NCBI GenBank assembly: GCA_001899805.1
Contig: MKWP01000004.1
Coordinates: forward strand, 248,001 to 312,000
Origin: Lysobacterales bacterium 66-474
Lineage (GTDB): Bacteria > Pseudomonadota > Gammaproteobacteria > Xanthomonadales > Rhodanobacteraceae
Direction of reading: 5' to 3'
DNA: 64,000 nt
Under the pieces are notes generated by a model. The model was not told the DNA's origin. It ran no database searches and saw only the letters and a program-made list of their open reading frames with translations. Shown here piece by piece: positions 1 to 64,000 of this stretch. Numbering within the stretch: the stretch's first letter is position 1; each line of letters opens with the position of its first letter. The position numbers and the translations under genes are program-made.

Positions 1-727
1 GCGCAGAGAACTCGCGGCGCGCGTTCGAAACGGCGTTGTATTTGTTGAAGTCGAGGCCACCGACGATGTTGTAGCGATCGCCGGTGTGGCCAAGCGTCAG
101 GCTGAACCCGTGCCGCTGGCCATCGCCGTGGCCCGAGACGCCGCCGTTGAAACTCATCTCCGCGCCATCGAAATCATGGCGAAGCAGGATGTTGACCACG
201 CCGCCCACGGCGTCCGAACCGTAGGTGGTCGAGGCGCCCTCGGCCAGCACGTCGATGCGCTGCACCATGTTCTGCGGGATCAGGTTCAGGTCGGCGTTGA
301 GCATGCGCTGGCCGTCGATCAGCACCAGCGTGCGACTCACGCCCAGGCCGCGCAGCGACACGCGCGAGGCGCCGTCGCCGCCCTCGGTCAACGGCGAGGC
401 CACGCCGCCGCCGTTGGAGTTGTTCTGCGGGTTGGTGGCAGCGCCAGCGATACTCGGCAACTGCTGCACCACGTCGCCGAGGGTCGGCTTGCCGGAACTG
501 GTGATGTTGCTGCGATCGATGATGGTGACGGGACTGGCGGTTTCGGTATCCACGCGCCGGATCAACGATCCGGTGACCACCACCGTCTGCAGGGTCTTGG
601 GCTGCTCCTTGGCGTTGGCCTGGTTGTCCGGTGGTTGTTGCGCTTGCGCCAAGCCCGCAGCTGCGACCAGCCCAGCCGTCAATCCGACACGCACGGCCAG
701 CGACAAGCGTTTCAGTTTGTGGTTCAT
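1..727 (-). CDS. TonB-dependent outer-membrane receptor, N-terminal part (runs off the left edge)
   Basis: About 242 codons are visible; the rest lies beyond position 1. The protein begins MNHKLKRLSL and has a typical signal peptide (basic start, hydrophobic core, cleavage near AQA at about residue 30). It is followed by a TonB-box/plug region containing VVVTGSLIRR. The plug continues with SRVSLRGLG, a DGQRM segment and the glycine-rich YGSDAVGGVVNI segment that is characteristic of TonB-dependent receptor plugs. Family role: energy-coupled uptake of siderophores, glycans or other large nutrients across the outer membrane. The substrate cannot be told because the barrel is missing. Transcription is divergent from hslV. 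A 6-bp-arm palindrome (796-815) lies about 70 bases upstream of the start and could be an operator. Confidence 0.93.
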   Translation of the reverse strand, partial: MNHKLKRLSLAVRVGLTAGLVAAAGLAQAQQPPDNQANAKEQPKTLQTVVVTGSLIRRVDTETASPVTIIDRSNITSSGKPTLGDVVQQLPSIAGAATNPQNNSNGGGVASPLTEGGDGASRVSLRGLGVSRTLVLIDGQRMLNADLNLIPQNMVQRIDVLAEGASTTYGSDAVGGVVNILLRHDFDGAEMSFNGGVSGHGDGQRHGFSLTLGHTGDRYNIVGGLDFNKYNAVSNARREFSA

Positions 728-795
728 GGTCTCTCCCAGCGAATGTGGAAAAACACCAGCGCGCTCTTTGGCCGCACCGGACTCATCAATGCGGC

Positions 796-815
796 GCATA
801 CATGGACACGTATGC
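796..815. promoter_or_regulatory. Palindrome upstream of the TonB-dependent receptor (candidate operator)
   Basis: GCATAC and GTATGC are exact inverted arms separated by 8 bases, in the 278-base divergent gap between the receptor (start 727, minus) and hslV (start 1006, plus). The position suits a regulator site for the receptor, but no regulator is adjacent and no clear promoter boxes were found, so the role is inferred only. Confidence 0.3.
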
Positions 816-1005
816 ATCGCGACACGCACCCCTGCCCGATTAACCGTGATTTAACGATACTCGTCACGCCAATTTCGCGCAATCGGTTCCAATCCGCAAG
901 TGCACCGGGTTGAGGCCGGCGACGTATCCCGCCTGCGGGCACACGGTTGCCATCGGCCTCCGCCGCCCCCACCTAGGGTGGCGTCCCCGTCGCCAAGAGG
1001 CCGCC

Positions 1006-1578
1006 ATGGAGTCCTTCCACGCCACCACCATCCTGTCCGTGCGCAAGGACGGCAAGGTCGTCCTGGGCGGCGACGGCCAGGTCACGCTGGGCAACACCGT
1101 GGTCAAGGCCAACGCGCGCAAGATCCGTCGGCTCGGGAAGAACGCCGATGTCCTGGCGGGCTTTGCGGGCGCCACGGCCGACGCCTTCACCCTGTTCGAA
1201 CTGTTCGAGGACAAGCTGGCCAAGCACAACGGCCAGCTGACCCGTGCCGCGGTGGAACTGGCCAAGGAATGGCGCACCGACCGGCGCCTCGGCCGGCTCG
1301 AGGCCATGCTGGCGGTGGCCGACAAGGAGGCATCGTTGCTGATCTCCGGCAATGGCGACGTGCTGGAACCCGAGCACGGCCTGATCGCGATCGGTTCCGG
1401 CGGCCCCTACGCGCAAGCCGCGGCCAGGGCGTTGCTGGACAATTCCGACCTCGATGCGCGCCAGATCGTCGAAAAGGCACTGGGCATCGCCGGCGACATC
1501 TGCATCTACACCAACCACAACGTCACCATCGAAGAGCTGGGGACGGGGGACCAGGGACCGGGGACCGGAGCCACATGA
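1006..1578 (+). CDS. hslV: ATP-dependent protease subunit HslV (ClpQ)
   Basis: 190 aa. This is the peptidase ring of the HslVU (ClpYQ) cytoplasmic protease, an N-terminal nucleophile threonine peptidase. The protein starts [10 protein letters not shown], so the catalytic Thr is residue 7 and a six-residue leader must be removed; related FHATTI starts are known in other HslV/ClpQ proteins. The conserved [24 protein letters not shown] and GDICIYTN segments are all present. The start was chosen at the first ATG giving this conserved N-terminus. The frame stays open upstream, but that stretch has no family similarity. The last dozen residues ([12 protein letters not shown]) are encoded by a GGGACC-type repeat rather than by family sequence, because normal HslV ends near EEL. 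hslU follows 109 bases downstream. Confidence 0.97.
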
Positions 1579-1683
1579 CGGCTTCGTTCTCGTTCCAGTG
1601 ATTCCAACGCTGCACCCCAACGCCACCCGCAATCGTCATCACCTTTCGTCCTGACCGGTCCCCGGTCCCCTGTCCCCGGTCCC
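1539..1683. repeat. Inverted GGGACC/GGTCCC repeat spanning the hslV-hslU junction
   Basis: The 3' end of hslV (1539-1568) is a GGGGAC-type tract, and 1655-1683, ending four bases before the hslU ATG, is its reverse complement. A perfect 15-bp pairing joins 1554-1568 with 1655-1669, leaving an 86-base loop that holds the hslV stop codon. A similar GAGTCCC-type tract lies just before dtd (35288-35315), so this is probably one family of short GC-rich intergenic repeats. Confidence 0.85.
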
Positions 1684-1687
1684 TGAA

Positions 1688-3031
1688 ATGTCCGAATTGA
1701 CCCCCCGCGAAATCGTCAACGAACTCGACCGTTTCATCATCGGACAGCACAACGCCAAGCGCGCGGTCGCGATCGCGCTGCGCGACCGCTGGCGCCGGAT
1801 GCAGCTCGAGCCTTCGTTCCGCAACGAAGTGACGCCCAAGAACATCCTGATGATCGGCCCGACCGGCGTCGGCAAGACCGAGATCGCGCGCCGGCTCGCC
1901 ACACTGGCCAAGGCGCCGTTCGTGAAAGTCGAAGCGACCAAGTTCACCGAAGTCGGCTACGTCGGCAAGGACGTCGACTCCATCGTGCGCGACCTGGCCG
2001 ACGTCGCCTACAAACTGACCCGCGATCTCGCCAAGGAACGCGTGAAATCGCAGGCCGAGGAGCACGCCGACGAGCGCATCCTCGACGCCCTGCTGCCGCG
2101 CCGCGAAGCGAGCGGCGGCTGGGACCAGCAGGTCGACCCGCAACAGATCGAGTCCGAGTCTTCCACGCGCGGGAAACTGCGCAAGCAGTTGCACGAGGGC
2201 GCGCTGGACGAGCGCGAGATCGAACTCGAGTTTTCCATGAACGTGGGTGTCCAGATCATGGCGCCGCCCGGCATGGAAGAGATGTCGCAGCAACTGAGTT
2301 CGATGTTCCAGAGCATGGGGGGTGGCAAGACGCAAAAACGGAAATTGAAGATCAAGGCTGCGCGTCCCATGCTGATCGACGAGGAAGCCGGCAAGCTGCT
2401 CAACGACGACGAACTGCGCGCGCAGGCGGTCGAGAACTGCGAGCAGAACGGCATCGTGTTCATCGACGAGATCGACAAGGTGGCCCAGCGCAGCGACTGG
2501 GGCGGCGCCGGCGTATCGCGCGAAGGCGTGCAGCGCGACCTGCTGCCGCTGGTCGAAGGCTCGACCGTGTCGACCAAGTACGGCCCGGTCAAGACCGACC
2601 ACGTGCTGTTCATCGCCTCGGGCGCGTTCTCGATGGCCAAACCGTCCGACCTGATCCCCGAGTTGCAGGGCCGCCTGCCGATCCGGGTCGAGCTGTCGGC
2701 ACTGTCGGTGAAGGATTTCGAGCGCATCCTCAAGGAACCGCACAACGCGCTGACCAAGCAATACGCGGCGATGCTGAACACGGAAGGCGTGAAGCTGGAA
2801 TTCACGGATGAAGGAATCGCCAAACTGGCCGAGGTCGCCTTCAAGGTGAACGAGAGCACCGAGAACATTGGCGCCCGCCGCCTGCAGACCGTGATGGAAC
2901 GGCTGCTGGAGTCGATTTCGTTCGAAGCGGCGGACAAAAGCGGCGAACGTTATTCCATCGACGCCGAATATGTGGATAAAAGCCTCAAAGATCTGGCTTC
3001 TAACGAAGATCTCTCCCGCTATATCTTGTGA
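1688..3031 (+). CDS. hslU: HslU, ATPase/unfoldase subunit of the HslVU protease
   Basis: 447 aa, the usual length. This AAA+ Clp-family unfoldase feeds substrates to HslV. Walker A is GPTGVGKT at residues 57-64, the pore loop GYVG is at about 90-93, and Walker B/sensor is IVFIDEIDK at about 253-261. A charged I-domain lies between them. The C-terminus EDLSRYIL is the tail that docks into the HslV ring. The start ([10 protein letters not shown]) matches the family. No Shine-Dalgarno sequence is visible, because the bases before the ATG belong to the GTCCC repeat. hslV is directly upstream. The pair is heat-inducible in other bacteria, but no convincing sigma-32 site was found here. Confidence 0.98.
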
Positions 3032-3040
3032 GACCGGGCT

Positions 3041-3059
3041 CCGGGCAGTCGCTGCCCGG
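3041..3059 (+). terminator. Hairpin after hslU
   Basis: CCGGGCAG and CTGCCCGG form a perfect 8-bp stem with a 3-base loop, starting 10 bases after the hslU stop. There is no following T-run, so if it terminates it is not a classical intrinsic terminator. Confidence 0.45.
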
Positions 3060-3065
3060 TCCGGC

Positions 3066-3071
3066 TAGAAT
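3066..3071 (+). promoter_or_regulatory. -10 box TAGAAT placed for a leaderless transcript
   Basis: TAGAAT ends six bases before the ATG at 3078, so transcription would begin at or next to the start codon. No Shine-Dalgarno sequence precedes this ATG. No good -35 box is visible. A similar arrangement occurs before the genes at 3893 and 38182. Confidence 0.4.
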
Positions 3072-3077
3072 GACGCC

Positions 3078-3692
3078 ATGGGCAAGGTTCTGAAATTCCA
3101 GTCCGCGAGCCCGCGCCCCAAGTTGCGCGAGGCCATGCAAAGCGGTGAGTTGGTGCGGGTCTGGCGCGGCGACCTCGAGGACGGCAGCTTCTGCGGCTAC
3201 CTCGCCGGCATCGGCAAGGAGTGGCTGCTGATGTGGGTGGTCGGCGACCAGATCAGCTTCGATGGCCTGTACGCGATGCGGCTGGCCGACATCAGCGAAG
3301 TCGAGGCGCCGGATGGACACCACGCTTTCATCGAAAAGGCGCTGGCCGTCCGCAACGTCCATCCGCGCCTGCCGCGCAACTTTCCGCTGGACGACATCAC
3401 CCAGGTCATTCGCGCCGCGGCCGAATATGCCGCGGTGATGTGCGTGCACGTGGATACCGAAGACGAGCACGAGGTCTGCTACATCGGCCGGCCGCTCGGG
3501 ATCGAGGATGACGGTTTCACGCTGCAGGAAATCACCCCCGACGCCGAATGGCTGCGCGAGCCGTCGTTCTTCGGCTGGGACGAGATTTCCACCGTGAGCT
3601 TCGACGAGCCTTATGCGCAGGTATTGCTGGACGTCGCGGGGCAACCGCCGCGGATCGATTTCGTGGGGTCGGGGTTCGGCAGCGCGAATTAA
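3078..3692 (+). CDS. Conserved hypothetical protein, 204 aa
   Basis: I do not recognise a named family. The protein has no signal peptide or membrane segment and looks cytoplasmic. It is rich in Trp, Asp and Glu. The N-terminal half reads like a small beta-domain (LVRVWRGDLEDGSFCGYLAGIG, then EWLLMWVVGDQISFDG); the second half is acidic and mentions no catalytic motif I can name. It follows hslU by 46 bases but has its own TAGAAT box that would give a leaderless mRNA. Codon use resembles that of its neighbours and the reading frame is long, so the gene is very likely real. The stop at 3690-3692 directly abuts a dispersed hairpin repeat. Confidence 0.8.
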   Translation: MGKVLKFQSASPRPKLREAMQSGELVRVWRGDLEDGSFCGYLAGIGKEWLLMWVVGDQISFDGLYAMRLADISEVEAPDGHHAFIEKALAVRNVHPRLPRNFPLDDITQVIRAAAEYAAVMCVHVDTEDEHEVCYIGRPLGIEDDGFTLQEITPDAEWLREPSFFGWDEISTVSFDEPYAQVLLDVAGQPPRIDFVGSGFGSAN

Positions 3693-3805
3693 TGCGATCG
3701 TCCCTGATCGCTGCCCCGAATAACCTCGAGGGAATGCCGGCTTCGCGCGCCACGGGACGCCAGAACGGCCGTCCATGGCCTGACTTTTCACAACAGCTTC
3801 TTCGA
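3693..3805 (-). repeat. Dispersed hairpin repeat, copy A
   Basis: Copy of the dispersed element described in the findings. On the minus strand it begins with the CTGTTGTGAAAAGTCAGG block (right end) and finishes with the hairpin GCGATC-AGGGAC-GATCGC at 3711-3694. It lies between two plus-strand genes. Confidence 0.85.
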
Positions 3806-3880
3806 TCGGACACCAAAAGCATGGACACCCGACTCCCTCGATTGCTGACGAGCATCAGGCTTCCCGCGGGGGTGCGCCGG

Positions 3881-3886
3881 TAAAAT
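3881..3886 (+). promoter_or_regulatory. -10 box TAAAAT placed for a leaderless transcript
   Basis: TAAAAT ends six bases before the ATG at 3893. No ribosome binding site precedes that ATG. This fits a leaderless mRNA; no clear -35 box is present. Confidence 0.4.
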
Positions 3887-3892
3887 CGGCAC

Positions 3893-4300
3893 ATGACCGC
3901 GCCCAAGCCCACCGACATCACCCTGCACAGGAAATCGCGCACGCTGGAAGTCGCATTCGACTCCGGCGAACGCTTTGTCCTGCCCGCCGAATACCTGCGG
4001 GTGTATTCACCATCCGCCGAGGTGCAGGGCCACGGGCCCGGCCAGCAGGTGCTGGTCGCGGGCAAACGTGAGGTCGGGATCATGGAACTGCAGCCGGTCG
4101 GCAACTACGCCGTGTCACTGCGCTTCACCGACGGTCACGCCACCGGCATCTACTCGTGGGAAACGCTGCGCGACCTCGGCACCCGCCACGACGAGAACTG
4201 GCAGTCCTATCTCGACGCGCTCGAAACCAGCCATCTCTCGCGCGATCCGACATCCCTGTACGGCCATCCAGTGCCGATGCGGGGACCGAAGGCAAGATGA
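3893..4300 (+). CDS. DUF971 family protein (gamma-butyrobetaine hydroxylase-like N-terminal domain)
   Basis: 135 aa. The protein consists of one DUF971 domain: the early LHRKSRTLEVAFDSGE segment, the LPAEYLRVYSPSAEVQGHG segment and the later IYSWETLRDLG segment are the hallmarks. DUF971 proteins are small, and the same domain forms the N-terminus of gamma-butyrobetaine dioxygenase. Links to iron-sulfur or ubiquinone-related functions have been proposed, but no reaction can be assigned from sequence. In many proteobacteria this gene sits close to hslVU, as here. The ATG is preceded by a TAAAAT box at leaderless distance. Confidence 0.9.
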   Translation: MTAPKPTDITLHRKSRTLEVAFDSGERFVLPAEYLRVYSPSAEVQGHGPGQQVLVAGKREVGIMELQPVGNYAVSLRFTDGHATGIYSWETLRDLGTRHDENWQSYLDALETSHLSRDPTSLYGHPVPMRGPKAR

Positions 4301-4385
4301 GCACCCACGGACCGGAGCAACGCCAGTCAGGCTCCGCCCGCATTGCTCGACTACCCACGCTGCAATCGACATTTCTCTCTAGCCC

Positions 4386-4883
4386 ATGCCGACATCGATC
4401 GAGGTTGCACAAGCTTCCAGTCCGGACCTCGTTGCCCTGGCGCGGGAGTTGTTTCGCGAATACGAACATGCCATCGGAGTGGACCTCGAGTACCAGGGCT
4501 TTGCCGCGGAACTCGCGGCCTTGCCGTTACCCTATGCGCCGCCGGACGGCGCACTGCTGGTCGCGACGGTTGGCGGCAGCACGGCTGGCTGCGTCGCCTT
4601 GCGGCGCATCGGCGCCCATGTCTGCGAAATGAAACGTTTGTACGTGCGCCCCACTTGCCGCGGCATGCGGCTGGGAGAACGGCTGGTCGGCGAAATCATC
4701 GACCACGCACGCCGCGCCGGTTACCAGGAGATCAGGCTGGACACCCTGCCAAGCATGACATCGGCGCAAGGGCTTTATCGTCGCCTGGGGTTCAGGGAAA
4801 TCCCCGCGTACAACGATGCGCATCTGCCGGGCACGCTTTTCTTCGCACTCGCGCTGGAAGGCCGCGACAGCCAGCCGGATTGA
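4386..4883 (+). CDS. GNAT family N-acetyltransferase
   Basis: 165 aa. Single GNAT domain. The acetyl-CoA binding motif A is seen around residues 90-105 (MKRLYVRPTCRGMRLGERLV), with the R-x-x-G-x-G/A-like CRGMRLG pyrophosphate loop. Motif B follows, with the LDTLPSM...LYRRLGFREI segment typical of the family end. It probably transfers an acetyl group from acetyl-CoA to an amine of a small molecule or protein. The substrate is unknown. It lies 85 bases after the DUF971 gene on the same strand. The downstream gene is convergent. Confidence 0.9.
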   Translation: MPTSIEVAQASSPDLVALARELFREYEHAIGVDLEYQGFAAELAALPLPYAPPDGALLVATVGGSTAGCVALRRIGAHVCEMKRLYVRPTCRGMRLGERLVGEIIDHARRAGYQEIRLDTLPSMTSAQGLYRRLGFREIPAYNDAHLPGTLFFALALEGRDSQPD

Positions 4884-4918
4884 ACTTCGATTCGCCCGAT
4901 TGAACCGATGCGGGGCAT

Positions 4919-5413
4919 CTATCCGCGTGCAAGCACGGCTTCGCGCCTTGCAAGGCTCTCCTCCGGCCAATGCTGCTCGCGGTCGTAGTACTCGCGCATC
5001 GCGGGCACCCCTTTGGGCAGGATCACCCAGGGTTGCTTCGACATCGTGAAGATGTGGATGTCGGGTGGAAAGCGATCAGGGTCGTCCAGCGTGCCGACGC
5101 GCACGAACGCAAACAGCGGGCCGGCGCCCGGGTAATGGCTCCACAACGCAACGCGGCATTGCGGACAACGTGCGATGTCCTGGCCCCTGCCACTGTTGGA
5201 CGGCGTCATCACCCCCCCGGGTTCGCCGTGCAGCAACTCGACGCATTCGGTTTCGATCATTGCGTTCAGCGCGAACGCCGATCCGGTTTCACGTTGGCAC
5301 CAGCGGCAATGGCAACAGTGCACGAACAGCGGCGTGCGGACGAGCCTGTAACGAATGAAGCGGCAGTCGCAGCCGCCTTCAAAGGTTTCGGTCAATGCTT
5401 CCAAGGCAATCAC
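4919..5413 (-). CDS. GFA family protein (glutathione-dependent formaldehyde-activating enzyme-like, CENP-V/GFA domain)
   Basis: About 164 aa. The Cys-rich GFA fold is clear: GGCDCRFIRYRL, then VHCCHCRWCQRETGSAF, then ARCPQCRVALWSHYPG give the CxC, CHCxxC and CxxC zinc-binding sets. Despite the family name, most members are not proven to act on formaldehyde, so the function here is open. The start is uncertain. The frame is open far upstream as an antisense shadow of the SNF2 gene. The GTG at 5413 (VIALEALTETFEGGC) is chosen because it has an AAGGCGG-like ribosome site; a TTG at 5404 is the alternative. Confidence 0.85.
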   Translation of the reverse strand: MIALEALTETFEGGCDCRFIRYRLVRTPLFVHCCHCRWCQRETGSAFALNAMIETECVELLHGEPGGVMTPSNSGRGQDIARCPQCRVALWSHYPGAGPLFAFVRVGTLDDPDRFPPDIHIFTMSKQPWVILPKGVPAMREYYDREQHWPEESLARREAVLARG

Positions 5414-5457
5414 CCCATCCGCCTTCGACCCCTGCCCGCACAGGCGAGGGAAGGGAA

Positions 5458-8400
5458 TCAGTCGGTCGCAAACAACGCGTCGAGATCGGTTTCGTCGAAC
5501 GCCAGCTTGTCGCGGGTGCCGCCACCTTCCAGCACGGCCTGGGCGAGTTCGGCCTTGCGTGCCTTCAGGTCCTCGATGCGCTCCTCGACGGTGTCGGCGC
5601 AGATCAGGCGGTACACGAACACCGGCTTGTCCTGTCCGATGCGATGCGCTCGGTCCGCGGCCTGGGTTTCGGCGGCGGGATTCCACCACGGGTCGTAATG
5701 GATCACCGTGTCGGCCGCAGTGAGGTTCAGGCCCACGCCGCCGGCCTTCAGCGACAACAGGAACAGCGGCACCTCGCCATCCTGGAACTTGCGCACGGGT
5801 TCGGCACGATCGCGCGTGTCGCCGGTCAGGGTGACGTATTTCAGGTGCCGGCGATTCAATTCGCGCGAGACCAGCGCCAGCATCTCGGTGAACTGCGAGA
5901 ACAGCAACACGCGCCGGCCTTCGCTCAGCAAGTCCGGCAGCATGTCCATCAGCAACTCGAGCTTGGCCGATTCGCGCACGCCGCGCGCGGATTCGAGCTT
6001 CACGAGGCGTGGATCGCAGCAGGTCTGGCGCAGCTTCAGCAGCGCATCCAGCACGATGATGCCGCTGTGCTCGAGGCCGCGCTGGCGCACCACTTCGCGC
6101 ACTTCCTCGCCCAGGCTGATGCGCAGCGCGTCGTAAAGCTCGCGCTGCTTTCCGGACAACACCACCCGGCGCGCGATCTCGGTCTTGGCCGGCAACTCGG
6201 CAACCACCTGCGTCTTGGTGCGACGCAGGATGAATGGTGCGATCCGATGGTTGAGCCGCGCCTGGCAATCGGCATCGGCCTGGCGTTCGATCGGAATCCG
6301 GTAATGGCGCCGGAACGAGCCCTCGTCGCCGAGCAGGCCCGGCACCGCCAGATCGACCTGCGACCACAGTTCGCCCAGGTGATTCTCCAGCGGCGTGCCG
6401 GTCATGCACATGCGCCGTTTCGCGGCAATCGACAACAACGCGCGGCGCGCCTGGGTGCGCGGATTCTTCACCTGCTGCGCCTCGTCCAGCACCACCAGCG
6501 CGAAGGGCTGTTCGCGCAGCACCGCAAGATCGCGCGGCAACAATGCGTAACTGGTCAGGATCACGTCGTGGCCGGCGAGGCGGTCGAAACTCTTGACGCG
6601 TTCCGGGCCGTGCAGGGTCAACACCTTCAAAGACGGCGCGAAACGCGCCGTTTCGGACTGCCAGTTGGGAATCAGGCTGGTGGGTGCCACGATCAACGCG
6701 GGCTGGGTCAGCGCCGAATTCTGTTTCAGCGCCAGGATGTGGGCGAGCATCTGAACGGTCTTGCCCAGCCCCATGTCGTCGGCCAGCACGCCGCCGAGTC
6801 CCGCGTCGGCCAGTGCGTTCAACCAGCGCAGGCCTTCGCGCTGGTACGGGCGCAGTTCGCCGATCAGGCCTTCCGGCACCGCATCGGAAGCCTTGGCAGC
6901 GGCGTCACGCAGGCGCGTGGTGAACCCGGTCAAATCCCTTGGCGCATCCAGCTTGCCGTTCTTCGGCAGCGCGTCGGAAAACTCCTCCAGCCTGCCCGCC
7001 TGCACCCGGGGAAGGCGCAGCTTGTCGCGCGGATGCGCGAGGTATTCGGCCAGCGGCGCAAGCAATTTGCGCAAGGTCGCCAGCGGCACCGCGACGCGGC
7101 GGCGATCGTCGACCGGCGCGTACCACACGGCATCCTTCGTTTCGTTCTCGGGCGCAGTCAGCGACAGCGTGTGTTCGGACAGTGCGCGCGCGACGGTCGG
7201 CAGCAGGTTGACGCGCTTGCCCTCGACCTCGATGCCCATCTCGAACTCGAACGCTTCGCCGCCATCGTCGGCGCGCGCCACGCCGTACCAGCGCGGCGGC
7301 CCCTCCAGAACCTCGAACGGGAAACTCGACGCGTATTCGACGATGAACCCTTCGTGTTCGAGCTTCTCGCGCAGGCCCAGCCAGCGCGCCGGCGTGTTCA
7401 CCTCGAGCGCGCCCGCATACCCCTTGCCGGGAAACACCCAGGCGTCTTCCGGCAGCGCGTCGGCCATGTCCCACGGCAAGCCTTCGCAATCGACCGCGGG
7501 CGCGAGGCCGAAGGATTCCAGGCGCTCCATCGTCGCCAGTTCCTCGGCGCGCTTGCGCATGATTTCCACCAGATTGCCGTTGCGCACCCGCCGCACGATG
7601 GCCTCGCCGCCCCGTCCCGGCAGCCGCTCGCCGCCATAGTCGAAGGCCAGCCGCGCATACGCGAGCGGCGGCGTGCCGGCGCCGATCCGGGCATGCCGGG
7701 TCAGCGCCTGGAAAATCGTCACCGGCTTGGGCGCGAGATCGGAACGCTGCACCGGCGCAAACATCTGCGGCACGGGAATGCGTGTCGCCCACGACGACAC
7801 GGCCACCCGTTCCGCAAGCGCCGCGGCGTGCTCGGGCGCCAGCGGCGGCGCATCGAGCAACGCAACCTCGGCGGCGGTGCCGTCCAGCGGACCGAGTTCC
7901 GCGCGTTCCGGATCGAGGTACCAAAGCCCACCCACCCTGATCAACCGCTGGTGCGCGGGCAGTTTCGGCAACAGGCGTTGGCGGCCGTCGCGTTCGAGCT
8001 GCCAGTCCCATTCCAGCGGACGCGGTTTGCCGATACCCAGCCGCAGCCCCGCCACGCCGCCCAGCAAGGCGGGCGCGTGCTCCAGCAGGTCGCGCAGCAG
8101 GGCATCCCCGAAAACCCCCGACAAATGCGCGTAGCTGCGTCCCTTGCGCTGGGTCTGGGGCAAGCCGAGCACGCTGGCCGCGAGCCGGGTTTCCGCTTCC
8201 GGCAGCGCCGCGTGCGGCAACTGCTTCGAGTCCAGCGGCAAGGCCCGTCCCAGCCTGCCCTTGGCGACGGTTTCCAGCAACACCGGCGCGACTTCGATGC
8301 GCGCCAGCGGCAATTCGTCCTGCACCAGTTCCAGCAGGAAGCCCAGCGTTGCGGCGTGCACGCCATCCGCATCCTCGGCCGTCGCGGCGAGCAGGCGCGT

Positions 8401-8484
8401 CCACTCGGCCGGCAACGGCGTGGCTGCCGTCTTCGCAGTCGCGCGTGCGAGCGGCACTTCGTCTTGGGTACTGCGGTGCTGCAT
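5458..8484 (-). CDS. SNF2-family DEAD/DEAH-box helicase (HepA/RapA-like ATPase)
   Basis: About 1008 aa. The N-terminal half (about 550 residues) has no motif I can name. The ATPase follows: Walker A DDMGLGKT near residue 570, the DEAQ Walker B near 665, then a C-terminal helicase domain with VLLFSQF near 860 and DRAHRIGQ near 945. Together these define the Swi2/Snf2 family, double-stranded DNA translocases that remodel protein-DNA complexes; the bacterial target is unknown. The start is at ATG 8484, which has AAAGG eight bases upstream. An in-frame ATG at 8520 gives a 12-residue longer form but lacks a ribosome site and nearly touches a dispersed repeat. The gene follows gpsA on the same strand. 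Confidence 0.93.
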   Translation of the reverse strand: MQHRSTQDEVPLARATAKTAATPLPAEWTRLLAATAEDADGVHAATLGFLLELVQDELPLARIEVAPVLLETVAKGRLGRALPLDSKQLPHAALPEAETRLAASVLGLPQTQRKGRSYAHLSGVFGDALLRDLLEHAPALLGGVAGLRLGIGKPRPLEWDWQLERDGRQRLLPKLPAHQRLIRVGGLWYLDPERAELGPLDGTAAEVALLDAPPLAPEHAAALAERVAVSSWATRIPVPQMFAPVQRSDLAPKPVTIFQALTRHARIGAGTPPLAYARLAFDYGGERLPGRGGEAIVRRVRNGNLVEIMRKRAEELATMERLESFGLAPAVDCEGLPWDMADALPEDAWVFPGKGYAGALEVNTPARWLGLREKLEHEGFIVEYASSFPFEVLEGPPRWYGVARADDGGEAFEFEMGIEVEGKRVNLLPTVARALSEHTLSLTAPENETKDAVWYAPVDDRRRVAVPLATLRKLLAPLAEYLAHPRDKLRLPRVQAGRLEEFSDALPKNGKLDAPRDLTGFTTRLRDAAAKASDAVPEGLIGELRPYQREGLRWLNALADAGLGGVLADDMGLGKTVQMLAHILALKQNSALTQPALIVAPTSLIPNWQSETARFAPSLKVLTLHGPERVKSFDRLAGHDVILTSYALLPRDLAVLREQPFALVVLDEAQQVKNPRTQARRALLSIAAKRRMCMTGTPLENHLGELWSQVDLAVPGLLGDEGSFRRHYRIPIERQADADCQARLNHRIAPFILRRTKTQVVAELPAKTEIARRVVLSGKQRELYDALRISLGEEVREVVRQRGLEHSGIIVLDALLKLRQTCCDPRLVKLESARGVRESAKLELLMDMLPDLLSEGRRVLLFSQFTEMLALVSRELNRRHLKYVTLTGDTRDRAEPVRKFQDGEVPLFLLSLKAGGVGLNLTAADTVIHYDPWWNPAAETQAADRAHRIGQDKPVFVYRLICADTVEERIEDLKARKAELAQAVLEGGGTRDKLAFDETDLDALFATD

Positions 8485-8530
8485 CCGCGGAACCTTTGAA
8501 TGCTCAAAAGGCTCAAGCATAGCGTACTTT

Positions 8531-8636
8531 TGCGATCATCCATGATCGCTGCACCCCATGGCTGCCAAGTCCCTGCCTGGTATTCGCCCGACGGAACACC
8601 AGGACGGAGTTCCCCGTCCCGACCTTTCCCGTGCTC
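8531..8636 (-). repeat. Dispersed hairpin repeat, copy B
   Basis: Lies between gpsA (stop 8642) and the SNF2 gene, in the transcription direction of both. The end hairpin is GCGATC-ATGGAT-GATCGC, extendable to an 8-bp stem with a 2-base loop. The left block is degenerate (GGGAAAGGTCGGGACGGGG). Confidence 0.8.
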
Positions 8637-8641
8637 GTGGT

Positions 8642-9658
8642 TCAGGCGAACAGGTTTGCCGGGTATTCCGGCTTGCGCTCGCGCGCGAGCAGCGAATGCA
8701 GCGCATCGGTCGGAGTCATGTCACCACGCAGCACCGCTTGGACGTGTTGCGAGATCGGCAGGTCCAGATCGTGTCGGGCCGCCAGCCGCATCACCTCGTC
8801 GGCGGTCACCGCGCCTTCGACCACCTGTCCGATGTCGGCCAATGCCTGCTGCAACGGCACGCCCTGCCCCAGGGCGAAGCCGAAGCGATAGTTGCGCGAC
8901 AGTTGCCCGGTGCAGGTGAGCACCAGGTCGCCGAGGCCGGCCAGGCCCATCAGGGTTTGCGGCTGGGCGCCCAGCGCGGCGCCAAGCCGCAGCATTTCAT
9001 TCATGCCGCGCGTGATCAGCCCCGCGCGGGCGTTCAACCCGAGTTGCATGCCGTCGGCCACCCCGGTCGCGACCGCCAGCACGTTCTTCATCGCGCCCCC
9101 GAGTTCGGCGCCCAGCATGTCGTTGCCGGTGTAGGCGCGGAAGGTGTGGCTGTGCAGCATTTCCGCCACGCGATGCGCGAACGCATCGTCACCGGAATGC
9201 ACGGTGACCGCGGTGGGCATGCCCGCCGCGACTTCGCGCGCGAACGACGGCCCCGTCACCACTGCGGCCGGCGTGCCCGGCAGGCGTTCGGCCACCAGTT
9301 CATGCAGGAAACGGCCGGTGCCGGGCTCGAAGCCCTTGGTGGCCCAGGCATACCCTGCGTGTTTCGGCAGCAGCGGTGCCGCTTCATCCAGCATCGCGTG
9401 GAAGGCGTGGCTGGGCACCGCCACCAGCGCCACATCGACGCCGTGAAGCGCTTCGGCCAGATCCGGCATGCAGGCCAGTTCCGCCGGCAGTTGCAGGTCC
9501 GGCAGGTAACGTTGGTTGCGATGCTCCGCCGCGATCCGCGCCAGTGCGCCCGCATTGCGGCCCCACAGGCGGGTCTCGATGCCATTGCCGCACAACAATG
9601 CGGCCAGCGCGGTGCCCCACGAGCCGGCGCCGAGGACGGCGACCGTCGCGCGAGGCAT
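8642..9658 (-). CDS. gpsA: Glycerol-3-phosphate dehydrogenase [NAD(P)+]
   Basis: 338 aa, normal length. It reduces dihydroxyacetone phosphate to sn-glycerol 3-phosphate, the backbone for phospholipids, in the cytoplasm. The Rossmann motif GAGSWGTA is at residues 10-17. The family segments [36 protein letters not shown] and [16 protein letters not shown] (containing the catalytic Lys) are intact, as is the [12 protein letters not shown] segment. secB lies one base upstream on the same strand; the secB-gpsA order is common in Gammaproteobacteria, so they are probably co-transcribed. Confidence 0.98.
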
Positions 9659-9659
9659 G

Positions 9660-10163
9660 TCAGGCGTTCAAGGTCGGCTTGGCGTCGCCGAGGCCGATCT
9701 GCCCCTGCTGCTGGCGTTGCTGCTCGGCGTACAGGGCATCGAAATTGATCGGCTGCAGCAGCAGCGGCGGGAAGCCGCCGTTCAGGACCAGGTCGGAGAT
9801 GACCTGGCGCGCAAACGGAAACAGCACGTTCGGACAGTAGGTGGCCAGCACCACCCCGAGGTTTTCCTGATCGAACCCCACGAACGAGAACACGCCGGCC
9901 TGGTGCACCTCGGCCAGGTACGCGGTGCGCTCGTTCAGGGTGCAAGTGACCGTCAAGGTCAACACCACTTCGTAGTTGTCGCCCTCGATCGGGCTGGCCT
10001 TGTGGCTGAGGTTCAACTGGACCTGCGGCTGGCCTTCCTCCTGGAACACCTTCGGCGCATTCGGAACCTCGAACGAGACGTCGCGCGCGTAGATCTTCTG
10101 CAGCGCCATCTGCATCTGGGGGGCGGCTTGGCCGTTGCTCGGGGCCGGGGTCACTTCTGCCAT
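9660..10163 (-). CDS. secB: Protein-export chaperone SecB
   Basis: 167 aa. SecB is a tetrameric cytoplasmic chaperone that holds preproteins unfolded and hands them to SecA. Family segments are clear: [21 protein letters not shown], the LNLSHK region, [10 protein letters not shown], the [12 protein letters not shown] segment and the [30 protein letters not shown] core. The ATG at 10163 ([11 protein letters not shown]) is chosen over an in-frame TTG 30 bases upstream. The C-terminal tail is Gln-rich. It precedes gpsA with a one-base gap. Confidence 0.97.
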
Positions 10164-10239
10164 GTTCGTAAAGCTCCACTCGGGGAAGGTCAAAGGTGGG
10201 AATTGTCACACACCACGGCCGTTCTTGCACGCGTCCGGA

Positions 10240-10268
10240 TTGCCCGAAAACCCCTTGCCTGCTATATT
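10240..10268 (+). promoter_or_regulatory. Promoter of rpmB-rpmG
   Basis: TTGCCC (10240-10245) and TATATT (10263-10268) are separated by exactly 17 bases, and the -10 box is extended (TGCTATATT). This is the best sigma-70-type promoter in the window. It gives a leader of about 140 bases before rpmB. Confidence 0.75.
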
Positions 10269-10272
10269 GCGC

Positions 10273-10327
10273 GGCTGTCTTCCAGCCGGCCCGGGCTTTC
10301 CGGGCATCCCGCGGTGCGACGCGGGAT
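10273..10327 (+). promoter_or_regulatory. Three consecutive hairpins in the rpmB leader
   Basis: Directly downstream of the promoter, three stems follow one another: GGCTG/CAGCC (10273-10287), GCCCGG/CCGGGC (10289-10305) and ATCCCGCG/CGCGGGAT (10306-10327, 8 bp with a 6-base loop). Such a structured leader before a ribosomal-protein operon could be an autoregulatory site, but that role is only inferred. Confidence 0.5.
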
Positions 10328-10412
10328 CGATGCGGCGCTTCCGACATTCGCGCAGGCTTCAACGTCGGGCCGATCTTCCGCGGGCCACGCGGACCACCAT
10401 GAGGAGAATGCC

Positions 10413-10649
10413 ATGGCACGTGTATGCCAGGTCACCGGTAAAGCCGCGAGCACCGGCAACAACGTCTCGCACGCCAACAACAAGACCCGCCGCCGCTGGC
10501 TGCCCAACCTGCACGAACGCCGGTTCTGGGTCGCGAGCGAAAACCGCTGGGTGAAACTGCGCGTGTCCGGCAAGGCCCTGCGCACCATCGACAAGAACGG
10601 CATCGACGCCGTGCTCGCGGACCTGCGCAAGCAGGGACAGAAGGTGTAA
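10413..10649 (+). CDS. rpmB: 50S ribosomal protein L28 (bL28)
   Basis: 78 aa, normal length. It begins [20 protein letters not shown] and contains the conserved [13 protein letters not shown] segment and the C-terminal KNGIDAVL. Structural protein of the large subunit. A GAGGAG-type ribosome site sits just upstream (gaggagaatgcc). rpmG follows 11 bases later; the rpmB-rpmG pair is conserved in many bacteria. It is transcribed from the strong promoter at 10240-10268 through a structured leader. Confidence 0.98.
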
Positions 10650-10660
10650 GGAGAACTCCC

Positions 10661-10825
10661 ATGGCAAGCAAACGCGACAAGATCCGCCTGACGTCCTCGG
10701 CCGGCACCGGCCACTTCTACACCACCGACAAGAACAAGAAGAACACCCCGGACAAGATGGAGGTCAAGAAATACGACCCCGTCGTCCGCAAGCACGTGAT
10801 CTACAAGGAAGGCAAGATCAAGTGA
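10661..10825 (+). CDS. rpmG: 50S ribosomal protein L33 (bL33), cysteine-free form
   Basis: 54 aa ([20 protein letters not shown]...), ending [18 protein letters not shown]. It contains no cysteines, so it is the C-minus, zinc-independent type of L33. The ribosome site AAGGAG precedes the ATG. It is the second gene of the rpmBG operon, which ends at the intrinsic terminator at 10916-10944. Confidence 0.97.
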
Positions 10826-10868
10826 CGCATCGGCGCGCGCACGCAGTGCGCGCCTTTGCCGATGCGTC

Positions 10869-10898
10869 ATCCCGGAATCGCGAAGCGATATCCGGGAT
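10869..10898. repeat. Imperfect palindrome ATCCCGGA...TCCGGGAT
   Basis: The arms ATCCCGGAATCGC and GCGATATCCGGGAT flank GAA. This resembles the ends of the ATCCCGG-type intergenic repeats of Xanthomonadales (compare 35159-35268). It lies between rpmG and its terminator. Confidence 0.6.
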
Positions 10899-10915
10899 CG
10901 GTTTGAGGAACAGCC

Positions 10916-10944
10916 AAACCCGCCGCAAGGCGGGTTTTGTTTTT
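10916..10944 (+). terminator. Intrinsic terminator of rpmB-rpmG
   Basis: AAACCCGCC and GGCGGGTTT form a 9-bp stem with a GCAA loop, followed by TTTTGTTTTT. It is located between convergent genes (rpmG plus, ABC ATPase minus) and is best for the plus direction. Confidence 0.85.
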
Positions 10945-10950
10945 CAGACA

Positions 10951-11679
10951 TCAATCCCCGCACGCCTCGGCCATCGCCATTTCCAGCGATCGCCCGGGAT
11001 GCGCACGCAACCCGGCAAGCGCGTTCGCATCCCACGCGTGGCGAAGGCATCCCTCCAACAGCAGCAACGCTCTCGTCGCATAACGTTCCACGACATCGAG
11101 CGAATGGGTGGCCAGCAGCACACTCATGTTTGCATCCGCGACCAATGCGGCAAGATGTTGCTTGAACGCCAACGCGCTGCGCGGGTCTAGCCCGTTGAAC
11201 GGTTCGTCCAGCAACAACAACGGTGGTTCGCCCAGCAATCCCAGCAGAACCCCGAGTTTCTGGCGCATGCCAAGCGAATAGCTGACGACGCGCCGATCCA
11301 GCACGGATGTCAACGACAAGGTTTCGCCGAGCGCAAGCGTGGCGGGCGGAATGGCCGGCAAGCCACGCGCGCCGGCAAACAAGGCCAGGCATTCGCGCCC
11401 GGTGAGCAGTGCCGGCAGCGCGGCTGGATCCACAGCAAACCCGATCTTCGCCTTGGCCATTTGCGGCACAACCACAAGATCGCTGCCGCCGATGCAAACA
11501 CGGCCCTTGTCCAGCGGCACCATGCCGGCGATCGCGCGCAGCAACGTCGTCTTGCCGGAACCGTTGGGACCGATCAGCGCAATGAATTCACCGTGTGCGA
11601 TTTCAAGATCGACGCCCTTGAGCACGCGTTCGTCGCCATAAGCCGCGTGCAAACCTGCTGCGCTCAACAACGCGGTCAT
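10951..11679 (-). CDS. ABC transporter ATP-binding protein
   Basis: 242 aa. Complete nucleotide-binding domain: Walker A GPNGSGKTT, ABC signature YSLGMRQKLG, Walker B LLLLDEPFNGLD, and the switch His in LLATHSLD. The start ATG at 11679 overlaps the stop of the upstream permease gene (ATGA), so the two are translationally coupled and form an export-type pair. The class resembles ABC-2 exporter ATPases; the substrate is unknown. Upstream in-frame sequence is a shadow of the permease gene. Confidence 0.93.
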   Translation of the reverse strand: MTALLSAAGLHAAYGDERVLKGVDLEIAHGEFIALIGPNGSGKTTLLRAIAGMVPLDKGRVCIGGSDLVVVPQMAKAKIGFAVDPAALPALLTGRECLALFAGARGLPAIPPATLALGETLSLTSVLDRRVVSYSLGMRQKLGVLLGLLGEPPLLLLDEPFNGLDPRSALAFKQHLAALVADANMSVLLATHSLDVVERYATRALLLLEGCLRHAWDANALAGLRAHPGRSLEMAMAEACGD

Positions 11680-12653
11680 GGCGATCGTCCCGGCGGCATC
11701 GTTTTGATGATGCGCAACAGCGGCCGCAGCGACACTGCCGCAGCGCAGACAACCCAGACGACCATCGACACCAACCCGCCGCGCAACAGCAATACGCCGA
11801 ACGCAGCCAGGAACGTCGCGCCAAGCAAGGCAATCAGCGGGTAACGCAACGACCCCCGGCGCATGCGTCCGGCCGGCACCGGCGTCGCTCCAAGCAACTC
11901 GCGCGCGTCGTTCGCAACCGTCATGCAAGCCTTCGTCACCACGGCCAGCCACGCCAATGCCAGCGCCAGCAGCACCAATCCGGCGACATCGAAAATGGCC
12001 GCGCCCATCGGCACGCCCGCAAGCACGACCCCGACCAGCGCGAAGCCACCTCCGCTGCGCCAGCGCACCAACGCGCTACGCCGCTGCCAATCGAGCAAGT
12101 GTGGGAGGCGCGGATCATTCAGCCATGGCAACGCGAACAACGGCTCACGGATCCCGTCCACATGCCGCGAACGCGCCACGTCGCCCTTGCGCAACGCCTG
12201 CACCACGGCCACAAGGCTGCCGACAAGCAACCCGCCATCCATGGCAAGCAACCCGAATGCCAGCGCATCTCGACGCGGTGCGGGTATCGCTGCGCCTGCC
12301 AGCAACAAGCTGCCCGACAAAACCGTTGCAATCAGCGAACCCAGGGTCAAGGCGATCAATATGCCGGACGTGATGGGGGTGCGTACCGGCAGCGCACCGC
12401 ACCAGCCAAAGCGTGCGCGCACCAATGCGGCCGTCAAACGATGGCGCGTCAACGCATGGCTGCCAACCAATGCCAGCACGGCGCTAGCCAGGACGAGCCA
12501 GCCCAGATCCCAATACAAGGGAATGGCCGCGAGGACACCGCAAGCCAACACCAGCAGCACCGGGCCGATGAACGTTCGCGCAATCGCGACCCACCCGGCG
12601 CGACGCAGGGCAAGCAAATCGGCGTGAACCGATGGGGCTGATGCAAAAATCAT
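11676..12653 (-). CDS. ABC transporter membrane subunit (predicted)
   Basis: 325 aa, highly hydrophobic with roughly eight or more predicted membrane segments, for example TFIGPVLLVLACGVLAAIPL and ALVGVVLAGVPMGAAIFDVA-like stretches. I do not recognise a specific permease family. The partnership is inferred from the ATGA overlap with the ATPase gene at 10951-11679. The ATG at 12653 (MIFASAPSVHADLL) is chosen because the frame upstream of it reads into the terminator at 12689-12714. Confidence 0.8.
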   Translation of the reverse strand: MIFASAPSVHADLLALRRAGWVAIARTFIGPVLLVLACGVLAAIPLYWDLGWLVLASAVLALVGSHALTRHRLTAALVRARFGWCGALPVRTPITSGILIALTLGSLIATVLSGSLLLAGAAIPAPRRDALAFGLLAMDGGLLVGSLVAVVQALRKGDVARSRHVDGIREPLFALPWLNDPRLPHLLDWQRRSALVRWRSGGGFALVGVVLAGVPMGAAIFDVAGLVLLALALAWLAVVTKACMTVANDARELLGATPVPAGRMRRGSLRYPLIALLGATFLAAFGVLLLRGGLVSMVVWVVCAAAVSLRPLLRIIKTMPPGRSP

Positions 12654-12688
12654 CGCGCGGATTGTGACACCACGAAACCTGCCACAGC

Positions 12689-12714
12689 AAAAACCCGCCT
12701 TGCGGCGGGTTTTT
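12689..12714 (-). terminator. Intrinsic terminator downstream of the desaturase gene
   Basis: AAAAACCCGCC and GGCGGGTTTTT form an 11-bp stem with a 4-base loop. The T-run on either strand allows bidirectional action. It follows the stop of the minus-strand desaturase gene (12741) and precedes the permease start (12653). Confidence 0.8.
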
Positions 12715-12740
12715 GTTTCACACAAATTGGAGAAAGCGCT

Positions 12741-13940
12741 TTACGCCCTCGCCACCGAATAGCGTTTCAACCTCGCGGCGAACTCGGCGAGCTTGCGGTT
12801 GCCGCTGGCTTCGGCTTCGCGGCACCACTGCTGCAACGCGGCCAGCGCGGATTCGGGCTTGCGCTGTTCCATCAACGCGGCGAGACGCGCACGGTATTCG
12901 CTGATCTGCTGCAGGCGCGGACGGTTTTCGATGGCGGCGGCCAAGCGTGCCTTGCCATTCTTGTCCAGCCAGCGTCCGCCATTGGCCAACGCGCGGCGCA
13001 GGCGGTGGCGCGGCATCGCGCCGAAGCGGCGGGTGCCTTCCGTCACAGACAACTCGCGCACGGTGGGCTTGATGACGGTCTTGTAGTAGTCGGTCATGGC
13101 CTCGAAGCGGTGGGTGAGCAGCGCCTTCAGGGTTTCCATGTCGGGCAGCGACACGTTGGCGCGCTCGTCCAGCGACGGCGCCACGCGCAACACTTTCGCC
13201 AGCTTGATCTTTTCCAGTCCGCGGATCACCACCCAGCCGATGTCCACTTCGAACTTGCGCAGCGCGAACTTGGCGGAACTCGGGAAGGCATGGTGGTTGT
13301 TGTGCAGTTCCTCGCCGCCGATCCACACGCCCCACGGCGTGAGGTTGGTGGCCTTGTCGGCGGTCTCGAAGTTGCGATAACCCCACCAGTGGCCGAGGCC
13401 GTTGACGACGCCGGCCGCCCAAAACGGGATCCACACCATCTGCAGCGCCCAGATCGCGCCACCGAGCACGCCGAACAGCGCAAGGTCGATCACCGCCAGC
13501 AGCGAAACGCCAAGGATCGGGTGCGCGGTATAAACGTGGCGCTCCACCCAGTCGTCGGGCGTGCCGCGTCCGTATTTCTCGAGGTCCGCCTGATTGGCGG
13601 CAGCCACGCGGTAAAGTTCGACGCCTTCGAAGAACACCTTGCCGATGCCTTCGATCTGCGGGCTGTGGGGGTCTTGTTCGGTTTCGCAATGCGCGTGGTG
13701 CTTGCGGTGTACCGCCACCCATTCCTTGGTGACCATGCCGGTGGCGAGCCAGCTCCAGAAGCGCAGGACGTGCGATACGACGGGATGGAAATCCACGCCG
13801 CGGTGCGCCTGGCTGCGGTGCAGGTACAGGGTGACGGCGAAGATGGTGAGCTGGGTTGAAACCAGCACATACAAAACAATCGCGAGCCAGCCGGCGTTCG
13901 CCAGGCCGTGCGCGGCAAAATCAAGGACGGTATTGAGCAT
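12741..13940 (-). CDS. Membrane fatty acid desaturase (acyl-CoA/acyl-lipid delta-9 type)
   Basis: 399 aa. The three histidine clusters of the di-iron desaturases are present: HRSQAH near residue 41, HRKHHAH near 78 and HNNHH near 215. They sit between hydrophobic pairs such as AIVLYVLVSTQLTIFAVTLY and SLLAVIDLALFGVLGGAIWA. The enzyme would introduce a cis double bond into saturated acyl chains at the inner membrane using oxygen and an electron donor, helping to set membrane fluidity. The C-terminal third (after about residue 250) is a charged helical extension, longer than in minimal desaturases. The ATG at 13940 is used; a GTG directly before it is also in frame. The gene is divergent from the ABC cassette at 14086. 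Confidence 0.93.
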   Translation of the reverse strand: MLNTVLDFAAHGLANAGWLAIVLYVLVSTQLTIFAVTLYLHRSQAHRGVDFHPVVSHVLRFWSWLATGMVTKEWVAVHRKHHAHCETEQDPHSPQIEGIGKVFFEGVELYRVAAANQADLEKYGRGTPDDWVERHVYTAHPILGVSLLAVIDLALFGVLGGAIWALQMVWIPFWAAGVVNGLGHWWGYRNFETADKATNLTPWGVWIGGEELHNNHHAFPSSAKFALRKFEVDIGWVVIRGLEKIKLAKVLRVAPSLDERANVSLPDMETLKALLTHRFEAMTDYYKTVIKPTVRELSVTEGTRRFGAMPRHRLRRALANGGRWLDKNGKARLAAAIENRPRLQQISEYRARLAALMEQRKPESALAALQQWCREAEASGNRKLAEFAARLKRYSVARA

Positions 13941-14085
13941 CACGAATCACGTGGGGACGAGGAACAGGCCAGGACAAGCCCGTGTGCCGAGTCTAGGGCA
14001 GAAACCCCATCGCCGCCACAGGCTTGCCTAAACAATGTGATGGCCACGACAATGATTTCAACCGTTTTCACACCAACATGACCCG

Positions 14086-14820
14086 ATGGCCGCGACGCCG
14101 GCGCTGCTCGAACTCGTCTCCGTGGGGCGCCGGCTGGCCGGACGCGCGGTGCTGCACGACGTTTCGTTCAGCCTGCGCCGCAACGACGTGCTGGGACTGC
14201 TCGGGGTCAACGGCGCCGGCAAATCGACGACGTTGGCGATCATTGGAGGCGTGTTGCAACCCGACACCGGCCGCGTATGCATCGACGGGAAGAACGTTGA
14301 CGACGACGGCCACACCATGCGCGACCGTATTGGCTGGGTGCCGGAGAGCGTGTCGCTGTGGCCCGAACTGACGGTCGCCGAAGCGCTGGACGCCTGCGGC
14401 CGGTTGCGCGGCCTCGCGCGCGGTGCCCGCAAGACCGCGATCGAACGCGAACTGGCGCGGCTGGATCTGACAGGTATCGCGCAGCGCCTGTGCGGCCAAC
14501 TGTCGCTGGGCCAGAAGCGCCGCGTCGGATTGGCCCAGGCGTTGCTGCACGATCCCGACCTGCTGGTACTGGACGAACCCGGCAACGGACTCGATCCGGT
14601 CCAGGCCGCGCAATTGCGCGAATTGATCGGCAAGCTTTCGCCCAGGCGCGGCATCGTGCTGTCCAGCCATGATCTCGCCGAGGTGGAAGCGATGTGCCAC
14701 CGCGTGGTGATCCTGCACGACGGCCGTGTGCACCACGACGGCGCGCTGGATGGGCGGCGCGGCCAGCTCGACGCGCAGTTTCGCGCGATTGCGGCGCAGC
14801 CCGCGAGCGCCGCCGCATGA
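14086..14820 (+). CDS. ABC transporter ATP-binding protein (GldA-like cassette)
   Basis: 244 aa. Walker A GVNGAGKST, signature LSLGQKRRVGLAQAL, Walker B LLVLDEPGNGLDP and the switch LSSHD are all intact. This is the ABC-2 exporter type. It is the first gene of a four-gene cassette (ATPase, permease, large periplasmic GldG-like protein, DUF4340-like protein) with every junction overlapping, the same order as Gld-type/ABC-2 auxiliary cassettes in many Proteobacteria and Bacteroidetes. The ATG at 14086 is chosen; its stop overlaps the permease start as ATGA. Confidence 0.93.
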   Translation: MAATPALLELVSVGRRLAGRAVLHDVSFSLRRNDVLGLLGVNGAGKSTTLAIIGGVLQPDTGRVCIDGKNVDDDGHTMRDRIGWVPESVSLWPELTVAEALDACGRLRGLARGARKTAIERELARLDLTGIAQRLCGQLSLGQKRRVGLAQALLHDPDLLVLDEPGNGLDPVQAAQLRELIGKLSPRRGIVLSSHDLAEVEAMCHRVVILHDGRVHHDGALDGRRGQLDAQFRAIAAQPASAAA

Positions 14821-15572
14821 GCGCACTGTCCGTTGCGCGCATCGACCTGAGACGCCTCGCGGTACGCCCGTTCGCGTGGACGCTGGCCGGCATCGCGCTG
14901 GCGATGATGGCGTGGCAATTCCTCCTCGGCGTGTCCGCCTTCATGCACGCGCAACCGACGGTACCCGGCCCCGCTGTCGGCCCGGGCTTCATCGACGCGG
15001 TGGTGGCGCCGTACCTGCTCAATTACATCCAGTTGTGCCTCGTGATCGCGCCGCTGGTCACGATGCAGGCGCTGGCGGGCGAACGTGGCGCCCAACGGCT
15101 GGCCCTGCTGACTGCATCGGGCGCGACGGCCACGCAAATCGTGCTCGGCAAATACCTCGCTTGTCTGGTATTCCTGTGGCTGCTGTTGATCGTCGTCGCG
15201 ACCATGCCGCTGGTGCTCGGCGGCGCAACGCATCCCGATTGGGGCCAGTTCGGCGCGGCGTTGGTCGCGGGCGCGCTGTGCGTGGCCGCGCTCACCGCCA
15301 TCGGCATCGCCTGTTCCGCGTTCACGCCGGAACCCGCACTGGCCGCAGCGGCTGCGTTGCTGATCGGCGAAGCCTTGTCGCTGATCGATGCGGGCGTACG
15401 CCTGACCGGCGGCGATACCGGCTGGCTGGGCTGGCTTGCGTTGCACACGCACCTCGCGCCCGCGATGCGGGGACTGATGCGCAGCGAGGACATCGTGTAT
15501 TTCATGATCATCGTCGCACTGGCGCTGGCGCTCGCGATCCGCCGCATCGACGGTGAACGGGGGCGCGACTGA
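14817..15572 (+). CDS. ABC-2 type permease of the Gld-like cassette
   Basis: 251 aa with about six hydrophobic segments (for example LAGIALAMMAWQFLLGVSAF, LLNYIQLCLVIAPLVTMQAL and the C-terminal VYFMIIVALALALAI). The sequence ERGAQRLALLTASGATATQIVLGKY after the second helix is typical of ABC-2 permeases of the GldF kind. The start overlaps the ATPase stop by 4 bases and the stop overlaps the next start by 1 base, so expression is coupled. The substrate is unknown. Confidence 0.9.
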   Translation: MSALSVARIDLRRLAVRPFAWTLAGIALAMMAWQFLLGVSAFMHAQPTVPGPAVGPGFIDAVVAPYLLNYIQLCLVIAPLVTMQALAGERGAQRLALLTASGATATQIVLGKYLACLVFLWLLLIVVATMPLVLGGATHPDWGQFGAALVAGALCVAALTAIGIACSAFTPEPALAAAAALLIGEALSLIDAGVRLTGGDTGWLGWLALHTHLAPAMRGLMRSEDIVYFMIIVALALALAIRRIDGERGRD

Positions 15573-16903
15573 TGCGGCGCGCGTGGCAATCATGGCTGTT
15601 CGCGCTGCTGGCCGTGGCGATCGCCACGTGCGTGGCGGCACTGTCGACGCACTTCTCCTTCACCGCTGACTGGAGCGCCGGCGCGCGCGCCACGATCTCG
15701 CCGGAAAGCCGGGCGTTGCTCGCGCAACTGCGGGGACCACTCGAAGTCACCAGCTACGCGCGGCCCGGCGAACTGCGCGCGAAAACCAGCTTGCTGGTCG
15801 AGCGCTACCAACGCTTCAAGCCCGATCTTTCGCTGCACTTCGTCGATCCCGATCTGGACCGGGTCGCGACCCAGGACGCCAACATTGCTGCCGACGGCGA
15901 AATCGTGTTGCACTGGCACGACCGCGCCCAGCACGTCGCGCAACCCGACGAACAGACCTTTTCCGATGCGCTGGTGCGACTCGCGCGCGGCGAAACGCGA
16001 TTGGTCGCCTTCGTGACCGGCGACGGCGAACGCGATCCCGCCGGCCAGAATGCGGCCGATCTCGGCGATTTCGTCGCGAAACTCTCGGCACGCGGCGTGC
16101 GCGCCTTGCCGCTGAACCTCGCCGAAGCGGCCGAAGTGCCGCGCAACGCCCGGCTCGTGGTGCTGGCAAGTCCGCAGGCGGCGCTGCTGCCGGGGTCGGC
16201 GCAGAAACTCGCGGACTACGTCGCCAACGGCGGCAATTTGCTGTGGCTGACCGAACCCGGTGCGGACGATCTCGGCCTCGCGCCGCTCGCACAGGCGCTG
16301 GGCATCAAACGTCTTCCCGGGATGCTGTTCGACGGCGCGGGAGCGGCGAACGGCGTGCGCGATCCGCGCATCCTCGTCGCGACGCGCTATCCGGCGCAGG
16401 CGATCACGGACGGTTTTCGCATCAACACGCTGTTTGCGCGTGTCGCGGCGTTGGCGGCGCTGGACGGCGCACCATGGAACACACAACCGTTCCTGCAAAC
16501 CGGCGCGCAAAGCTGGAATCAGGCCGCGCCGTTCGACCCCGCACACATCGCCTTCGATGCCAACGCCGGCGACCTGAAAGGTCCGCTCGCCTTCGGTTAC
16601 GCGTTGAGCCGATTGTCGCCGAGCCCGGACAAGAACCAGCAGCGCGTGGTGGTGATCGGTGACGGTGACTTCCTCTCCAACGCCTACCTCGGCGATGCCG
16701 GCAACCTCGCGCTTGGCGAACGCGTATTCGACTGGCTGCTGGGCGACGATGCGCTGGCGAGCGTGCCGCGCGGCGCGCCGGACACCACGCTGAAGCCGAC
16801 GCGCATCGATCTTGCGATACTCACCTTCGGCTATCTGGTCGCGCTGCCGATCGCGCTGATCCTGATCGGCCTCGCGATCACATGGCGTCGGCGCCGGCGG
16901 TGA
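15572..16903 (+). CDS. GldG-like ABC-type auxiliary protein with periplasmic domain
   Basis: 443 aa. An N-terminal membrane anchor (WLFALLAVAIATCVAALSTHF) is followed by a large extracytoplasmic domain and a C-terminal helix (LAILTFGYLVALPIALILIGLAI) ending in WRRRRR. The region ATISPESRALLAQLRGPLEVTSY, and VVLASPQAALLPGSAQKLADYVANGGNLLWL further on, match the GldG/ABC_transp_aux pattern. The partner is the ABC exporter encoded just upstream. The start ATG overlaps the permease stop (TGATG). Confidence 0.88.
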   Translation: MRRAWQSWLFALLAVAIATCVAALSTHFSFTADWSAGARATISPESRALLAQLRGPLEVTSYARPGELRAKTSLLVERYQRFKPDLSLHFVDPDLDRVATQDANIAADGEIVLHWHDRAQHVAQPDEQTFSDALVRLARGETRLVAFVTGDGERDPAGQNAADLGDFVAKLSARGVRALPLNLAEAAEVPRNARLVVLASPQAALLPGSAQKLADYVANGGNLLWLTEPGADDLGLAPLAQALGIKRLPGMLFDGAGAANGVRDPRILVATRYPAQAITDGFRINTLFARVAALAALDGAPWNTQPFLQTGAQSWNQAAPFDPAHIAFDANAGDLKGPLAFGYALSRLSPSPDKNQQRVVVIGDGDFLSNAYLGDAGNLALGERVFDWLLGDDALASVPRGAPDTTLKPTRIDLAILTFGYLVALPIALILIGLAITWRRRRR

Positions 16904-17388
16904 CCCGCGCATCGCGCCAGCTCGGCGTCCTCGCGGTCATCGCCGTGGTGCTGGTCGCAGTGGTGCTGTGGATCGGGCGACGCGACTATGTGCGGGATCC
17001 TCCGGAACTGACCGCACTCGATCCATCCGGCGTGACCCGCGTCGAACTCGACATCCCGCCGGTCGCACCGCAGGTGTTCGAAAAACGCGCGGATGGATGG
17101 TGGCGCGTGCAGCCATCGGCCGCGCGCGCCGACGACGCACGCGTGCAGCGCCTCGCCAACCTTGCCGCGACATCGGTCGCACGCTGGATTCCGTCATCGG
17201 ATGTCACGCCCTCCAAGGTCGGACTGGATCATCCGTCGGCAACGCTGGTCTTGAACGGCGTACGCCTCGAGTACGGCGGGCTGACTGCCATCGACGACCT
17301 GCGCTACGTGCGCGTCGATGGCAAGCTGGCGCTGGTGCCGAGGCAGTATTCGCCGGAAGTGATCTTGACTAAGACAGATGCGAGGTAG
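16882..17388 (+). CDS. Short DUF4340-like protein, last gene of the Gld-like cassette
   Basis: 168 aa. One N-terminal membrane helix (LGVLAVIAVVLVAVVLWIG) is followed by a periplasmic beta-rich domain with VTRVELDIPPVAPQVFEKRADGWWRV, the style of DUF4340 proteins. Those are usually longer (about 300 aa or more with repeated domains), so this one is a short version. The start lies 22 bases inside the GldG-like gene. The end is followed directly by a GC-rich intergenic repeat. Confidence 0.75.
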   Translation: MASAPAVTRASRQLGVLAVIAVVLVAVVLWIGRRDYVRDPPELTALDPSGVTRVELDIPPVAPQVFEKRADGWWRVQPSAARADDARVQRLANLAATSVARWIPSSDVTPSKVGLDHPSATLVLNGVRLEYGGLTAIDDLRYVRVDGKLALVPRQYSPEVILTKTDAR

Positions 17389-17400
17389 AAGCGGGCTTTG

Positions 17401-17513
17401 ACCCCTCTCCCGCCGGGAGAGGGGCAGGGGTGAGGGTTCGGAAGTGCGGAAGTCAAACAATATTGCCGTACCCTCACCCGCCCTTCGGGCACCCTCTCCG
17501 GAAGGGAGAGGGT
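17401..17513. repeat. CCCTCTCC/GGAGAGGG intergenic inverted repeat
   Basis: The left part is CCCTCTCCCGCCGGGAGAGG with GGGTGAGGGT nearby. The right part contains ACCCTCACCC and CCCTCTCCGGAAGGGAGAGG. The two halves can fold on each other and each forms its own stem. This CCCTCTCC...GGGTGAGGG design is a common dispersed repeat in Xanthomonadaceae genomes (from general knowledge). It separates the ABC cassette from mutM. Confidence 0.8.
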
Positions 17514-17538
17514 TCAAAGCAAACACGCAAAATTTCAA

Positions 17539-18351
17539 ATGCCTGAGCTCCCCGAAGTCGAAACCACCCGCCGCGGCATCGCGCCGTTCGTGACGGGTCG
17601 CGTGGTGGATCGCGTGCTGCTGCGCCGCAAGGATTTGCGCTGGCCGATTCCGCGCGCGCTCACCACGAAGTTGCCGGGCCAACGCATCGACGCCGTCGAA
17701 CGCCGCGCGAAATACCTGTTGCTGCACACCGAAGCGGGCAGCGCGCTGCTGCACCTCGGGATGTCGGGTTCGCTGCGGATCGCCGATCCCGCCACCCCTC
17801 TGCGCGCGCACGATCATTACGATCTGGTGCTGGATTCCGGCAAGGCATTGCGCTTCAACGATCCGCGCCGCTTCGGCTGCCTGTTGTGGCAGAAGCCCGG
17901 AGAAACGCATCCGCTGCTGCAGAACCTCGGTCCCGAGCCGCTCGGCGATGCGTTCGATGGCGATTGGCTGTGGAACGCGTCGCGCGGGCGCAGTGCGGCG
18001 GTGAAAACCTTCCTGATGGACCAGTCCATCGTGGTCGGCGTCGGCAACATCTACGCCAGCGAAGCGCTGTTCGCGGCCGGCGTGCACCCCAGGCGCGCGG
18101 CGGGCACGGTGTCGCGGGCGCGCTACGCGCGGATCGCCGCGGAAATCCGCCGCATATTGGATTACGCGATCACCCGCGGCGGCACCACGCTGCGCGACTT
18201 CCTCGCACCCGACGGCGCCCCCGGTTATTTCGAACAGGAATTGTCCGTCTACGGACGAGCGGGCGAGCCGTGCAAGGTGTGCGGCATGCCGATCCGCGCA
18301 GAGGTGATCGGGCAACGGATGACGTATTGGTGCTCGCATTGCCAACGATGA
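17539..18351 (+). CDS. mutM: Formamidopyrimidine-DNA glycosylase (Fpg/MutM)
   Basis: 270 aa, normal length. It removes 8-oxoguanine and formamidopyrimidines and nicks the abasic site. The N-terminus [13 protein letters not shown] has the catalytic Pro2 and Glu3. Lys of RRAKYLL, the HLGMSGSL segment, NDPRRFG, and [16 protein letters not shown] (helix-two-turn-helix) are in place. The C-terminal zinc finger has its four cysteines (CKVCGMPI and YWCSHCQR). All key residues are intact. Confidence 0.98.
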
Positions 18352-18397
18352 GCGGCGCGAGCATCGATGCATGACAGGCGTCACGCGACATGCTTCA

Positions 18398-18502
18398 TGC
18401 GATCATCCATGATCGCTGCTCGATGAAGTGCTTTCGCGGAAGAAAGTCGTCCGGATCGGGAGCATCGGAACGGACATCCCCGTCCTGACTTTCCACGAAT
18501 GC
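18398..18502 (-). repeat. Dispersed hairpin repeat, copy C
   Basis: The minus-strand copy starts with CGTGGAAAGTCAGGACGGGG (right) and ends with GCGATC-ATGGAT-GATCGC (18416-18399). Together with copy D it brackets the gene at 18525-19052 with both hairpins facing outwards. Confidence 0.85.
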
Positions 18503-18524
18503 CACCGTTGCGTCGGAGAGCATC

Positions 18525-19052
18525 ATGTCGCCGAATCTCATTGCCCCCATCGTGATTGCACCGCTGATCGTGTGGCGCCTGTATGCACGCACGCGCCGAA
18601 GTTTCGGCCGCCAGCCGATCCAGCCGAAGCGCATGTGGACGCGCGTGGGCTTTCTCTCGGTGGTTACGCTGCTGGTCGCCTCGCAGGGATTTGTCGATCC
18701 ACGCCTCGCGACGGGATTGGGCGCGGGACTCGTCGGAGGCGTCGTGCTCGGGATGCTGGCTTTGAAGCTGACCCGCTTCGAAATCGACGGCCGGAACGAT
18801 TGTTACTTTCCGAACCCGTGGATCGGCATGACGCTGACTGCGCTGTTCATCGGGCGCCTGCTGTACCGCTTCATGGTGCTGTATCCGCAGATGACGCACG
18901 CCGCCGCCGGCGGCCATGCGGCGTATCAGCGCAGCCCGCTCACCATGGCGATCCTGGGATTGTTGCTGGGTTATTACATCGCCTATTACGCGGGACTGTT
19001 GCTGCACCACCGGCGGGTCAGCATGGACGCCCGTTCGAAGCAGCTTTCGTGA
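18525..19052 (+). CDS. DUF1453/CcdC-like integral membrane protein
   Basis: 175 aa with about five membrane segments: LIAPIVIAPLIVWRLYAR, VGFLSVVTLLVASQGF, ATGLGAGLVGGVVLGMLAL, GMTLTALFIGRLLYRFMVLY and TMAILGLLLGYYIAYYAGLL. The pattern with a central FEIDGRNDCYFPNPWIG loop resembles DUF1453/CcdC-type proteins. Function is unknown. The start has a GGAGAG ribosome site. The last six codons and the stop lie inside dispersed repeat D, so the repeat supplies the C-terminus. Confidence 0.75.
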   Translation: MSPNLIAPIVIAPLIVWRLYARTRRSFGRQPIQPKRMWTRVGFLSVVTLLVASQGFVDPRLATGLGAGLVGGVVLGMLALKLTRFEIDGRNDCYFPNPWIGMTLTALFIGRLLYRFMVLYPQMTHAAAGGHAAYQRSPLTMAILGLLLGYYIAYYAGLLLHHRRVSMDARSKQLS

Positions 19053-19174
19053 GAAGTCAGGCCAGGGAGTGGTTTGGCCATGGACGGCGGCTCTTGGCCG
19101 TGGCAGTGCTTGTGACCCGCTGCGATCCCAAGCCAACCGTCAGCTAGCCGAAGGAGCGATCACGGACGATCGCA

Positions 19175-19176
<2 letters not shown>
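19035..19176 (+). repeat. Dispersed hairpin repeat, copy D
   Basis: Begins GTTCGAAGCAGCTTTCGTGA inside the 3' end of the preceding gene, continues GAAGTCAGGCCAGGGAG and GGCCATGGACGGCGG, and ends with GCGATC-ACGGAC-GATCGC (19156-19173), two bases before the stop of glnK. Confidence 0.85.
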
Positions 19177-19923
<747 letters not shown>

Positions 19924-20008
19924 GAAAATCCCTACACCACAACGCGGCGTCCGCCGATGGTCGCGCCTATCCCGGCGCCCTATCCTGAGGACGTATCGAG
20001 GCAACGGC

Positions 20009-20257
20009 ATGATCGACGTGCACTCCATAGACCAACTCGCGCACCGGCTGGCTACCCTGGTTCCTCCGGGACTGGCGCAGGCGCGGGACGACATGGAAGC
20101 CAATTTTCGGGATGTGCTGGCGCATGGATTGCGCCGCCTCGACCTTGTCACCCGTGAGGAATTCGACGCCCAGCGCGCCGTCCTCGATCGGGCCCGCGAA
20201 CAGGTCGCGCAATTGGAAAAGCGCGTGACCGAGCTGGAAACGACGCGGAAAGCGTAA
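20009..20257 (+). CDS. ubiK: Ubiquinone biosynthesis accessory factor UbiK (BMFP/YqiC family)
   Basis: 82 aa. A short protein with an N-terminal helix (IDQLAHRLATLVPPGLAQARDD) and a C-terminal coiled coil (LVTREEFDAQRAVLDRAREQ, then VAQLEKRVTELE). The pattern M/LVTREEFD...L...R..V..LE.R...LE is the BMFP signature. UbiK helps organise the soluble ubiquinone-synthesis complex in aerobic conditions. A GAGG ribosome site lies 6-7 bases upstream. The next gene, comM, is a frequent neighbour in Gammaproteobacteria. Confidence 0.92.
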   Translation: MIDVHSIDQLAHRLATLVPPGLAQARDDMEANFRDVLAHGLRRLDLVTREEFDAQRAVLDRAREQVAQLEKRVTELETTRKA

Positions 20258-20282
20258 CCCTCCCGGGCCGGGGATTGCGACG

Positions 20283-20304
20283 ACGCCGACCGCGAGGTCG
20301 GCGT
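20283..20304 (+). terminator. Hairpin between ubiK and comM
   Basis: ACGCCGACC and GGTCGGCGT form a perfect 9-bp stem with a GCGA loop, 26 bases after the ubiK stop. No T-run follows, so its terminating activity is uncertain. Confidence 0.45.
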
Positions 20305-20458
20305 TAGCGTGTCGCCGCCAGAAGATGGGGAGCGGATTGGAAACCGTCGCGAACGAAGACAGATGGCGTGACGCCACGCAGCCAGTGGAGCGTCGCCTCT
20401 GTGCGGGCACCACCCTCATCCGAACCGCCACGGCCAGGATGCTTCCGGGTCGCGAACC

Positions 20459-21967
20459 ATGAGCTTGGCAGTCGCCCTCACCCGCGCCTCCGAAGGCGTC
20501 GCCGCGCCACTGGTCACGGTGGAGGTGCATCTTTCCGGCGGCCTGCCCGGCACATCGATCGTCGGCCTGCCCGAAGCCGCGGTGCGCGAAGCCCGCGATC
20601 GCGTGCGCGTCGCGATCCAGAACACCCAGTTCGAATATCCCAACCGCCGCGTCACGGTGAACCTTGCACCGGCCGAGCTCCCGAAAGACGGGGGCCGCTT
20701 CGACCTCGCGATCGCGCTGGGCATCCTGGCGGCCGGCGGGCAAGTGCCGCGCGAAGCCTTGCACGGCTGCGAGTTCCTGGGCGAACTGGCGCTGTCCGGC
20801 GAATTGCGCCCGGTGCCGGGCGTGCTGCCCGCACTGTTGCGTGCGCGCCACGGCAAGCGATGCGTGATCGTGCCGGTCGAGAATGCCGCGGAAGCCGCAC
20901 TGCTCGGTGACGTCGAGGTTCGCGTGGCGCACACGTTGGCCGACGTGTGCGCGCATCTGCGCGGAGTGGAGCCTTTGCCGACGCCGGATGCCGATGCGAC
21001 CTGCGGCGCCGTCGCGACGGTTCCCGACCTCGCCGACGTGCGCGGACAGTTGCAGGCGCGGCGCGCGCTGGAAATCGCCGCGGCAGGCGGCCATCACCTG
21101 CTGATGATCGGACCGCCCGGGACCGGCAAGTCCATGCTGGCGCAGCGCCTGCCCGGCATCCTGCCGCCACTCGCGGAAGCCGAAGCCATCGAAGCCTGCG
21201 CCGTGCGTTCGGTCGCGAACGAACCCTTCGACGTGCGCGACTGGCGCCAGCGTCCCTATCGCGCGCCGCACCATACCGCGTCCGGCGTCGCGCTGGTCGG
21301 CGGAGGCTCGCACCCGCGACCCGGCGAAATTTCCCTGGCCCACAATGGCGTGCTGTTCCTCGACGAGTTGCCGGAATTCGACCGCCATGTGCTGGAAGTG
21401 TTGCGCGAACCGATGGAATCCGGCCGCATCGTGATTTCACGGGCCGCGCGCTCGGCCGAATTCCCCGCGCGCTTCCAATTGGTCGCGGCGATGAATCCCT
21501 GCCCCTGCGGTTACGCCGGCGACGCCGGCGGTCGCTGCCATTGCTCGCCGGATGCGATCGCGCGCTACCGCAGCCGGATCTCCGGCCCGCTGCTGGACCG
21601 CATCGACATCATGGTCGACGTACCGCGCATTCCGTTGGCCGAGCTCGACGGCGCGCGCAACGCAGGCGACGAGGATTCCGCCACGGTACGCGCGCGCGTG
21701 ATCACCGCACGCGGCGTTGCCATGCAGCGCGCCGGCAAACCCAATGCCGCGCTCGGTACCCGCGAGATCGAACGCGATTGCGCACTCGGCGATGCCGAAC
21801 GCGCCTTGCTGCAACGCGCGATGGACAGGCTGGGCCTGTCCGCACGCGCCTATCATCGCGTGCTGCGCGTGGCGCGTTCGATCGCCGATCTCGCGGGCAG
21901 CGCACGCATCGCGCGCGAACACCTGGCCGAAGCCATCCAGTACCGGCGAACGGGCGAACAATCGTAG
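20459..21967 (+). CDS. comM: ComM/YifB family AAA+ ATPase (Mg-chelatase-like), natural transformation helicase
   Basis: 502 aa, normal length. ComM is a hexameric helicase that promotes branch migration during integration of transformed DNA. The N-terminal domain holds VEVHLSGGLPGTSIVGLPE. Walker A is GPPGTGKSML, Walker B VLFLDELPEF, and the zinc-binding region is MNPCPCGYAG...CHCSP. The C-terminal segment RVLRVARSIADLAGS is typical. The ATG at 20459 has no clear Shine-Dalgarno sequence but gives the family N-terminus. Confidence 0.95.
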   Translation: MSLAVALTRASEGVAAPLVTVEVHLSGGLPGTSIVGLPEAAVREARDRVRVAIQNTQFEYPNRRVTVNLAPAELPKDGGRFDLAIALGILAAGGQVPREALHGCEFLGELALSGELRPVPGVLPALLRARHGKRCVIVPVENAAEAALLGDVEVRVAHTLADVCAHLRGVEPLPTPDADATCGAVATVPDLADVRGQLQARRALEIAAAGGHHLLMIGPPGTGKSMLAQRLPGILPPLAEAEAIEACAVRSVANEPFDVRDWRQRPYRAPHHTASGVALVGGGSHPRPGEISLAHNGVLFLDELPEFDRHVLEVLREPMESGRIVISRAARSAEFPARFQLVAAMNPCPCGYAGDAGGRCHCSPDAIARYRSRISGPLLDRIDIMVDVPRIPLAELDGARNAGDEDSATVRARVITARGVAMQRAGKPNAALGTREIERDCALGDAERALLQRAMDRLGLSARAYHRVLRVARSIADLAGSARIAREHLAEAIQYRRTGEQS

Positions 21968-22157
21968 ATGCTCCGGCGATGAACGGTCGCAAGCCGAACG
22001 GGCGTCGCTCGCGGCATCCATGCCGCGACATCAGCCCTGCACGGGAACGGTATCTTGGCGTCCTGGTGCCAGGGCGCGACTCGGAAAATTCGCCACGCCG
22101 GGCGAGAAAGCGCAGCGATCCCGCGATCCGCAGATCAGCCGGGGACCGAAACCCACC

Positions 22158-22847
22158 CTACAAGCGCCGTCGCACCGCGCTGACTTCCAGCACCTGCGCG
22201 ACGTGCTCGCCATCCCAGCGGTACATCAGGTGCTTGCCCTGGACGCACGGCGAGGCGAGGTCGGGATGGAACAGTGCCGCGCACTCGCCGCCGGTACGAC
22301 GCACGCTGTCGTAGGCGATGCCGTTCGAGCCTTGCTTGCGCAACCTCGCGCCCAGCTTGCGTGACGCGGCGTAGTCGTCCGGATCGTGTTCGGCCTTCCA
22401 GCCGCCGCGGATGTCGTGCAGCGTGCCGCGCACGCCCGAGACGTAGCAACGCATGGTGATGTCGATCGGCGGCTCCTTCGTCGCGGCGAGGAATTGCTCG
22501 CGGTGGTACACGGTTTCCTCGACCGCAGTCTCGAACTCGTGCGCGAGGTACAGCACGCCGTAACTGCCGTCGGAAAAGCGGCTGCCGTCGGGATTGACGT
22601 GCGTGAACGCGGCCATCAACGGCGTCGTGCCGGGACCGCTGACACGGTGTTCCTTCGGAACGTTCGCCAGCTCGCCCCATTCCTCGCGCAGGCGCGGATT
22701 GGTCAGGGCTTCGATCCGGTAGAGCGCATCGAGATCCTTCGCATCTGCAATCGCATCGAACACGCCGACGGGCGGGAAGCGGCTGGGCACGATGCGATAG
22801 GCGCGTTGCCAACGGATGCGATGGAGGGGCGGGTCGTTCGATGGCAT
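22158..22847 (-). CDS. RES-domain toxin of a RES/Xre toxin-antitoxin pair
   Basis: 229 aa. RES toxins degrade or modify NAD+ and stop growth. The three signature residues are visible: Arg in YRIVPSRFPP near residue 19, Glu in the HEFETAVEETVYHREQF segment near residue 110, and Ser in AYDSVRRTGGECAALFHP near residue 194. It lies downstream of its likely antitoxin gene (22977-23390) in the same direction with a 129-base gap containing two strong hairpins. That is larger than the usual near-overlap in such operons and may lower toxin output. Confidence 0.9.
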   Translation of the reverse strand: MPSNDPPLHRIRWQRAYRIVPSRFPPVGVFDAIADAKDLDALYRIEALTNPRLREEWGELANVPKEHRVSGPGTTPLMAAFTHVNPDGSRFSDGSYGVLYLAHEFETAVEETVYHREQFLAATKEPPIDITMRCYVSGVRGTLHDIRGGWKAEHDPDDYAASRKLGARLRKQGSNGIAYDSVRRTGGECAALFHPDLASPCVQGKHLMYRWDGEHVAQVLEVSAVRRRL

Positions 22848-22897
22848 CGCGGAAGTGTGAGTGCGCGGTTTCTCGCAGTCAGAGACTGTGCAAGGAC

Positions 22898-22977
22898 TTC
22901 GCTGACTGCCCGGCCCTCCGTGGCCGGGCGTTCGGTGACGCAGCCGATGCCCCCAGCATCGGCTGAACGCGTCACCT
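22898..22977 (-). promoter_or_regulatory. Two hairpins between antitoxin and toxin genes
   Basis: In the operon direction, CAGCCGATGC/GCATCGGCTG (10-bp stem, 5-base loop, flanked by GTGACGC/GCGTCAC) is followed by GCCCGGCC/GGCCGGGC (8-bp stem, 6-base loop). Neither has a T-run. They could act as an attenuator or processing site between the two genes; the role is inferred. Confidence 0.5.
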
Positions 22978-23390
22978 CACCCCCTTTGCGCATCCAGGTA
23001 CTGCCGCACCACGAACAGGTCGGCGACGTTGCCCGACAACATGCGCTCCAGCGCGGACTTGCCGCCGAAGGTTGGCGCGGAATTCGGCTTGCGCAACCAG
23101 GCGTCGGCACGCTCGGCCTGCGGGAACAGGATCGCCAACGCCTTGAAGATGCCCAGCAGGTAGCTGATGCGTTCCAGCGTGTCGCGCGACAGCGTGCCTT
23201 CGCGCTCGCGCTTCCATTTGTAGAAGGTCGATTCCGGCGGGTCACCGAGCAGCTTACGCTGTTCGGCCACGCGCAGTTTCCAGCGCTCGGCCAGATTGAA
23301 GAATGTGCGCAACGCCGGAGCGGACAGGGTGGATTCCGGTTGCGCTGCGTAGCTGCCCCGGGAATCTTCGACCCGCGCTGGGTTGGTCAT
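22977..23390 (-). CDS. Xre/MbcA/ParS-type antitoxin of the RES pair
   Basis: 137 aa. The central region is an Xre-like helix-turn-helix (WKLRVAEQRKLLGDPPESTF...LERISYLLGIFKAL). The C-terminal DUF2384 part has FGGKSALERMLSGNVADLF and ends VRQYLDAQRG, the usual signature of antitoxins that block RES toxins. It probably represses its own operon. It is encoded upstream of the RES gene, as in known pairs. Confidence 0.9.
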   Translation of the reverse strand: MTNPARVEDSRGSYAAQPESTLSAPALRTFFNLAERWKLRVAEQRKLLGDPPESTFYKWKREREGTLSRDTLERISYLLGIFKALAILFPQAERADAWLRKPNSAPTFGGKSALERMLSGNVADLFVVRQYLDAQRG

Positions 23391-23467
23391 GCCTGAACTC
23401 CATTCATGAAGTTTATGCGAATGTTACTCCATAAATGTAGTTGGCGCCAGTCACATGCCCGCGCCGT

Positions 23468-24160
23468 TCACTCGACCATTTGCCGCGGCACGCCGGCATG
23501 GGCCAGGTAGGCCTCGAGGCCGCGCTCGGAAGTCTCGACGAAGGTTTCCCCGGTGGCGATGAACTGCATGCGGTCGGGGCGGAAGTTGCGGAAACCCTGG
23601 CGCATCCGGCACCACGCACCCAACGTCCACACCCGGCCCCAGCAGGCCAGGCACAACGGCTCGATTTCGCGCGTGCTGGTCGCATCGCTGGCGTCGCGGT
23701 ATTCCACTTTCAATACGCGTCGTGCGCCGATGGCCTCGTGCAGTGCGTCCACCACACCCGACCTCGCCTCGTACCAGCGTTGCGGCACGAACACCCGCGA
23801 ACGCGCGGCGCGTTCACGCAGTTCCACCGGCAACACGGCATCGATCTTCAGCATCGCCGCCTGCGCACCCATCGCGAGTTTCTCGCCGGCGAAGGCGCGC
23901 ACGAAACGCGTGCCGACCACCAGCGCTTCCAGCTCTTCCGCGGTGAACATCAGTGGCGGGATGTCCGAGCCCTTGCGCAACAGATACCCGACGCCGGCTT
24001 CGCCTTCGATGGCCACGCCCGAGGTCTGCAGGTCGGAAACATCGCGATACACCGTGCGCAGCGATACGCCGAGCGTGTCGGCAAGCCGCCGCGCCGGCAG
24101 AGCGGTGCGGCGGCCCTGCAAGGCATGGATGATCAGGAACAGGCGATCGGCGCGGCGCAT
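23468..24160 (-). CDS. YafY-type transcriptional regulator (HTH plus WYL domain)
   Basis: 230 aa. The N-terminal HTH is MRRADRLFLIIHALQGRRTA...LADTLGVSLRTVYRDVSDLQ. A WYL-domain region occupies the second half (QRWYEARSG...ALHEAIGARRVLKVEYRDA). The domain class senses small ligands or nucleic acids. It is the last gene of a minus-strand operon with a GST and a small ORF, so it probably controls that operon. A perfect 9-bp-arm palindrome upstream of the first gene (25059-25082) is its best candidate site. Confidence 0.92.
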   Translation of the reverse strand: MRRADRLFLIIHALQGRRTALPARRLADTLGVSLRTVYRDVSDLQTSGVAIEGEAGVGYLLRKGSDIPPLMFTAEELEALVVGTRFVRAFAGEKLAMGAQAAMLKIDAVLPVELRERAARSRVFVPQRWYEARSGVVDALHEAIGARRVLKVEYRDASDATSTREIEPLCLACWGRVWTLGAWCRMRQGFRNFRPDRMQFIATGETFVETSERGLEAYLAHAGVPRQMVE

Positions 24161-24178
24161 CCATGCATGATCGCGGGA

Positions 24179-24838
24179 TCAGGCATCGACCGCCAGCTCC
24201 TCGCGCTGTTGCGCCTGCTCCGCGGCCAGTGCTTCGTCCAGCGCGAACGCACGGCGGATCGCCGGGCGCGACTGCACGCGCTCGACATAGGCGCGGAACA
24301 CGGGAAGCTCCGGCACCAGCTTGAACAACATCCCGTAATTCAACGCGCCGCCCCACAACACGTCGGCGGCGGTGAAACGCTCGCCCAGCAGCCACGGGCC
24401 CTGCTGCAACTGTTCGGCCAGCACGGCCATCACGTCGTCGTAGGTACCGTAGCCGCTTTGCACCTGCGGCGTCGGCGCACGCTTCTGGGACAGGTCCGTG
24501 ATCGCCGGCTCGAAACACGAGCCGTAGAACACCATCCAGCGCAGGTACGGCCCGCGCAGCGGATCGCCGAGCGAAGGCGCGAGGTTTTTCTCCGGATACA
24601 GGTCGGCCAGGTACATCAGGATCGCGGGTTGCTCGGTGACCAGCATGCCCTCGTGGCGGATCGCCGGAACCTTGCCCATCGGATTGATGGCGAGGTACTC
24701 GTCGCTGCGCTGTTCGTTGCGTTGCAGGTCGAGCGTGACCAGGTCGAACGACGCGCCAAGTTCCTCGAACATCGCGCGGGTGATGCCGGAACGACTGTGC
24801 GGGGCGTGGAAGAAAGTAACGAGGGAAAACGCGTTCAT
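24179..24838 (-). CDS. Glutathione S-transferase family protein
   Basis: 219 aa. The N-terminal thioredoxin-like domain starts MNAFSLVTFFHAPHSRSGIT, with Ser residues in the usual catalytic area, and carries the glutathione-binding NPMGKVPAIRH and TEQPAILMYLAD. The C-terminal helical domain contains LGERFTAADVLWGGAL. It probably conjugates glutathione to an electrophile in the cytoplasm. The ATG at 24838 has the strong ribosome site GAAGGAGG and overlaps the stop of the upstream small ORF as ATGA. The WYL regulator gene follows 18 bases downstream. Confidence 0.93.
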   Translation of the reverse strand: MNAFSLVTFFHAPHSRSGITRAMFEELGASFDLVTLDLQRNEQRSDEYLAINPMGKVPAIRHEGMLVTEQPAILMYLADLYPEKNLAPSLGDPLRGPYLRWMVFYGSCFEPAITDLSQKRAPTPQVQSGYGTYDDVMAVLAEQLQQGPWLLGERFTAADVLWGGALNYGMLFKLVPELPVFRAYVERVQSRPAIRRAFALDEALAAEQAQQREELAVDA

Positions 24839-25017
24839 GGGCGAACCTCCTTCGGGGAACGGAAGAACCGGGGAAACGTGATGGGGGCATGTGTGCGCCA
24901 CCCGCGTGGACGTTGCGGCGAAACTGCATGAACCGGCGATGGCCAACCTTCGACCCACGCCCGGCACTGCGCAGCCGGCCGGTACGCCGCGAGCAACCTC
25001 GATAACCAGCGATGCAT
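24835..25017 (-). CDS. Small ORF (60 aa) translationally coupled to the GST gene
   Basis: I do not recognise a family. The peptide starts MHRWLSRLLAAYRPAAQ and is rich in Arg, Pro and Trp, with no clear membrane helix or signal peptide. The support for reality is the AAAGGAG ribosome site seven bases before the ATG and the ATGA overlap with the GST start. It would be the first gene of the small ORF-GST-WYL operon. It might be a leader peptide rather than a stable protein. Confidence 0.55.
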   Translation of the reverse strand: MHRWLSRLLAAYRPAAQCRAWVEGWPSPVHAVSPQRPRGWRTHAPITFPRFFRSPKEVRP

Positions 25018-25058
25018 GACGGACTCCTTTTGCGATGCCCGCACAGTGTGCGCAGCCG

Positions 25059-25082
25059 CTGCTGACAACGTCGTGTCAGCAG
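25059..25082. promoter_or_regulatory. Perfect palindrome CTGCTGACA-N6-TGTCAGCAG (candidate operator)
   Basis: A 9-bp-arm inverted repeat in the divergent gap between the small ORF-GST-WYL operon (minus) and fbp (plus), 42 bases before the small ORF. It is probably the binding site of the WYL regulator encoded in the operon. This is inference; no site for this protein is known to me. Confidence 0.5.
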
Positions 25083-25129
25083 GTGGCGCCCCGCACGCGA
25101 AGCCGTGACAATGCAGGTTCCCTTTCCGG

Positions 25130-26170
25130 ATGCCGGCCATGAAATCCGATTTGCGAGGACATTTGCGAGGACCCGTTTCCCTGACCCAGTACCTGACCGA
25201 AGAACGCCGCGCAGGCTACGGCGACACCGACCTGATCCAGTTGCTGGAAATCGTCGCGCGGGCCTGCAAGCGCATCGCGGTGGCGACCGGCAAGGGCGCA
25301 CTGGGCGGCGTGCTGGGCGAAGCGGGCACAGGCAACATCCAGGGCGAGGCGCAGAAGAAACTCGACGTGATTTCCAACGAAATCCTGCTCGACGCCAACG
25401 CCTGGGGCGGCCACCTTGCTGCCTGCGCGTCGGAAGAAATGGAACATCCGCAACAGATTCCCGACGCCTATCCGCGCGGCGGTTACCTGTTGCTGTTCGA
25501 TCCGCTGGATGGATCGAGCAACATCGACGTCAACATTTCGGTCGGCACCATCTTCTCGGTGTTGAAGCGCCCCGGCGGACACCGCGGCCCGGTCGACACC
25601 TCGGAGTTCCTGCAACCCGGCACCAACCAGGTCGCGGCCGGCTACGTGGTCTACGGCTCCTGTACGCTGCTGGTGCTGACGCTCGGCCACGGTACCCACG
25701 TATTCACGCTCGATCGCGAAGCCGGCAGCTTCATCCTGACCCGCCGCGACGTGCAAATCCCCGAAGACACCTCGGAATTCGCGATCAACATGTCCAACCA
25801 GCGCTTCTGGGAAGCGCCGATGCAGCGCTACATCGCCGATCTTCTGGCCGGCAAGGAAGGGCCGCGCGGGCGCGACTTCAACATGCGCTGGGTCGCGTCG
25901 ATGGTGGCCGACGTGCATCGCATCCTCACCCGCGGCGGCATCTTCAGCTACCCGCTGGACGCCAAGATCAAGGCCAAGGGCGGCAAGCTGCGGCTGATGT
26001 ACGAGGCCAACCCGATGAGCTTCATCGTCGAACAGGCCGGCGGCGCGGCCAGCACCGGGCGCGGGCGCATCATGGAAGTGGTGCCGGACGGCCTGCACCA
26101 GCGCGTGCCGGTGATCCTGGGGTCGAAGCATGAAGTCGAAACCGCGGTGCAATACCACACGGACGCGTAG
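25130..26170 (+). CDS. fbp: Class I fructose-1,6-bisphosphatase
   Basis: 346 aa. It hydrolyses fructose 1,6-bisphosphate to fructose 6-phosphate in gluconeogenesis. The metal-binding [13 protein letters not shown] is present, with [10 protein letters not shown] before it. [20 protein letters not shown] and the C-terminal [11 protein letters not shown]...[17 protein letters not shown] match the family. Two starts are possible, 25130 (MPAMKSD) or 25139 (MKSD); neither has a strong ribosome site. It is divergent from the GST operon. Confidence 0.97.
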
Positions 26171-26275
26171 GTTGGGCTGACTGCGGGCCTCATCGGAAGA
26201 AGCCCAACGTTGGCGCGAGGTCGCGTTGGGCTTCGCGAGCCTGTCCTGAGCCTGTCGAAGGGCTCAGTCCAACCT
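26169..26275. repeat. AGGTTGGGCT inverted repeat element after fbp
   Basis: The outer ends are AGGTTGGGCT (26169-26178) and AGTCCAACCT (26266-26275), nearly perfect inverts. Inner AAGCCCAACG and CGTTGGGCTT form another stem. The right half contains CCTGAGCCTGTCGAAGGGCT, a sequence type widespread between genes in Xanthomonadales and beyond (general knowledge). Confidence 0.75.
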
Positions 26276-26339
26276 GCGCGCGGGTCCGGTTACGAAACCG
26301 ATTGACTCGCGCCATCCTTGGCGCTCGCGCTGCGCGCCG

Positions 26340-26377
26340 CCTGCGGCGTTCGCGTTTGCACTCCTGCAAACGCAGTC
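26340..26377. repeat. CCTGCGGCGTTC-stem-AGTCG repeat, copy 1
   Basis: CCTGCGGCGTTC (26340-26351) is followed by the perfect 9-bp stem GCGTTTGCA/TGCAAACGC (26352-26373, loop CTCC) and AGTCG. The copy at 38075-38114 has the same flanks but a completely different 9-bp stem. Confidence 0.7.
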
Positions 26378-26429
26378 GAGTTGCGCGCGACGCGCGCCCC
26401 CGGAATGGCGACAGGCATGTATTCGACCT

Positions 26430-27110
26430 TCAGACCCTGCCCATCACCGGGATCAACGCGCCGGTGATCGCCGACGCCTGGTCGGACAGCAGGAACACGA
26501 TCACGTCGGCCAACTGCGAAGGCTTCACCCATTTGGCGAAGTCCGCCTTGGGCATGTCTTTCCGATTCGGCGGGGTGTCGATGGTCGAAGGCAGCAGCGC
26601 GTTGACGGTGATGCCGCGCGCTTTCAGTTCCTCGGCCAGCGATTCGGTGAAGCGCATCACGCCGGATTTCGACGCGGCATAGGCGCCCATGCCGGCGCCG
26701 GCCTTCAGCGCGCCTGCCGCGCCGATGTTGACGATACGGCCGCCGTCCGGCAGGTGCGCCAGCGCGGCCTTGCTGGCCGCCACCGCGGTGCGCAGGTTGA
26801 TGCGATACAGGAAATCCCAGGTGTCCGGACTGCCGTCGGCCAGCGTTTCAAAGCGGAAGGTGCCGGCGATGTTGACCAGCGCATCGAGTCCGCCCAGCGC
26901 CTTGGCCGCAGCGTCGATCGCGGCTTGCGCAGCCTTCGCGTCAGCCAGATCCACGCCGCCGAAAGCCTTCGCACCATGCATGTTCGCGGGGGCGTCGGCG
27001 CGGTCGATGGCAGCGACCTTGCCACCCGCGGCCAGCACGGCTTGCACCACCGCGGCGCCCAGCGAACCGAAAGCACCGGTGATGGCAATGCGTTTTCCTG
27101 CGAGAGACAT
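26430..27110 (-). CDS. Short-chain dehydrogenase/reductase (SDR)
   Basis: 226 aa. The cofactor motif is TGAFGSLG near residue 11. The NIAG structural motif, and the catalytic Ser/Tyr/Lys region GAYAASKSG with its YxxxK, are present. The C-terminus GITVNALLPSTIDTPPNRKD is typical of SDR enzymes. It probably reduces a carbonyl or oxidises an alcohol with NAD(P)(H); the substrate is unknown. No operon partner is on this strand. About 160 bases separate it from the divergent cytochrome b gene. Confidence 0.93.
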   Translation of the reverse strand: MSLAGKRIAITGAFGSLGAAVVQAVLAAGGKVAAIDRADAPANMHGAKAFGGVDLADAKAAQAAIDAAAKALGGLDALVNIAGTFRFETLADGSPDTWDFLYRINLRTAVAASKAALAHLPDGGRIVNIGAAGALKAGAGMGAYAASKSGVMRFTESLAEELKARGITVNALLPSTIDTPPNRKDMPKADFAKWVKPSQLADVIVFLLSDQASAITGALIPVMGRV

Positions 27111-27266
27111 GGCGGTGCTCCTGCGGCGCCCGTGCGCCGATCAACGAGTGGGTGAACAAAGAGCATATCGCCGGTCACCCGGAGGATGTAACCCCGACGG
27201 ATCAGCCGGCGAATGGGATTGCAGGTAAGCTCGCCGAATCGCCGGCGGGCAGGAGGGGAAACGAGG

Positions 27267-28208
27267 ATGGCCAGCACCCCTGAAGACGTCGTCCAGCCGC
27301 ACGCGTTGCCGGCCGAGCCACCGCCTGCGGCAACGCTGCGGCGCGTGGTGTACCGGCACACCCTGCCGCTTCGGATCATGCACTGGATCAACGCGATCTG
27401 CCTGTTGATCCTGCTGGGCAGCGGCCTGCAGATCTTCAACGCACACCCGGCCCTGTACTGGGGGCAGCGCTCGAACTTCGATCACCCGTGGCTGCGGCTC
27501 GGCGCGACGCAAACCCGCGACGGCAAGCTGCAAGGCGTCGCCACGCTCGGCTCTCACCGCTTCGACACTACCGGCGTGCTGGGCGTCTCGAAAGTGGACG
27601 GCCAAGCCACGGTGCGCGGTTTTCCGGCGTGGGCCACGATTCCCGGACCCCAATGGTTGTCGATGGGGCGCGCCTGGCATTTCTTCTTTGCATGGCTGTT
27701 CGCGATCAACGGCGTGCTGTTCGTCGCGTACGCGCTGTGGACGCGTCACCTGACGCGCGACCTCGTGCCGACGCGCCGCGACTGGCGCGGCATCGGCCGC
27801 TCGATCATCGACCACGCCCTGCTCAGGCACCCCAAAGGCGAAGCCGCGCTGCGCTACAACGTGCTGCAACGCATCGCCTACTTCGTGGTGATCTTCGTGT
27901 TCGGCGGCGGCGTGGTATTGATGGGCCTCGCAATGTCGCCGCGCATGGACAGCGTGCTCGGCTGGCTGGTCGACGCGGTCGGCGGCCGGCAATCCGCGCG
28001 CAGCATCCATTTCCTGTTCGCGATGGGTTTCATCGCGTTTTTCCTGATCCACATTTTCGAGGTGATCGTGACCGGCCTTGGCAACAATTTGCGATCGATC
28101 ATCACCGGCCGCTACGCCATCGAGGAAACCTCCGAACAACCTGCCATGTCTGGCGGCGGTGCTTCGGAGATTCCCGACACGGAGACGCACGATGAAACTC
28201 ATCAATAA
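27267..28208 (+). CDS. Cytochrome b561/b-type membrane protein (partner of the Mo oxidoreductase)
   Basis: 313 aa. Four membrane segments carry the usual haem-ligand histidines: RIMHWINAICLLILLGSGLQIF, AWHFFFAWLFAINGVLFVAY, a third around AYFVVIFVFGGGVVLMGLAM, and SIHFLFAMGFIAFFLIHIFEV. The pattern is that of the Ni/Fe-hydrogenase/thiosulfate reductase-type cytochrome b family (cytochrome b561_N). It likely passes electrons from quinol to the periplasmic molybdoprotein encoded next, whose start overlaps its stop by 17 bases. The ATG at 27267 has an AGGAGGGG ribosome site. Confidence 0.9.
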   Translation: MASTPEDVVQPHALPAEPPPAATLRRVVYRHTLPLRIMHWINAICLLILLGSGLQIFNAHPALYWGQRSNFDHPWLRLGATQTRDGKLQGVATLGSHRFDTTGVLGVSKVDGQATVRGFPAWATIPGPQWLSMGRAWHFFFAWLFAINGVLFVAYALWTRHLTRDLVPTRRDWRGIGRSIIDHALLRHPKGEAALRYNVLQRIAYFVVIFVFGGGVVLMGLAMSPRMDSVLGWLVDAVGGRQSARSIHFLFAMGFIAFFLIHIFEVIVTGLGNNLRSIITGRYAIEETSEQPAMSGGGASEIPDTETHDETHQ

Positions 28209-28953
28209 ACGCCGTCGCTTCCTGCGCGACGCACTGGCGCTGACCGGCACGGTGGCGCTTGCCGGTTGCGACCAGTTGTCGCAAACCAGCTGGGCACCCA
28301 AGGTACTGGATAGCGCGACAGCCTTGAGCCACGCCGCGCAACGCACGTTGTCGCGCGACGCGATGGCACGCGAGTACAGCGAGGCCGACATTTCGCCGGT
28401 ATTCCGCCCCAACGGCAGCACCGATCCGCAAGCGCCTGCCTATCGCGCGCTCGCCGTGAACGATTTTCGCGATTACAAACTCGCCGTTGGAGGTTTGGTC
28501 GCACATCCGCTGTCGCTATCGCTGGACGCGTTGCGGAAGCTGCCCAGCCGCACCCAGATCACCCGCCACGATTGCGTGGAAGGCTGGAGCGTGATCGGCA
28601 AGTGGACCGGGGTGCAGTTGTCGCACGTATTGGAGATGGCGCAACCCGCCAAGGCCGCGCGTTACGTGGTGTTTCGCTGTTTCGACGCGATGGACGACGA
28701 CAGCGAATACTACGAATCGCTGGGCTTCGACGACGCGTATCACCCGCAGACCCTGCTGGCATGGGAACTCAACGGCAAGACCCTGCCCATCCCGAACGGC
28801 GCACCGCTGCGGCTGCGCGTGCCGCGCCAGCTCGGCTACAAGCAGGCCAAGTACCTGCGCCGCATCGATCTTGTCGCGTCGTTCAAGGACATCGAAGGCG
28901 GTCGCGGCGGTTATTGGGAAGACCAGGGCTATCAGTGGTATGCCGGGATTTAG
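28192..28953 (+). CDS. Molybdopterin-dependent oxidoreductase, sulfite oxidase/YedY (MsrP)-like
   Basis: 253 aa. A Tat-like N-terminus KRRRFLRDALALTG runs into LAGC, a lipobox, so the mature protein may be a Tat-exported lipoprotein. The oxidoreductase core has RHDCVEGWSVIGKWTGVQLS, where the Cys would ligate molybdenum, and LRLRVPRQLGYKQAKYLRRI. Members of the family reduce methionine sulfoxide or other S/N-oxides or oxidise sulfite. The cytochrome b gene upstream (17-base overlap) is its likely electron partner, as in MsrPQ-type systems, although this partner is b561-like rather than MsrQ. Confidence 0.9.
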   Translation: MKLINKRRRFLRDALALTGTVALAGCDQLSQTSWAPKVLDSATALSHAAQRTLSRDAMAREYSEADISPVFRPNGSTDPQAPAYRALAVNDFRDYKLAVGGLVAHPLSLSLDALRKLPSRTQITRHDCVEGWSVIGKWTGVQLSHVLEMAQPAKAARYVVFRCFDAMDDDSEYYESLGFDDAYHPQTLLAWELNGKTLPIPNGAPLRLRVPRQLGYKQAKYLRRIDLVASFKDIEGGRGGYWEDQGYQWYAGI

Positions 28954-28961
28954 GTGAAAAT

Positions 28962-29105
28962 GTTCGAAGCGGTTGTTGTGAAAAGTCAGGCCACGGAGCT
29001 CTTGGCCATGGATGGCGGCAGTAAGGGCCGTTCTGGTCTCCACACCATCGAGTTTGTTTGTTCGCCGTACCGCCGAACGAAGCGCCGATCGGGGACGATC
29101 GCATA
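28962..29105 (+). repeat. Dispersed hairpin repeat, copy F
   Basis: Starts GTTCGAAGCGGTTGTTGTGA, continues AAAGTCAGGCCACGGAG and GGCCATGGATGGCGG, and ends with a CGATC...GATCG hairpin (variant stem CGATC-GGGGA-CGATCG). It separates the convergent molybdoenzyme and VTT genes. Confidence 0.85.
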
Positions 29106-29107
29106 AA

Positions 29108-29827
29108 TCAATGCCGCCAGCGGCGCTCATGCCGCCAATGCCTCGCGCGCTTGATCATCCAGCGTGACGCGAACGGCAGCACCGCCAGCAGCGCAAGCGA
29201 CACGATCATCGGAATCGAGACAAGCTGCGCGGCCGTGCGCGCGTGGCCGATGCGGGTGCCCGCGTTCACGTACACGGCGACGCCTGCCAGCATCCCGAGC
29301 TGCGTCACCCAGTAATAGGTGCGCACGCGAATGTGGGTCAGCCCCATCAGCAGGTTGACCAGGAAAAACGGAAACACCGGGACCAGCCGGATGTTGAGCA
29401 GGTAGAACGCGCCGTCGTGCTCGATGCCGGCGTCGATCTTGTGCAGCCGATGCGCGAAACGGCGGCGTATCGCGTCCTTGAAAACGAAGCGCGAGGCGAG
29501 CATCACCAGCGTGGCGCCGATCGCCGAACCGAAAGACATCAGCACGGTGCCCTCGAACAGTCCGAAGATCGCGCCGGCTGCCAGCGTCATCACCGTCAGC
29601 AGCGGCAACGACAGCAGCACGACCGCGACCAGCACGCCGAAGAACGCGAACGCCAGCCGCCACGGATGCATCGCCTGCACGGCCGCAAGCCATTCGCGAC
29701 GACGCTGCAGCGTCGCGAGGTCGAGGTGATGTTGCGCGCCCGACAGGAAGAACGCGGTCACCAGGCACAACACCACCAGCACCAGCGCGCCGCGCAACAA
29801 CCACCGCCATCGTTCCCGTGCCAACAT
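29108..29827 (-). CDS. TVP38/TMEM64 (VTT domain, DedA-related) membrane protein
   Basis: 239 aa with five or six membrane segments (LLRGALVLVVLCLVTAFFLS, AFAFFGVLVAVVLLSLPLLTV, GLFEGTVLMSFGSAIGATLV and others). The VTT core is recognisable in LLSLPLLTVMTLAAGAIFGL, then NIRLVPVFPFFLVNLLMGLT. The family is linked to lipid transport/flipping in the membrane. The ATG at 29827 (MLARERW) is chosen. A longer in-frame start would lie inside the inverted end of the MITE-like element that begins six bases upstream, so that element now forms the gene's 5' region. Confidence 0.87.
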   Translation of the reverse strand: MLARERWRWLLRGALVLVVLCLVTAFFLSGAQHHLDLATLQRRREWLAAVQAMHPWRLAFAFFGVLVAVVLLSLPLLTVMTLAAGAIFGLFEGTVLMSFGSAIGATLVMLASRFVFKDAIRRRFAHRLHKIDAGIEHDGAFYLLNIRLVPVFPFFLVNLLMGLTHIRVRTYYWVTQLGMLAGVAVYVNAGTRIGHARTAAQLVSIPMIVSLALLAVLPFASRWMIKRARHWRHERRWRH

Positions 29828-29832
29828 GGCTA

Positions 29833-30100
29833 GGGCCTGTTGACGCCATGCCAAGCGAGCCGCGTTGCTTCCGCAGCGGTCGCCAGACGAGGCGCGCGCC
29901 GCAGTGCCATGGTGGTTCCATGGTCAAGGCGCGCACCGATGGATGACGGCCGCTGCGGAGCAACCCTGCGGGCAGGGGCCCTTTGCCCACACGGCTGCGT
30001 CATCGCTCGTCTATGGATCGACATGCATCTTCCTCACTCTTCCTTGTCCTGCGGGCAAATGGCCGGCGGCGCGACCGTTTGGCATGGCGTCAACAGGCCC
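29833..30100. mobile_element. MITE-like element with 22-bp perfect terminal inverted repeats
   Basis: The left end, GGGCCTGTTGACGCCATGCC plus AA (29833-29854), and the right end (30079-30100) are exact reverse complements over 22 bases. Total length is 268 bp. It has no complete ORF of convincing coding quality and no clear target duplication. It fills most of the 346-base gap between the VTT gene and the permease gene at 30174; the remaining 73 bases show nothing notable. Confidence 0.85.
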
Positions 30101-30173
30101 GGGAGCATGCGCGGGCCTGCGTGAACGACGCGTGCGGCATGCCCCTTTACCGCCGGCCGGGTGTCGATGCAGC

Positions 30174-31313
30174 ATGTCGCGCACCGCATGGGAGCCCTGC
30201 TTGTCCGCCAACTCCATCCTGTCCCGGCTTCGACGCGACCACCTGTTGCAGGTGCTGTTGCTGCTGGCGCTGGTGCTGGCGGCCGTCGACCCGCGCCCGC
30301 CGCGCGCATACCTGCAATGGCTGGACCTGCCGACCCTGGCAGGCTTGACCGGCCTCCTGATCCTCACCGAAGGCGTGCGTGCCAGCGGCCACGTGCAGGG
30401 TTTCGCCCTGCACCTGGTCGCACGGTTGCGCGACACGCGCGCGCTGGCGTTCGTACTGGTGTCGCTGGCGGCGACGCTGGCGACGGTGCTGACCAACGAC
30501 GTCGCGTTGTTCCTGGTCGTGCCATTGACGCTGGCGATCGATCGCATCGCGCGCATCCCGCGCCAGCGGCTGGTGATCTTCGAGGCGCTGGCGGTGAATG
30601 CCGGCTCGACCTTCAGCCCGATCGGCAATCCCCAGAACCTGTTGCTGTGGCAGCACTCGAGGCTGGGATTCTTCGGTTACGTCGCGGCGCTGGCGCCGGC
30701 TGGGGCGGTGCTGCTGGTCGTGTTGCTGGTCGCGTGCCGCTTCGCGTTCTCCGCGACACCGCTGCGCCTGCACGAAGGGGCCTACGCTGCGCCGCGCCTC
30801 GACACCGCGCTGCTTGCAGGTTCGCTGGCCCTGCTGGTGTCGATGGTGCTGGCGCTGCAATGGGGTTACGCAATCCCTGCGGCATCGATCGTGCTTGCAA
30901 TCGGGCTGCTGTTTTTCCGGCGTGTGCTCGCCGGCGTGGATTGGCTGCTGCTGGTGACGTTCGCCGCGATGTTCACGGGCCTCGGGCACCTCGCCGCATT
31001 GCCCGTCGTGCATGCGCATGTCGGCGCCCTCGATTGGCGCGATCCGCGCGTGACCTACGCCGGCGGCATCCTGCTGTCGCAACTCATCAGCAACGTGCCC
31101 GCGGCGGTGTTGCTGCAACACTACGTGCCCAACCTCACGCTGCTGGCGGCGGCGGTAAATGTCGGCGGCTCGGGCCTGGTGATCGGTTCGCTGGCCAACC
31201 TGATCGCGCTGCGCCTCGATGGCAGCCGCGGCATCGGCTGGCGTTTCCACGCGTGGTCGATTCCGTATCTGGCGATGACCGCGGTCATCGTGGCGCTGGC
31301 ATGGCGGCTTTGA
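30174..31313 (+). CDS. SLC13/ArsB-NhaD superfamily anion permease (predicted)
   Basis: 379 aa with about ten hydrophobic segments. The ion transporter superfamily signature appears twice: TNDVALFLVVPLTLAI early and the SQLISNVPAAVLL segment late, both with Asn-Pro/Asp style re-entrant loops, and NAGSTFSPIGNPQNLLLW between them. The substrate may be a dicarboxylate, sulfate, arsenite or a cation; it cannot be decided. The ATG at 30174 (MSRTAWEPC) is used; a TTG 27 bases later is possible. The gene begins 73 bases after the MITE-like element. Confidence 0.85.
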   Translation: MSRTAWEPCLSANSILSRLRRDHLLQVLLLLALVLAAVDPRPPRAYLQWLDLPTLAGLTGLLILTEGVRASGHVQGFALHLVARLRDTRALAFVLVSLAATLATVLTNDVALFLVVPLTLAIDRIARIPRQRLVIFEALAVNAGSTFSPIGNPQNLLLWQHSRLGFFGYVAALAPAGAVLLVVLLVACRFAFSATPLRLHEGAYAAPRLDTALLAGSLALLVSMVLALQWGYAIPAASIVLAIGLLFFRRVLAGVDWLLLVTFAAMFTGLGHLAALPVVHAHVGALDWRDPRVTYAGGILLSQLISNVPAAVLLQHYVPNLTLLAAAVNVGGSGLVIGSLANLIALRLDGSRGIGWRFHAWSIPYLAMTAVIVALAWRL

Positions 31314-31393
31314 CTGCGCCATTCCGCGCCGGGGGGAGCAGCTTCAGCCGGACCCAACGTCCAGGGGCGAGCGGCACGGCGCGACCCTTGCCT

Positions 31394-31419
31394 GGCAGGG
31401 CGGCCAGCGCCGCCCTGCC
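31394..31419. terminator. Hairpin between convergent genes
   Basis: GGCAGGGCGG and CCGCCCTGCC form a perfect 10-bp stem with a 6-base loop, between the ends of the permease (31313, plus) and the secreted protein gene (31435, minus). It has no T-run but is well placed to end both transcripts. Confidence 0.5.
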
Positions 31420-31434
31420 GCCAGCCACCATTCG

Positions 31435-32007
31435 TTACTTCACGGGCACCATCAGGTGCTGGTAGGGCGTTCCCGCCCACATCACGTAGGGCGCTTTCGT
31501 GTCCGGGTCCGCGCCTTTCGGATAGAGATCGTAGAAGCTGGCATCGGCGCCCACGATCATCACGTGCGCGCCGGTCTTGACCCAGTGATTGCCCGTCGCC
31601 GGTTTCGTCGCATACGGATCGGTGTTGCTGGCGTCGGTGCCGCCTTCCAGCATGTACATGAAACCGACCTTGCCGGCCGCAGGTGGCTTGTGCCCCATCC
31701 ATGCGCCCGCCCATTCGAACGCATTCTTGTCCATGCACATCGGGTCGGGGCCCGGCGTGGCCGGCGAATCGGGCATGCACGTCCAGCCGTTGTGGCCTTC
31801 GCGCAAGGTACGCATCTTGCCGTCGGCGCCCATCGCCACGACGGTGGCGCCTTTCGACACGGCCGCCGGGGCGGCGCGTTCGGCGCTGGCGATCAACTTT
31901 GCATCGCTGGGGGCGCTGGTCTTGGCTGCGGCCGCCTGCGTCGTGGCCGCCATGGCCATGGCGAGGGCAATGACACCGTACCGGCCCGTTGAACCTGTAG
32001 TGTTCAT
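31435..32007 (-). CDS. Secreted protein of unknown function
   Basis: 190 aa. A signal peptide is clear (GVIALAMAMAATTQAAAAK, cleavage after AAA). The mature protein contains MRTLREGHNGWTCMPDSP and PMCMDKNAFEWAGAWMGHKP, a two-Cys region, then GTDASNTDPYATKPATGNHW and a C-terminal MWAGTPYQHLMVPVK. I do not recognise a named domain. The strong GGAGG ribosome site fixes the start. It follows a short palindrome (CTACTCC/GGGGTAG) but no clear promoter is visible. Confidence 0.8.
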   Translation of the reverse strand: MNTTGSTGRYGVIALAMAMAATTQAAAAKTSAPSDAKLIASAERAAPAAVSKGATVVAMGADGKMRTLREGHNGWTCMPDSPATPGPDPMCMDKNAFEWAGAWMGHKPPAAGKVGFMYMLEGGTDASNTDPYATKPATGNHWVKTGAHVMIVGADASFYDLYPKGADPDTKAPYVMWAGTPYQHLMVPVK

Positions 32008-32164
32008 ACCTGCCTCCGAGGAACGATTGGGATCGAACGCCCGGTAGCCGGCCCGCACGACGAGCGCGGCGTCGACCGGGACGATCACTCTACTCCCTTC
32101 GGGGTAGGCCCACACCTGCCGAAACAGGCGCGGGAGACACCGACCGACTGTCAGCCCGTCGCGC

Positions 32165-33310
32165 TCAACGCGAGGCTTCGTGCAACACGCGCCGGTCGAT
32201 TTCGGCGACGGTGCGGACACCGCACAACACCATCGTCAGGTCCAGCTCGCCGCGGATCAGTTCGAGTGCCGTGGTGACGCCCGGTCCGCCCAGCGCACCC
32301 AACCCGTACACGAACGCACGCCCGATCATCACTGCGCGCGCCCCCAGCGCCAGCGCCTTGATGACGTCCTGCCCCGAGCGCACACCACCGTCCAGCCACA
32401 CCTCGCAACCCCCGCCGGCCCGTGACGCGATTTCCGGCAACACGCTGATCGAGGACGGCGCGCCGTCGAGCTGGCGCCCGCCGTGGTTGGACACCACGAT
32501 CGCGTCGGCGCCGCAGTCCACCGCGCGACGCGCGTCGTCGGGATCGAGCACCCCCTTCAGGATCAGCTTGCCGCCCCAGCGGTTCTTGATCCACTCGACA
32601 TCGTTCCAGTTCAGGCCGCGATCGAACTGTTCGGCGGTCCACGCGGCCAGCGAGGACATGTCGCTGACGCCCTCGACATGCCCGGCGATATTGCCGAACT
32701 GGTGGCGACGCGTGCGCGCCATGCCCAGGCACCAGCGCGGGTGCAGCGCGAGGTTGGCGAGGTTTTTCAGCGTCGGCTTGGGCGGCGTCGACAGTCCGTT
32801 CTTGATGTCGCGATGGCGCTGGCCCATCACCTGCAGGTCCAGCGTCAGCACCAGCGCGGAACAGCCGGCCACCTTCGCGCGATCGATCAGGCTTTCGATG
32901 AAACGGTGATCGCGCATCACGTACAACTGGAACCAGAACGGGCGCTTCACGAACGCCGCGACATCCTCGATCGAACACACACTCATGGTCGAGAGCGTGA
33001 ACGGCACGCCGAAATCCAGCGCCGCCTTGGCCGCCAGCATCTCGCCGTCGGCGTGCTGCATGCCGCACATCCCGACCGGCGCCAACGCCAGCGGCAACGC
33101 GACCTCTTCACCGAGCATTGTCGTCGTCGTGGTACCGCCTTCCACGCCGACCGCGACGCGCTGGTGCAAGGGGATGCGCGCGAAGTCTTCGAGGTTCCGG
33201 CGCAACGTCGCCTCGGTCCACGAACCCGATTCGCAGTAATCCACGAACATCCGCGGCACGCGCTTCAGGTAAAGCTGCCGCAGGTCCTCGATGCAGGTCA
33301 TCGGCGCCAT
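32165..33310 (-). CDS. FMN-dependent alpha-hydroxyacid oxidase/dehydrogenase (LldD family)
   Basis: 381 aa. TIM-barrel flavoenzyme: the FMN- and substrate-binding segments ALAPVGMCGMQHADGE, FQLYVMRD, the catalytic His/Arg region VVSNHGGRQLDGAPSS, and WLDGGVRSGQDVIKALALGA are all present. The usual substrate is L-lactate, glycolate or a related 2-hydroxyacid. The ATG at 33310 has a GGGAGG ribosome site eight bases upstream; a second ATG nine bases later is weaker. The gene overlaps the end of the acyltransferase gene by 13 bases, an unusual partner for this enzyme. Confidence 0.94.
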   Translation of the reverse strand: MAPMTCIEDLRQLYLKRVPRMFVDYCESGSWTEATLRRNLEDFARIPLHQRVAVGVEGGTTTTTMLGEEVALPLALAPVGMCGMQHADGEMLAAKAALDFGVPFTLSTMSVCSIEDVAAFVKRPFWFQLYVMRDHRFIESLIDRAKVAGCSALVLTLDLQVMGQRHRDIKNGLSTPPKPTLKNLANLALHPRWCLGMARTRRHQFGNIAGHVEGVSDMSSLAAWTAEQFDRGLNWNDVEWIKNRWGGKLILKGVLDPDDARRAVDCGADAIVVSNHGGRQLDGAPSSISVLPEIASRAGGGCEVWLDGGVRSGQDVIKALALGARAVMIGRAFVYGLGALGGPGVTTALELIRGELDLTMVLCGVRTVAEIDRRVLHEASR

Positions 33311-34227
33311 TCGCCAATCCTCCCGTTGCGTGCCAGCCAGTACGGATCGTGTTCGTACGGATCGGGCCGCTCGGCCCACCGCTTGTACGTCCACTGGTAT
33401 TGCGTGAACGCAAGGTCCACACACTGCTCGACGCCGCGGTTGAGCGCGCTGCAGGCGGTGTGCAAATCGGCGTCGGCGGTACCCTCCGGTGCGGGCAGGA
33501 TGCGGATGCGGAATCCCGCGCCGCGCGGCAGGCGTTCGGCGAACGCAAACAGCACCGTGGCGCCGGTGCGTTGCGCGATGCGTGGCAGCAGCACCATGGT
33601 GTTGGCATCGAAGCCGAAGAACGGCGCGAACTGGCCTTCACCGCGCTTGGGTTGCTGGTCCGGCAGGATGCCGACCACGCCGCCTGCGGCGAGACGTTTG
33701 TACAACGTGCGAACGCCCGCGCCTTCGGCGCGCACCTGTTCGGGACGCAAATCGCCGCGGGCGCGCACGAACAACGGTTCCCACGCGAGATTGCGCGGCG
33801 GCGCGTACAGGATCGCGATCGGTGTGTGCGCGCACAGCCAGTAATTCAGCAGCTCCCAGCAGCCGAGGTGCGGCGCGGCAATGATCAGGCCACGCCCGGA
33901 CTGCAATGCCGTGTCGAACCGCTCCAGGCCTTCGACTTCACGCACCAGTTTCAGCGCGCGCCGCGCGCCGCGCCCCCACACCGCGGCCATCTCGGTGACG
34001 GCACGGCCCGTCTCGACCAGGCAATCGCGCACCAGTGCGTCGCGCCCGGCATCGTCGAGTTCCGGATGCACGATGCGCATGTTCACTTCGGTGTGCACGC
34101 GTTCGCGCGCGCGCCTGCGCCACCACAACGGCCATCCGAGCGCGGTGCCGACGGCGTACAGCACCGGCAATGGCAAGGTCCCCAGCGCGCGCAAGGCCCA
34201 CCATGTCAGTCGGACGTACCCGCGCAT
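33298..34227 (-). CDS. LpxL/HtrB-type lipid A (or related) acyltransferase, paralogue 1
   Basis: 309 aa. An N-terminal hydrophobic segment ([21 protein letters not shown]) anchors it to the inner membrane. The catalytic HX4E motif is HLGCWE near residue 130. [19 protein letters not shown] and the end segment [15 protein letters not shown] are typical of lipid A late acyltransferases. It starts one base inside the stop of the second acyltransferase gene (TGATG), so they form a coupled tandem pair with the oxidase gene downstream. Which acyl acceptor each uses is not known. Confidence 0.93.
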
Positions 34228-35132
34228 CAGCTGCCGACTCCGCTCGCGACATAAGCGTCATCGGTCAGGCCACTCCCCGCGCGCGCCTTGAAGCGCTTGT
34301 AGTTCCACTGGTATTGCGTGAACGCATCGCGCACGCAGGCTTCGATGCCGGCATTCAACGCGGTGCAGGCGGCGAGCGGATCGTCGTCGCGGATCGCCGC
34401 GGGCGGCTCGCGGAAATGCACGCGGAACCCCCGCGCGCGTGGCAGGCGCTCGACGAACAGCATCAGCACCGTGGCGCCGGTGCGTCGCGCGAGCCGCGGC
34501 AGCAGGGTCATCGTGAGCGCCGGCACGCCGAAGAACGGCGCCACCACGGCGCCCGCACGCGGCACGTGGTCGGGCATGATCGAGACCACGCCGGCGTCGT
34601 TGAGATGCCGGAACACCCGGCGCACGCCGGAGTCGTCGATCGGAAACTGGATGCTGGCGCCGCCCTCGCGCAGTCGCCGCAACAAGGCGTCGACCTGCGA
34701 TTGGCGCGGCTGCGTATAGAACGTGGCGAACGGCGTGTGCGCGCCGATCCAGTAGTTGGCGACCTCCCAACTGCCGATGTGCGGAGCGCACAGGATCAGC
34801 CCGCGGCGGGCGGCAATCGCGGCGTGGAACAAGGTCTCGCCGCGCACCTCGCGCACCAGCGCGAGCGTGCGGCGCGGGTTGGTCCAGATGCCGAACACCT
34901 CGACCAACGCGATACCGGCCTGGCGCAGGCACTCGCGTGCCAGCCCGCGGCGCGCGGCCGTGTCGAGATCGGGGCGCACGAGGTTCAGATTGGCTTCGAC
35001 GATCCGCCGCTTGCGACTGCCGCTGATCCAGAACAGCCAGCCCAGCGCCGCGCCCACGACACGAAACGCGCGCGCAGGCAGGCGGGCAACCAGCCACATG
35101 AGTGCGTAGGCGAGATGGGTGTACCAATGCAT
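34227..35132 (-). CDS. LpxL/HtrB-type lipid A (or related) acyltransferase, paralogue 2
   Basis: 301 aa. The architecture is the same as the neighbouring paralogue: hydrophobic N-terminus ([20 protein letters not shown]), catalytic [25 protein letters not shown] and [12 protein letters not shown] near the end. The two proteins are clearly homologous but diverged, as expected for enzymes adding different secondary acyl chains, in the manner of LpxL and LpxM. This is the first gene of the three-gene operon. Confidence 0.93.
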
Positions 35133-35158
35133 CGCGGGAGTCTAACCAATTCGCTTGT

Positions 35159-35268
35159 CGTCATCCCGGCGAAAACCTGGATCCATGTTGCTGCTGGCGG
35201 CGTGGATCAAGATCGGAATGGATTCCGGGTTCCACCCGCAAACAGCGCGGGCGGTCCCGGAATGACGG
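35159..35268. repeat. CGTCATCCCGG inverted repeat element
   Basis: The ends CGTCATCCCGGCG (35159) and TCCCGGAATGACG (right) are imperfect inverts. Inner GAAAACCTGGATCC and GGATTCCGGGTTCC form a second pair. This snap-back unit is a common intergenic repeat type in Xanthomonadaceae and some other proteobacteria (general knowledge). It lies upstream of dtd. Confidence 0.75.
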
Positions 35269-35287
35269 CATTGTTGTTACGCTGCCC

Positions 35288-35315
35288 GAGTCCCGAGTCC
35301 CGAGTCCCCAGTCCC
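35288..35315 (+). repeat. GAGTCCC-type tandem repeat running into the dtd start codon
   Basis: CCGAGTCCCGAGTCCCGAGT continues with CCCCAGTCCC, and the ATG of dtd follows immediately. No Shine-Dalgarno sequence can fit. This is the same kind of repeat as at the hslV-hslU junction. Confidence 0.85.
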
Positions 35316-35753
35316 ATGATCGCCTTGCTCCAGCGCGTCACCTCCGCCTCGGTCACGGTCGAGGGCGAAACCGTCGGCACGATCGGCGCCGGGCTCGTGG
35401 TGCTGGCGGCGGTCGAACCCGGCGACGGCGAGGCCCAGACGCGGCGGATGTGCGAACGGCTGCTCGGCTATCGGGTGTTTTCCGACGATGCCGGGCGGAT
35501 GAATCTTTCGCTTGCCGACATTGTCGGCGGCCTGCTGCTGGTTCCGCAGTTCACGCTGGCCGCCGACACCAGGAAGGGCATGCGGCCCAGCTTCACCACC
35601 GCCGCGGCGCCGGAACAGGGCCGGCGCTGGTTCGACCGGTTGGTGGAACTCGCCCGCGCCGCCCACCCCGAGGTTGCAACCGGACGGTTCGGCGCCCATA
35701 TGCAGGTGCGGCTGGTCAACGATGGCCCGGTGAGTTTCATCTTGCGGATATGA
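35316..35753 (+). CDS. dtd: D-aminoacyl-tRNA deacylase
   Basis: 145 aa, normal length. It removes D-amino acids (and Gly from tRNA-Ala) from tRNAs as a proofreading step. The start [18 protein letters not shown] and the C-terminal cross-subunit Gly-cisPro motif NDGPVSF are standard. The second signature, usually SQFTL (SQxxT), reads [18 protein letters not shown] here, so the Ser is Pro. The ATG follows directly on a GTCCC repeat without a ribosome site. Confidence 0.95.
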
Positions 35754-35828
35754 GTGGGGCTTTGGTCCAAGTGCGTGGCTCGCCTGGCGTCGCCTCCCGA
35801 TCCCGGTTTGAAGCAGCTTTTGGCGTTG

Positions 35829-35945
35829 GTTCAAAGCGGCTGTTGTGGAAAGTCAGTCCAGGGAGGGACGTTCTGGAGCCACATGACCGATACGATATGG
35901 CTCCACCGCTGACTCCGGCGGGGCAGCGATCAGGGATGATCGCAC
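35829..35945 (+). repeat. Dispersed hairpin repeat, copy G
   Basis: GTTCAAAGCGGCTGTTGTGG starts the element; AAAGTCAGTCCAGGGAGGG and GACGTTCTGG follow. The end is GCGATC-AGGGAT-GATCGC (35926-35943). It lies between dtd and rpoD on their strand. Confidence 0.88.
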
Positions 35946-36038
35946 TGATTGTGCACGATTCTTGCATGATCGATCCGCCCTAGTCGCTTGACCCGCCACG
36001 TATTTTTGGCCTTGATGCATGGCCTGGAAGCCTCCATT

Positions 36039-36048
36039 TTGCTATACT
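36039..36048 (+). promoter_or_regulatory. Extended -10 promoter upstream of rpoD
   Basis: TATACT at 36043-36048 is preceded by TG one base upstream (TTGCTATACT), an extended -10 box. No good -35 is found at 16-18 bases. It lies 28 bases before the rpoD ATG. Confidence 0.5.
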
Positions 36049-36076
36049 GTGCGGTCTTGTCGTCGCGGTGCCCTCC

Positions 36077-37945
<1,869 letters not shown>

Positions 37946-37995
37946 CAGCGGTTCCAGAAACTACCACGCTCGGCAACTTGCGCGCCGGCGGTGCT

Positions 37996-38114
37996 CGGCA
38001 TCCTCATGTACTGACATGTACACTCCGGTGCCTGCGCTTACTCGCCACATCCATGTGGCTCGCCCGGCGGGCCACCTGCGGCGTTCAAATCGGCAGTCCC
38101 TGCCGATTTAGTCG
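37996..38114. repeat. Multi-hairpin intergenic repeat with CCTGCGGCGTTC-stem-AGTCG, copy 2
   Basis: Starts with CATGTACTGACATGTACA, continues through GCCACAT-CC-ATGTGGC (7-bp stem) and ends CCTGCGGCGTTC (38075-38086), the 9-bp stem AAATCGGCA/TGCCGATTT (38087-38109) and AGTCG. It may end the rpoD transcript. The same flanks with another stem are at 26340-26377. Confidence 0.75.
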
Positions 38115-38170
38115 GCGTCACGCAATCTGCCGTCGCTCGCTACGTTTCTGAAACCGCTGTCATTGCTCGA

Positions 38171-38176
38171 TATTTT
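38171..38176 (+). promoter_or_regulatory. -10 box TATTTT placed for a leaderless transcript
   Basis: TATTTT ends five bases before the ATG at 38182; there is no ribosome site. This is the third such arrangement in the window. Confidence 0.35.
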
Positions 38177-38181
38177 CGATC

Positions 38182-39003
38182 ATGAACCGCATCGCCGTTT
38201 TCGTTGACGCCGGCTACTTCTACGCTTCCGCCAGCGAATTGCTGTTCGGCACGCCGTTGCGGCGTGGCGAGTTGCGCCTCGCCAACGCCGAGTTCGTGCA
38301 ATACCTCGCGCAATCGGCGGAAGCCGTCGGCGGCTGCCCGCTGCTGCGCATCTACTGGTACGACGGTACCAACTCGGGCCCGACCGCCGCGCACCTTGCG
38401 ATGGCCTACCTCGACAACATCAAGCTGCGGCTCGGCTTCGTCAACCAGTCGGGCGAGCAGAAGGGCGTGGACGGACTGATCTTTTCCGACCTCACCAACC
38501 TCGCGCGCAACCACGCCATCTCCGACGCACTGCTGCTGGCCGGCGACGAGGACCTGCGCGTGGGCGTGCAGCAGGCGCAGGAACACGGCATCCGCGTGCA
38601 CCTGCTGGGCGTGGAGCCGAAAGATCCTTCGGGCAACCAGTCCGCCGCGCTGCAACGCGAAGCCGACACTCGCCGCCAGCTCGACGCCGCCGCGCTTGGG
38701 CGGTTCCTGTTCCGCCGCGAATACGCGGCTGTGTCGATCGCCGAAGCGGAAGCCGGTACACAGGACGCGGACGCCGTTCACAACCTCGCACGCATGCAGG
38801 AACTCGCCAACGAATACGCGGCGACGCTCGACGCCAGCCAGCGCGAACTGATCCTGGCGTTGCCCGAACGCACCCCGCTGCCGCACGAACTCGACCGCGA
38901 GCTGCTGCTGCGCGCCAGCGAACTGCTCGGCCGCAAACTGGAAGAAACCGAAAAGCGCACCCTGCGCGGAGCCTTGCGCAGCACAGTTACCACTTCACTC
39001 TGA
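38182..39003 (+). CDS. NYN domain-containing protein (PIN-like, DUF88/LabA-type)
   Basis: 273 aa. The N-terminal NYN domain starts IAVFVDAGYFYASASELLFG with the first acidic residue. KGVDGLIFSDLTNLA carries the second and LLLAGDEDLRVGVQQAQEHG the third, so the PIN-like metal site appears complete. NYN proteins are predicted ribonucleases acting on RNA. The last 90 residues are a helical extension of unknown role. The gene follows rpoD after a structured repeat. Confidence 0.85.
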   Translation: MNRIAVFVDAGYFYASASELLFGTPLRRGELRLANAEFVQYLAQSAEAVGGCPLLRIYWYDGTNSGPTAAHLAMAYLDNIKLRLGFVNQSGEQKGVDGLIFSDLTNLARNHAISDALLLAGDEDLRVGVQQAQEHGIRVHLLGVEPKDPSGNQSAALQREADTRRQLDAAALGRFLFRREYAAVSIAEAEAGTQDADAVHNLARMQELANEYAATLDASQRELILALPERTPLPHELDRELLLRASELLGRKLEETEKRTLRGALRSTVTTSL

Positions 39004-39113
39004 GCTCAACCTTGAGAGTCCCCGCCACCGGCCAGTCTCCATGCCCGCGGGCACCAAGATGTCGCGCCATGGGACGGTGGACATCGAGCCGGTTATCCTA
39101 GGCGGCCATCTGC

Positions 39114-39187
39114 GGGCCTGTAGCACAATCGGTTAGTGCAGGAGACTCATAATCTCTTGGTTCCAGGTTCGAGTCCTGGCGGGGTGA
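39114..39187 (+). pseudogene. Defective copy of the CAT-anticodon tRNA
   Basis: Bases 39110-39183 are identical to 39302-39375, which includes the D-arm, the anticodon arm (CTCATAA loop) and the T-arm. The 3' acceptor strand then reads CGGGGTGA instead of CGGGCCCA. Only four of the seven acceptor pairs remain, so the copy should not fold or be charged normally. Confidence 0.75.
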
Positions 39188-39196
39188 GGGTCCGCG

Positions 39197-39256
39197 CTTT
39201 CGGACTGCCGGTGGCAGTCCGAGCGGAACCGAACGCCGTGCCACGGATGGCACGGC
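39197..39256 (+). repeat. Two strong hairpins in the spacer between the tRNA copies
   Basis: CGGACTGCC-GGT-GGCAGTCCG (39201-39221) and GCCGTGCCA-CGGA-TGGCACGGC (39235-39256) are both perfect 9-bp stems. The first is framed by CCGC/GCGG. They may end transcription of the first copy or be traces of the duplication. Confidence 0.6.
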
Positions 39257-39305
39257 CGGCGCCACGCACCATGGATGGGTTGGGCGCGAATAAAATGATC
39301 ACTGC

Positions 39306-39379
39306 GGGCCTGTAGCACAATCGGTTAGTGCAGGAGACTCATAATCTCTTGGTTCCAGGTTCGAGTCCTGGCGGGCCCA
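39306..39379 (+). tRNA. tRNA with CAT anticodon, probably tRNA-Ile2 (k2C-modified)
   Basis: 74 bases fold to a full cloverleaf: acceptor GGGCCTG/CGGGCCC, anticodon arm GGAGA-CTCATAA-TCTCT, T-arm CCAGG-TTCGAGT-CCTGG, discriminator A. CCA is not encoded. The anticodon arm and variable loop resemble E. coli ileX (GACTCATAATC...CTTGGT) more than either Met tRNA. I therefore prefer tRNA-Ile2, read as AUA after lysidine modification; automatic tools may call it tRNA-Met. Confidence 0.85.
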
Positions 39380-39395
39380 TCATCCCCTTCCAGTG

Positions 39396-41687
39396 TCAGT
39401 GCGAACTGCCCGCACTCGCAGGCATTGCCGACGAAGCGGGCGCCAACGACGATGCCGAATCCGCCACGCTCACGGGCCGGGTGAAGGCTTCCTTCGGCAG
39501 CACCTCGTGGGCGAGCCTGGGTTGCTTCTCCAGCAAGGCGACCTGGTCGGCCATGATGTGCGCGGCTTCGTCGAGCTCGATGTCCTTGGCCTGCTTGGCG
39601 GCCTTTTCGCGCGCCACCGAAGCCCTGACGTTGCGCTCGCCCGGGGTCAGGCCATCGTCGGGTTCCAGGTTGACGGCGGAGACGTCGCCCAGCGCCTCGC
39701 GGCGCTTCTTGAACGTGGCATCCTGCGCGTCCTGCTGCTTGCGCTCGGTTTCGCGCACCTGGTAGTTGAGCGACACGCTCTTCTGGTCGTGCAGCTTGCG
39801 CGCGGCGGCCAACTCGTCCAGCAGCAGTTGCCATGCGGGATCGGTCCTGGCGCGCGCGTCGTGTTCCGCGGTCAGCGGCGCGATCAGCTGTTTCTGGTCG
39901 GCGACCGCGGTGTACTCGGCGGGCGGGATGTGGGTCCACTTCAACGCGTTCGGGTAGCTCGATTCGCCGTAATCCTTGTAGCCGATCGAATGCGGGAACA
40001 GGATGTCGGGCGTGACGCCGTGCAATTGCGTGGAGTCGCCGTCGACCCGGAAGAACTCGGCGACGGTCATCTTGAGTTCGCCGAAGGTCGGCGTGTTGTT
40101 CATCGCGAGCTGGTCGAGGCTGGTGAGGTTCTGCACCGTGCCCTTGCCGAAGGTCTGCTCGCCGATGATCAGGCCGCGGCCATAATCCTGGATCGCGGCG
40201 GTGAAGATTTCACTCGCCGACGCGGACCCACGGTTGATCAGCACCGCCATCGGGCCGGTCCACAGCATCTTCTCGTCCGAATCCTGTTCCTCGACCTGGC
40301 CGCGGCTGTCGCGCACCTGCACCACCGGGCCCTTGCCGGTGAACAGGCCGGACAGGTTCACCGCTTCCGACAGCGACCCGCCGCCGTTGTCGCGCAGGTC
40401 CACGACCACCGCCGACACTTTCTGCTGCTTGAGTTCGGCCAGCAGCTTGGCGACGTCGCGCGAAGCGCTCTTGTAATCGGGATCGCCGCGCCGGCGGGCG
40501 TCGAAGTCCTCGTAGAAACTCGGCAGGTCGATCACGCCGACCTTGATGGTGCGCGCGCCCTCCTTGACGTCGATGACCTTCTTCTTGGCGGCCTGCTCGG
40601 CGATGGTGACCTTCTTGCGGACCACGGTGACGATCACCGGCTTGGCGTCGGGGCCGCCCTCGGCGGGCAGGATCTCGATCCGCACCACGGTGCCCTTGTG
40701 GCCGCGGATCTTGGCGACCACGTCGTCGATGCGCCAACCGACGGTGTCGACGATGGGGCCGCACTCGCCCTGCCCCACGCCCACGATCTTGTCGCCGACC
40801 TCCAACTTGCCGGATTTCGCGGCCGGGCCGCCCGGCACGATTTCGCGGATCACGGTGTACTCGTCGTGTTCCTGCAGCACCGCGCCGATGCCCTCCAGCG
40901 AGAGCTTCATGGTGATGTCGAAGTTCTGGCTGGCGCGCGGCCCGAAATAGTTGGTGTGCGGGTCGATCGCCATCGCGTACGCGTTCATGAAGGTCTGGAA
41001 CACGTCCTCGCTGTCGAGCTGGTGCACGCGGTCGAGGTAGGTTTCGTAGCGACGCGACAAGGTCTTGCGGATTTCCGCGTCGTCCTTGCCGGCCAGCTTC
41101 AGGCGAATCCAGTCGTTCTCGACGCGCTGCTTCCACAATGCGTCGAGCGCGGCGGTGTCCGTGGCCCACGCCGCCTTGTCGCGATCGAAGGTGTAGGTGC
41201 CGTCGGTATCGAGGTTGAAGCCTTGCTTGAGCAGCGCCAATGCGTACGTGGTGCGTTCACCGGCGCGCTTCTCGTACAGGTTGAAGATCGCGAACGGAAT
41301 CGACATGTCGCCTTTCCAGATCGCGTCGTCGAGCTTGTCGCGATCGGGCGCGAACTGGTTGACGTCGGCCTGGGTGAAGAACAGTTTGCTGCCGTCGAGC
41401 GCCTTGAAGTAGGCGTCGAAGATCTTCGCCGACATCGCATCGTCGAGCGGCAACGCCTCGTACTGGAAGCGCGTCAGCAGGCGTGCCGCGAGGATCGCGG
41501 CCTGGCCTTGCGCCGCGGTCGGTTCGAGCACCGGCGCCGACGTCATCTTGTACTTGGCGACCGGTGCGGCCGGTGCGCTGGCGGACGAAGCCGGGCAGGC
41601 CGTGGTGGACGCGGGCGCGGCGTTTTGCGCGCGCGCGCCAAGTGAAACGAAGAGTGCAATCAGGACGACGAAGACACGCTGCAACAT
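39396..41687 (-). CDS. prc: Carboxy-terminal processing (tail-specific) periplasmic protease Prc
   Basis: 763 aa. Signal peptide MLQRVFVVLIALFVSLGARA. The N-terminal helical domain is followed by a PDZ domain (VLQEHDEYTVIREIVPGGPA through VGVGQGECGPIVD). The protease core has the LRDNGGGSLSEAVN segment, the nucleophile Ser in NRGSASASEIF and the Lys in FGKGTVQN. Prc degrades misfolded or tagged periplasmic proteins and trims penicillin-binding proteins. It is alone between a terminator (41748-41774) and the tRNA. The ribosome site GAGGAAAG precedes the ATG. Confidence 0.97.
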   Translation of the reverse strand: MLQRVFVVLIALFVSLGARAQNAAPASTTACPASSASAPAAPVAKYKMTSAPVLEPTAAQGQAAILAARLLTRFQYEALPLDDAMSAKIFDAYFKALDGSKLFFTQADVNQFAPDRDKLDDAIWKGDMSIPFAIFNLYEKRAGERTTYALALLKQGFNLDTDGTYTFDRDKAAWATDTAALDALWKQRVENDWIRLKLAGKDDAEIRKTLSRRYETYLDRVHQLDSEDVFQTFMNAYAMAIDPHTNYFGPRASQNFDITMKLSLEGIGAVLQEHDEYTVIREIVPGGPAAKSGKLEVGDKIVGVGQGECGPIVDTVGWRIDDVVAKIRGHKGTVVRIEILPAEGGPDAKPVIVTVVRKKVTIAEQAAKKKVIDVKEGARTIKVGVIDLPSFYEDFDARRRGDPDYKSASRDVAKLLAELKQQKVSAVVVDLRDNGGGSLSEAVNLSGLFTGKGPVVQVRDSRGQVEEQDSDEKMLWTGPMAVLINRGSASASEIFTAAIQDYGRGLIIGEQTFGKGTVQNLTSLDQLAMNNTPTFGELKMTVAEFFRVDGDSTQLHGVTPDILFPHSIGYKDYGESSYPNALKWTHIPPAEYTAVADQKQLIAPLTAEHDARARTDPAWQLLLDELAAARKLHDQKSVSLNYQVRETERKQQDAQDATFKKRREALGDVSAVNLEPDDGLTPGERNVRASVAREKAAKQAKDIELDEAAHIMADQVALLEKQPRLAHEVLPKEAFTRPVSVADSASSLAPASSAMPASAGSSH

Positions 41688-41747
41688 GGACTTTCCTCGA
41701 CGATGCGGGCGGTGCCGATCGTGCGCGCCGGGGCGCGGGCATCAATG

Positions 41748-41774
41748 AAAAAAGACGCCAGCCTTTCGCCGGCG
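41748..41774 (-). terminator. Intrinsic terminator of the mltB-rlpA-dacC-ybeD-lipB operon
   Basis: On the minus strand CGCCGGC-GAAA-GGCTGGCG forms a 7-bp stem (one G-U pair) with a GAAA tetraloop, followed by TCTTTTTT. It lies after the lipB stop (41868) and before prc, so prc has its own transcript. Confidence 0.8.
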
Positions 41775-41867
41775 CATTCGGTTGCGCGGTGCGGGCGGGT
41801 GAGGCTCGTCCGGGCGCAATCCGACACTACGGTATCGGAAAATACCGGTGCGGGATACGGCCGCAAG

Positions 41868-42527
41868 TCATGCTGCGGCACGGGGCAGGGCGGGTTCCGC
41901 ATCCTGCGGCGACAATCCGAATTGTCGGCCCAGCTCAACAATCAGTACATCCTCGACATCGCCCAGCCGTGACGGGCCGCCCAAGTCTAGCATTTGCGTG
42001 ACCTGAAGCCCCGCGTAACCACAGGGATTGATGCGGTGGAAGGGTTCCAGGTCCATCGCGATGTTGAAGGCGAGGCCATGGAAGCTGCGGCCGCGGCGCA
42101 CCCGCAGGCCTAGCGCCGCGATCTTGGCCTCACCCACGTACACGCCGGGCGCGCCCTCGCGGCGGGCGGCGACGATGTTCCACCCGCCCAGGGTATCGAT
42201 GATGGCCTGCTCGATCCGGTGCACCAGCTCGCGCACGCCGATTTTCAACCTGCGCAGGTCCAGCAGCGGATAGGCGACGATCTGGCCGGGACCGTGGTAG
42301 GTCACCTGCCCGCCGCGGTCGACGTGGATCACCGGGATGTCGCCCGGCGCCAGCACGTGTTCGGGCCTGCCGGCCTGCCCCAGCGTGAACACCGGATCGT
42401 GTTCCACCAGCCACAATTCATCGGGCGTGTCCGCTCCGCGCGCGTCGGTGAAGGACTGCATCGCGTGCCAGACGGGTTCATACGACTGGCGGCCGAAGTG
42501 GCGGACGAGCAACGGACGATCGCTCAC
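41868..42527 (-). CDS. lipB: Octanoyltransferase LipB
   Basis: 219 aa. It transfers octanoyl groups from acyl carrier protein to lipoyl domains, the first step of lipoate synthesis. The family block [20 protein letters not shown] and the catalytic region ([23 protein letters not shown] with its Lys, and INPCGYAG with its Cys) are complete. It follows ybeD by four bases, as commonly found; lipA is not in view. It closes the operon before an intrinsic terminator. Confidence 0.97.
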
Positions 42528-42531
42528 TGCT

Positions 42532-42819
42532 TCACAACGTGTAGTGGATGTCCGGGTGCGCGCGCAGCGCGGCGTGCGCCTCCTCGTACTTCTCGCGCGA
42601 GGGGCAGTTGAACACCATGCTCACCGATACGTACTTGCCCTGGCTCGAGGATCGCTCGCGCACGCTGGCGTCCAGCACCGTGAGGCCGATTTCGCGCAGG
42701 ATTTCCGAAACGCGCTCGCGCAGGTTCGCATTGGCATTGCCCATCGCGGTGATCTCGAAGCTGCCGGGGAACTGGAAGCCCTGGCCTTCGTTCTTCTCGA
42801 TGTCGCCGAGTTCGCGCAT
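42532..42819 (-). CDS. ybeD: YbeD family protein (DUF493)
   Basis: 95 aa. A small ferredoxin-like alpha/beta protein with [16 protein letters not shown] and [23 protein letters not shown], typical of DUF493. It contains one Cys. The molecular role is unsettled (a structural resemblance to allosteric ACT-like domains has been noted for the family). It lies between dacC and lipB with gaps of 9 and 4 bases, a position conserved in Gammaproteobacteria. Confidence 0.93.
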
Positions 42820-42828
42820 TCGCCTATT

Positions 42829-44127
42829 TTATTGGCTCGCGGCCGGCGGCGCCACGCTTGATGACGACGAGACCGTCACGGTGGGCGCCGGCGTGGTGGT
42901 GGTGCCGTTGCCGCGGTGGAACAGCAGCAGGATCGCGTCCCACAGCCGCTTGAAGAAGCCGCCCTGCGGCGCGTCCTGCAACACCACCAGCGGTTCCGAA
43001 ACCAGCGGTTTGCCGTCGAACGTCACGTTCAGCGTGCCGACCCGCTGGCCCTTGGTGAACGGCGCGACCAGCCGCTGCGGGATTTCCAGCGTGGCCTGCA
43101 ACTGGTCGTAGCGGCCGCGCGGGATCGTGACCGACGCGTCCTCGGCGATGCCGAGTTCAAGCGTGTTGGTCGCGCCCTTCCACAGCCGCGGCGTGGCCAG
43201 CGCCTGGCCGGCGGCATACAGCGTGTGGGTGCGGTAGAAGTTGAAGCCCCAGTTGAGCAGGGCTTCGTCGCCCGTGGCCGCGGCGTTCATGTCGGGGCCG
43301 CCCAGGGTCACCGCGATCAGGCGCATGCCGTTGCGCAACGCCGAGGCGGCCAGGCAGAAGCCGGCTTCCTTGGTCGAGCCGGTCTTGATGCCGTCCACGG
43401 AAGGATCGGTCCACAGCAAGGTGTTGCGGTTGTGCTGGGTGATGCCGTTCCACTCGAATGATTTGATCGCCGAGATCTTGTACTGCTCGGGAAAATTCCT
43501 GATCAGCGCGCGCGACAGGATCGCGATGTCATGCGCGGTGCTGTAATGGTCGGGCGCGGGATAGCCCGACGCATTCACGAAATGCGTGCCGGTCATGCCG
43601 AGGCGCTGGGCGTAGGTGTTCATCATGTCGGAAAACGCCTGCTCGGAACCGGCGACGTGCTCGGCCAGTGCGATCGCGGCGTCGTTGCCGGACTGGATGA
43701 TCATGCCGTACAGCAGGTCCTTCAGCTGGACCTCCGAATTCAGTTTCAGGAAACTGGTCGAACCATCGGTGCCTGCGCCGCCCGCGCGCCAGGCGTGCTC
43801 CGAGATGTGGACCTGGTCGTTCATGTGGATCTTGCCGGCCGCGAGTTCGGCGTTGACCACGTACTCGGTCATGACCTTGGTCAGCGAAGCCGGCGCCCGG
43901 CGTGCATCCATGTCGTGTTCGGCCAGGATCTGGCCGTTGGCGTAATCCATCAGCACCCATGCGGCGGCGTTGGGTTGCGGCGCGGGTGGAATCGGCGTCT
44001 GCGGCGTGGTCGGTAGCGGCTTGGGCGGCACCGCGGGTTTCGGCGGCAGCGGCGGCGTCTGCGCGATCAGCGCGCCGGTAAATGCGACCAGACCCATCAA
44101 CGACAGCGAACGCAGGATTTTTTTCAT
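42829..44127 (-). CDS. dacC: D-alanyl-D-alanine carboxypeptidase (PBP5/6 type)
   Basis: 432 aa. The signal peptide is followed by a Pro-rich linker (PPLPPKPAVPPKPLPTTPQT). The penicillin-binding motifs are PASLTKVM (S-x-x-K), SGN (IIQSGND) and KTG (GIKTGST). The C-terminal PBP5 domain (PFTKGQRVGTLNV) and an end segment rich in Thr/Ser/Val follow; the usual membrane-anchor helix appears as FFKRLWDAILLLFHR, upstream of the tail. It trims stem-peptide D-Ala and regulates peptidoglycan cross-linking. Symbol tentative between dacA and dacC. Confidence 0.95.
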   Translation of the reverse strand: MKKILRSLSLMGLVAFTGALIAQTPPLPPKPAVPPKPLPTTPQTPIPPAPQPNAAAWVLMDYANGQILAEHDMDARRAPASLTKVMTEYVVNAELAAGKIHMNDQVHISEHAWRAGGAGTDGSTSFLKLNSEVQLKDLLYGMIIQSGNDAAIALAEHVAGSEQAFSDMMNTYAQRLGMTGTHFVNASGYPAPDHYSTAHDIAILSRALIRNFPEQYKISAIKSFEWNGITQHNRNTLLWTDPSVDGIKTGSTKEAGFCLAASALRNGMRLIAVTLGGPDMNAAATGDEALLNWGFNFYRTHTLYAAGQALATPRLWKGATNTLELGIAEDASVTIPRGRYDQLQATLEIPQRLVAPFTKGQRVGTLNVTFDGKPLVSEPLVVLQDAPQGGFFKRLWDAILLLFHRGNGTTTTPAPTVTVSSSSSVAPPAASQ

Positions 44128-44143
44128 GGTGCCTCTTCGTGTA

Positions 44144-44283
44144 TGCGATCTTCCCTGATCGCTGCATTGAAAATCCGGCTATGGTACGCGACCCATTCGC
44201 GGACATGAAGTCCGGTACGCGCATCCAAAGCTGCCATCCCTGGACAGAGCTCCGTCCCGACTTTCCACGACGGCCGCTTCGCC
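44144..44283 (-). repeat. Dispersed hairpin repeat, copy H
   Basis: On the minus strand it starts GGCGAAGCGGCCGTCGTGGA, continues AAGTCGGGACGGAGCTC and ends with GCGATC-AGGGAA-GATCGC (44162-44145). It lies in the rlpA-dacC gap of a same-strand operon. Confidence 0.85.
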
Positions 44284-44314
44284 CAAGGCAAACAAGCCGG
44301 CCATCGGGAGCCAC

Positions 44315-45229
44315 TCACTGTATCGCGACCGACGCGTGCGGCAAACCCAGCGCATCCAGCCGCGCCGTGGTGCGATCGACCGTATCCACGTCGGGCAGCG
44401 GACCGACCTGTACGCGCTGCAGCGTGCGTCCGTTCACGCTGGCCGCGACCACCCGCACCGTGCCCAGTCGCAGGCCGCGCAGGCGGGCTGCCAACCGCTC
44501 CGCATTCCCGGCATCCGCGAACGCGCCAACCTGCACGTAAAGCTGCGGCTGCCGACCCGTTCGGACTGTGACCGCCGCGGGCGACGCGGGTTCCGTATCG
44601 GGATGCGCGGGATCGATGCCCTGCACTTCGACGAGGCCGGTGCCGCGCGGCCAGATGCCGATGCGCACCGCCGCCGCCAGCGACAGGTCGATGATGCGGT
44701 TGGGCACGAACGGGCCGCGATCGTTGACGCGCACGATCACGCTCTTGCCGTTCTGGAGATTGGTGACCCGCGCGAAGCTCGGCAGCGGCAGCACCTTGCT
44801 GGCCGCCGAGAACTTGTACATGTCGTAGGTTTCGAAATCGGAGGTCTTGTAGCCGTGGAACTTGCTGCCGTAGTACGAGGCGATGCCGCGCTCGTCGTAG
44901 CCGGCGGCGCTGGGCAGCACGCGATAGGTCTCGCCCCTCACCGTGTAGGGCGACTTGTTGCCGTAACGCGACGGCGGTTCGGCGACGGGCACGGGCTCCG
45001 GGATCCTGCTGAAATCGACCGCCGCGATGTCGGGCGTCGAATCGTCGCGCTGGTGGTAGCGATCGAATTGCGAGAGGCCGGTGTTGTCGCGCCACGACGT
45101 GCCGCTGCCCGTGCCGCCCTCGCGCGCGGCGGGCCGTTTCGGATTCGACGAGCATCCCGTCAACGTCAGCGCCGCCAGCGCCAGCAGCGCGAGCGGCAGC
45201 GGGACGCGAAACCATCCGCCCCGCGTCAT
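44315..45229 (-). CDS. rlpA: Septal ring lytic transglycosylase RlpA (rare lipoprotein A)
   Basis: 304 aa. The lipoprotein signal has the lipobox LTLTGC near residue 25. The double-psi beta-barrel domain (GIASYYGSKFHGYKTSDFET...VRVNDRGPFVPNRIIDLS) holds the catalytic residues of the family. The C-terminal SPOR domain (LYVQVGAFADAGNAERLAAR) targets denuded septal glycan. It cuts naked glycan strands at the division site. The start overlaps the mltB stop by 4 bases (ATGA). Confidence 0.96.
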   Translation of the reverse strand: MTRGGWFRVPLPLALLALAALTLTGCSSNPKRPAAREGGTGSGTSWRDNTGLSQFDRYHQRDDSTPDIAAVDFSRIPEPVPVAEPPSRYGNKSPYTVRGETYRVLPSAAGYDERGIASYYGSKFHGYKTSDFETYDMYKFSAASKVLPLPSFARVTNLQNGKSVIVRVNDRGPFVPNRIIDLSLAAAVRIGIWPRGTGLVEVQGIDPAHPDTEPASPAAVTVRTGRQPQLYVQVGAFADAGNAERLAARLRGLRLGTVRVVAASVNGRTLQRVQVGPLPDVDTVDRTTARLDALGLPHASVAIQ

Positions 45230-46257
45230 TGCGTGGCGACGCCGCGCGCGATCGCGTCGGCCAGTTGCATCACCGCCAGCGCGTACATGGGACTCCTGTT
45301 GTAACGGGTGATCACGTAGAAATTCCGGAACGTCAGCCAGTATTCGGGGCCATCGGCGCCGTCGAGGGTGAGCAGGTTGGCGGGCAGCGACGGGTCTTCG
45401 CGCGCGGTCGGCGCATAACCATCGGCGGTGAATTGCTCGAGCGGCATGGTCGGCATGACGCGCTGGTACGCGGGTGGCGGAGCCGCGCTGGCGCTGGGCG
45501 CCGCACGCACCGCCACCGGCTGGCCAGACTGCCAGCCGTGTGCGCGGAAATAATTGGCGATGCTGGCGAACGCATCGGGCAGCGAAGCCATGAGGTTGAT
45601 GTGGCCGTCGCCGTCACCGTCCACCGCATAGTCGCGGATGCTGGACGGCATGAATTGCCCGAGACCTTCGGCGCCCGCGTAGGAGCCGTAGATATCGGGG
45701 ATCGGTCCGGGCAATTTGTTGGCGGGAAGCTCCAGCAGGGTCTTCAACTCGCCGCGGAAATAGCTGGCGCGCGGCGGATAGTGGAAGCCCAGCGTCACCA
45801 GCGCATCCAGCACGCGGTAGCTGCCGGTGTTGGCGCCGTAGTTGGTCTCGACGCCGATGATCGCAACGATGAACTGCGGTGGCACGCCGTATTGTTCGCC
45901 GATCTGGTCCAGCAGCGCGTGATGCTGGCGGTAGAACACCACGCCCTCGGCAATCCGCTCGGCGTTCATGAAGATCGGGCGATACGCGCTCCACGGCTTG
46001 CTTTCGGCCGGGCGGCTGATCGCATCGAGGATGCCTTGCTTCACCACCGCGCCGTCCAGCAGTGCGTTCAACTCGGCGGGACTCTTGCCGGTGGCGGCCG
46101 CGACCTCGCGCACCAATTCGGCCTGGCCCGGATTCACGGGAACCGGAGTTGCGGATTGTGACGGAGTTTGCGCGGACGGGGTTTGGGCGAAGGATACGAT
46201 TGGAAGGAGTCCCGACAAGACCAGGGACATCCAACCGGTACGGTGCGCTCGGGGCAT
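45226..46257 (-). CDS. mltB: Lytic murein transglycosylase B
   Basis: 343 aa. A signal peptide (MSLVLSGLLPIVSFAQT region) is followed by the MltB/SLT domain: GVPPQFIVAIIGVETNYGAN contains the catalytic Glu, and SYAGAEGLGQFMPSSIRDYA and RSPMYALAVMQLADAI complete the fold. It cleaves peptidoglycan glycan strands to 1,6-anhydro products. It is the first gene of the mltB-rlpA-dacC-ybeD-lipB operon; in related genomes mrdA/mrdB often precede it, but here the T6SS cluster does. Confidence 0.95.
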   Translation of the reverse strand: MPRAHRTGWMSLVLSGLLPIVSFAQTPSAQTPSQSATPVPVNPGQAELVREVAAATGKSPAELNALLDGAVVKQGILDAISRPAESKPWSAYRPIFMNAERIAEGVVFYRQHHALLDQIGEQYGVPPQFIVAIIGVETNYGANTGSYRVLDALVTLGFHYPPRASYFRGELKTLLELPANKLPGPIPDIYGSYAGAEGLGQFMPSSIRDYAVDGDGDGHINLMASLPDAFASIANYFRAHGWQSGQPVAVRAAPSASAAPPPAYQRVMPTMPLEQFTADGYAPTAREDPSLPANLLTLDGADGPEYWLTFRNFYVITRYNRSPMYALAVMQLADAIARGVATQ

Positions 46258-46788
46258 GTGCTGGGGAGCTCGGGAAAATCACGGAAGGTGACGGCAGCCT
46301 AACACGCACGCAGAGCCGGACCGTCCCGTGAGATTGCCCGGTTGCCTGCGTGGGCAGGATTGCTGCTGCGCGCCTCGATCGCCGCCGCGTGCAACGAATC
46401 CGGCGACCTTGCCGGGATTTTGTTGACACCAACGGAATTGACGGCGTAGGGTTAGCCATTATTCATCTTCTCGCGGTCGAGTGCTGCGTGGCCGGAGAAT
46501 GGGAGGTGGGATCGGCAATGCGGAGATCCGCCGCGTCGCCGTGTTGCAAGTCGTCGCTCGGGCTGGCGCAGGATTGGCCCGGCACAGGAAGCTTTTGCGA
46601 GACCAGGGATTTGCGCCGGCGTTGCAAGACGTCGGCGCAACTGTCCTGTGAGCGCTTGCACCGATACAGGGTGCGCGGGTTGTTCGATACATGGCGCAGA
46701 CCGCCCGCGGTGCGATTTCGCCGATGCAGCGTGGTGGTTGCCAACGGACCACTCGCCCGGATTACTTGAGTCCTCGAGGAGACAGGCT
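46258..46788 (+). promoter_or_regulatory. 531-base divergent gap carrying the T6SS promoter region
   Basis: No convincing gene is seen. Candidate elements on the plus strand are: TTGACA (46423) with TAGGGT 18 bases later; a sigma-54-like TGGCGC...TGGC (46564-46578) with GG and GC exactly 10 bases apart; and the inverted repeat TTGCGCCG-N14-CGGCGCAA (46611-46640). tssB starts with a strong GAGGAG ribosome site 32 bases after the last of the upstream ORF shadows. Which promoter is used cannot be decided from sequence. Confidence 0.4.
46564..46578 (+). promoter_or_regulatory. Candidate sigma-54 (-24/-12) promoter for the T6SS operon
   Basis: TGGCGCAGGATTGGC has GG (46565-46566) and GC (46577-46578) at the required 10-base separation; the match to TGGCAC-N5-TTGC is imperfect. 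No RpoN-dependent activator gene is in the window. Confidence 0.25.
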
Positions 46789-47316
46789 ATGGCCAAGCAG
46801 AGCAGTCAGAAGTTCATCGCGCGCAACCGTGCGCCACGCGTGCAGATCGAATACGACGTCGAGATTTTCGGCGCGCAGAAGAAGGTCCAGGTCCCGTTCG
46901 TGATGGGCGTGATGTCGGACCTGTCCGGCGCCAACAACGCCGAGCTGCCGGGCGTGGAAGAGCGCAAGGCGCTGGAAATCGACGTCGACAATTTCGACAA
47001 CCGCCTGCAGGCGATGAAGCCGCGGGTGTCCTTCGCGGTGCCGAACACGCTTACCGGCGAAGGCAACCTCAACGTCGACATCAGTTTCGAGAGCATGGAC
47101 GATTTCTCGCCCGCGGCCGTCGCCCGCAAGGTGGGCGCCGTCGCCAAGCTGCTGGAGGCACGCACCCAGCTCGCCAACCTCAACACCTACATGGACGGCA
47201 AGGCCGGCGCCGAAAAGCTGATCGCGAACGCGATCCGCGATCCGGCCCTGCTGCAATCGTTGACCTCGGCTCCCAAGCCATCCGATGCGGCTGACAAAGC
47301 CGGCAACAAGGAGTAA
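46789..47316 (+). CDS. tssB: T6SS contractile sheath small subunit TssB (VipA)
   Basis: 175 aa. It pairs with TssC to build the contractile sheath around the Hcp tube. It starts MAKQSSQKFIARNRAPRVQI, has PFVMGVMSDLSGANN and later the family segment FENRL-like NFDNRLQAMKPRV. The C-terminal tail is Lys/Asp-rich and variable. A GAGGAG ribosome site precedes the ATG. tssC follows after five bases. It is the first gene of the T6SS operon. Confidence 0.97.
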   Translation: MAKQSSQKFIARNRAPRVQIEYDVEIFGAQKKVQVPFVMGVMSDLSGANNAELPGVEERKALEIDVDNFDNRLQAMKPRVSFAVPNTLTGEGNLNVDISFESMDDFSPAAVARKVGAVAKLLEARTQLANLNTYMDGKAGAEKLIANAIRDPALLQSLTSAPKPSDAADKAGNKE

Positions 47317-47321
47317 GCAAC

Positions 47322-48818
47322 ATGGCCGCGAAGAAAGAGACCGAAGCCGCTGTTGTTGCGGAACAGACCACCGAAGGCGGCGACTTTGCCGCACTGCTTA
47401 ACAAGGAATTCAAGCCCAAGAGCGATCGCGCCCGCGAGGAAGTCGAATCGGCGGTGCGTACGCTCGCCGAACAGGTGCTCGACAAGTCGGACATCGTTTC
47501 CGAGGACCTCACCGAGACCATCCAGGCCTACATCGCCGAGCTCGATCGCAAGATCAGCGAGCAGATGAACCTCATCATGCACCACGAGGATTTCCAGAAA
47601 CTGGAAAGTGCATGGCGCGGTTTGCACTATCTCGTCAACAACACCGAAACCGACCAGCAGCTCAAGATCCGGGTCTTCAACATTTCCAAGAAGGAACTCG
47701 GCAAGACCCTGAAGCGCTACAAGGGCACGGCCTGGGACCAGAGCCCCATCTTCAAGAAGATATATGAAGAGGAGTACGGACAACTGGGAGGCGAGCCGTA
47801 CGGCTGCCTGGTCGGCGACTACTACTTCGACCACAGCCCGCAGGACGTCGAGATGCTGGCCGGCATCGGTCAGGTCGCAGCCGCCGCGCACGCGCCGTTC
47901 CTCGCCGCCGCCAACCACAGCCTGCTCGGGTTCGACAGCTGGAACGAACTGTCCAACCCGCGCGACCTCGCCAAGATTTTCTCCACCCCCGAATACGCCT
48001 CGTGGCGTTCGCTGCGCGAATCCGACGATTCGAAGTATCTCGGCCTGGCGATGCCGCGCACCCTGGCGCGCCTGCCGTACGGCGCCAAGACCGATCCGGT
48101 CGAGGAGTTCGATTTCGAGGAGGACACCTCCGGCGCCGATTCATCCAAATACTCGTGGCAGAACGCCGCCTACGCCATGGCGGTGAACATCAACCGCTCG
48201 TTCAAGGCCTACGGCTGGTGCTCGCGCATCCGCGGCATCGAGTCCGGCGGCGCGGTGGAAGGCCTGCCGGTGCACACCTTCCCGAGCGACGACGGCGGCG
48301 TGGACATGAAGTGCCCGACGGAAATCGCGATCACCGACCGCCGTTCGGCCGAGCTGGACAAGATGGGGCTGATGCCGCTGGTGCATCGCAAGAACTCGGA
48401 CATGGCCGCGTTCATCAGCGCGCAGTCGCTGAACAAGCCCGAGGAATACGACAACCCCGACGCCACCGCCAATGCCGCGCTGGGCGCGCGCCTGCCCTAC
48501 ATGTTCGCGTGCTGCCGCTTTGCGCATTACCTGAAGTGCATCGTGCGCGACAAGATCGGCTCGTTCTCGAGCCGCGAGCAGATGCAGAAGTGGCTGACCA
48601 ACTGGGTCACGCAGTACGTCGATGGCGACCCCGACAACTCCAGCGAGGAAACCAAGGCGCGCAAACCGTTGGCCGCGGCTGAAGTGGTGGTCGAGGAAGT
48701 GGAAGGCGCGCCGGGCTACTACTCCTCGAAATTCTTCCTGAAGCCGCACTACCAACTGGAAGGTCTGACGGTGTCGTTGCGTCTGGTGTCGCGCCTGCCG
48801 TCGGCGCAGAAAGCGTAA
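47322..48818 (+). CDS. tssC: T6SS contractile sheath large subunit TssC (VipB)
   Basis: 498 aa, normal length. Core segments are LIMHHEDFQKLESAWRGLHY, the later GEPYGCLVGDYYFDHSP, and GRLPYMFACCRFAHYLK-like ARLPYMFACCRFAHYLKCIV. The C-terminal YSSKFFLKPHYQLEGLTVSL region carries the beta-strand that connects neighbouring subunits. The ribosome site AAGGAG lies before the ATG. It is in operon with tssB, and hcp starts 100 bases downstream. Confidence 0.98.
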   Translation: MAAKKETEAAVVAEQTTEGGDFAALLNKEFKPKSDRAREEVESAVRTLAEQVLDKSDIVSEDLTETIQAYIAELDRKISEQMNLIMHHEDFQKLESAWRGLHYLVNNTETDQQLKIRVFNISKKELGKTLKRYKGTAWDQSPIFKKIYEEEYGQLGGEPYGCLVGDYYFDHSPQDVEMLAGIGQVAAAAHAPFLAAANHSLLGFDSWNELSNPRDLAKIFSTPEYASWRSLRESDDSKYLGLAMPRTLARLPYGAKTDPVEEFDFEEDTSGADSSKYSWQNAAYAMAVNINRSFKAYGWCSRIRGIESGGAVEGLPVHTFPSDDGGVDMKCPTEIAITDRRSAELDKMGLMPLVHRKNSDMAAFISAQSLNKPEEYDNPDATANAALGARLPYMFACCRFAHYLKCIVRDKIGSFSSREQMQKWLTNWVTQYVDGDPDNSSEETKARKPLAAAEVVVEEVEGAPGYYSSKFFLKPHYQLEGLTVSLRLVSRLPSAQKA

Positions 48819-48918
48819 CCGGCCGCCCATGGCGGTCGAATTACGCCTCGTGCAGTTCGTTCAAGGGGGCCGGTTGTAGACGCCCTGTTCCTTCAATCCT
48901 TGCAACTGGAGAAGCACC

Positions 48919-49422
48919 ATGTCATTTGATATGCACCTGAAGTTCGAGGGCGGCAGCGTCAAGATCAAGGGCGCGTCCAACCACGCCAAGCACAAGGACC
49001 AGATTCCGATCCTGGCGTGGTCGTGGGGCGTCAGCAACACCGGCGACCTGCATTCCGGCGCGGGTTCGGCCAGCGGCGGCAAGGCCAACGTGCAGGACAT
49101 TTCGATCACCAAGTACGTCGATGGCAGCTCCAATGCGCTGCTGGACGCCTGCTGCACCGGTTCGCGCATCGACAAGGGCTACCTGTATGTCACCAACGCC
49201 ACCGGCGAGCAGACCGATTTCATCACCCTGGAACTCGACAAGGGCGTGTTGATTACCTCGGTGTCCACGGGCGGCAGTGGTGGCGAGGACCGCCTGACCG
49301 AGAACATCACCCTGCACTTCGGCAAGTTCAAGTATTCCTTCCAGGAACAGGACGACACCGGCAAGCCCAAGGGCGGCGCGAAGGAATTCGCCTACGACAT
49401 GACCCAGGTGAAGAAAGCCTGA
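48919..49422 (+). CDS. hcp: T6SS tube protein Hcp (TssD)
   Basis: 167 aa. It forms the hexameric inner tube that is ejected by sheath contraction. It starts MSFDMHLKFEGGSVKIKG and contains DQIPILAWSWGVSNTGDLHS, QDISITKYVDGSSNAL and the C-terminal FKYSFQEQDDTGKPKGGAKE. A ribosome site (GGAGAAG) precedes the ATG. A strong 16-bp stem-loop directly after the gene (49450-49488) may stabilise or process the hcp mRNA, which is usually made in excess. Confidence 0.98.
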   Translation: MSFDMHLKFEGGSVKIKGASNHAKHKDQIPILAWSWGVSNTGDLHSGAGSASGGKANVQDISITKYVDGSSNALLDACCTGSRIDKGYLYVTNATGEQTDFITLELDKGVLITSVSTGGSGGEDRLTENITLHFGKFKYSFQEQDDTGKPKGGAKEFAYDMTQVKKA

Positions 49423-49449
49423 TCGCCTGACCGGACGCTCCACACGCGG

Positions 49450-49488
49450 ATGCACCGGCGGGTCGTGTGTCTCGACCTGCCGGTGCAT
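49450..49488 (+). promoter_or_regulatory. Very strong 16-bp stem-loop just downstream of hcp
   Basis: Arms 49450-49465 and 49473-49488 pair over 16 bases with a single G-U pair and a 7-base loop (outer ten bases ATGCACCGGC). There is no T-run. It starts 27 bases after the hcp stop in the 200-base gap before tagJ. It may be a 3' stabiliser, a processing site or a partial terminator. The rest of the gap shows nothing definite except the tagJ ribosome site. Confidence 0.75.
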
Positions 49489-49622
49489 TCGAGGCGACGG
49501 GTGTGTTGGCAATCGAACGCCTGGCGTTCGGTTGACTGGAAACAGGTTCGGCCGCTGTCGGCCCGCGATGTCGAACGGCGCAGGACCGCGCTCGCCACAC
49601 GACCAGTTGGAGGGGAAACCGC

Positions 49623-50414
49623 ATGACTCCGGAAGCCGCCCTGAAAGAAGGACGACTGGATGAAGCGCTGCAATTGCTGACCCAGGAGGTCCGCGGCAAT
49701 CCGGCGGATGTGCGTCGCCGCATCTTCCTGTTCCAGTTGCTGGCGTTGCGCGGCGAATGGGATCGCGCGCAAACCCAGTTGAACGTGGTGGGCGACCTGG
49801 ACCCCGGCAACACCTTGATGGTGACCACTTATACCGCGGTGCTGCGCGGCGAAGCCGCGCGCGCGGACGTGTTCGAAGGCCGCCGCACACCGGTGGTCGT
49901 CGGCGAACCCGAAGCATGGCTGGCGATGCTGTTGCAGGCGCTCAAGCTCGATGCGCAAGGCAAGCATGCCGAGGCCGTGCCGTTGCGCACGCAGGCGCTG
50001 GAACAAGCCGAAGCCAGCGCAGGCAGCATCGACGGGCAAGCCTTCGAATGGATCGCCGATGCCGATCCACGTTTCGGGCCCTGCCTCGAAATCGTGCTGG
50101 AAGGCGGTTACGCATGGGTGCCGTTTTCCCGGATCAAGCAGCTGCAGTTCGATCCGCCCACGGATTTGCGCGACAAGATCTGGCTGCCGGCGCAAGTGAC
50201 CTGGCGCAACGGCGGCCAGGCCGTCGGTTTCGTGCCGGCGCGGTATCCCGGCTCGGAAAAAGCCGGGGACGACGATTTCACGCTGGCGCGCAAGACCGAT
50301 TGGATCGCCGAAAGCGAGGATCTCCAGACCGGTGTCGGCCAGCGCATGTTCGCGACGGATGCCGGCGACTATCCGATGCTGGACGCGCGCACCATCGAAT
50401 TCGCGGACGCGTGA
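49623..50414 (+). CDS. tagJ: T6SS accessory protein TagJ (ImpE/SciE family)
   Basis: 263 aa. An N-terminal helical repeat region (AALKEGRLDEALQLLTQEVR...LFQLLALRGEWDRAQTQLNV) is followed by a compact ImpE domain with GYAWVPFSRIKQLQFDPPTD and FVPARYPGSE. TagJ proteins interact with TssB of the sheath in type I/III systems and influence sheath recycling by ClpV. The GGAGGGG ribosome site is strong. tssE follows 12 bases downstream. Confidence 0.93.
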   Translation: MTPEAALKEGRLDEALQLLTQEVRGNPADVRRRIFLFQLLALRGEWDRAQTQLNVVGDLDPGNTLMVTTYTAVLRGEAARADVFEGRRTPVVVGEPEAWLAMLLQALKLDAQGKHAEAVPLRTQALEQAEASAGSIDGQAFEWIADADPRFGPCLEIVLEGGYAWVPFSRIKQLQFDPPTDLRDKIWLPAQVTWRNGGQAVGFVPARYPGSEKAGDDDFTLARKTDWIAESEDLQTGVGQRMFATDAGDYPMLDARTIEFADA

Positions 50415-50426
50415 CGGGGCGGTGCC

Positions 50427-50927
50427 GTGGCCGAACTCACCACCCAGGAACGCCTGCAGCCGTCATTGCTCGACCGTCTGACCGATGACGAGCCGGGCAC
50501 GGCCGTCGAAAGCCGCGACAAGCGCGTGATCTCGGCATCGCGATTGCGCGAGTGCGTCACCCGTGATATCGCCTGGTTGCTCAATTGCGTGAACCTCGGC
50601 GACGACGAAGTCCTGGCCGACTATCCCGACGCGGCCCGCTCGGTGATCAACTTCGGCATCCCGGACTTGGCCGGCGCGGCGGTTTCCGGCATCGATGGCG
50701 TGGTGCTGCAGCGGCAATTGCGCGAGGCCATCTTCACCTTCGAGCCGCGGCTCACGCAGGAAACCTTGCGGGTCACCGTGGGCACCGACGCCGATCGCAT
50801 GGACCAGCGTTCCCTGAGTTTCCTGATCGAATCGGAAATGTGGGCCCAGCCGCTGCCGCTGAACCTTTACCTGAAAACCGAAGTGGATCTGGAAACCGGC
50901 CGCTTCGATGTTGCCGAGAACGCATGA
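50427..50927 (+). CDS. tssE: T6SS baseplate protein TssE (gp25-like)
   Basis: 166 aa. A gp25-like baseplate wedge component that starts sheath assembly. It begins LQPSLLDRLTDDEP and has the VARDIAWLLN-like CVTRDIAWLLNCVNLG segment, DYPDAARSVINFGIPDL and IRRAI-like REAIFTFEPRL. A GTG start at 50427 is the only in-frame candidate with correct N-terminal length. The stop overlaps the tssF start (ATGATGG). Confidence 0.95.
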   Translation: MAELTTQERLQPSLLDRLTDDEPGTAVESRDKRVISASRLRECVTRDIAWLLNCVNLGDDEVLADYPDAARSVINFGIPDLAGAAVSGIDGVVLQRQLREAIFTFEPRLTQETLRVTVGTDADRMDQRSLSFLIESEMWAQPLPLNLYLKTEVDLETGRFDVAENA

Positions 50928-52810
50928 TGGACCCGCGCCTGCTGCGCTACTACGACCGCGAACTGCAGTTCATGCGCGGCATGGGCGCCGAGTTCGCGCG
51001 CGAGTACCCGAAGATCGCCGGCCGCCTGGGGCTGGAAGGTTTCGAGTGCGCCGATCCCTACGTCGAACGGCTGCTGGAGGGATGTGCGTTTCTCGCCTCG
51101 CGGATCCAGTTGAAACTCGACGCGCAATATCCGGTGTTCACCCAGCACCTGATGGAAATGGTGTATCCGCACTATCTCGGCCCCGTGCCGTCGATGGCCG
51201 TGGTGCAGATGCAGCCCGATGTCAAGGAAAGCGCGCTGGTCGCGGGCTACACGGTGGCGCGGCAGACGTCATTGCGCGGCAGTGCCGGGCGCGACGAGCG
51301 TACCGCCTGCGAATTTCGCACCGCCCACGATGTCACGCTGTGGCCGCTGGAACTGACGGCGGCGAAGTATTTCGACACCCCTGCCGCACTCGCCGCCGCC
51401 GACGTGCCGCTGCCGGACGGCCGCACGGTCCGCGCCGGCCTCAGCCTCAAGTTCCACGTCACCGCCGGCGCGCAAACCAACATGCTGGCGCTGGACAACT
51501 TGCCGGTGTTCCTCGCAGGCGCCGACGAACTGCCCAAGCGCCTGTATGAACAACTGCTGGGCAACGCGGTCGGCTTCGTGGTGCGTGCGACCGGCAAGGG
51601 CGGCGGCGTCACAGAATTCCTGGATGCCGGCCACATCCGGCCCAAGGGTTTCGCCGACGACGAGGCATTGCTGCCGTATGCCGATCGTTCCTTCAGCGGC
51701 TACCGCCTGCTGCAGGAATACTTCGCCTGCCCCGAGCGCTTCCTGTTCGTCGAATTCGCGGGCCTGAAACGGGTGCTGGCGCGGATGCCGGGCGCAGAAT
51801 TCGAGATCATCGCGCTGTTCGACCGCAGCGTCGCGCGCCTGCACAACGCGCTGGACGCCGGCAACTTCCGCTTGTTCTGCACGCCGGCGATCAACCTGTT
51901 CCCGCGCCGCGCCGATCGCATTCATTTGAAGGTCGGCGCCACCGAATACCACATCCTCGCCGACCGCACGCGGCCGATGGATTTCGAAATCCATTCGGTC
52001 AGCCAGGTCGAGGGTTTCGGCGACCGCCAGGAACCCGAACAGCGGTTCCAGCCGTTCTACGGCTGCGACCAGCGCGTGTGGCACGCCGGCGGCAGTGCTT
52101 TCTATACCGTGCGGCGCGAACCGCGGCTGTTGTCCGGCAGCCAGAAGCGCGGCGGTGCGCGTTCCAGCTATGTCGGCAGCGAAATGTTCATTGCGCTGGT
52201 GGATGCCAACGACGCGCCATACTCGACGCGGCTGCGGCAACTGGGCATGCGCCTTGAGTGCACCAATCGCGACCTGCCTTTGCAAATGCCGGTGGGCAAA
52301 TCGAACACCGATTTCACACTGGAAACCGGCGCGCCGGTGACCGCCATCCGCTGCGTGGCCGGCCCCACCAAGCCGCGCGCTTCGGTCGCCAGCGGGCAGA
52401 CTGCATGGCGGCTGATCAGCCACCTGCAACTCAATTACCTTTCGTTGCTGGACGGCGATGCCAACGAAGGCGCGTCCGCGCTGCGCGAGATGCTGACGCT
52501 GTACTGCGACGAATTCGACGCCGGCGCACACCGCCAGATCGAGGGCGTGAAATCGGTCAGCTCGCGCCCGGTGGTGCGGCGCATCCCGGTGCCGGGACCG
52601 ATCAGTTTCGGCCGCGGGCTGGAAATCACCTTGACCTGCGACGACGGCGCCTTCGAGGGCACCGGCGCGTTTCTGCTCGCGGCGGTCATGCAACATTTCT
52701 TCGCGCGTTATGTTTCGGTCAATTCCTTCACCGAAACCGTGCTGCGCACCCTGGAACGCAACGAGGTAGCCCGATGGCCCGCGCGGCTCGGCAAACGCCC
52801 GATCCTGTAG
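50924..52810 (+). CDS. tssF: T6SS baseplate protein TssF (VasA)
   Basis: 628 aa. It builds the baseplate wedge with TssE, TssG and TssK. Start MMDPRLLRYYDRELQFMRGM and GAEFAREYPKIAGRLGLEGF match the family; DPYVERLLEGCAFLASRIQL and the later PACRG-like regions are conserved. The two ATGs at 50924 and 50927 are equivalent. The end overlaps tssG by 37 bases, and both are translated in different frames there. Confidence 0.97.
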   Translation: MMDPRLLRYYDRELQFMRGMGAEFAREYPKIAGRLGLEGFECADPYVERLLEGCAFLASRIQLKLDAQYPVFTQHLMEMVYPHYLGPVPSMAVVQMQPDVKESALVAGYTVARQTSLRGSAGRDERTACEFRTAHDVTLWPLELTAAKYFDTPAALAAADVPLPDGRTVRAGLSLKFHVTAGAQTNMLALDNLPVFLAGADELPKRLYEQLLGNAVGFVVRATGKGGGVTEFLDAGHIRPKGFADDEALLPYADRSFSGYRLLQEYFACPERFLFVEFAGLKRVLARMPGAEFEIIALFDRSVARLHNALDAGNFRLFCTPAINLFPRRADRIHLKVGATEYHILADRTRPMDFEIHSVSQVEGFGDRQEPEQRFQPFYGCDQRVWHAGGSAFYTVRREPRLLSGSQKRGGARSSYVGSEMFIALVDANDAPYSTRLRQLGMRLECTNRDLPLQMPVGKSNTDFTLETGAPVTAIRCVAGPTKPRASVASGQTAWRLISHLQLNYLSLLDGDANEGASALREMLTLYCDEFDAGAHRQIEGVKSVSSRPVVRRIPVPGPISFGRGLEITLTCDDGAFEGTGAFLLAAVMQHFFARYVSVNSFTETVLRTLERNEVARWPARLGKRPIL

Positions 52811-53796
52811 CGCTGCAACGCGCTTTGCAGGAGCATCCGGAGGCCTTCGAACTGTTCGAAGCGCTGCGCCGGATCGAGTGCGCGTATCCCGGACAGCCGC
52901 GCCTGGGTGAATCGACCCGGCCCGCGGAGGACCCGGTGCGCCTGGGCGAAACGCCGTCGCTGGCGTTCGCGCCACGCGACGTGGACAGCTTCGAGCCGGG
53001 TGTCGACGGCGCGCCGCCGCGCCTCAGGAACCTGGCATTCGGCCTGTTCGGGGCCAATGCACCGTTGCCGCTGCATCTCACCGAATACGCGCTGGAACGC
53101 AAGAACCACGCGAAAGACTCGACCCTGACGGCTTTCGCGGATCTGTTCCACCACCGCCTCATCAGCTTGTTCTACCGTGCCTGGGCCGATGCACAACCGA
53201 CCGTGCAGCGCGATCGTCCGGAACACGACCGCTTTCGCCTGTACATGGGTGCGTTGGTGGGCCTGTCCACCACGGGCCTGGCCGATCGCGATGCGATGCC
53301 CGACCGCTACAAACGTTACTTCGCCGGAAGATTGTTGGCGCAGGCGCGCAATGCCGAAGGCCTGCAGCGCTTGCTCGAACACTTCTTCCGTATTCCGGTG
53401 CGGGTGATCGAATTCGTGGCCGACTGGATGCGCTTGCCCGCGGAAGCGCACCTGCGGCTTGGCGGTTCCGAAGAGGTCGCGTGCCTCGGCCGTACCGCGG
53501 TGCTCGGTGAATACGTGTGGGGCGCGCAGCAGCGTTTCCGCTTGCGCATCGGACCGCTGTCGCTGGAACGGTTCAACGGATTCCTGCCCGGCGGCGACAC
53601 CCTGCGGCAATTGGTGGCAGCGGTGAAAACCTACGTCGGCGAGGACAAGGCCTGGGACGTGCAGCTGGTCTTGAAACGCACCGAAGTGCCTGCCACCAAA
53701 CTCGGCCGCACCGGCCGCATGGGACTTTCGACCTGGTTGGGCACGCCGCGCCGTAGCGCGGACGCCGACCAGGTCGTGTTGAGGCCGGCGGGGTAG
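52774..53796 (+). CDS. tssG: T6SS baseplate protein TssG (VasB)
   Basis: 340 aa. It is the second large baseplate wedge component. LRRIECAYPGQPRLGESTRP, GLFGANAPLPLHLTEYALER and FHHRLISLFYRAWADAQPTV are typical family blocks, as are the RLRIGPLSLERFNGFLPGG and LGRTGRMGLSTWLGTPRRS parts near the end. It overlaps tssF by 37 bases, so translation is probably coupled. Confidence 0.97.
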   Translation: MARAARQTPDPVALQRALQEHPEAFELFEALRRIECAYPGQPRLGESTRPAEDPVRLGETPSLAFAPRDVDSFEPGVDGAPPRLRNLAFGLFGANAPLPLHLTEYALERKNHAKDSTLTAFADLFHHRLISLFYRAWADAQPTVQRDRPEHDRFRLYMGALVGLSTTGLADRDAMPDRYKRYFAGRLLAQARNAEGLQRLLEHFFRIPVRVIEFVADWMRLPAEAHLRLGGSEEVACLGRTAVLGEYVWGAQQRFRLRIGPLSLERFNGFLPGGDTLRQLVAAVKTYVGEDKAWDVQLVLKRTEVPATKLGRTGRMGLSTWLGTPRRSADADQVVLRPAG

Positions 53797-53857
53797 CGGT
53801 CATCGAAATTCCGTCCGCGTTCGCGCGGCCGTCAACACCAACCTGAAGGGTGGATTC

Positions 53858-56638
53858 ATGGCAGAGATCAGTCGCAGCGCCTTGTTCGGCAAACTCAACA
53901 AATTGGCCTATCGCGGCATCGAAAGCGCCACGGTGTTCTGCAAGCTGCGCGGCAATCCGTATGTCGAGCTGGTGCACTGGATTCACCAGATCCTGCAATT
54001 GCAGGATTCCGACCTGCACCACATCGTCAAGCAGTTCAACATCAATCCGTCGAACCTCGCACGCGACGTCACCGATGCGCTGGATCGCCTGCCGCGCGGT
54101 TCCACGTCCATCACCGACCTGTCGGGTAATGTCGAAGAGGCCGTCGAGCGCGGTTGGGTCATGGCCACGCTGATGTTCGGCGAAGCGCAGGTGCGCACCG
54201 GATATCTCGTCGTCGGCATCCTGGAGACGCGCCACCTGCGCAACGCGCTGGTCGGCATCTCGTCCGAGTTCGACAAGGTCAAGCTGGAAACCCTGAAGGA
54301 CAAATTCGCCGAAGTCGTCGGCGGCTCGCCCGAAGACGGCCAGAGCGCCAGCGACGGCTTCAAGCTGGGCGGCGCGGCTGCGCCGGGCGAAGCCAGCGGC
54401 GCGATGGGCCCGGCGCAGATGGGCAAGCAGGAGGCGTTGAAGCAATTCACCGTCGACCTCACCGAGCAGGCCCGCAACGGCAAGATCGATCCGATCGTCG
54501 GTCGTGACGAGGAAATCCGCCAGGTCGTCGACATCCTGATGCGCCGCCGCCAGAACAACCCGATGCTGGTCGGCGAGGCCGGCGTAGGCAAGACCGCGGT
54601 GGTCGAAGGGTTCGCGCTGCGCATCGCACAAGGCGACGTGCCGCCGCAATTGAAGGATGTTGCGCTGCGCACGCTGGACGTGGGCCTGCTGCAGGCCGGT
54701 GCCAGCATGAAGGGCGAATTCGAAAACCGCCTGCGCCAAGTGATCGAGGAAGTCCAGTCCTCGCCCAGGCCGATCATCCTGTTCATCGACGAAGCGCACA
54801 CGCTGGTCGGCGCAGGCGGCGCAGCCGGCACCGGCGACGCGGCGAATCTTCTGAAGCCCGCCTTGGCGCGCGGCAACCTGCGCACCGTGGGCGCCACCAC
54901 CTGGGCCGAATACAAGAAGCACATCGAGAAGGATCCTGCGCTCACCCGCCGTTTCCAGACCGTCTTGATCGAGGAACCGAGCGAGGAAAAGGGCATCCTG
55001 ATGATGCGCGGCGTCGCCAGCGTGATGGAAAAACACCATCGCGTGCAGATTCTGGATGAAGCACTGGAAGCCGCGGTGAAGCTGTCGCATCGCTACATTC
55101 CCGCGCGGCAGTTGCCGGACAAGGCGGTGAGCCTGCTCGACACGGCGTGCGCGCGCGTCGCGATCAGCCAGCACGCGGTGCCGCCGGAAGTGGACGACAC
55201 CCGCAAACGCATCGCCGCACTCGAGACGGAGTTGGCCATCATCGGCCGCGAGAAAACCGTGGGCGTCGATGTCGCCGAACGCGAAACACTGGCAAACGAA
55301 AAACTCGCCACGCAAAAGACCCGACTGGAAAAACTCGAAGCCGACTGGCAAGCGGAGAAGGAGTTGGTCGAACAGATCCTTGCCCTGCGCGCCAAGCTGC
55401 GCGGCGACGCCGCGCCGGTGGAAGGCACCGGCAGCAAGCTGGAGGAAGCCGCCAACGCCAAGGCCGGCGCCAAGGCCGGAATCGAAGCTGGCGATGCGAA
55501 GGCATCGGGCGAGCCCGCTCCGGTTGCGGCCAGCCTGACCGACGCCGAACGTGCCGCCGCGCTGCAGGAGCTGAAGGGCTTGCAAGCCAAGCTCAACGAC
55601 CTGCAAGGCGAACATCCGCTGATCCTGCCGACGGTCGATTACGTCGCCGTCGGGTCGGTGGTATCGGACTGGACCGGCATTCCGGTCGGACGCATGGTCA
55701 AGAGCGAACTCGAAACCGTGATGAATCTCGCCGGCATCATGGCCAAACGCGTGATCGGTCAGGATCACGCGATGGAGATGATCGCCAAGCGCATCCAGAC
55801 CTCGCGTGCCGGCCTCGACAATCCCAACAAGCCGATCGGCGTATTCATGCTCGCCGGCACTTCGGGCGTCGGCAAGACCGAAACTGCGCTGGCGCTGGCC
55901 GAAGCCCTGTACGGCGGCGAACAGAACCTCATCACCATCAACATGAGCGAGTTCCAGGAGGCGCACACCGTCTCCACGTTGAAGGGTGCGCCTCCGGGCT
56001 ATGTCGGTTACGGCGAAGGCGGCGTGCTCACCGAAGCCGTGCGCCGCAAACCGTATTCGGTGGTGCTGCTGGACGAGGTGGAAAAAGCCCACCCCGACGT
56101 CCACGAGATTTTCTTCCAGGTCTTCGACAAGGGTGTGATGGAGGACGGCGAAGGCCGTTCCATCGACTTCAAGAACACCCTGATCCTCTTGACCACCAAT
56201 GCCGGCACCGACCTCATCGCCGGGCTGTGCAAGGACCCGGAACTGATGCCCGAGCCCGACGGTATCGCCAAGGCCCTGCGCGAACCGTTGCTGAAGGTAT
56301 TCCCGCCCGCCCTGCTGGGGCGGCTGGTGACGATTCCGTATTACCCCTTGAGCGAAAAGATTCTCGGCGAAATCGTCAAACTCCAGCTCGGCCGCATCAA
56401 GAAACGCATCGAGGCGCGTTACCGCATTCCGTTCGACTACGACGACGGCGTGGTCAAGCTGGTTGTATCACGCTGCACCGAAAGCGAGTCCGGTGGACGC
56501 ATGATCGATGCCATCCTCACCAACACCATGCTCCCCGACGTGTCGCGCGAGTTCTTGAACCGGATGATCGACGGGAAACCGATCTCGCGAGTGGAGGTTG
56601 GAGTTCAAGGCCAGTCCTTCTCGTACGCTTTTTCGTGA
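53858..56638 (+). CDS. tssH: T6SS sheath-recycling AAA+ ATPase TssH (ClpV)
   Basis: 926 aa. The N-domain (SRSALFGKLNKLAYRGIESA) differs from that of ClpB as usual. AAA1 has Walker A GEAGVGKTAV near residue 243, and IILFIDEAHTLVG. The middle domain contains an Ala/Gly/Glu-rich insert around residues 520-560 (EEAANAKAGAKAGIEAGDAK), which makes the protein longer than most ClpV. AAA2 has GTSGVGKTETALALAE and VLLDEVEKAHPDV. It disassembles contracted sheaths. The ribosome site AAGGGTGG precedes the ATG. Confidence 0.98.
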   Translation: MAEISRSALFGKLNKLAYRGIESATVFCKLRGNPYVELVHWIHQILQLQDSDLHHIVKQFNINPSNLARDVTDALDRLPRGSTSITDLSGNVEEAVERGWVMATLMFGEAQVRTGYLVVGILETRHLRNALVGISSEFDKVKLETLKDKFAEVVGGSPEDGQSASDGFKLGGAAAPGEASGAMGPAQMGKQEALKQFTVDLTEQARNGKIDPIVGRDEEIRQVVDILMRRRQNNPMLVGEAGVGKTAVVEGFALRIAQGDVPPQLKDVALRTLDVGLLQAGASMKGEFENRLRQVIEEVQSSPRPIILFIDEAHTLVGAGGAAGTGDAANLLKPALARGNLRTVGATTWAEYKKHIEKDPALTRRFQTVLIEEPSEEKGILMMRGVASVMEKHHRVQILDEALEAAVKLSHRYIPARQLPDKAVSLLDTACARVAISQHAVPPEVDDTRKRIAALETELAIIGREKTVGVDVAERETLANEKLATQKTRLEKLEADWQAEKELVEQILALRAKLRGDAAPVEGTGSKLEEAANAKAGAKAGIEAGDAKASGEPAPVAASLTDAERAAALQELKGLQAKLNDLQGEHPLILPTVDYVAVGSVVSDWTGIPVGRMVKSELETVMNLAGIMAKRVIGQDHAMEMIAKRIQTSRAGLDNPNKPIGVFMLAGTSGVGKTETALALAEALYGGEQNLITINMSEFQEAHTVSTLKGAPPGYVGYGEGGVLTEAVRRKPYSVVLLDEVEKAHPDVHEIFFQVFDKGVMEDGEGRSIDFKNTLILLTTNAGTDLIAGLCKDPELMPEPDGIAKALREPLLKVFPPALLGRLVTIPYYPLSEKILGEIVKLQLGRIKKRIEARYRIPFDYDDGVVKLVVSRCTESESGGRMIDAILTNTMLPDVSREFLNRMIDGKPISRVEVGVQGQSFSYAFS

Positions 56639-56698
56639 CATTGCTTTCGTTTCAATGCATTTCCGCCGACCCTTGCGACCAAATTGAGGAATGACGTC

Positions 56699-57301
56699 AT
56701 GGCAAAATTCAACGGATTCAGTGCGAACCAAATGGTCGTAGTGGACTCGGCCTATCGCGAGTCGAGACGAGTGCTCGAGCGAGCCGTGGAAAGCGCAGGC
56801 ACGTCTACTTGGCGCGAAGTTTTCAAGCGCGTAATGGGGGCCGCAACCGGAAGCGACCTGAAAGAGGCCGAAAGCGCCTTGGAGGAATCCATAAAGGCGA
56901 TGCATCTGCGCATAGCCGGCGCAAGTTTTGATGTGACTTATGAACCTACGTTCACCAATACGAATGCGGACATGCTGGCCGGCAAGTTCTCACAGTCAGG
57001 TGGCGGCGCGCTCCATACAACCTTCATTGACGAACTGCGACAGCAAGGCTCGGCACCTGCCCGCCTGCCCATGCGCCTGGGGCCGAATTTCTTCACCATG
57101 CCCGAACGTGACATGTTCGGGCAGTCCAGGATCGAGACGTTCCTGCACGAACTCTCGCACCACGCAGCCGGCACAATTGATGACAGCAATGGTGGCGAGT
57201 GCTATGGCCTGAAGGGCGTAAATCGTCTCAAGGGGCTAGGTCCGAAGCGGGCCGTTCGCAATGCAGAAAACGTTGGTTTCTTCCTGGTCTGGGTAGCCTA
57301 G
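56699..57301 (+). CDS. M35-like zinc metallopeptidase, putative T6SS effector
   Basis: 200 aa. The zinc motif HELSH is at residues 150-154, followed by GTIDD (158-162), the aspzincin (M35) third-ligand style GT-x-D, and then ECYG. NAENVGFF near the C-terminus is another M35 trait. The first 80 residues are helical and unlike the catalytic half. There is no signal peptide, as expected for T6SS cargo. It is located between clpV and the PAAR gene with lower GC than its flanks. The ATG at 56699 has GAGGA eight bases upstream. Confidence 0.75.
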   Translation: MAKFNGFSANQMVVVDSAYRESRRVLERAVESAGTSTWREVFKRVMGAATGSDLKEAESALEESIKAMHLRIAGASFDVTYEPTFTNTNADMLAGKFSQSGGGALHTTFIDELRQQGSAPARLPMRLGPNFFTMPERDMFGQSRIETFLHELSHHAAGTIDDSNGGECYGLKGVNRLKGLGPKRAVRNAENVGFFLVWVA

Positions 57302-57340
57302 GAGTCCCGTTGGCACCGTTGTGGAAGAGAGGAGTCATCC

Positions 57341-57706
57341 ATGCCTGTTTGCAGATCAAAAGGTTGTACCGCCTACGCTGCATCGAATGGTTTGTGCGCG
57401 GCACACAATTCCGGCAAGTCATACAAGAAAGACACCGACGCCGACAGTTCAGCGCCTGTCATCGTTGAAGTAAAAACCATCAAAGGCCCCGGCTATTTTG
57501 GTGGCGGTGCGAATGCACCGCATGTGCATGTCTACCCGGGCGGTGCACATCTCAAGCTTGGAAGCCATCGCTACAACCTTGTCCAGAATGACAAGAAATA
57601 CTCAGCCGTGAAGGATGCCTACGAGGCACTGGATGGACATCCGTTGGGTTCCACGCTGCGTCCGTGGGTATCGGCTGCGCTCAAGTATTTCGGTTTTTCC
57701 GAGTAA
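57341..57706 (+). CDS. Unknown 121-aa protein with a small Cys/His motif (possible immunity or effector partner)
   Basis: I do not recognise a family. The N-terminus MPVCRSKGCTAYAASNGLCAAH has a C-x4-C...C-x2-H set that may bind zinc. The middle contains HVHVYPGGAHLKLGSHRYNL, and the C-terminus is helical. A GAGGAG ribosome site precedes the ATG. Hand counting of the three 60-base lines 57361-57540 gives 99/180 GC, well below the vgrG gene. Its position directly after the peptidase gene suggests a partner role, which is inference. Confidence 0.6.
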   Translation: MPVCRSKGCTAYAASNGLCAAHNSGKSYKKDTDADSSAPVIVEVKTIKGPGYFGGGANAPHVHVYPGGAHLKLGSHRYNLVQNDKKYSAVKDAYEALDGHPLGSTLRPWVSAALKYFGFSE

Positions 57707-57783
57707 GGCTTTTCGGCTGAATATTCGGTCAGGGAAACGCATGGGTCGGATTCGTTTTCATGGCAATTTCGAGGATCAAGCAG

Positions 57784-58218
57784 ATGCGCAACGTACTCAA
57801 GGCAACGGGCCACGGCCTGAAACACTTTTTCGGAGCACGGGATAGCCGCGACTCGCTGAAGCAGTTGGGCGGCCAGTTTGGCCGTGCCAGCACGAAGGTG
57901 GAGAAGGCCGAAATCCTGGCGATGATGGGCATGTACACCGTGTACAAGGGTTCACCCATCGGATTCGCCAAGAACATCTACGACAGCATCAAGGTTGGCC
58001 AGTGGAAATACGGCGACCTGCGTAGCCACCAGCAGAATGTCGACGAATTCCTCGACAACATCCAGATGTCCGATGAAGGCAAGCGGACAGTGGCGAAAAT
58101 CGTGTGCAGCGGCAGCTCTTCGAGCGCCGTCGCCGGCCTGTCGCCGACCGATGCGGCGGCTTTTCGCCAGTTCGAAGCCGACCTGCACATCGCGGCCGGC
58201 AACTGCGTCAACTTTTGA
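57784..58218 (+). CDS. Unknown 144-aa protein in the T6SS cargo module
   Basis: No recognised domain. It is rich in Lys, Gly and Ser, with LKQLGGQFGRASTKVEKAEI and FLDNIQMSDEGKRTVAKIVC. No signal peptide or strong membrane helix is seen. The ATG at 57784 is preferred (GAGGA eight bases upstream); an ATG at 57760 would add eight residues but lacks a ribosome site. It lies 14 bases before the PAAR gene, so it may be an immunity, adaptor or loading protein. Confidence 0.55.
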   Translation: MRNVLKATGHGLKHFFGARDSRDSLKQLGGQFGRASTKVEKAEILAMMGMYTVYKGSPIGFAKNIYDSIKVGQWKYGDLRSHQQNVDEFLDNIQMSDEGKRTVAKIVCSGSSSSAVAGLSPTDAAAFRQFEADLHIAAGNCVNF

Positions 58219-58232
58219 CCCGGTTGTCGATC

Positions 58233-58529
58233 ATGCCACCACTCGCCCGCCTCACCGACATGCACACCTGCCCGATGCAGACGCCGGGCGTCCCGCCCAT
58301 TCCGCATGTGGGCGGCCCGATCGCGGGGCCGGGCTGTCCGAAGGTGTTGGTCGGCGGCATGCCGGCGGCATGCGTCGGCGATCTGGCAACCTGCGTCGGC
58401 CCGCCGGATTCGATCGTCAAGGGTTCGACCAAGATCCTGATCGGCGGCCGTCCCGCGGCGATGCTGGGCAGCAATACCGCGCATGGCGGCGTGGTGGTAT
58501 TGGGCTGCCCCAAGGTGATCGGGTCGTGA
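58233..58529 (+). CDS. PAAR-domain T6SS spike-tip protein
   Basis: 98 aa, a bare PAAR domain. MPPLARLTDMHTCPMQTPG, MPAACVGDLATCVGPPDSIV and GRPAAMLGSNTAHGGVVVLG give the repeated PAAR/GG turns that form the sharp metal-stabilised cone on VgrG. It carries no C-terminal toxin domain, so effectors must be attached otherwise. It stands 12 bases before the TPR-methyltransferase gene. Confidence 0.93.
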   Translation: MPPLARLTDMHTCPMQTPGVPPIPHVGGPIAGPGCPKVLVGGMPAACVGDLATCVGPPDSIVKGSTKILIGGRPAAMLGSNTAHGGVVVLGCPKVIGS

Positions 58530-58541
58530 CGGGGTCGTGCC

Positions 58542-59966
58542 ATGAAACGTAACACGGCCAGGATCCCGCTGCGCCGTCCGCAACGCCCGGCTGCGGAGGG
58601 CGCGTGGCGGAGCTGGTTGAACCAGGCGATCCAGGCGCACCAGCAAGGCGATCTCGATACTGCCGAGCACCTGTACCGGAAGATTTTGACCAGCGAGATC
58701 GCGCAGCCCGATGCGTTGCATTATCTCGGCGTGCTGCAACACCAGCGCGGCCGCAGCGATGAAGCGGTGGAACTGATCCGCACGGCGCTGGCCGCGATAC
58801 CGAATCACGCCGACGCGCACAACAACCTCGGCAACATCCACAAGGAATGCGGCCGACTGGCCGAAGCGGAAGCGTGTTACCGGCGAGCGCTTGCGTGCGC
58901 ACCTACGCACGCCGATGCGCTGGGCAATCTGGCGGTGGTACTGGAAGCGCAGGACCGCCTGTTGCCGGCGTTCGAGGCCTATGGAAAGTTTCTGCTGGCC
59001 GCGCCGCGCAGTGCGCGTGCGCATTACCTGATGGGCTTGTTCCTGCGCCACCACGCCGAAGGCATCGAACACGTCGAGCAATCGGTGGAGTGTTTCCAGC
59101 GCGCCTTCGCGCTCGACGACAAGCAGCTGTGTGCGCTGCAGGAGCAGGGCGTATCCTTGTATGCCCTCGGCCGCGACGATGAGGCGCGGCAGGTGTATCG
59201 CGACTGGCTGGCGCGTGATCCCGGCAACCCGGTCCCGCGCCACATGCTGGCGGCGTGTGGCGGGTCCGAGGCTCCCGCTCGCGCCGACGATGCCTACGTG
59301 CGCGCCGAATTCGATTCCTTCGCCGAAAATTTCGACCGGCAGTTGCTGGGGCATTTGAACTATCGTGCCCCGCAGGTGCTGGTCGACGCCATGGCAGCGT
59401 CGCTGCCGCCGGCGGCGGCGACACTGGACGTGCTGGATGCCGGTTGCGGCACCGGCCTGTGCGCACCCTTGCTGCGGCCGTATGCGCGTCGGCTGATCGG
59501 CGTGGACCTGTCCGCCGGCATGCTGGACAAGGCGCGCCAACGCGGCGGTTATGACGAACTGGCCGAAGCCGAGCTCACCGCTTACCTGCAGGCGCACGCG
59601 GCCATGCACGACGTGGTAGTGTCGGCGGACACGCTGGTGTATTTCGGCGATCTGGCGCCGGTCGTCGCTGCCGCGCACACGGCCTTGCGCCCCGGCGGCA
59701 GCTTCGTCTTCTCGCTGGAAGCGAAGGACGAAGCGAGCCTGGACAGCGGGGGTTTCGTGTTGTCATCCAGCGGCCGCTACCGGCATGGCCGCGACTACGT
59801 GGAAGAAACCCTGCGCAGGTCCGGCTTCGCCGACATCCGGATCACCCCGGACAGCCTGCGCAAGGAGGCCGGCAAACCGGTGGCAAGCTGGGTGGTGCTG
59901 GCGCGGTACGCGCCGAATGGCGCAAGCATGTCGGCGCTGGCCGGCAAGGGGACTCCGGACATATGA
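58542..59966 (+). CDS. TPR-repeat SAM-dependent methyltransferase in the T6SS cluster
   Basis: 474 aa. The N-terminal half is a TPR array of about five repeats (AIQAHQQGDLDTAEHLYRKI, ALHYLGVLQHQRGRSDEAVE, AHNNLGNIHKECGRLAEAEA and further repeats). The C-terminal half is a class I methyltransferase with motif I LDVLDAGCGTGLCAPLL near residue 302 and the LRPGGSFVFSLEA post-motif. It probably methylates a protein bound by the TPR region. The stop overlaps the vgrG start by 4 bases (ATGA), so it is translationally coupled to the spike gene. Confidence 0.85.
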   Translation: MKRNTARIPLRRPQRPAAEGAWRSWLNQAIQAHQQGDLDTAEHLYRKILTSEIAQPDALHYLGVLQHQRGRSDEAVELIRTALAAIPNHADAHNNLGNIHKECGRLAEAEACYRRALACAPTHADALGNLAVVLEAQDRLLPAFEAYGKFLLAAPRSARAHYLMGLFLRHHAEGIEHVEQSVECFQRAFALDDKQLCALQEQGVSLYALGRDDEARQVYRDWLARDPGNPVPRHMLAACGGSEAPARADDAYVRAEFDSFAENFDRQLLGHLNYRAPQVLVDAMAASLPPAAATLDVLDAGCGTGLCAPLLRPYARRLIGVDLSAGMLDKARQRGGYDELAEAELTAYLQAHAAMHDVVVSADTLVYFGDLAPVVAAAHTALRPGGSFVFSLEAKDEASLDSGGFVLSSSGRYRHGRDYVEETLRRSGFADIRITPDSLRKEAGKPVASWVVLARYAPNGASMSALAGKGTPDI

Positions 59967-61957
59967 CCGCCCAGATCACGATTGCCACGGCGAAAGTCGA
60001 CGGCCTGTTGTTCACCCGCATGCAGGTGACCGAGCGGCTGGGCGAACTGTTCGCCTTCGAGCTGGAATTCGAGAGCCAGGATACGGGCATCGACCTCAAC
60101 GGACTTTTGAAGTCGCCGATGGCAGTGAAGCTCGAAACCCAGGACGGCTACGAGCGTTGGTTCCACGGCATGGTGTGCGAGGCCGAGCAGACGTCGGTCG
60201 AGAAGGTGCAGGACCTGGTCTACGCGAAATACCGCGCGCGCCTGGTGCCCACCCCATGGCTGCTGAGCGGGATGGTCGATTGCCGCATCTTCAAGGACCA
60301 GAGCGTCACCGACATCGTCAAGACGGTGTTGCGTGAGGCCGGCTACACCGACGTCAGCCTGAACCTGAGTGGCAGCTACGCCAAGCGCGAGTACTGCGTG
60401 CAGTATCGCGAGGACGGGCTGAACTTCATCAACCGCCTGTTGCAGCAGGAAGGCATCTACTACTACTTCACGCACACCTCAAGCAAACACGAGATGGTGC
60501 TGGCCGATGGCGTCGGCTCGCACGAAGAGGCCAGCGGTTTCGGCAAGGTGCCCTACCAGCCCAGCGCCAGCAGCGTGCTGCGCAAGCAATCGACGATTGC
60601 CCAGTGGCACTCCCTGCGCGGCGTGGATGGCGCCAGCTACCAGCTCACCGACTACAACCCGCTGAAGCCCAAGGCCTCGCTGTCGGTCAATACCACCAGC
60701 GAGGGCCATGGCGTCGACGGCATCAGCGTGTTCGACTATCCCGGCACGCATGCCGAAGCCGATCCCGGCAAGCACTTTGCGCAGGTGCGCGCGGAAGCCT
60801 TGAGCGCGGCGCGCTCGCGCTACGTGGGCGAAACCGACGCCTGCAGCATCAGGATCGGCGGGCTGTTCACGCTCAGCGACCATCCGGGCAAACCGCTGAA
60901 CCGCGAATATCTGGTGACGTCCACTGCGATGCAACTGGAAGGACCGGGCTACGCCTCCGGCGCGGATGCCGCCAATCCCACTTTCCGTTGCGATTTCGAG
61001 GCACTGGAAAGCAGCCAGCCGTGGCGCAGCGCGCAGGCCGCGCGCAAGCCAAGCGTGACGGGCCTGCAAACCGCGATCGTGACCGGCAGCAAGACCGACG
61101 AAGACATCGCGGTCGACAAGTACGGCCGGGTGCAGGTGAATTTCCACTGGAACATGCCCGGCAAGAAGAACGCCGATTGTTCGTGCCCGGTGCGGGTGGC
61201 ATCGATGTGGGCCGGCAAGAGCTGGGGCGCGGTGAGTTATCCGCGCGTGGGCCAGGAAGTGGTGGTGAGCTTCATCGAGGGCGATCCGGATCGCCCCCTC
61301 ATCATCGCCAGCGTCTACAACGCCGACAACATGCCGCCGTATGGCCTGCCCGACAACAAGACCCAGAGCGGCATCAAGAGCCGCAGCCTGCTCGGCGCCA
61401 CGGCCGACTTCAACGAATTGCGCTTCGAGGACAAGAAGGGCGAAGAGGATTTCTTCATCCACGCGCAGAAGGACATGCACGAGGAAGTCGAGAACGACCA
61501 CACGGTGACGATCGACCACGACGAGATCATCACCGTCAAGAACGACCAGACCGCCGAAATCAAGAACAACCGCACGCATACGGTGACCAAGGACGACAAG
61601 CTCACCGTCAACAACGACGGCACTACGTCGATCGCCCACAATTTCAAGCTGAGCGCCGGCGACAAGATCGAACTGGTGTGCGGCCAGGCCAGCATCACCC
61701 TGAAATCGTCGGGGGCCATCGAGATCAAGGGCACCACCATCAAGATCAACGGCAGCCAGAAGGTGGATATCACCGGCAGCATGGGCGTCAAGGTCAGCGG
61801 CATGAAGATCGACCTGAAGGCCGACATGGCCGCCAACATGAAAGGCACCATGGTCACGGTCGAGGGCAGCGGCAAGACCGACGTCAAGGGCGCCATGGTG
61901 AACGTGACCGGCTCGGGCATGGTCAAGGTCGGTGGCGGTATCCTGATGCTGGGTTGA
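59963..61957 (+). CDS. vgrG: T6SS spike protein VgrG (TssI)
   Basis: 664 aa. The gp27-like half is recognised by LFAFELEFESQDTGIDLNGL, LLSGMVDCRIFKDQSVTDIV and YCVQYREDGLNFINRLLQQE. The gp5/OB part has VDKYGRVQVNFHWNMPGKKN, then RVASMWAGKSWGAVSYPRVG and FIEGDPDRPLIIASVYNADN. The C-terminal beta-helix needle is a series of short Thr/Lys/Val repeats ending VGGGILMLG, with no added toxin domain. A PAAR protein encoded upstream would cap it. Confidence 0.98.
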   Translation: MTAQITIATAKVDGLLFTRMQVTERLGELFAFELEFESQDTGIDLNGLLKSPMAVKLETQDGYERWFHGMVCEAEQTSVEKVQDLVYAKYRARLVPTPWLLSGMVDCRIFKDQSVTDIVKTVLREAGYTDVSLNLSGSYAKREYCVQYREDGLNFINRLLQQEGIYYYFTHTSSKHEMVLADGVGSHEEASGFGKVPYQPSASSVLRKQSTIAQWHSLRGVDGASYQLTDYNPLKPKASLSVNTTSEGHGVDGISVFDYPGTHAEADPGKHFAQVRAEALSAARSRYVGETDACSIRIGGLFTLSDHPGKPLNREYLVTSTAMQLEGPGYASGADAANPTFRCDFEALESSQPWRSAQAARKPSVTGLQTAIVTGSKTDEDIAVDKYGRVQVNFHWNMPGKKNADCSCPVRVASMWAGKSWGAVSYPRVGQEVVVSFIEGDPDRPLIIASVYNADNMPPYGLPDNKTQSGIKSRSLLGATADFNELRFEDKKGEEDFFIHAQKDMHEEVENDHTVTIDHDEIITVKNDQTAEIKNNRTHTVTKDDKLTVNNDGTTSIAHNFKLSAGDKIELVCGQASITLKSSGAIEIKGTTIKINGSQKVDITGSMGVKVSGMKIDLKADMAANMKGTMVTVEGSGKTDVKGAMVNVTGSGMVKVGGGILMLG

Positions 61958-61970
61958 GGGGAAACGACGC

Positions 61971-62519
61971 ATGTCGATCGTCAAACAGGCAGCTACGCAG
62001 ATGGAACTGGCCGACGAGGCCGGCGCACTGCTGCGCGACGACATGACGCCGCGCCAGGCGATCGAGGCGCTGCTGGCCGCCGACGAACCCCAGGAAGCCG
62101 TGAAGCTGCTGGCGCGGCTGCTGCCCAAGCGCTACGCCGTGGCCTGGCTGTGCCAATGCGCACGCGACCAGCAGCTGTCGGTGGAGGATCGCGCCGGCGT
62201 GTCGCTGGCGGAACATTGGGTGCGCGAACCCAATGAAGCGAACCGCCGCGCCGCCTTCGAGTTCGCCAATGCCGGCAACTACGAATCGCTGGGCGCGTGG
62301 CTCGCGGCGAGCGCCGGCTGGGCCGACGGCAGCCTCGCACCGGCCAAGCAGGAAACCCCGGTACCGCCTGCCGAACACCTCACCGCGGTGGCGGCGGTGG
62401 CGGCCGTCAACATGCTGGCGGCACTGGCTGCGGATCAGTTCGATACGCGCCGGCTCGAATTCATCAAGCGGGCAATGGATCTGCTCGGACAACCCGCAAG
62501 CGCCAGCGGACGGCCGTGA
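61971..62519 (+). CDS. Conserved T6SS-associated protein of unknown function (DUF6931-like)
   Basis: 182 aa. Mostly helical, cytoplasmic, with MTPRQAIEALLAADEPQEAV and LPKRYAVAWLCQCARDQQ. Proteins of this kind recur next to vgrG/FHA genes in T6SS clusters; the family number is from memory and not certain. No catalytic motif is visible. It follows vgrG by 13 bases and precedes the FHA gene by 7 bases. Confidence 0.75.
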   Translation: MSIVKQAATQMELADEAGALLRDDMTPRQAIEALLAADEPQEAVKLLARLLPKRYAVAWLCQCARDQQLSVEDRAGVSLAEHWVREPNEANRRAAFEFANAGNYESLGAWLAASAGWADGSLAPAKQETPVPPAEHLTAVAAVAAVNMLAALAADQFDTRRLEFIKRAMDLLGQPASASGRP

Positions 62520-62526
62520 AACACGC

Positions 62527-63876
62527 ATGAGTGAATCCGAACCGCAAATCCTCACCCTCACCGTGACCGGCAACCTGGCCGCGCAGCTCGGTGCCCGCAG
62601 CCGCAAGATGTTCGCCGGCAAGGATGGCAGCATCGGCCGCGCCGGCGAATGCGACTGGGTCCTGAGTGCGACCGGCGTATCGCGCGTGCACGCGATGGTC
62701 CGCTACGTCAACGGCATCTACTTCATCGAGGACCGCAGCACCAATGGCATGCTGTTGAACGGTTCGCCGCTGCTCAAGGGCGACCCCGCCGCGCTGAAGG
62801 ACGGCGATCGCCTGCGCATCGACAACTTCGACATCACGGTGCAGTTGCAGCAGGACAGCGAAACCATCGTGCAGGTGGCGCCGCGCGCTCCCCCCGCCAG
62901 TACGGCGATCCCGGAACCTGTCGCGCCGGTTGCGTCGCCGCCAGCGGCAGCCACCGCAGCAGGCGATGACTTGCTGGATTTCGGCCTCGGCGCGCCGGCG
63001 CAGCCGCACGACCGTGGCCGCGCGGAAGGCCTGATTCCGGACGCGCCCGCGACGGGCGGCGGCAACCTCGATCCACTGAGTTTCCTGGACGCGCCATTTG
63101 CACCGACGCCCGCGCCGGCCGAACCCGCGCCGCCATCGAGCTGGAACCATACGCCCGGCGTCGAGGACCACTTTCGCCCGCCGACCACCAACGTGCAACG
63201 CGAATCCAACCTGTTGCCGGACGACTGGGATCCGCTGGCGCCGGACGAACCGGCTGCGCCGCGTACCGCGCGACCTTCGGCCCCGCCGCCGGCCGCCAAG
63301 CCGACGCCCGCCGCGCAACCGGCCGCCACGCCGGCCTCCTCGGCCACTCCCCCGCCTGAACTCGATGCGATCCTGCGCATCGTGGTCGATGGCGTGATGG
63401 ACGTGCTGCGCGCGCGCGCCGAAATCAAGAACACCTTCCGGTTACCGGTAACGGTGATCCAGCGCTCGGAAAACAATCCGCTGAAATTCGCGCTGGGCGC
63501 CAACGAAGCGCTGGCCAAGATCCTGGCGCCGCCGGACCCGGCGTTTCTCACCGGCAGCGCGGCGTTCGAGGATGCCTTCGACGACATCCGCTGCCACCAG
63601 ATGGCGATGCTGGCCGGCGTGCGCGCCGGCTTCGATGCGCTCATCAGGCATTTCGATCCGGAACGGTTCGAACGCGATGCCGACAGCGGCGCCCGCCACG
63701 GTTTCGGCGGCAAGGGCCGCTACTGGGAGCGCTACCGCGATCAATACCAGGCGCTGACCGGCGATCCGGACGGCAGCTTCCGGCGCCTGTTCGGCGACGA
63801 GTTTGCGCACGCCTACGAGGAGCAACTCGCGCGACTGAAGTCGGCGCGGCGCGCGCAACGCCCAAAACCGGGCTGA
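62527..63876 (+). CDS. tagH: T6SS FHA-domain protein TagH
   Basis: 449 aa. The N-terminal FHA domain (about residues 15-115) has the phosphothreonine-binding core FAGKDGSIGRAGECDWVL, SRVHAMV and STNGMLLNG. A long Pro/Ala-rich linker (roughly 120-280) follows, and the C-terminal type VI FHA domain (LDAILRIVVDGVMDVLRARA...LEARL-like) contains FRLPVTVIQRSENNPLKFAL. TagH/Fha proteins control T6SS activity by binding phosphorylated partners. No kinase or phosphatase gene is in the window. Confidence 0.93.
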   Translation: MSESEPQILTLTVTGNLAAQLGARSRKMFAGKDGSIGRAGECDWVLSATGVSRVHAMVRYVNGIYFIEDRSTNGMLLNGSPLLKGDPAALKDGDRLRIDNFDITVQLQQDSETIVQVAPRAPPASTAIPEPVAPVASPPAAATAAGDDLLDFGLGAPAQPHDRGRAEGLIPDAPATGGGNLDPLSFLDAPFAPTPAPAEPAPPSSWNHTPGVEDHFRPPTTNVQRESNLLPDDWDPLAPDEPAAPRTARPSAPPPAAKPTPAAQPAATPASSATPPPELDAILRIVVDGVMDVLRARAEIKNTFRLPVTVIQRSENNPLKFALGANEALAKILAPPDPAFLTGSAAFEDAFDDIRCHQMAMLAGVRAGFDALIRHFDPERFERDADSGARHGFGGKGRYWERYRDQYQALTGDPDGSFRRLFGDEFAHAYEEQLARLKSARRAQRPKPG

Positions 63877-63964
63877 ACTTCGCAGCGACGCGTCAAACCG
63901 CCCCGGTGCTGCAACCGGGTTCGATCTTCACCACGACACCATCACGACAACAGCGGGCGCAGGC

Positions 63965-64000
63965 ATGTCACGAAACAACAAGACCATCTGGAGCGAGGGG
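63965..64000 (+). CDS. tssK: T6SS baseplate protein TssK, first 12 codons (runs off the right edge)
   Basis: Only MSRNNKTIWSEG is visible, but this matches the well conserved TssK N-terminus (K-x-x-W-x-E-G). The position after tagH and the missing baseplate component both support the call. The 88 bases before it contain no other gene; the only nearby structure is CCGG-type short palindromes. Confidence 0.75.
   Translation, partial: MSRNNKTIWSEG

Follow-up and report, generated by a model that had tools for sequence, protein, structure and literature searches.

A Dispersed Family of ANGGA-Loop Hairpin Repeats in a Rhodanobacteraceae Genome as Candidate Docking Sites for CsrA

The best explanation we can offer for a dispersed intergenic repeat present in about 90 copies in this Rhodanobacteraceae genome, one for which our belief and our doubt are evenly balanced, is that it is a REP-like element whose unit serves as a module on which the global regulator CsrA (RsmA) docks in RNA. 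On the strand listed below, a full copy can form two hairpins, or three in the long class, each with an ANGGAX hexaloop on a stem closed by a C-G pair, and CsrA would be expected to bind a transcript running through the copy. With about 90 copies of two to three sites each, the family would act as a reservoir or decoy for CsrA spread over the genome, and copies could also place single transcripts under CsrA control. For this to hold, the copies would be transcribed on the ANGGA strand, CsrA would bind them, and their sum would titrate it.

Copies in the window and across the genome

The window, i.e., the whole 64-kb stretch of DNA that was analysed, contains 10 copies of the element. Seven had been listed in an initial annotation made from the letters alone, and their positions were borne out to within 0-9 nt; the others are three units arranged in tandem at 19557-19912. 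This array is probably what that annotation counted as a "partial" copy, given without coordinates and with the letter E missing from its series.

Copy A, 3693..3805, minus strand: short class; terminal hairpin 3694-3711; 97.9 bits
Copy B, 8531..8645, minus strand: short class, left part degenerate; terminal hairpin 8532-8549; 52.2 bits
Copy C, 18398..18510, minus strand: short class; terminal hairpin 18399-18416; 81.0 bits
Copy D, 19035..19174, plus strand: long class, with extra ANGGA hairpin; terminal hairpin 19156-19173; 74.7 bits
Copy E1, 19557..19696, plus strand: long class, first tandem unit; terminal hairpin 19678-19695; 70.8 bits
Copy E2, 19692..19804, plus strand: second tandem unit; terminal hairpin 19786-19803; 69.8 bits (C4:267692-267804)
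Copy E3, 19800..19912, plus strand: third tandem unit; terminal hairpin 19894-19911; 78.6 bits
Copy F, 28964..29103, plus strand: long class; terminal hairpin 29085-29102; 80.4 bits
Copy G, 35831..35944, plus strand: short class; terminal hairpin 35926-35943; 98.4 bits
Copy H, 44144..44282, minus strand: long class; terminal hairpin 44145-44162; 76.0 bits
Separate ANGGA hairpin GCCGTGCCACGGATGGCACGGC, 39235..39256, plus strand: not an element copy; between two near-identical tRNA genes

Copy A abuts the stop codon of a gene (3078-3692, +) with no Pfam match, and copy D abuts that of a P-II gene (19175-19513, -). By Pfam assignment, copy B is flanked by the genes for an SNF2-type helicase and for a glycerol-3-phosphate dehydrogenase, and copy C by one for a formamidopyrimidine-DNA glycosylase and one with no match. 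Downstream of copy G comes a sigma-70 type gene (36077-37945, +), and downstream of copy H one for a D-alanyl-D-alanine carboxypeptidase (42829-44127, -).

The pattern of the terminal hairpin, GCGATCANGGANGATCGC, has 51 exact matches in the 3.73-Mb genome, and the same pattern read backwards has 0. A covariance model seeded with 44 of the 51 exact copies (two, then five more, were dropped) gave 91 matches at E<=0.01, which together with the reversed-pattern count rules out chance. A search of this kind had been proposed in the initial annotation, and it did return further copies. Detection by the model is biased towards copies with good hairpins. No Rfam family matched the element at its gathering score in the window, nor did any in the other stretches scanned, and the literature searched held no named family, in agreement with the earlier remark that no name was known for it.

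The element begins with a left block, which is followed by one hairpin or two, then by a spacer and last by the terminal hairpin, and occurs in a short class of about 114 nt and a long class of about 140 nt, the latter having an additional ANGGA hairpin. The middle, first described as nearly free, is free in sequence but near-fixed in length, the spacer measuring 48-50 nt in 70 of 85 copies. Spacer identity between copies is nearly random (mean 0.35 vs. 0.32 for shuffled spacers), and a recent common origin of all copies was rejected on that comparison. Copy F and the copy at G000:C16:20634-20746, on a different contig, are close paralogues with a spacer identity of 0.90. Copies C and D of relative G012 share an unusual hairpin 1, but their spacer identity of 0.62 is within the null, and we rejected them as mutual duplicates. 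A structured spacer was also rejected, the mean z against dinucleotide shuffles being 0.01 and -0.07 on the two strands of 85 copies (shorter spacers and duplicate rows left out).

Hairpins and their loops

The loop of the terminal hairpin is ANGGAN in 78 of the 90 distinct copies found by the model, so the A-N-GG-A-N rule first read from the window applies to most of the family. Its closing pair is C-G in 87 of the 88 copies with letters at that place, and the loop of hairpin 1 begins with ANGGA in 66/90. Among the seven copies listed earlier, six have exactly GCGATC-ANGGAN-GATCGC, as had been claimed, and copy F has CCGATC-GGGGAC-GATCGC. The stem, described as constant, is so in those six and not genome-wide: GCGATC/GATCGC accounts for 55 of the 90 terminal stems, full compensation is seen in 13, wobble pairing in eight, and mismatches or gaps in 14. 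Copy E1, with GCGTTC-ATGGAC-GAACGC, is a compensated case.

One pair of hairpin 1 has changed on both sides in 22 copies. Over the whole structure, there are 58 both-side-change cells vs. 13.5 in shuffles, with 0 of 500 shuffles as high, and slid controls gave 2-10. A helix between the left block and GGCCGTTC, suggested by one fold, had 0 both-side changes, not above shuffles, and was discarded. Pairing errors in the stems (30 G-U and 38 A-C) reveal no strand preference in this wobble test.

Four stretches of this genome folded with z from -1.30 to 0.44; their minimum-energy folds contain the terminal hairpin in two cases and hairpin 1 with an open ANGGA loop in one. Only the two stretches from Rhodanobacter folded better than shuffles (z -2.03 and -3.38), and in the tandem Rhodanobacter stretch the two copies of hairpin 1 pair with each other. 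In other records, the element is found in a compact form in which 14-15 nt separate two ANGGA hairpins, as in 19 of 20 arrays found. With the elements masked, ANGGAN ranks second among the 256 loop classes of intergenic 6-bp hairpins (7/152), as against 1/512 in coding sequence (464 kb; p 1.9e-4); some of these seven have GGCC stems in common and may be decayed elements.

Turnover and selection of single copies

The family turns over, as is evident from empty sites and an inverted copy. A search for empty sites had been suggested at the outset, and presence/absence between relatives, a criterion for MITEs, was seen: the gap at site A is 35 nt in G004 vs. 191 here, that at site G is 34 nt in G004 vs. 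209 here, site B is a short gap in G004, G014 and G009, and site F is one in G014. Site A is filled in G010; site B is filled in G010 and G005 and, in changed form, in G006; and copies stand at the place corresponding to site D in G003, G012 and G014. At site G, the copy has the opposite orientation in G012 and G007, and decayed copies are found at sites C and F in G010. Arrays have one to three units, depending on the species. The expansion is within one genus, in which 16 of 16 genomes searched have 20-56 matches (counts near 55 being lower bounds), compared with 0-10 in each of 21 other genomes of the family. A further 53 contig-database loci, chosen by title among the 80 matches listed of 113, were scored with the model.

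All of this, from the short gaps and the inversion to the paralogues on different contigs, the varying arrays, the decayed copies and the expansion in one genus, would also be left by a non-autonomous mobile element and nothing more, the hairpins of which would be recognition structures for an enzyme (a transposase or other) conserved through selection for copying. The left block being better kept than the spacer over the 23 orthologous pairs described below (p 2.8e-11) fits this as well. Nevertheless, we consider such an account unlikely. A RAYT transposase was sought in this genome and dismissed, as no match to the Y1 transposase domain PF01797 turned up at E<=0.001, a search that is positive for 5 of 14 control genomes, and by inspection the ends of the element consensus are not inverted repeats. 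Viral carriage was likewise dismissed: 37 viral loci have the hairpin pattern, the best scores 26.5 bits with the model, and most cover the hairpin end only. Queries against plasmids and against phages, with one copy each, found no match in either. The flanks of the sites are too diverged between relatives to fix junctions for a target-site duplication check.

Of 58 matches in G004, six were not fetched (five of them under 45 bits) and one was not refound, leaving 51 distinct copies, 23 of which pair with a copy here in the same place and orientation (two of the 23, tandem units, share one partner); nine pairs with spacer identity >=0.66 were taken as clear orthologues. In these nine, the terminal stem, the A and the GGA differ at 3/144 sites vs. 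91/456 in the spacer (p 5.6e-9) and 35/209 in the left block (p 3.1e-6), which shows selection acting in place on the hairpins of individual copies. The N and X loop positions changed at 2/18 sites, not significantly freer than stem, A and GGA (p 0.095). Over all 23 pairs, changes are found at 0/69 sites of GGA, 2/23 of A, 9/276 of the stem and 12/46 of N and X, and at 428/1189 of the spacer and 109/538 of the left block. Stem, A and GGA together (11/368) thus change far less than the left block, and N and X differ from them (p 4.7e-7) and not from the spacer (p 0.21). A need for copying would not shield old copies in this way, and variation in the loop is confined to the two positions at which CsrA tolerates any letter. 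Two pairs point in the opposite direction to the G004 set: when seven sites were compared with several relatives, spacer identity rose above the null maximum of 0.66 only for B G000-G006 (0.78) and D G000-G003 (0.76), and the hairpins of these two pairs changed at 6/18 and 5/18 sites, as much as the spacer.

The initial annotation had suggested a small mobile unit or a structured RNA or protein site kept by selection. Both halves are supported, the first through presence/absence and inversion and the second through selection on the hairpins; what it did not do was link the loop to the CsrA/RsmE hexaloop.

Orientation and likeness to CsrA ligands

In keeping with the early description of the copies as intergenic or touching gene ends, 87 of 89 examined lie between gene calls (two are inside one), and many touch a stop codon. 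Being dispersed, intergenic and near stop codons, they resemble REP elements. Where the two flanking genes run in tandem, the ANGGA strand of the copy is antisense to them in 42 cases and sense in 13; the figures are 31 and 7 in G004, and 18 and 3 among the 28 G004 copies with no orthologue found here. A converging right neighbour has its stop -15 to +13 nt from the hairpin end in 49 of 60 cases, and at 0-4 nt in 35.

This placement and the tandem bias, repeated in G004, would suit a role for the other strand, in which a REP-like hairpin at the mRNA 3' end, directly following the stop codon, stabilises the message or tunes termination, and ANGGA is the complement of a conserved NUCCNU loop. 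The absence of a wobble preference for the ANGGA strand is in accord with it. We find this reading rather improbable, since a stabiliser or terminator hairpin does not require fixed loop letters, while GGA is unchanged between orthologues and N and X vary. Moreover, a converging right-hand gene is missing at 28 of 87 copies, the compact copies of other records occur in either orientation (8 --, 6 ++, 5 +-), and we know of no partner for a NUCCNU loop. That the hairpins are intrinsic transcription terminators, as their adjoining stop codons might suggest, is very improbable: the ANGGA strand has no U-run after the terminal hairpin, its tail being near CAAATAATGC; on the opposite strand, what comes after the hairpin is the spacer, whose sequence is not shared between copies; and here too the fixed loop letters would be unnecessary.

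The high-affinity CsrA/RsmE site is described as an ANGGAX hexaloop directly on a stem, with N and X looped out (PMC4005645), and most element loops match it, being ANGGAX hexaloops closed by C-G. The genome has one csrA match (92.3 bits), canonical by eye. Counted against docking are the antisense bias, the failure to find a sigma-70-like promoter or a terminator, the lack of a wobble strand preference and the weak folding. GGA content alone is not decisive for binding, because in the RsmU study a GGA-mutated RNA still bound RsmA (PMC7694677).

Like the decoy sRNAs CsrB/CsrC and RsmX/Y/Z, the element has several ANGGA hexaloop hairpins on one RNA, which is a criterion for Csr/Rsm decoys, and it obeys the RsmE rule in both its loop and its closing pair (PMC4005645). 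Those decoys come from a few genes, whereas the element is scattered in about 90 copies; it has no Rho-independent terminator and no sigma-70-like promoter of its own, scores into the copies being 6.44 vs. 6.59 shuffled. Rfam decoy families had no match in the stretches scanned; the genome-wide search, made with RsmZ only, gave 16.2 bits, below the cut-off, and RsmZ was rejected here; on a Rhodanobacter locus it scored 23.3 against a cut-off of 44 bits. RsmU of Xanthomonas is a 3'UTR-derived, RsmA-sequestering sRNA with GGA motifs that is confined, by its authors' account, to Xanthomonas (PMC7694677); compared by description, it is one locus, whereas the element is repeated and often antisense to its neighbour. 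TwoAYGGAY RNA (RF01731), proposed to bind CsrA, also has two hairpins with a GGA hexaloop (PMC4333381). It had no match in the stretches scanned, and the element differs in being a dispersed repeat whose second loop base can be any letter. REP elements with RAYT transposases are dispersed intergenic hairpins that often touch or supply stop codons (PMC3733652); the element lacks their GTAG or CGTC tag (none beside a 20-40 nt palindrome in the consensus, by inspection), its genome lacks their Y1 transposase, and it has a length of about 114-140 nt, two to three hairpins and fixed loop letters.

The CsrA decoys known so far are either small RNAs dedicated to that task, few in number, or RNAs derived from UTRs. 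A broader proposal, which we regard as somewhat doubtful, is that the dispersing repeat makes up a genome-wide CsrA network: it would scatter the docking module mostly onto antisense and 3'-end transcripts, supplement or replace decoy sRNA genes in one genus, and have its single copies kept by selection on the ANGGAX loops. If true, a spreading element would have supplied a global post-transcriptional regulator with additional binding sites in about 90 places and would be a candidate CsrA antagonist in a group without one in the literature searched. Its dozens of orthologous hairpins, with GGA fixed and N and X variable, form a natural test set.

Copies and architecture of the element

All seven copies of the dispersed element claimed by the initial annotation were found at their places, and the six palindromes detected in the window are all explained by a single exact hairpin pattern, GCGATCANGGANGATCGC. 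Across the 3.73-Mb genome this pattern recurs far beyond the window copies, with 51 matches, and the same pattern read backwards has none. A covariance model, R1, seeded with 44 of the 51 exact copies returned 91 genome matches at E<=0.01, 10 of them inside the window. Between copies D and F we found a tandem array of three units (array E, 19557-19912) with the hairpin GCGTTC-ATGGAC-GAACGC, one hairpin arm being altered in the middle unit; this array is probably the partial copy of the initial annotation. It lies upstream of the start of a P-II gene (19175-19513, minus strand) whose stop codon adjoins copy D, such that the gene is flanked on both sides by copies (19035-19912).

Copies are either about 114 or about 140 nt long and share the following parts.

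Parts of the element, read left to right on the strand showing ANGGA loops
Left block: first part of the element, near TCGAAGCGGCTGTTGTGAAAAGT
Hairpin 1: after the left block, CAGGCC-ANGGAN-GGCC with bulge GTTC and closing TG
Extra hairpin, long class only: GCC-ATGGAT-GGC, nested inside hairpin 1
Spacer: between hairpin 1 and the terminal hairpin, 48-50 nt in 70 of 85 copies
Terminal hairpin: after the spacer, before the tail
Tail: after the terminal hairpin, A/T-rich, near CAAATAATGC

The middle had been described as nearly free, which is true of its sequence (mean spacer identity between copies 0.35, versus 0.32 when shuffled and 0.66 for the left block) but not of its length, which is nearly fixed despite that nearly random sequence. 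Spacer folding did not rise above that of shuffles.

Signature and conservation of the terminal hairpin

The stem GCGATC/GATCGC, previously taken to be constant, is the commonest form (55 of the 90 distinct copies found by the model) but is not constant genome-wide. The other 35 stems comprise 13 that are fully compensated (seven GCGTTC/GAACGC, four GTGATC/GATCAC and two others), eight with wobble pairs and 14 that are mismatched or gapped, i.e., full compensation is found in a minority of the non-standard stems. ANGGAN forms the terminal loop of 78 of the 90 copies, and the closing C-G pair of the loop is retained in 87 of the 88 copies with letters there. The seed stems were picked as perfect, making their invariance within the seed set circular; the loop, stem and covariation counts include copies found by the model beyond the seeds. 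Over the whole structure, 58 cells changed on both sides, versus 13.5 in shuffles (none of 500 as high) and 2 to 10 when the pairing partner was slid by 1-3 columns. Pairing errors showed no strand preference (30 G-U and 38 A-C in 119 copies). Single-sequence minimum-energy folds of four stretches of this genome recovered the terminal hairpin in two and hairpin 1 in one, none of the four being significantly better than shuffles; two Rhodanobacter stretches do fold better than shuffles.

We then compared copies in place with those of a relative, G004, whose flanks are about 88% identical and which has 58 model matches. Of the 51 distinct G004 copies that were examined, 23 have a counterpart in our genome at the same place and in the same orientation, two of these being tandem units matched to one single copy. 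Over all 23 pairs, identity was 391/414 in the terminal hairpin, 761/1189 in the spacer and 429/538 in the left block, in a comparison that leaves out low-scoring G004 copies and rests on a model biased towards good hairpins. In many pairs the spacers are about as similar as unrelated spacers, and same-place copies may not always stem from one insertion. For this reason, we also analysed the nine pairs whose spacers reach an identity of 0.66 or more. In these, the stem with the loop A and GGA differs at 3 of 144 sites, versus 91 of 456 in the spacer (p 5.6e-9); the left block differs at 35 of 209 (versus spacer, p 0.34) and the loop letters N and X at 2 of 18 (versus stem, A and GGA, p 0.095). 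The hairpin is the best-kept part of the element, exceeding the left block in both sets (p 3.1e-6 for nine pairs, 5.9e-16 for 23), and the left block exceeds the spacer in the larger set (p 2.8e-11). Only that larger set shows clearly that N and X are free: none of 69 GGA sites changed, while 12 of 46 N and X sites did, a rate above that of the stem with A and GGA (p 4.7e-7) and not distinguishable from that of the spacer (p 0.21). In a separate comparison of copies with homologous spacers (B with relative G006, D with relative G003), the hairpin changed as much as the spacer; two of the hairpin changes in B compensate. Loop rule, covariation and in-place conservation provide good evidence that the feature under selection is the hairpin with its ANGGAX loop.

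ANGGA hairpins also occur outside the element. With the element masked in 464 kb, ANGGAN made up 7 of 152 intergenic versus 1 of 512 coding 6-bp hairpins with a six-base loop (p 1.9e-4), and in the intergenic set just one of the 256 loop classes was commoner; the stems differ, though several contain GGCC, and some decayed elements may have escaped the masking. In the window alone, 5-bp stems gave 5 of 58 intergenic versus 0 of 262 coding. Another arrangement of ANGGA hairpins, GCCGTGCCACGGATGGCACGGC followed by CACCATGGATGGGT, lies at 39235-39290 between two near-identical tRNA genes (39114-39187 and 39306-39379), and composites resembling it were seen at five other loci (L008, L038, L260, L265 and L267), some fused to the element.

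Dispersal, placement and orientation

Gaps at several sites are much shorter in relatives: 191 nt here versus 35 in G004 at site A, 116 versus 19 at B, 209 versus 34 at G, and 164 here versus 30 in relative G014 at F. At site G the element is inverted in relatives G012 and G007, and copy F shares spacer identity of 0.90 with a copy on another contig. That copies C and D of G012 are duplicates of each other gained no support from the spacer. The number of units in array E differs between relatives: G014 and G009 have one, G004 and G005 two and G003 three, and no unit was seen at its place in G013. Element-free gaps at sites F and G in some relatives (L271, L272, L274, L283) hold other inverted repeats, CCCCTTCCGCAGGAAGGGG-like and AGCCCAACG-like. 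At about 10865-10905 the window contains a different short repeat of ~40 nt, which is matched at 95-100% several times in G005 and once each in G003 and G008.

The element is present in each of the 16 genomes examined from the genus, with 20 to at least 56 matches apiece, scoring being capped near 55. Beyond the genus it was found in 10 of 21 genomes from the family (1 to 10 matches) and in 2 of 24 from the order (three each). A terminal-hairpin scan of named genomes gave at least 113 stretches, the 80 listed including Rhodanobacter, Dokdonella, Frateuria, Rudaea and unrelated taxa; when the model was run on 53 of these 80, matches above 80 bits were all in records titled as MAGs. Rhodanobacter and other records contain a compact form, GAAAAGTGCGGCC-ATGGAT-GGCCGC, 14-15 nt, then GCGATC-ANGGAN-GATCGC (19 of 20 arrays found). 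Three loci, L092, L132 and L158 (in records titled Rhodanobacteraceae bacterium, Rhodanobacter and Dokdonella), carry the long-spacer form at a distance of 27-52 nt from the stop codon of a gene ending ...HGMQLG, and L110 is similar upstream of the element. This near-end position by seemingly the same gene across genera suggests long retention or repeated arrival.

The intergenic position reported initially is borne out, with 87 of 89 copies examined falling between genes as called by a simple codon-score caller. Read left to right, the element is antisense to tandem neighbours in 42 cases versus sense in 13 (p 1e-4), with 17 convergent and 15 divergent arrangements. G004 has 31 antisense and 7 sense, and its 28 copies for which no orthologue was found here include 18 antisense to 3 sense. 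In 49 of the 60 copies with a converging right-hand gene, that gene stops between -15 and +13 nt from the hairpin end (35 of them at 0 to 4 nt). Alternatively, the element could be read in reverse, the mRNA bearing the complementary hairpin right after its stop codon, a reading that fits this orientation but leaves the variation of N and X unexplained. At L239, L262, L266 and four copies with the stop at -15, the TGA of the neighbouring gene falls within the terminal hairpin (at -5 or -15 nt), i.e., gene end and hairpin overlap; REP ends are described as supplying stop codons (PMC3733652).

CsrA as the most likely reader

The high-affinity CsrA/RsmE site is described as a stem capped immediately by an ANGGAX hexaloop in which N and X are looped out (PMC4005645), and CsrA is inferred to be the most likely reader of the element hairpin. 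A single csrA match (92.3 bits) was found in the genome, its reading frame canonical-looking and beside an alanyl-tRNA-synthetase-like frame, both as judged by eye. Rfam gave no element match at gathering score in the window, where only two tRNAs match, and in the stretches scanned around copies no family exceeded its gathering score; no published account of such a repeat was found in the open-licence literature. The closest functional parallel is RsmU of Xanthomonas, reported as an RsmA-binding RNA cut from a 3'UTR, whose GGA-mutated form still bound RsmA (PMC7694677). For TwoAYGGAY, CsrA binding was proposed from the same kind of loop (PMC4333381).

For CsrA to read the hairpin, the ANGGA strand would have to be transcribed. 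In 30 of 87 copies a sense gene lies on the left, and its transcript could run into the copy; the remaining copies would need antisense transcription or, at divergent places, a start of their own. No promoter signal pointing into the copies and no U-run after the terminal hairpin were seen. Sense-strand copies in operons may have been removed, since the operon would, as proposed, come under CsrA, and such removal may account for the antisense bias.
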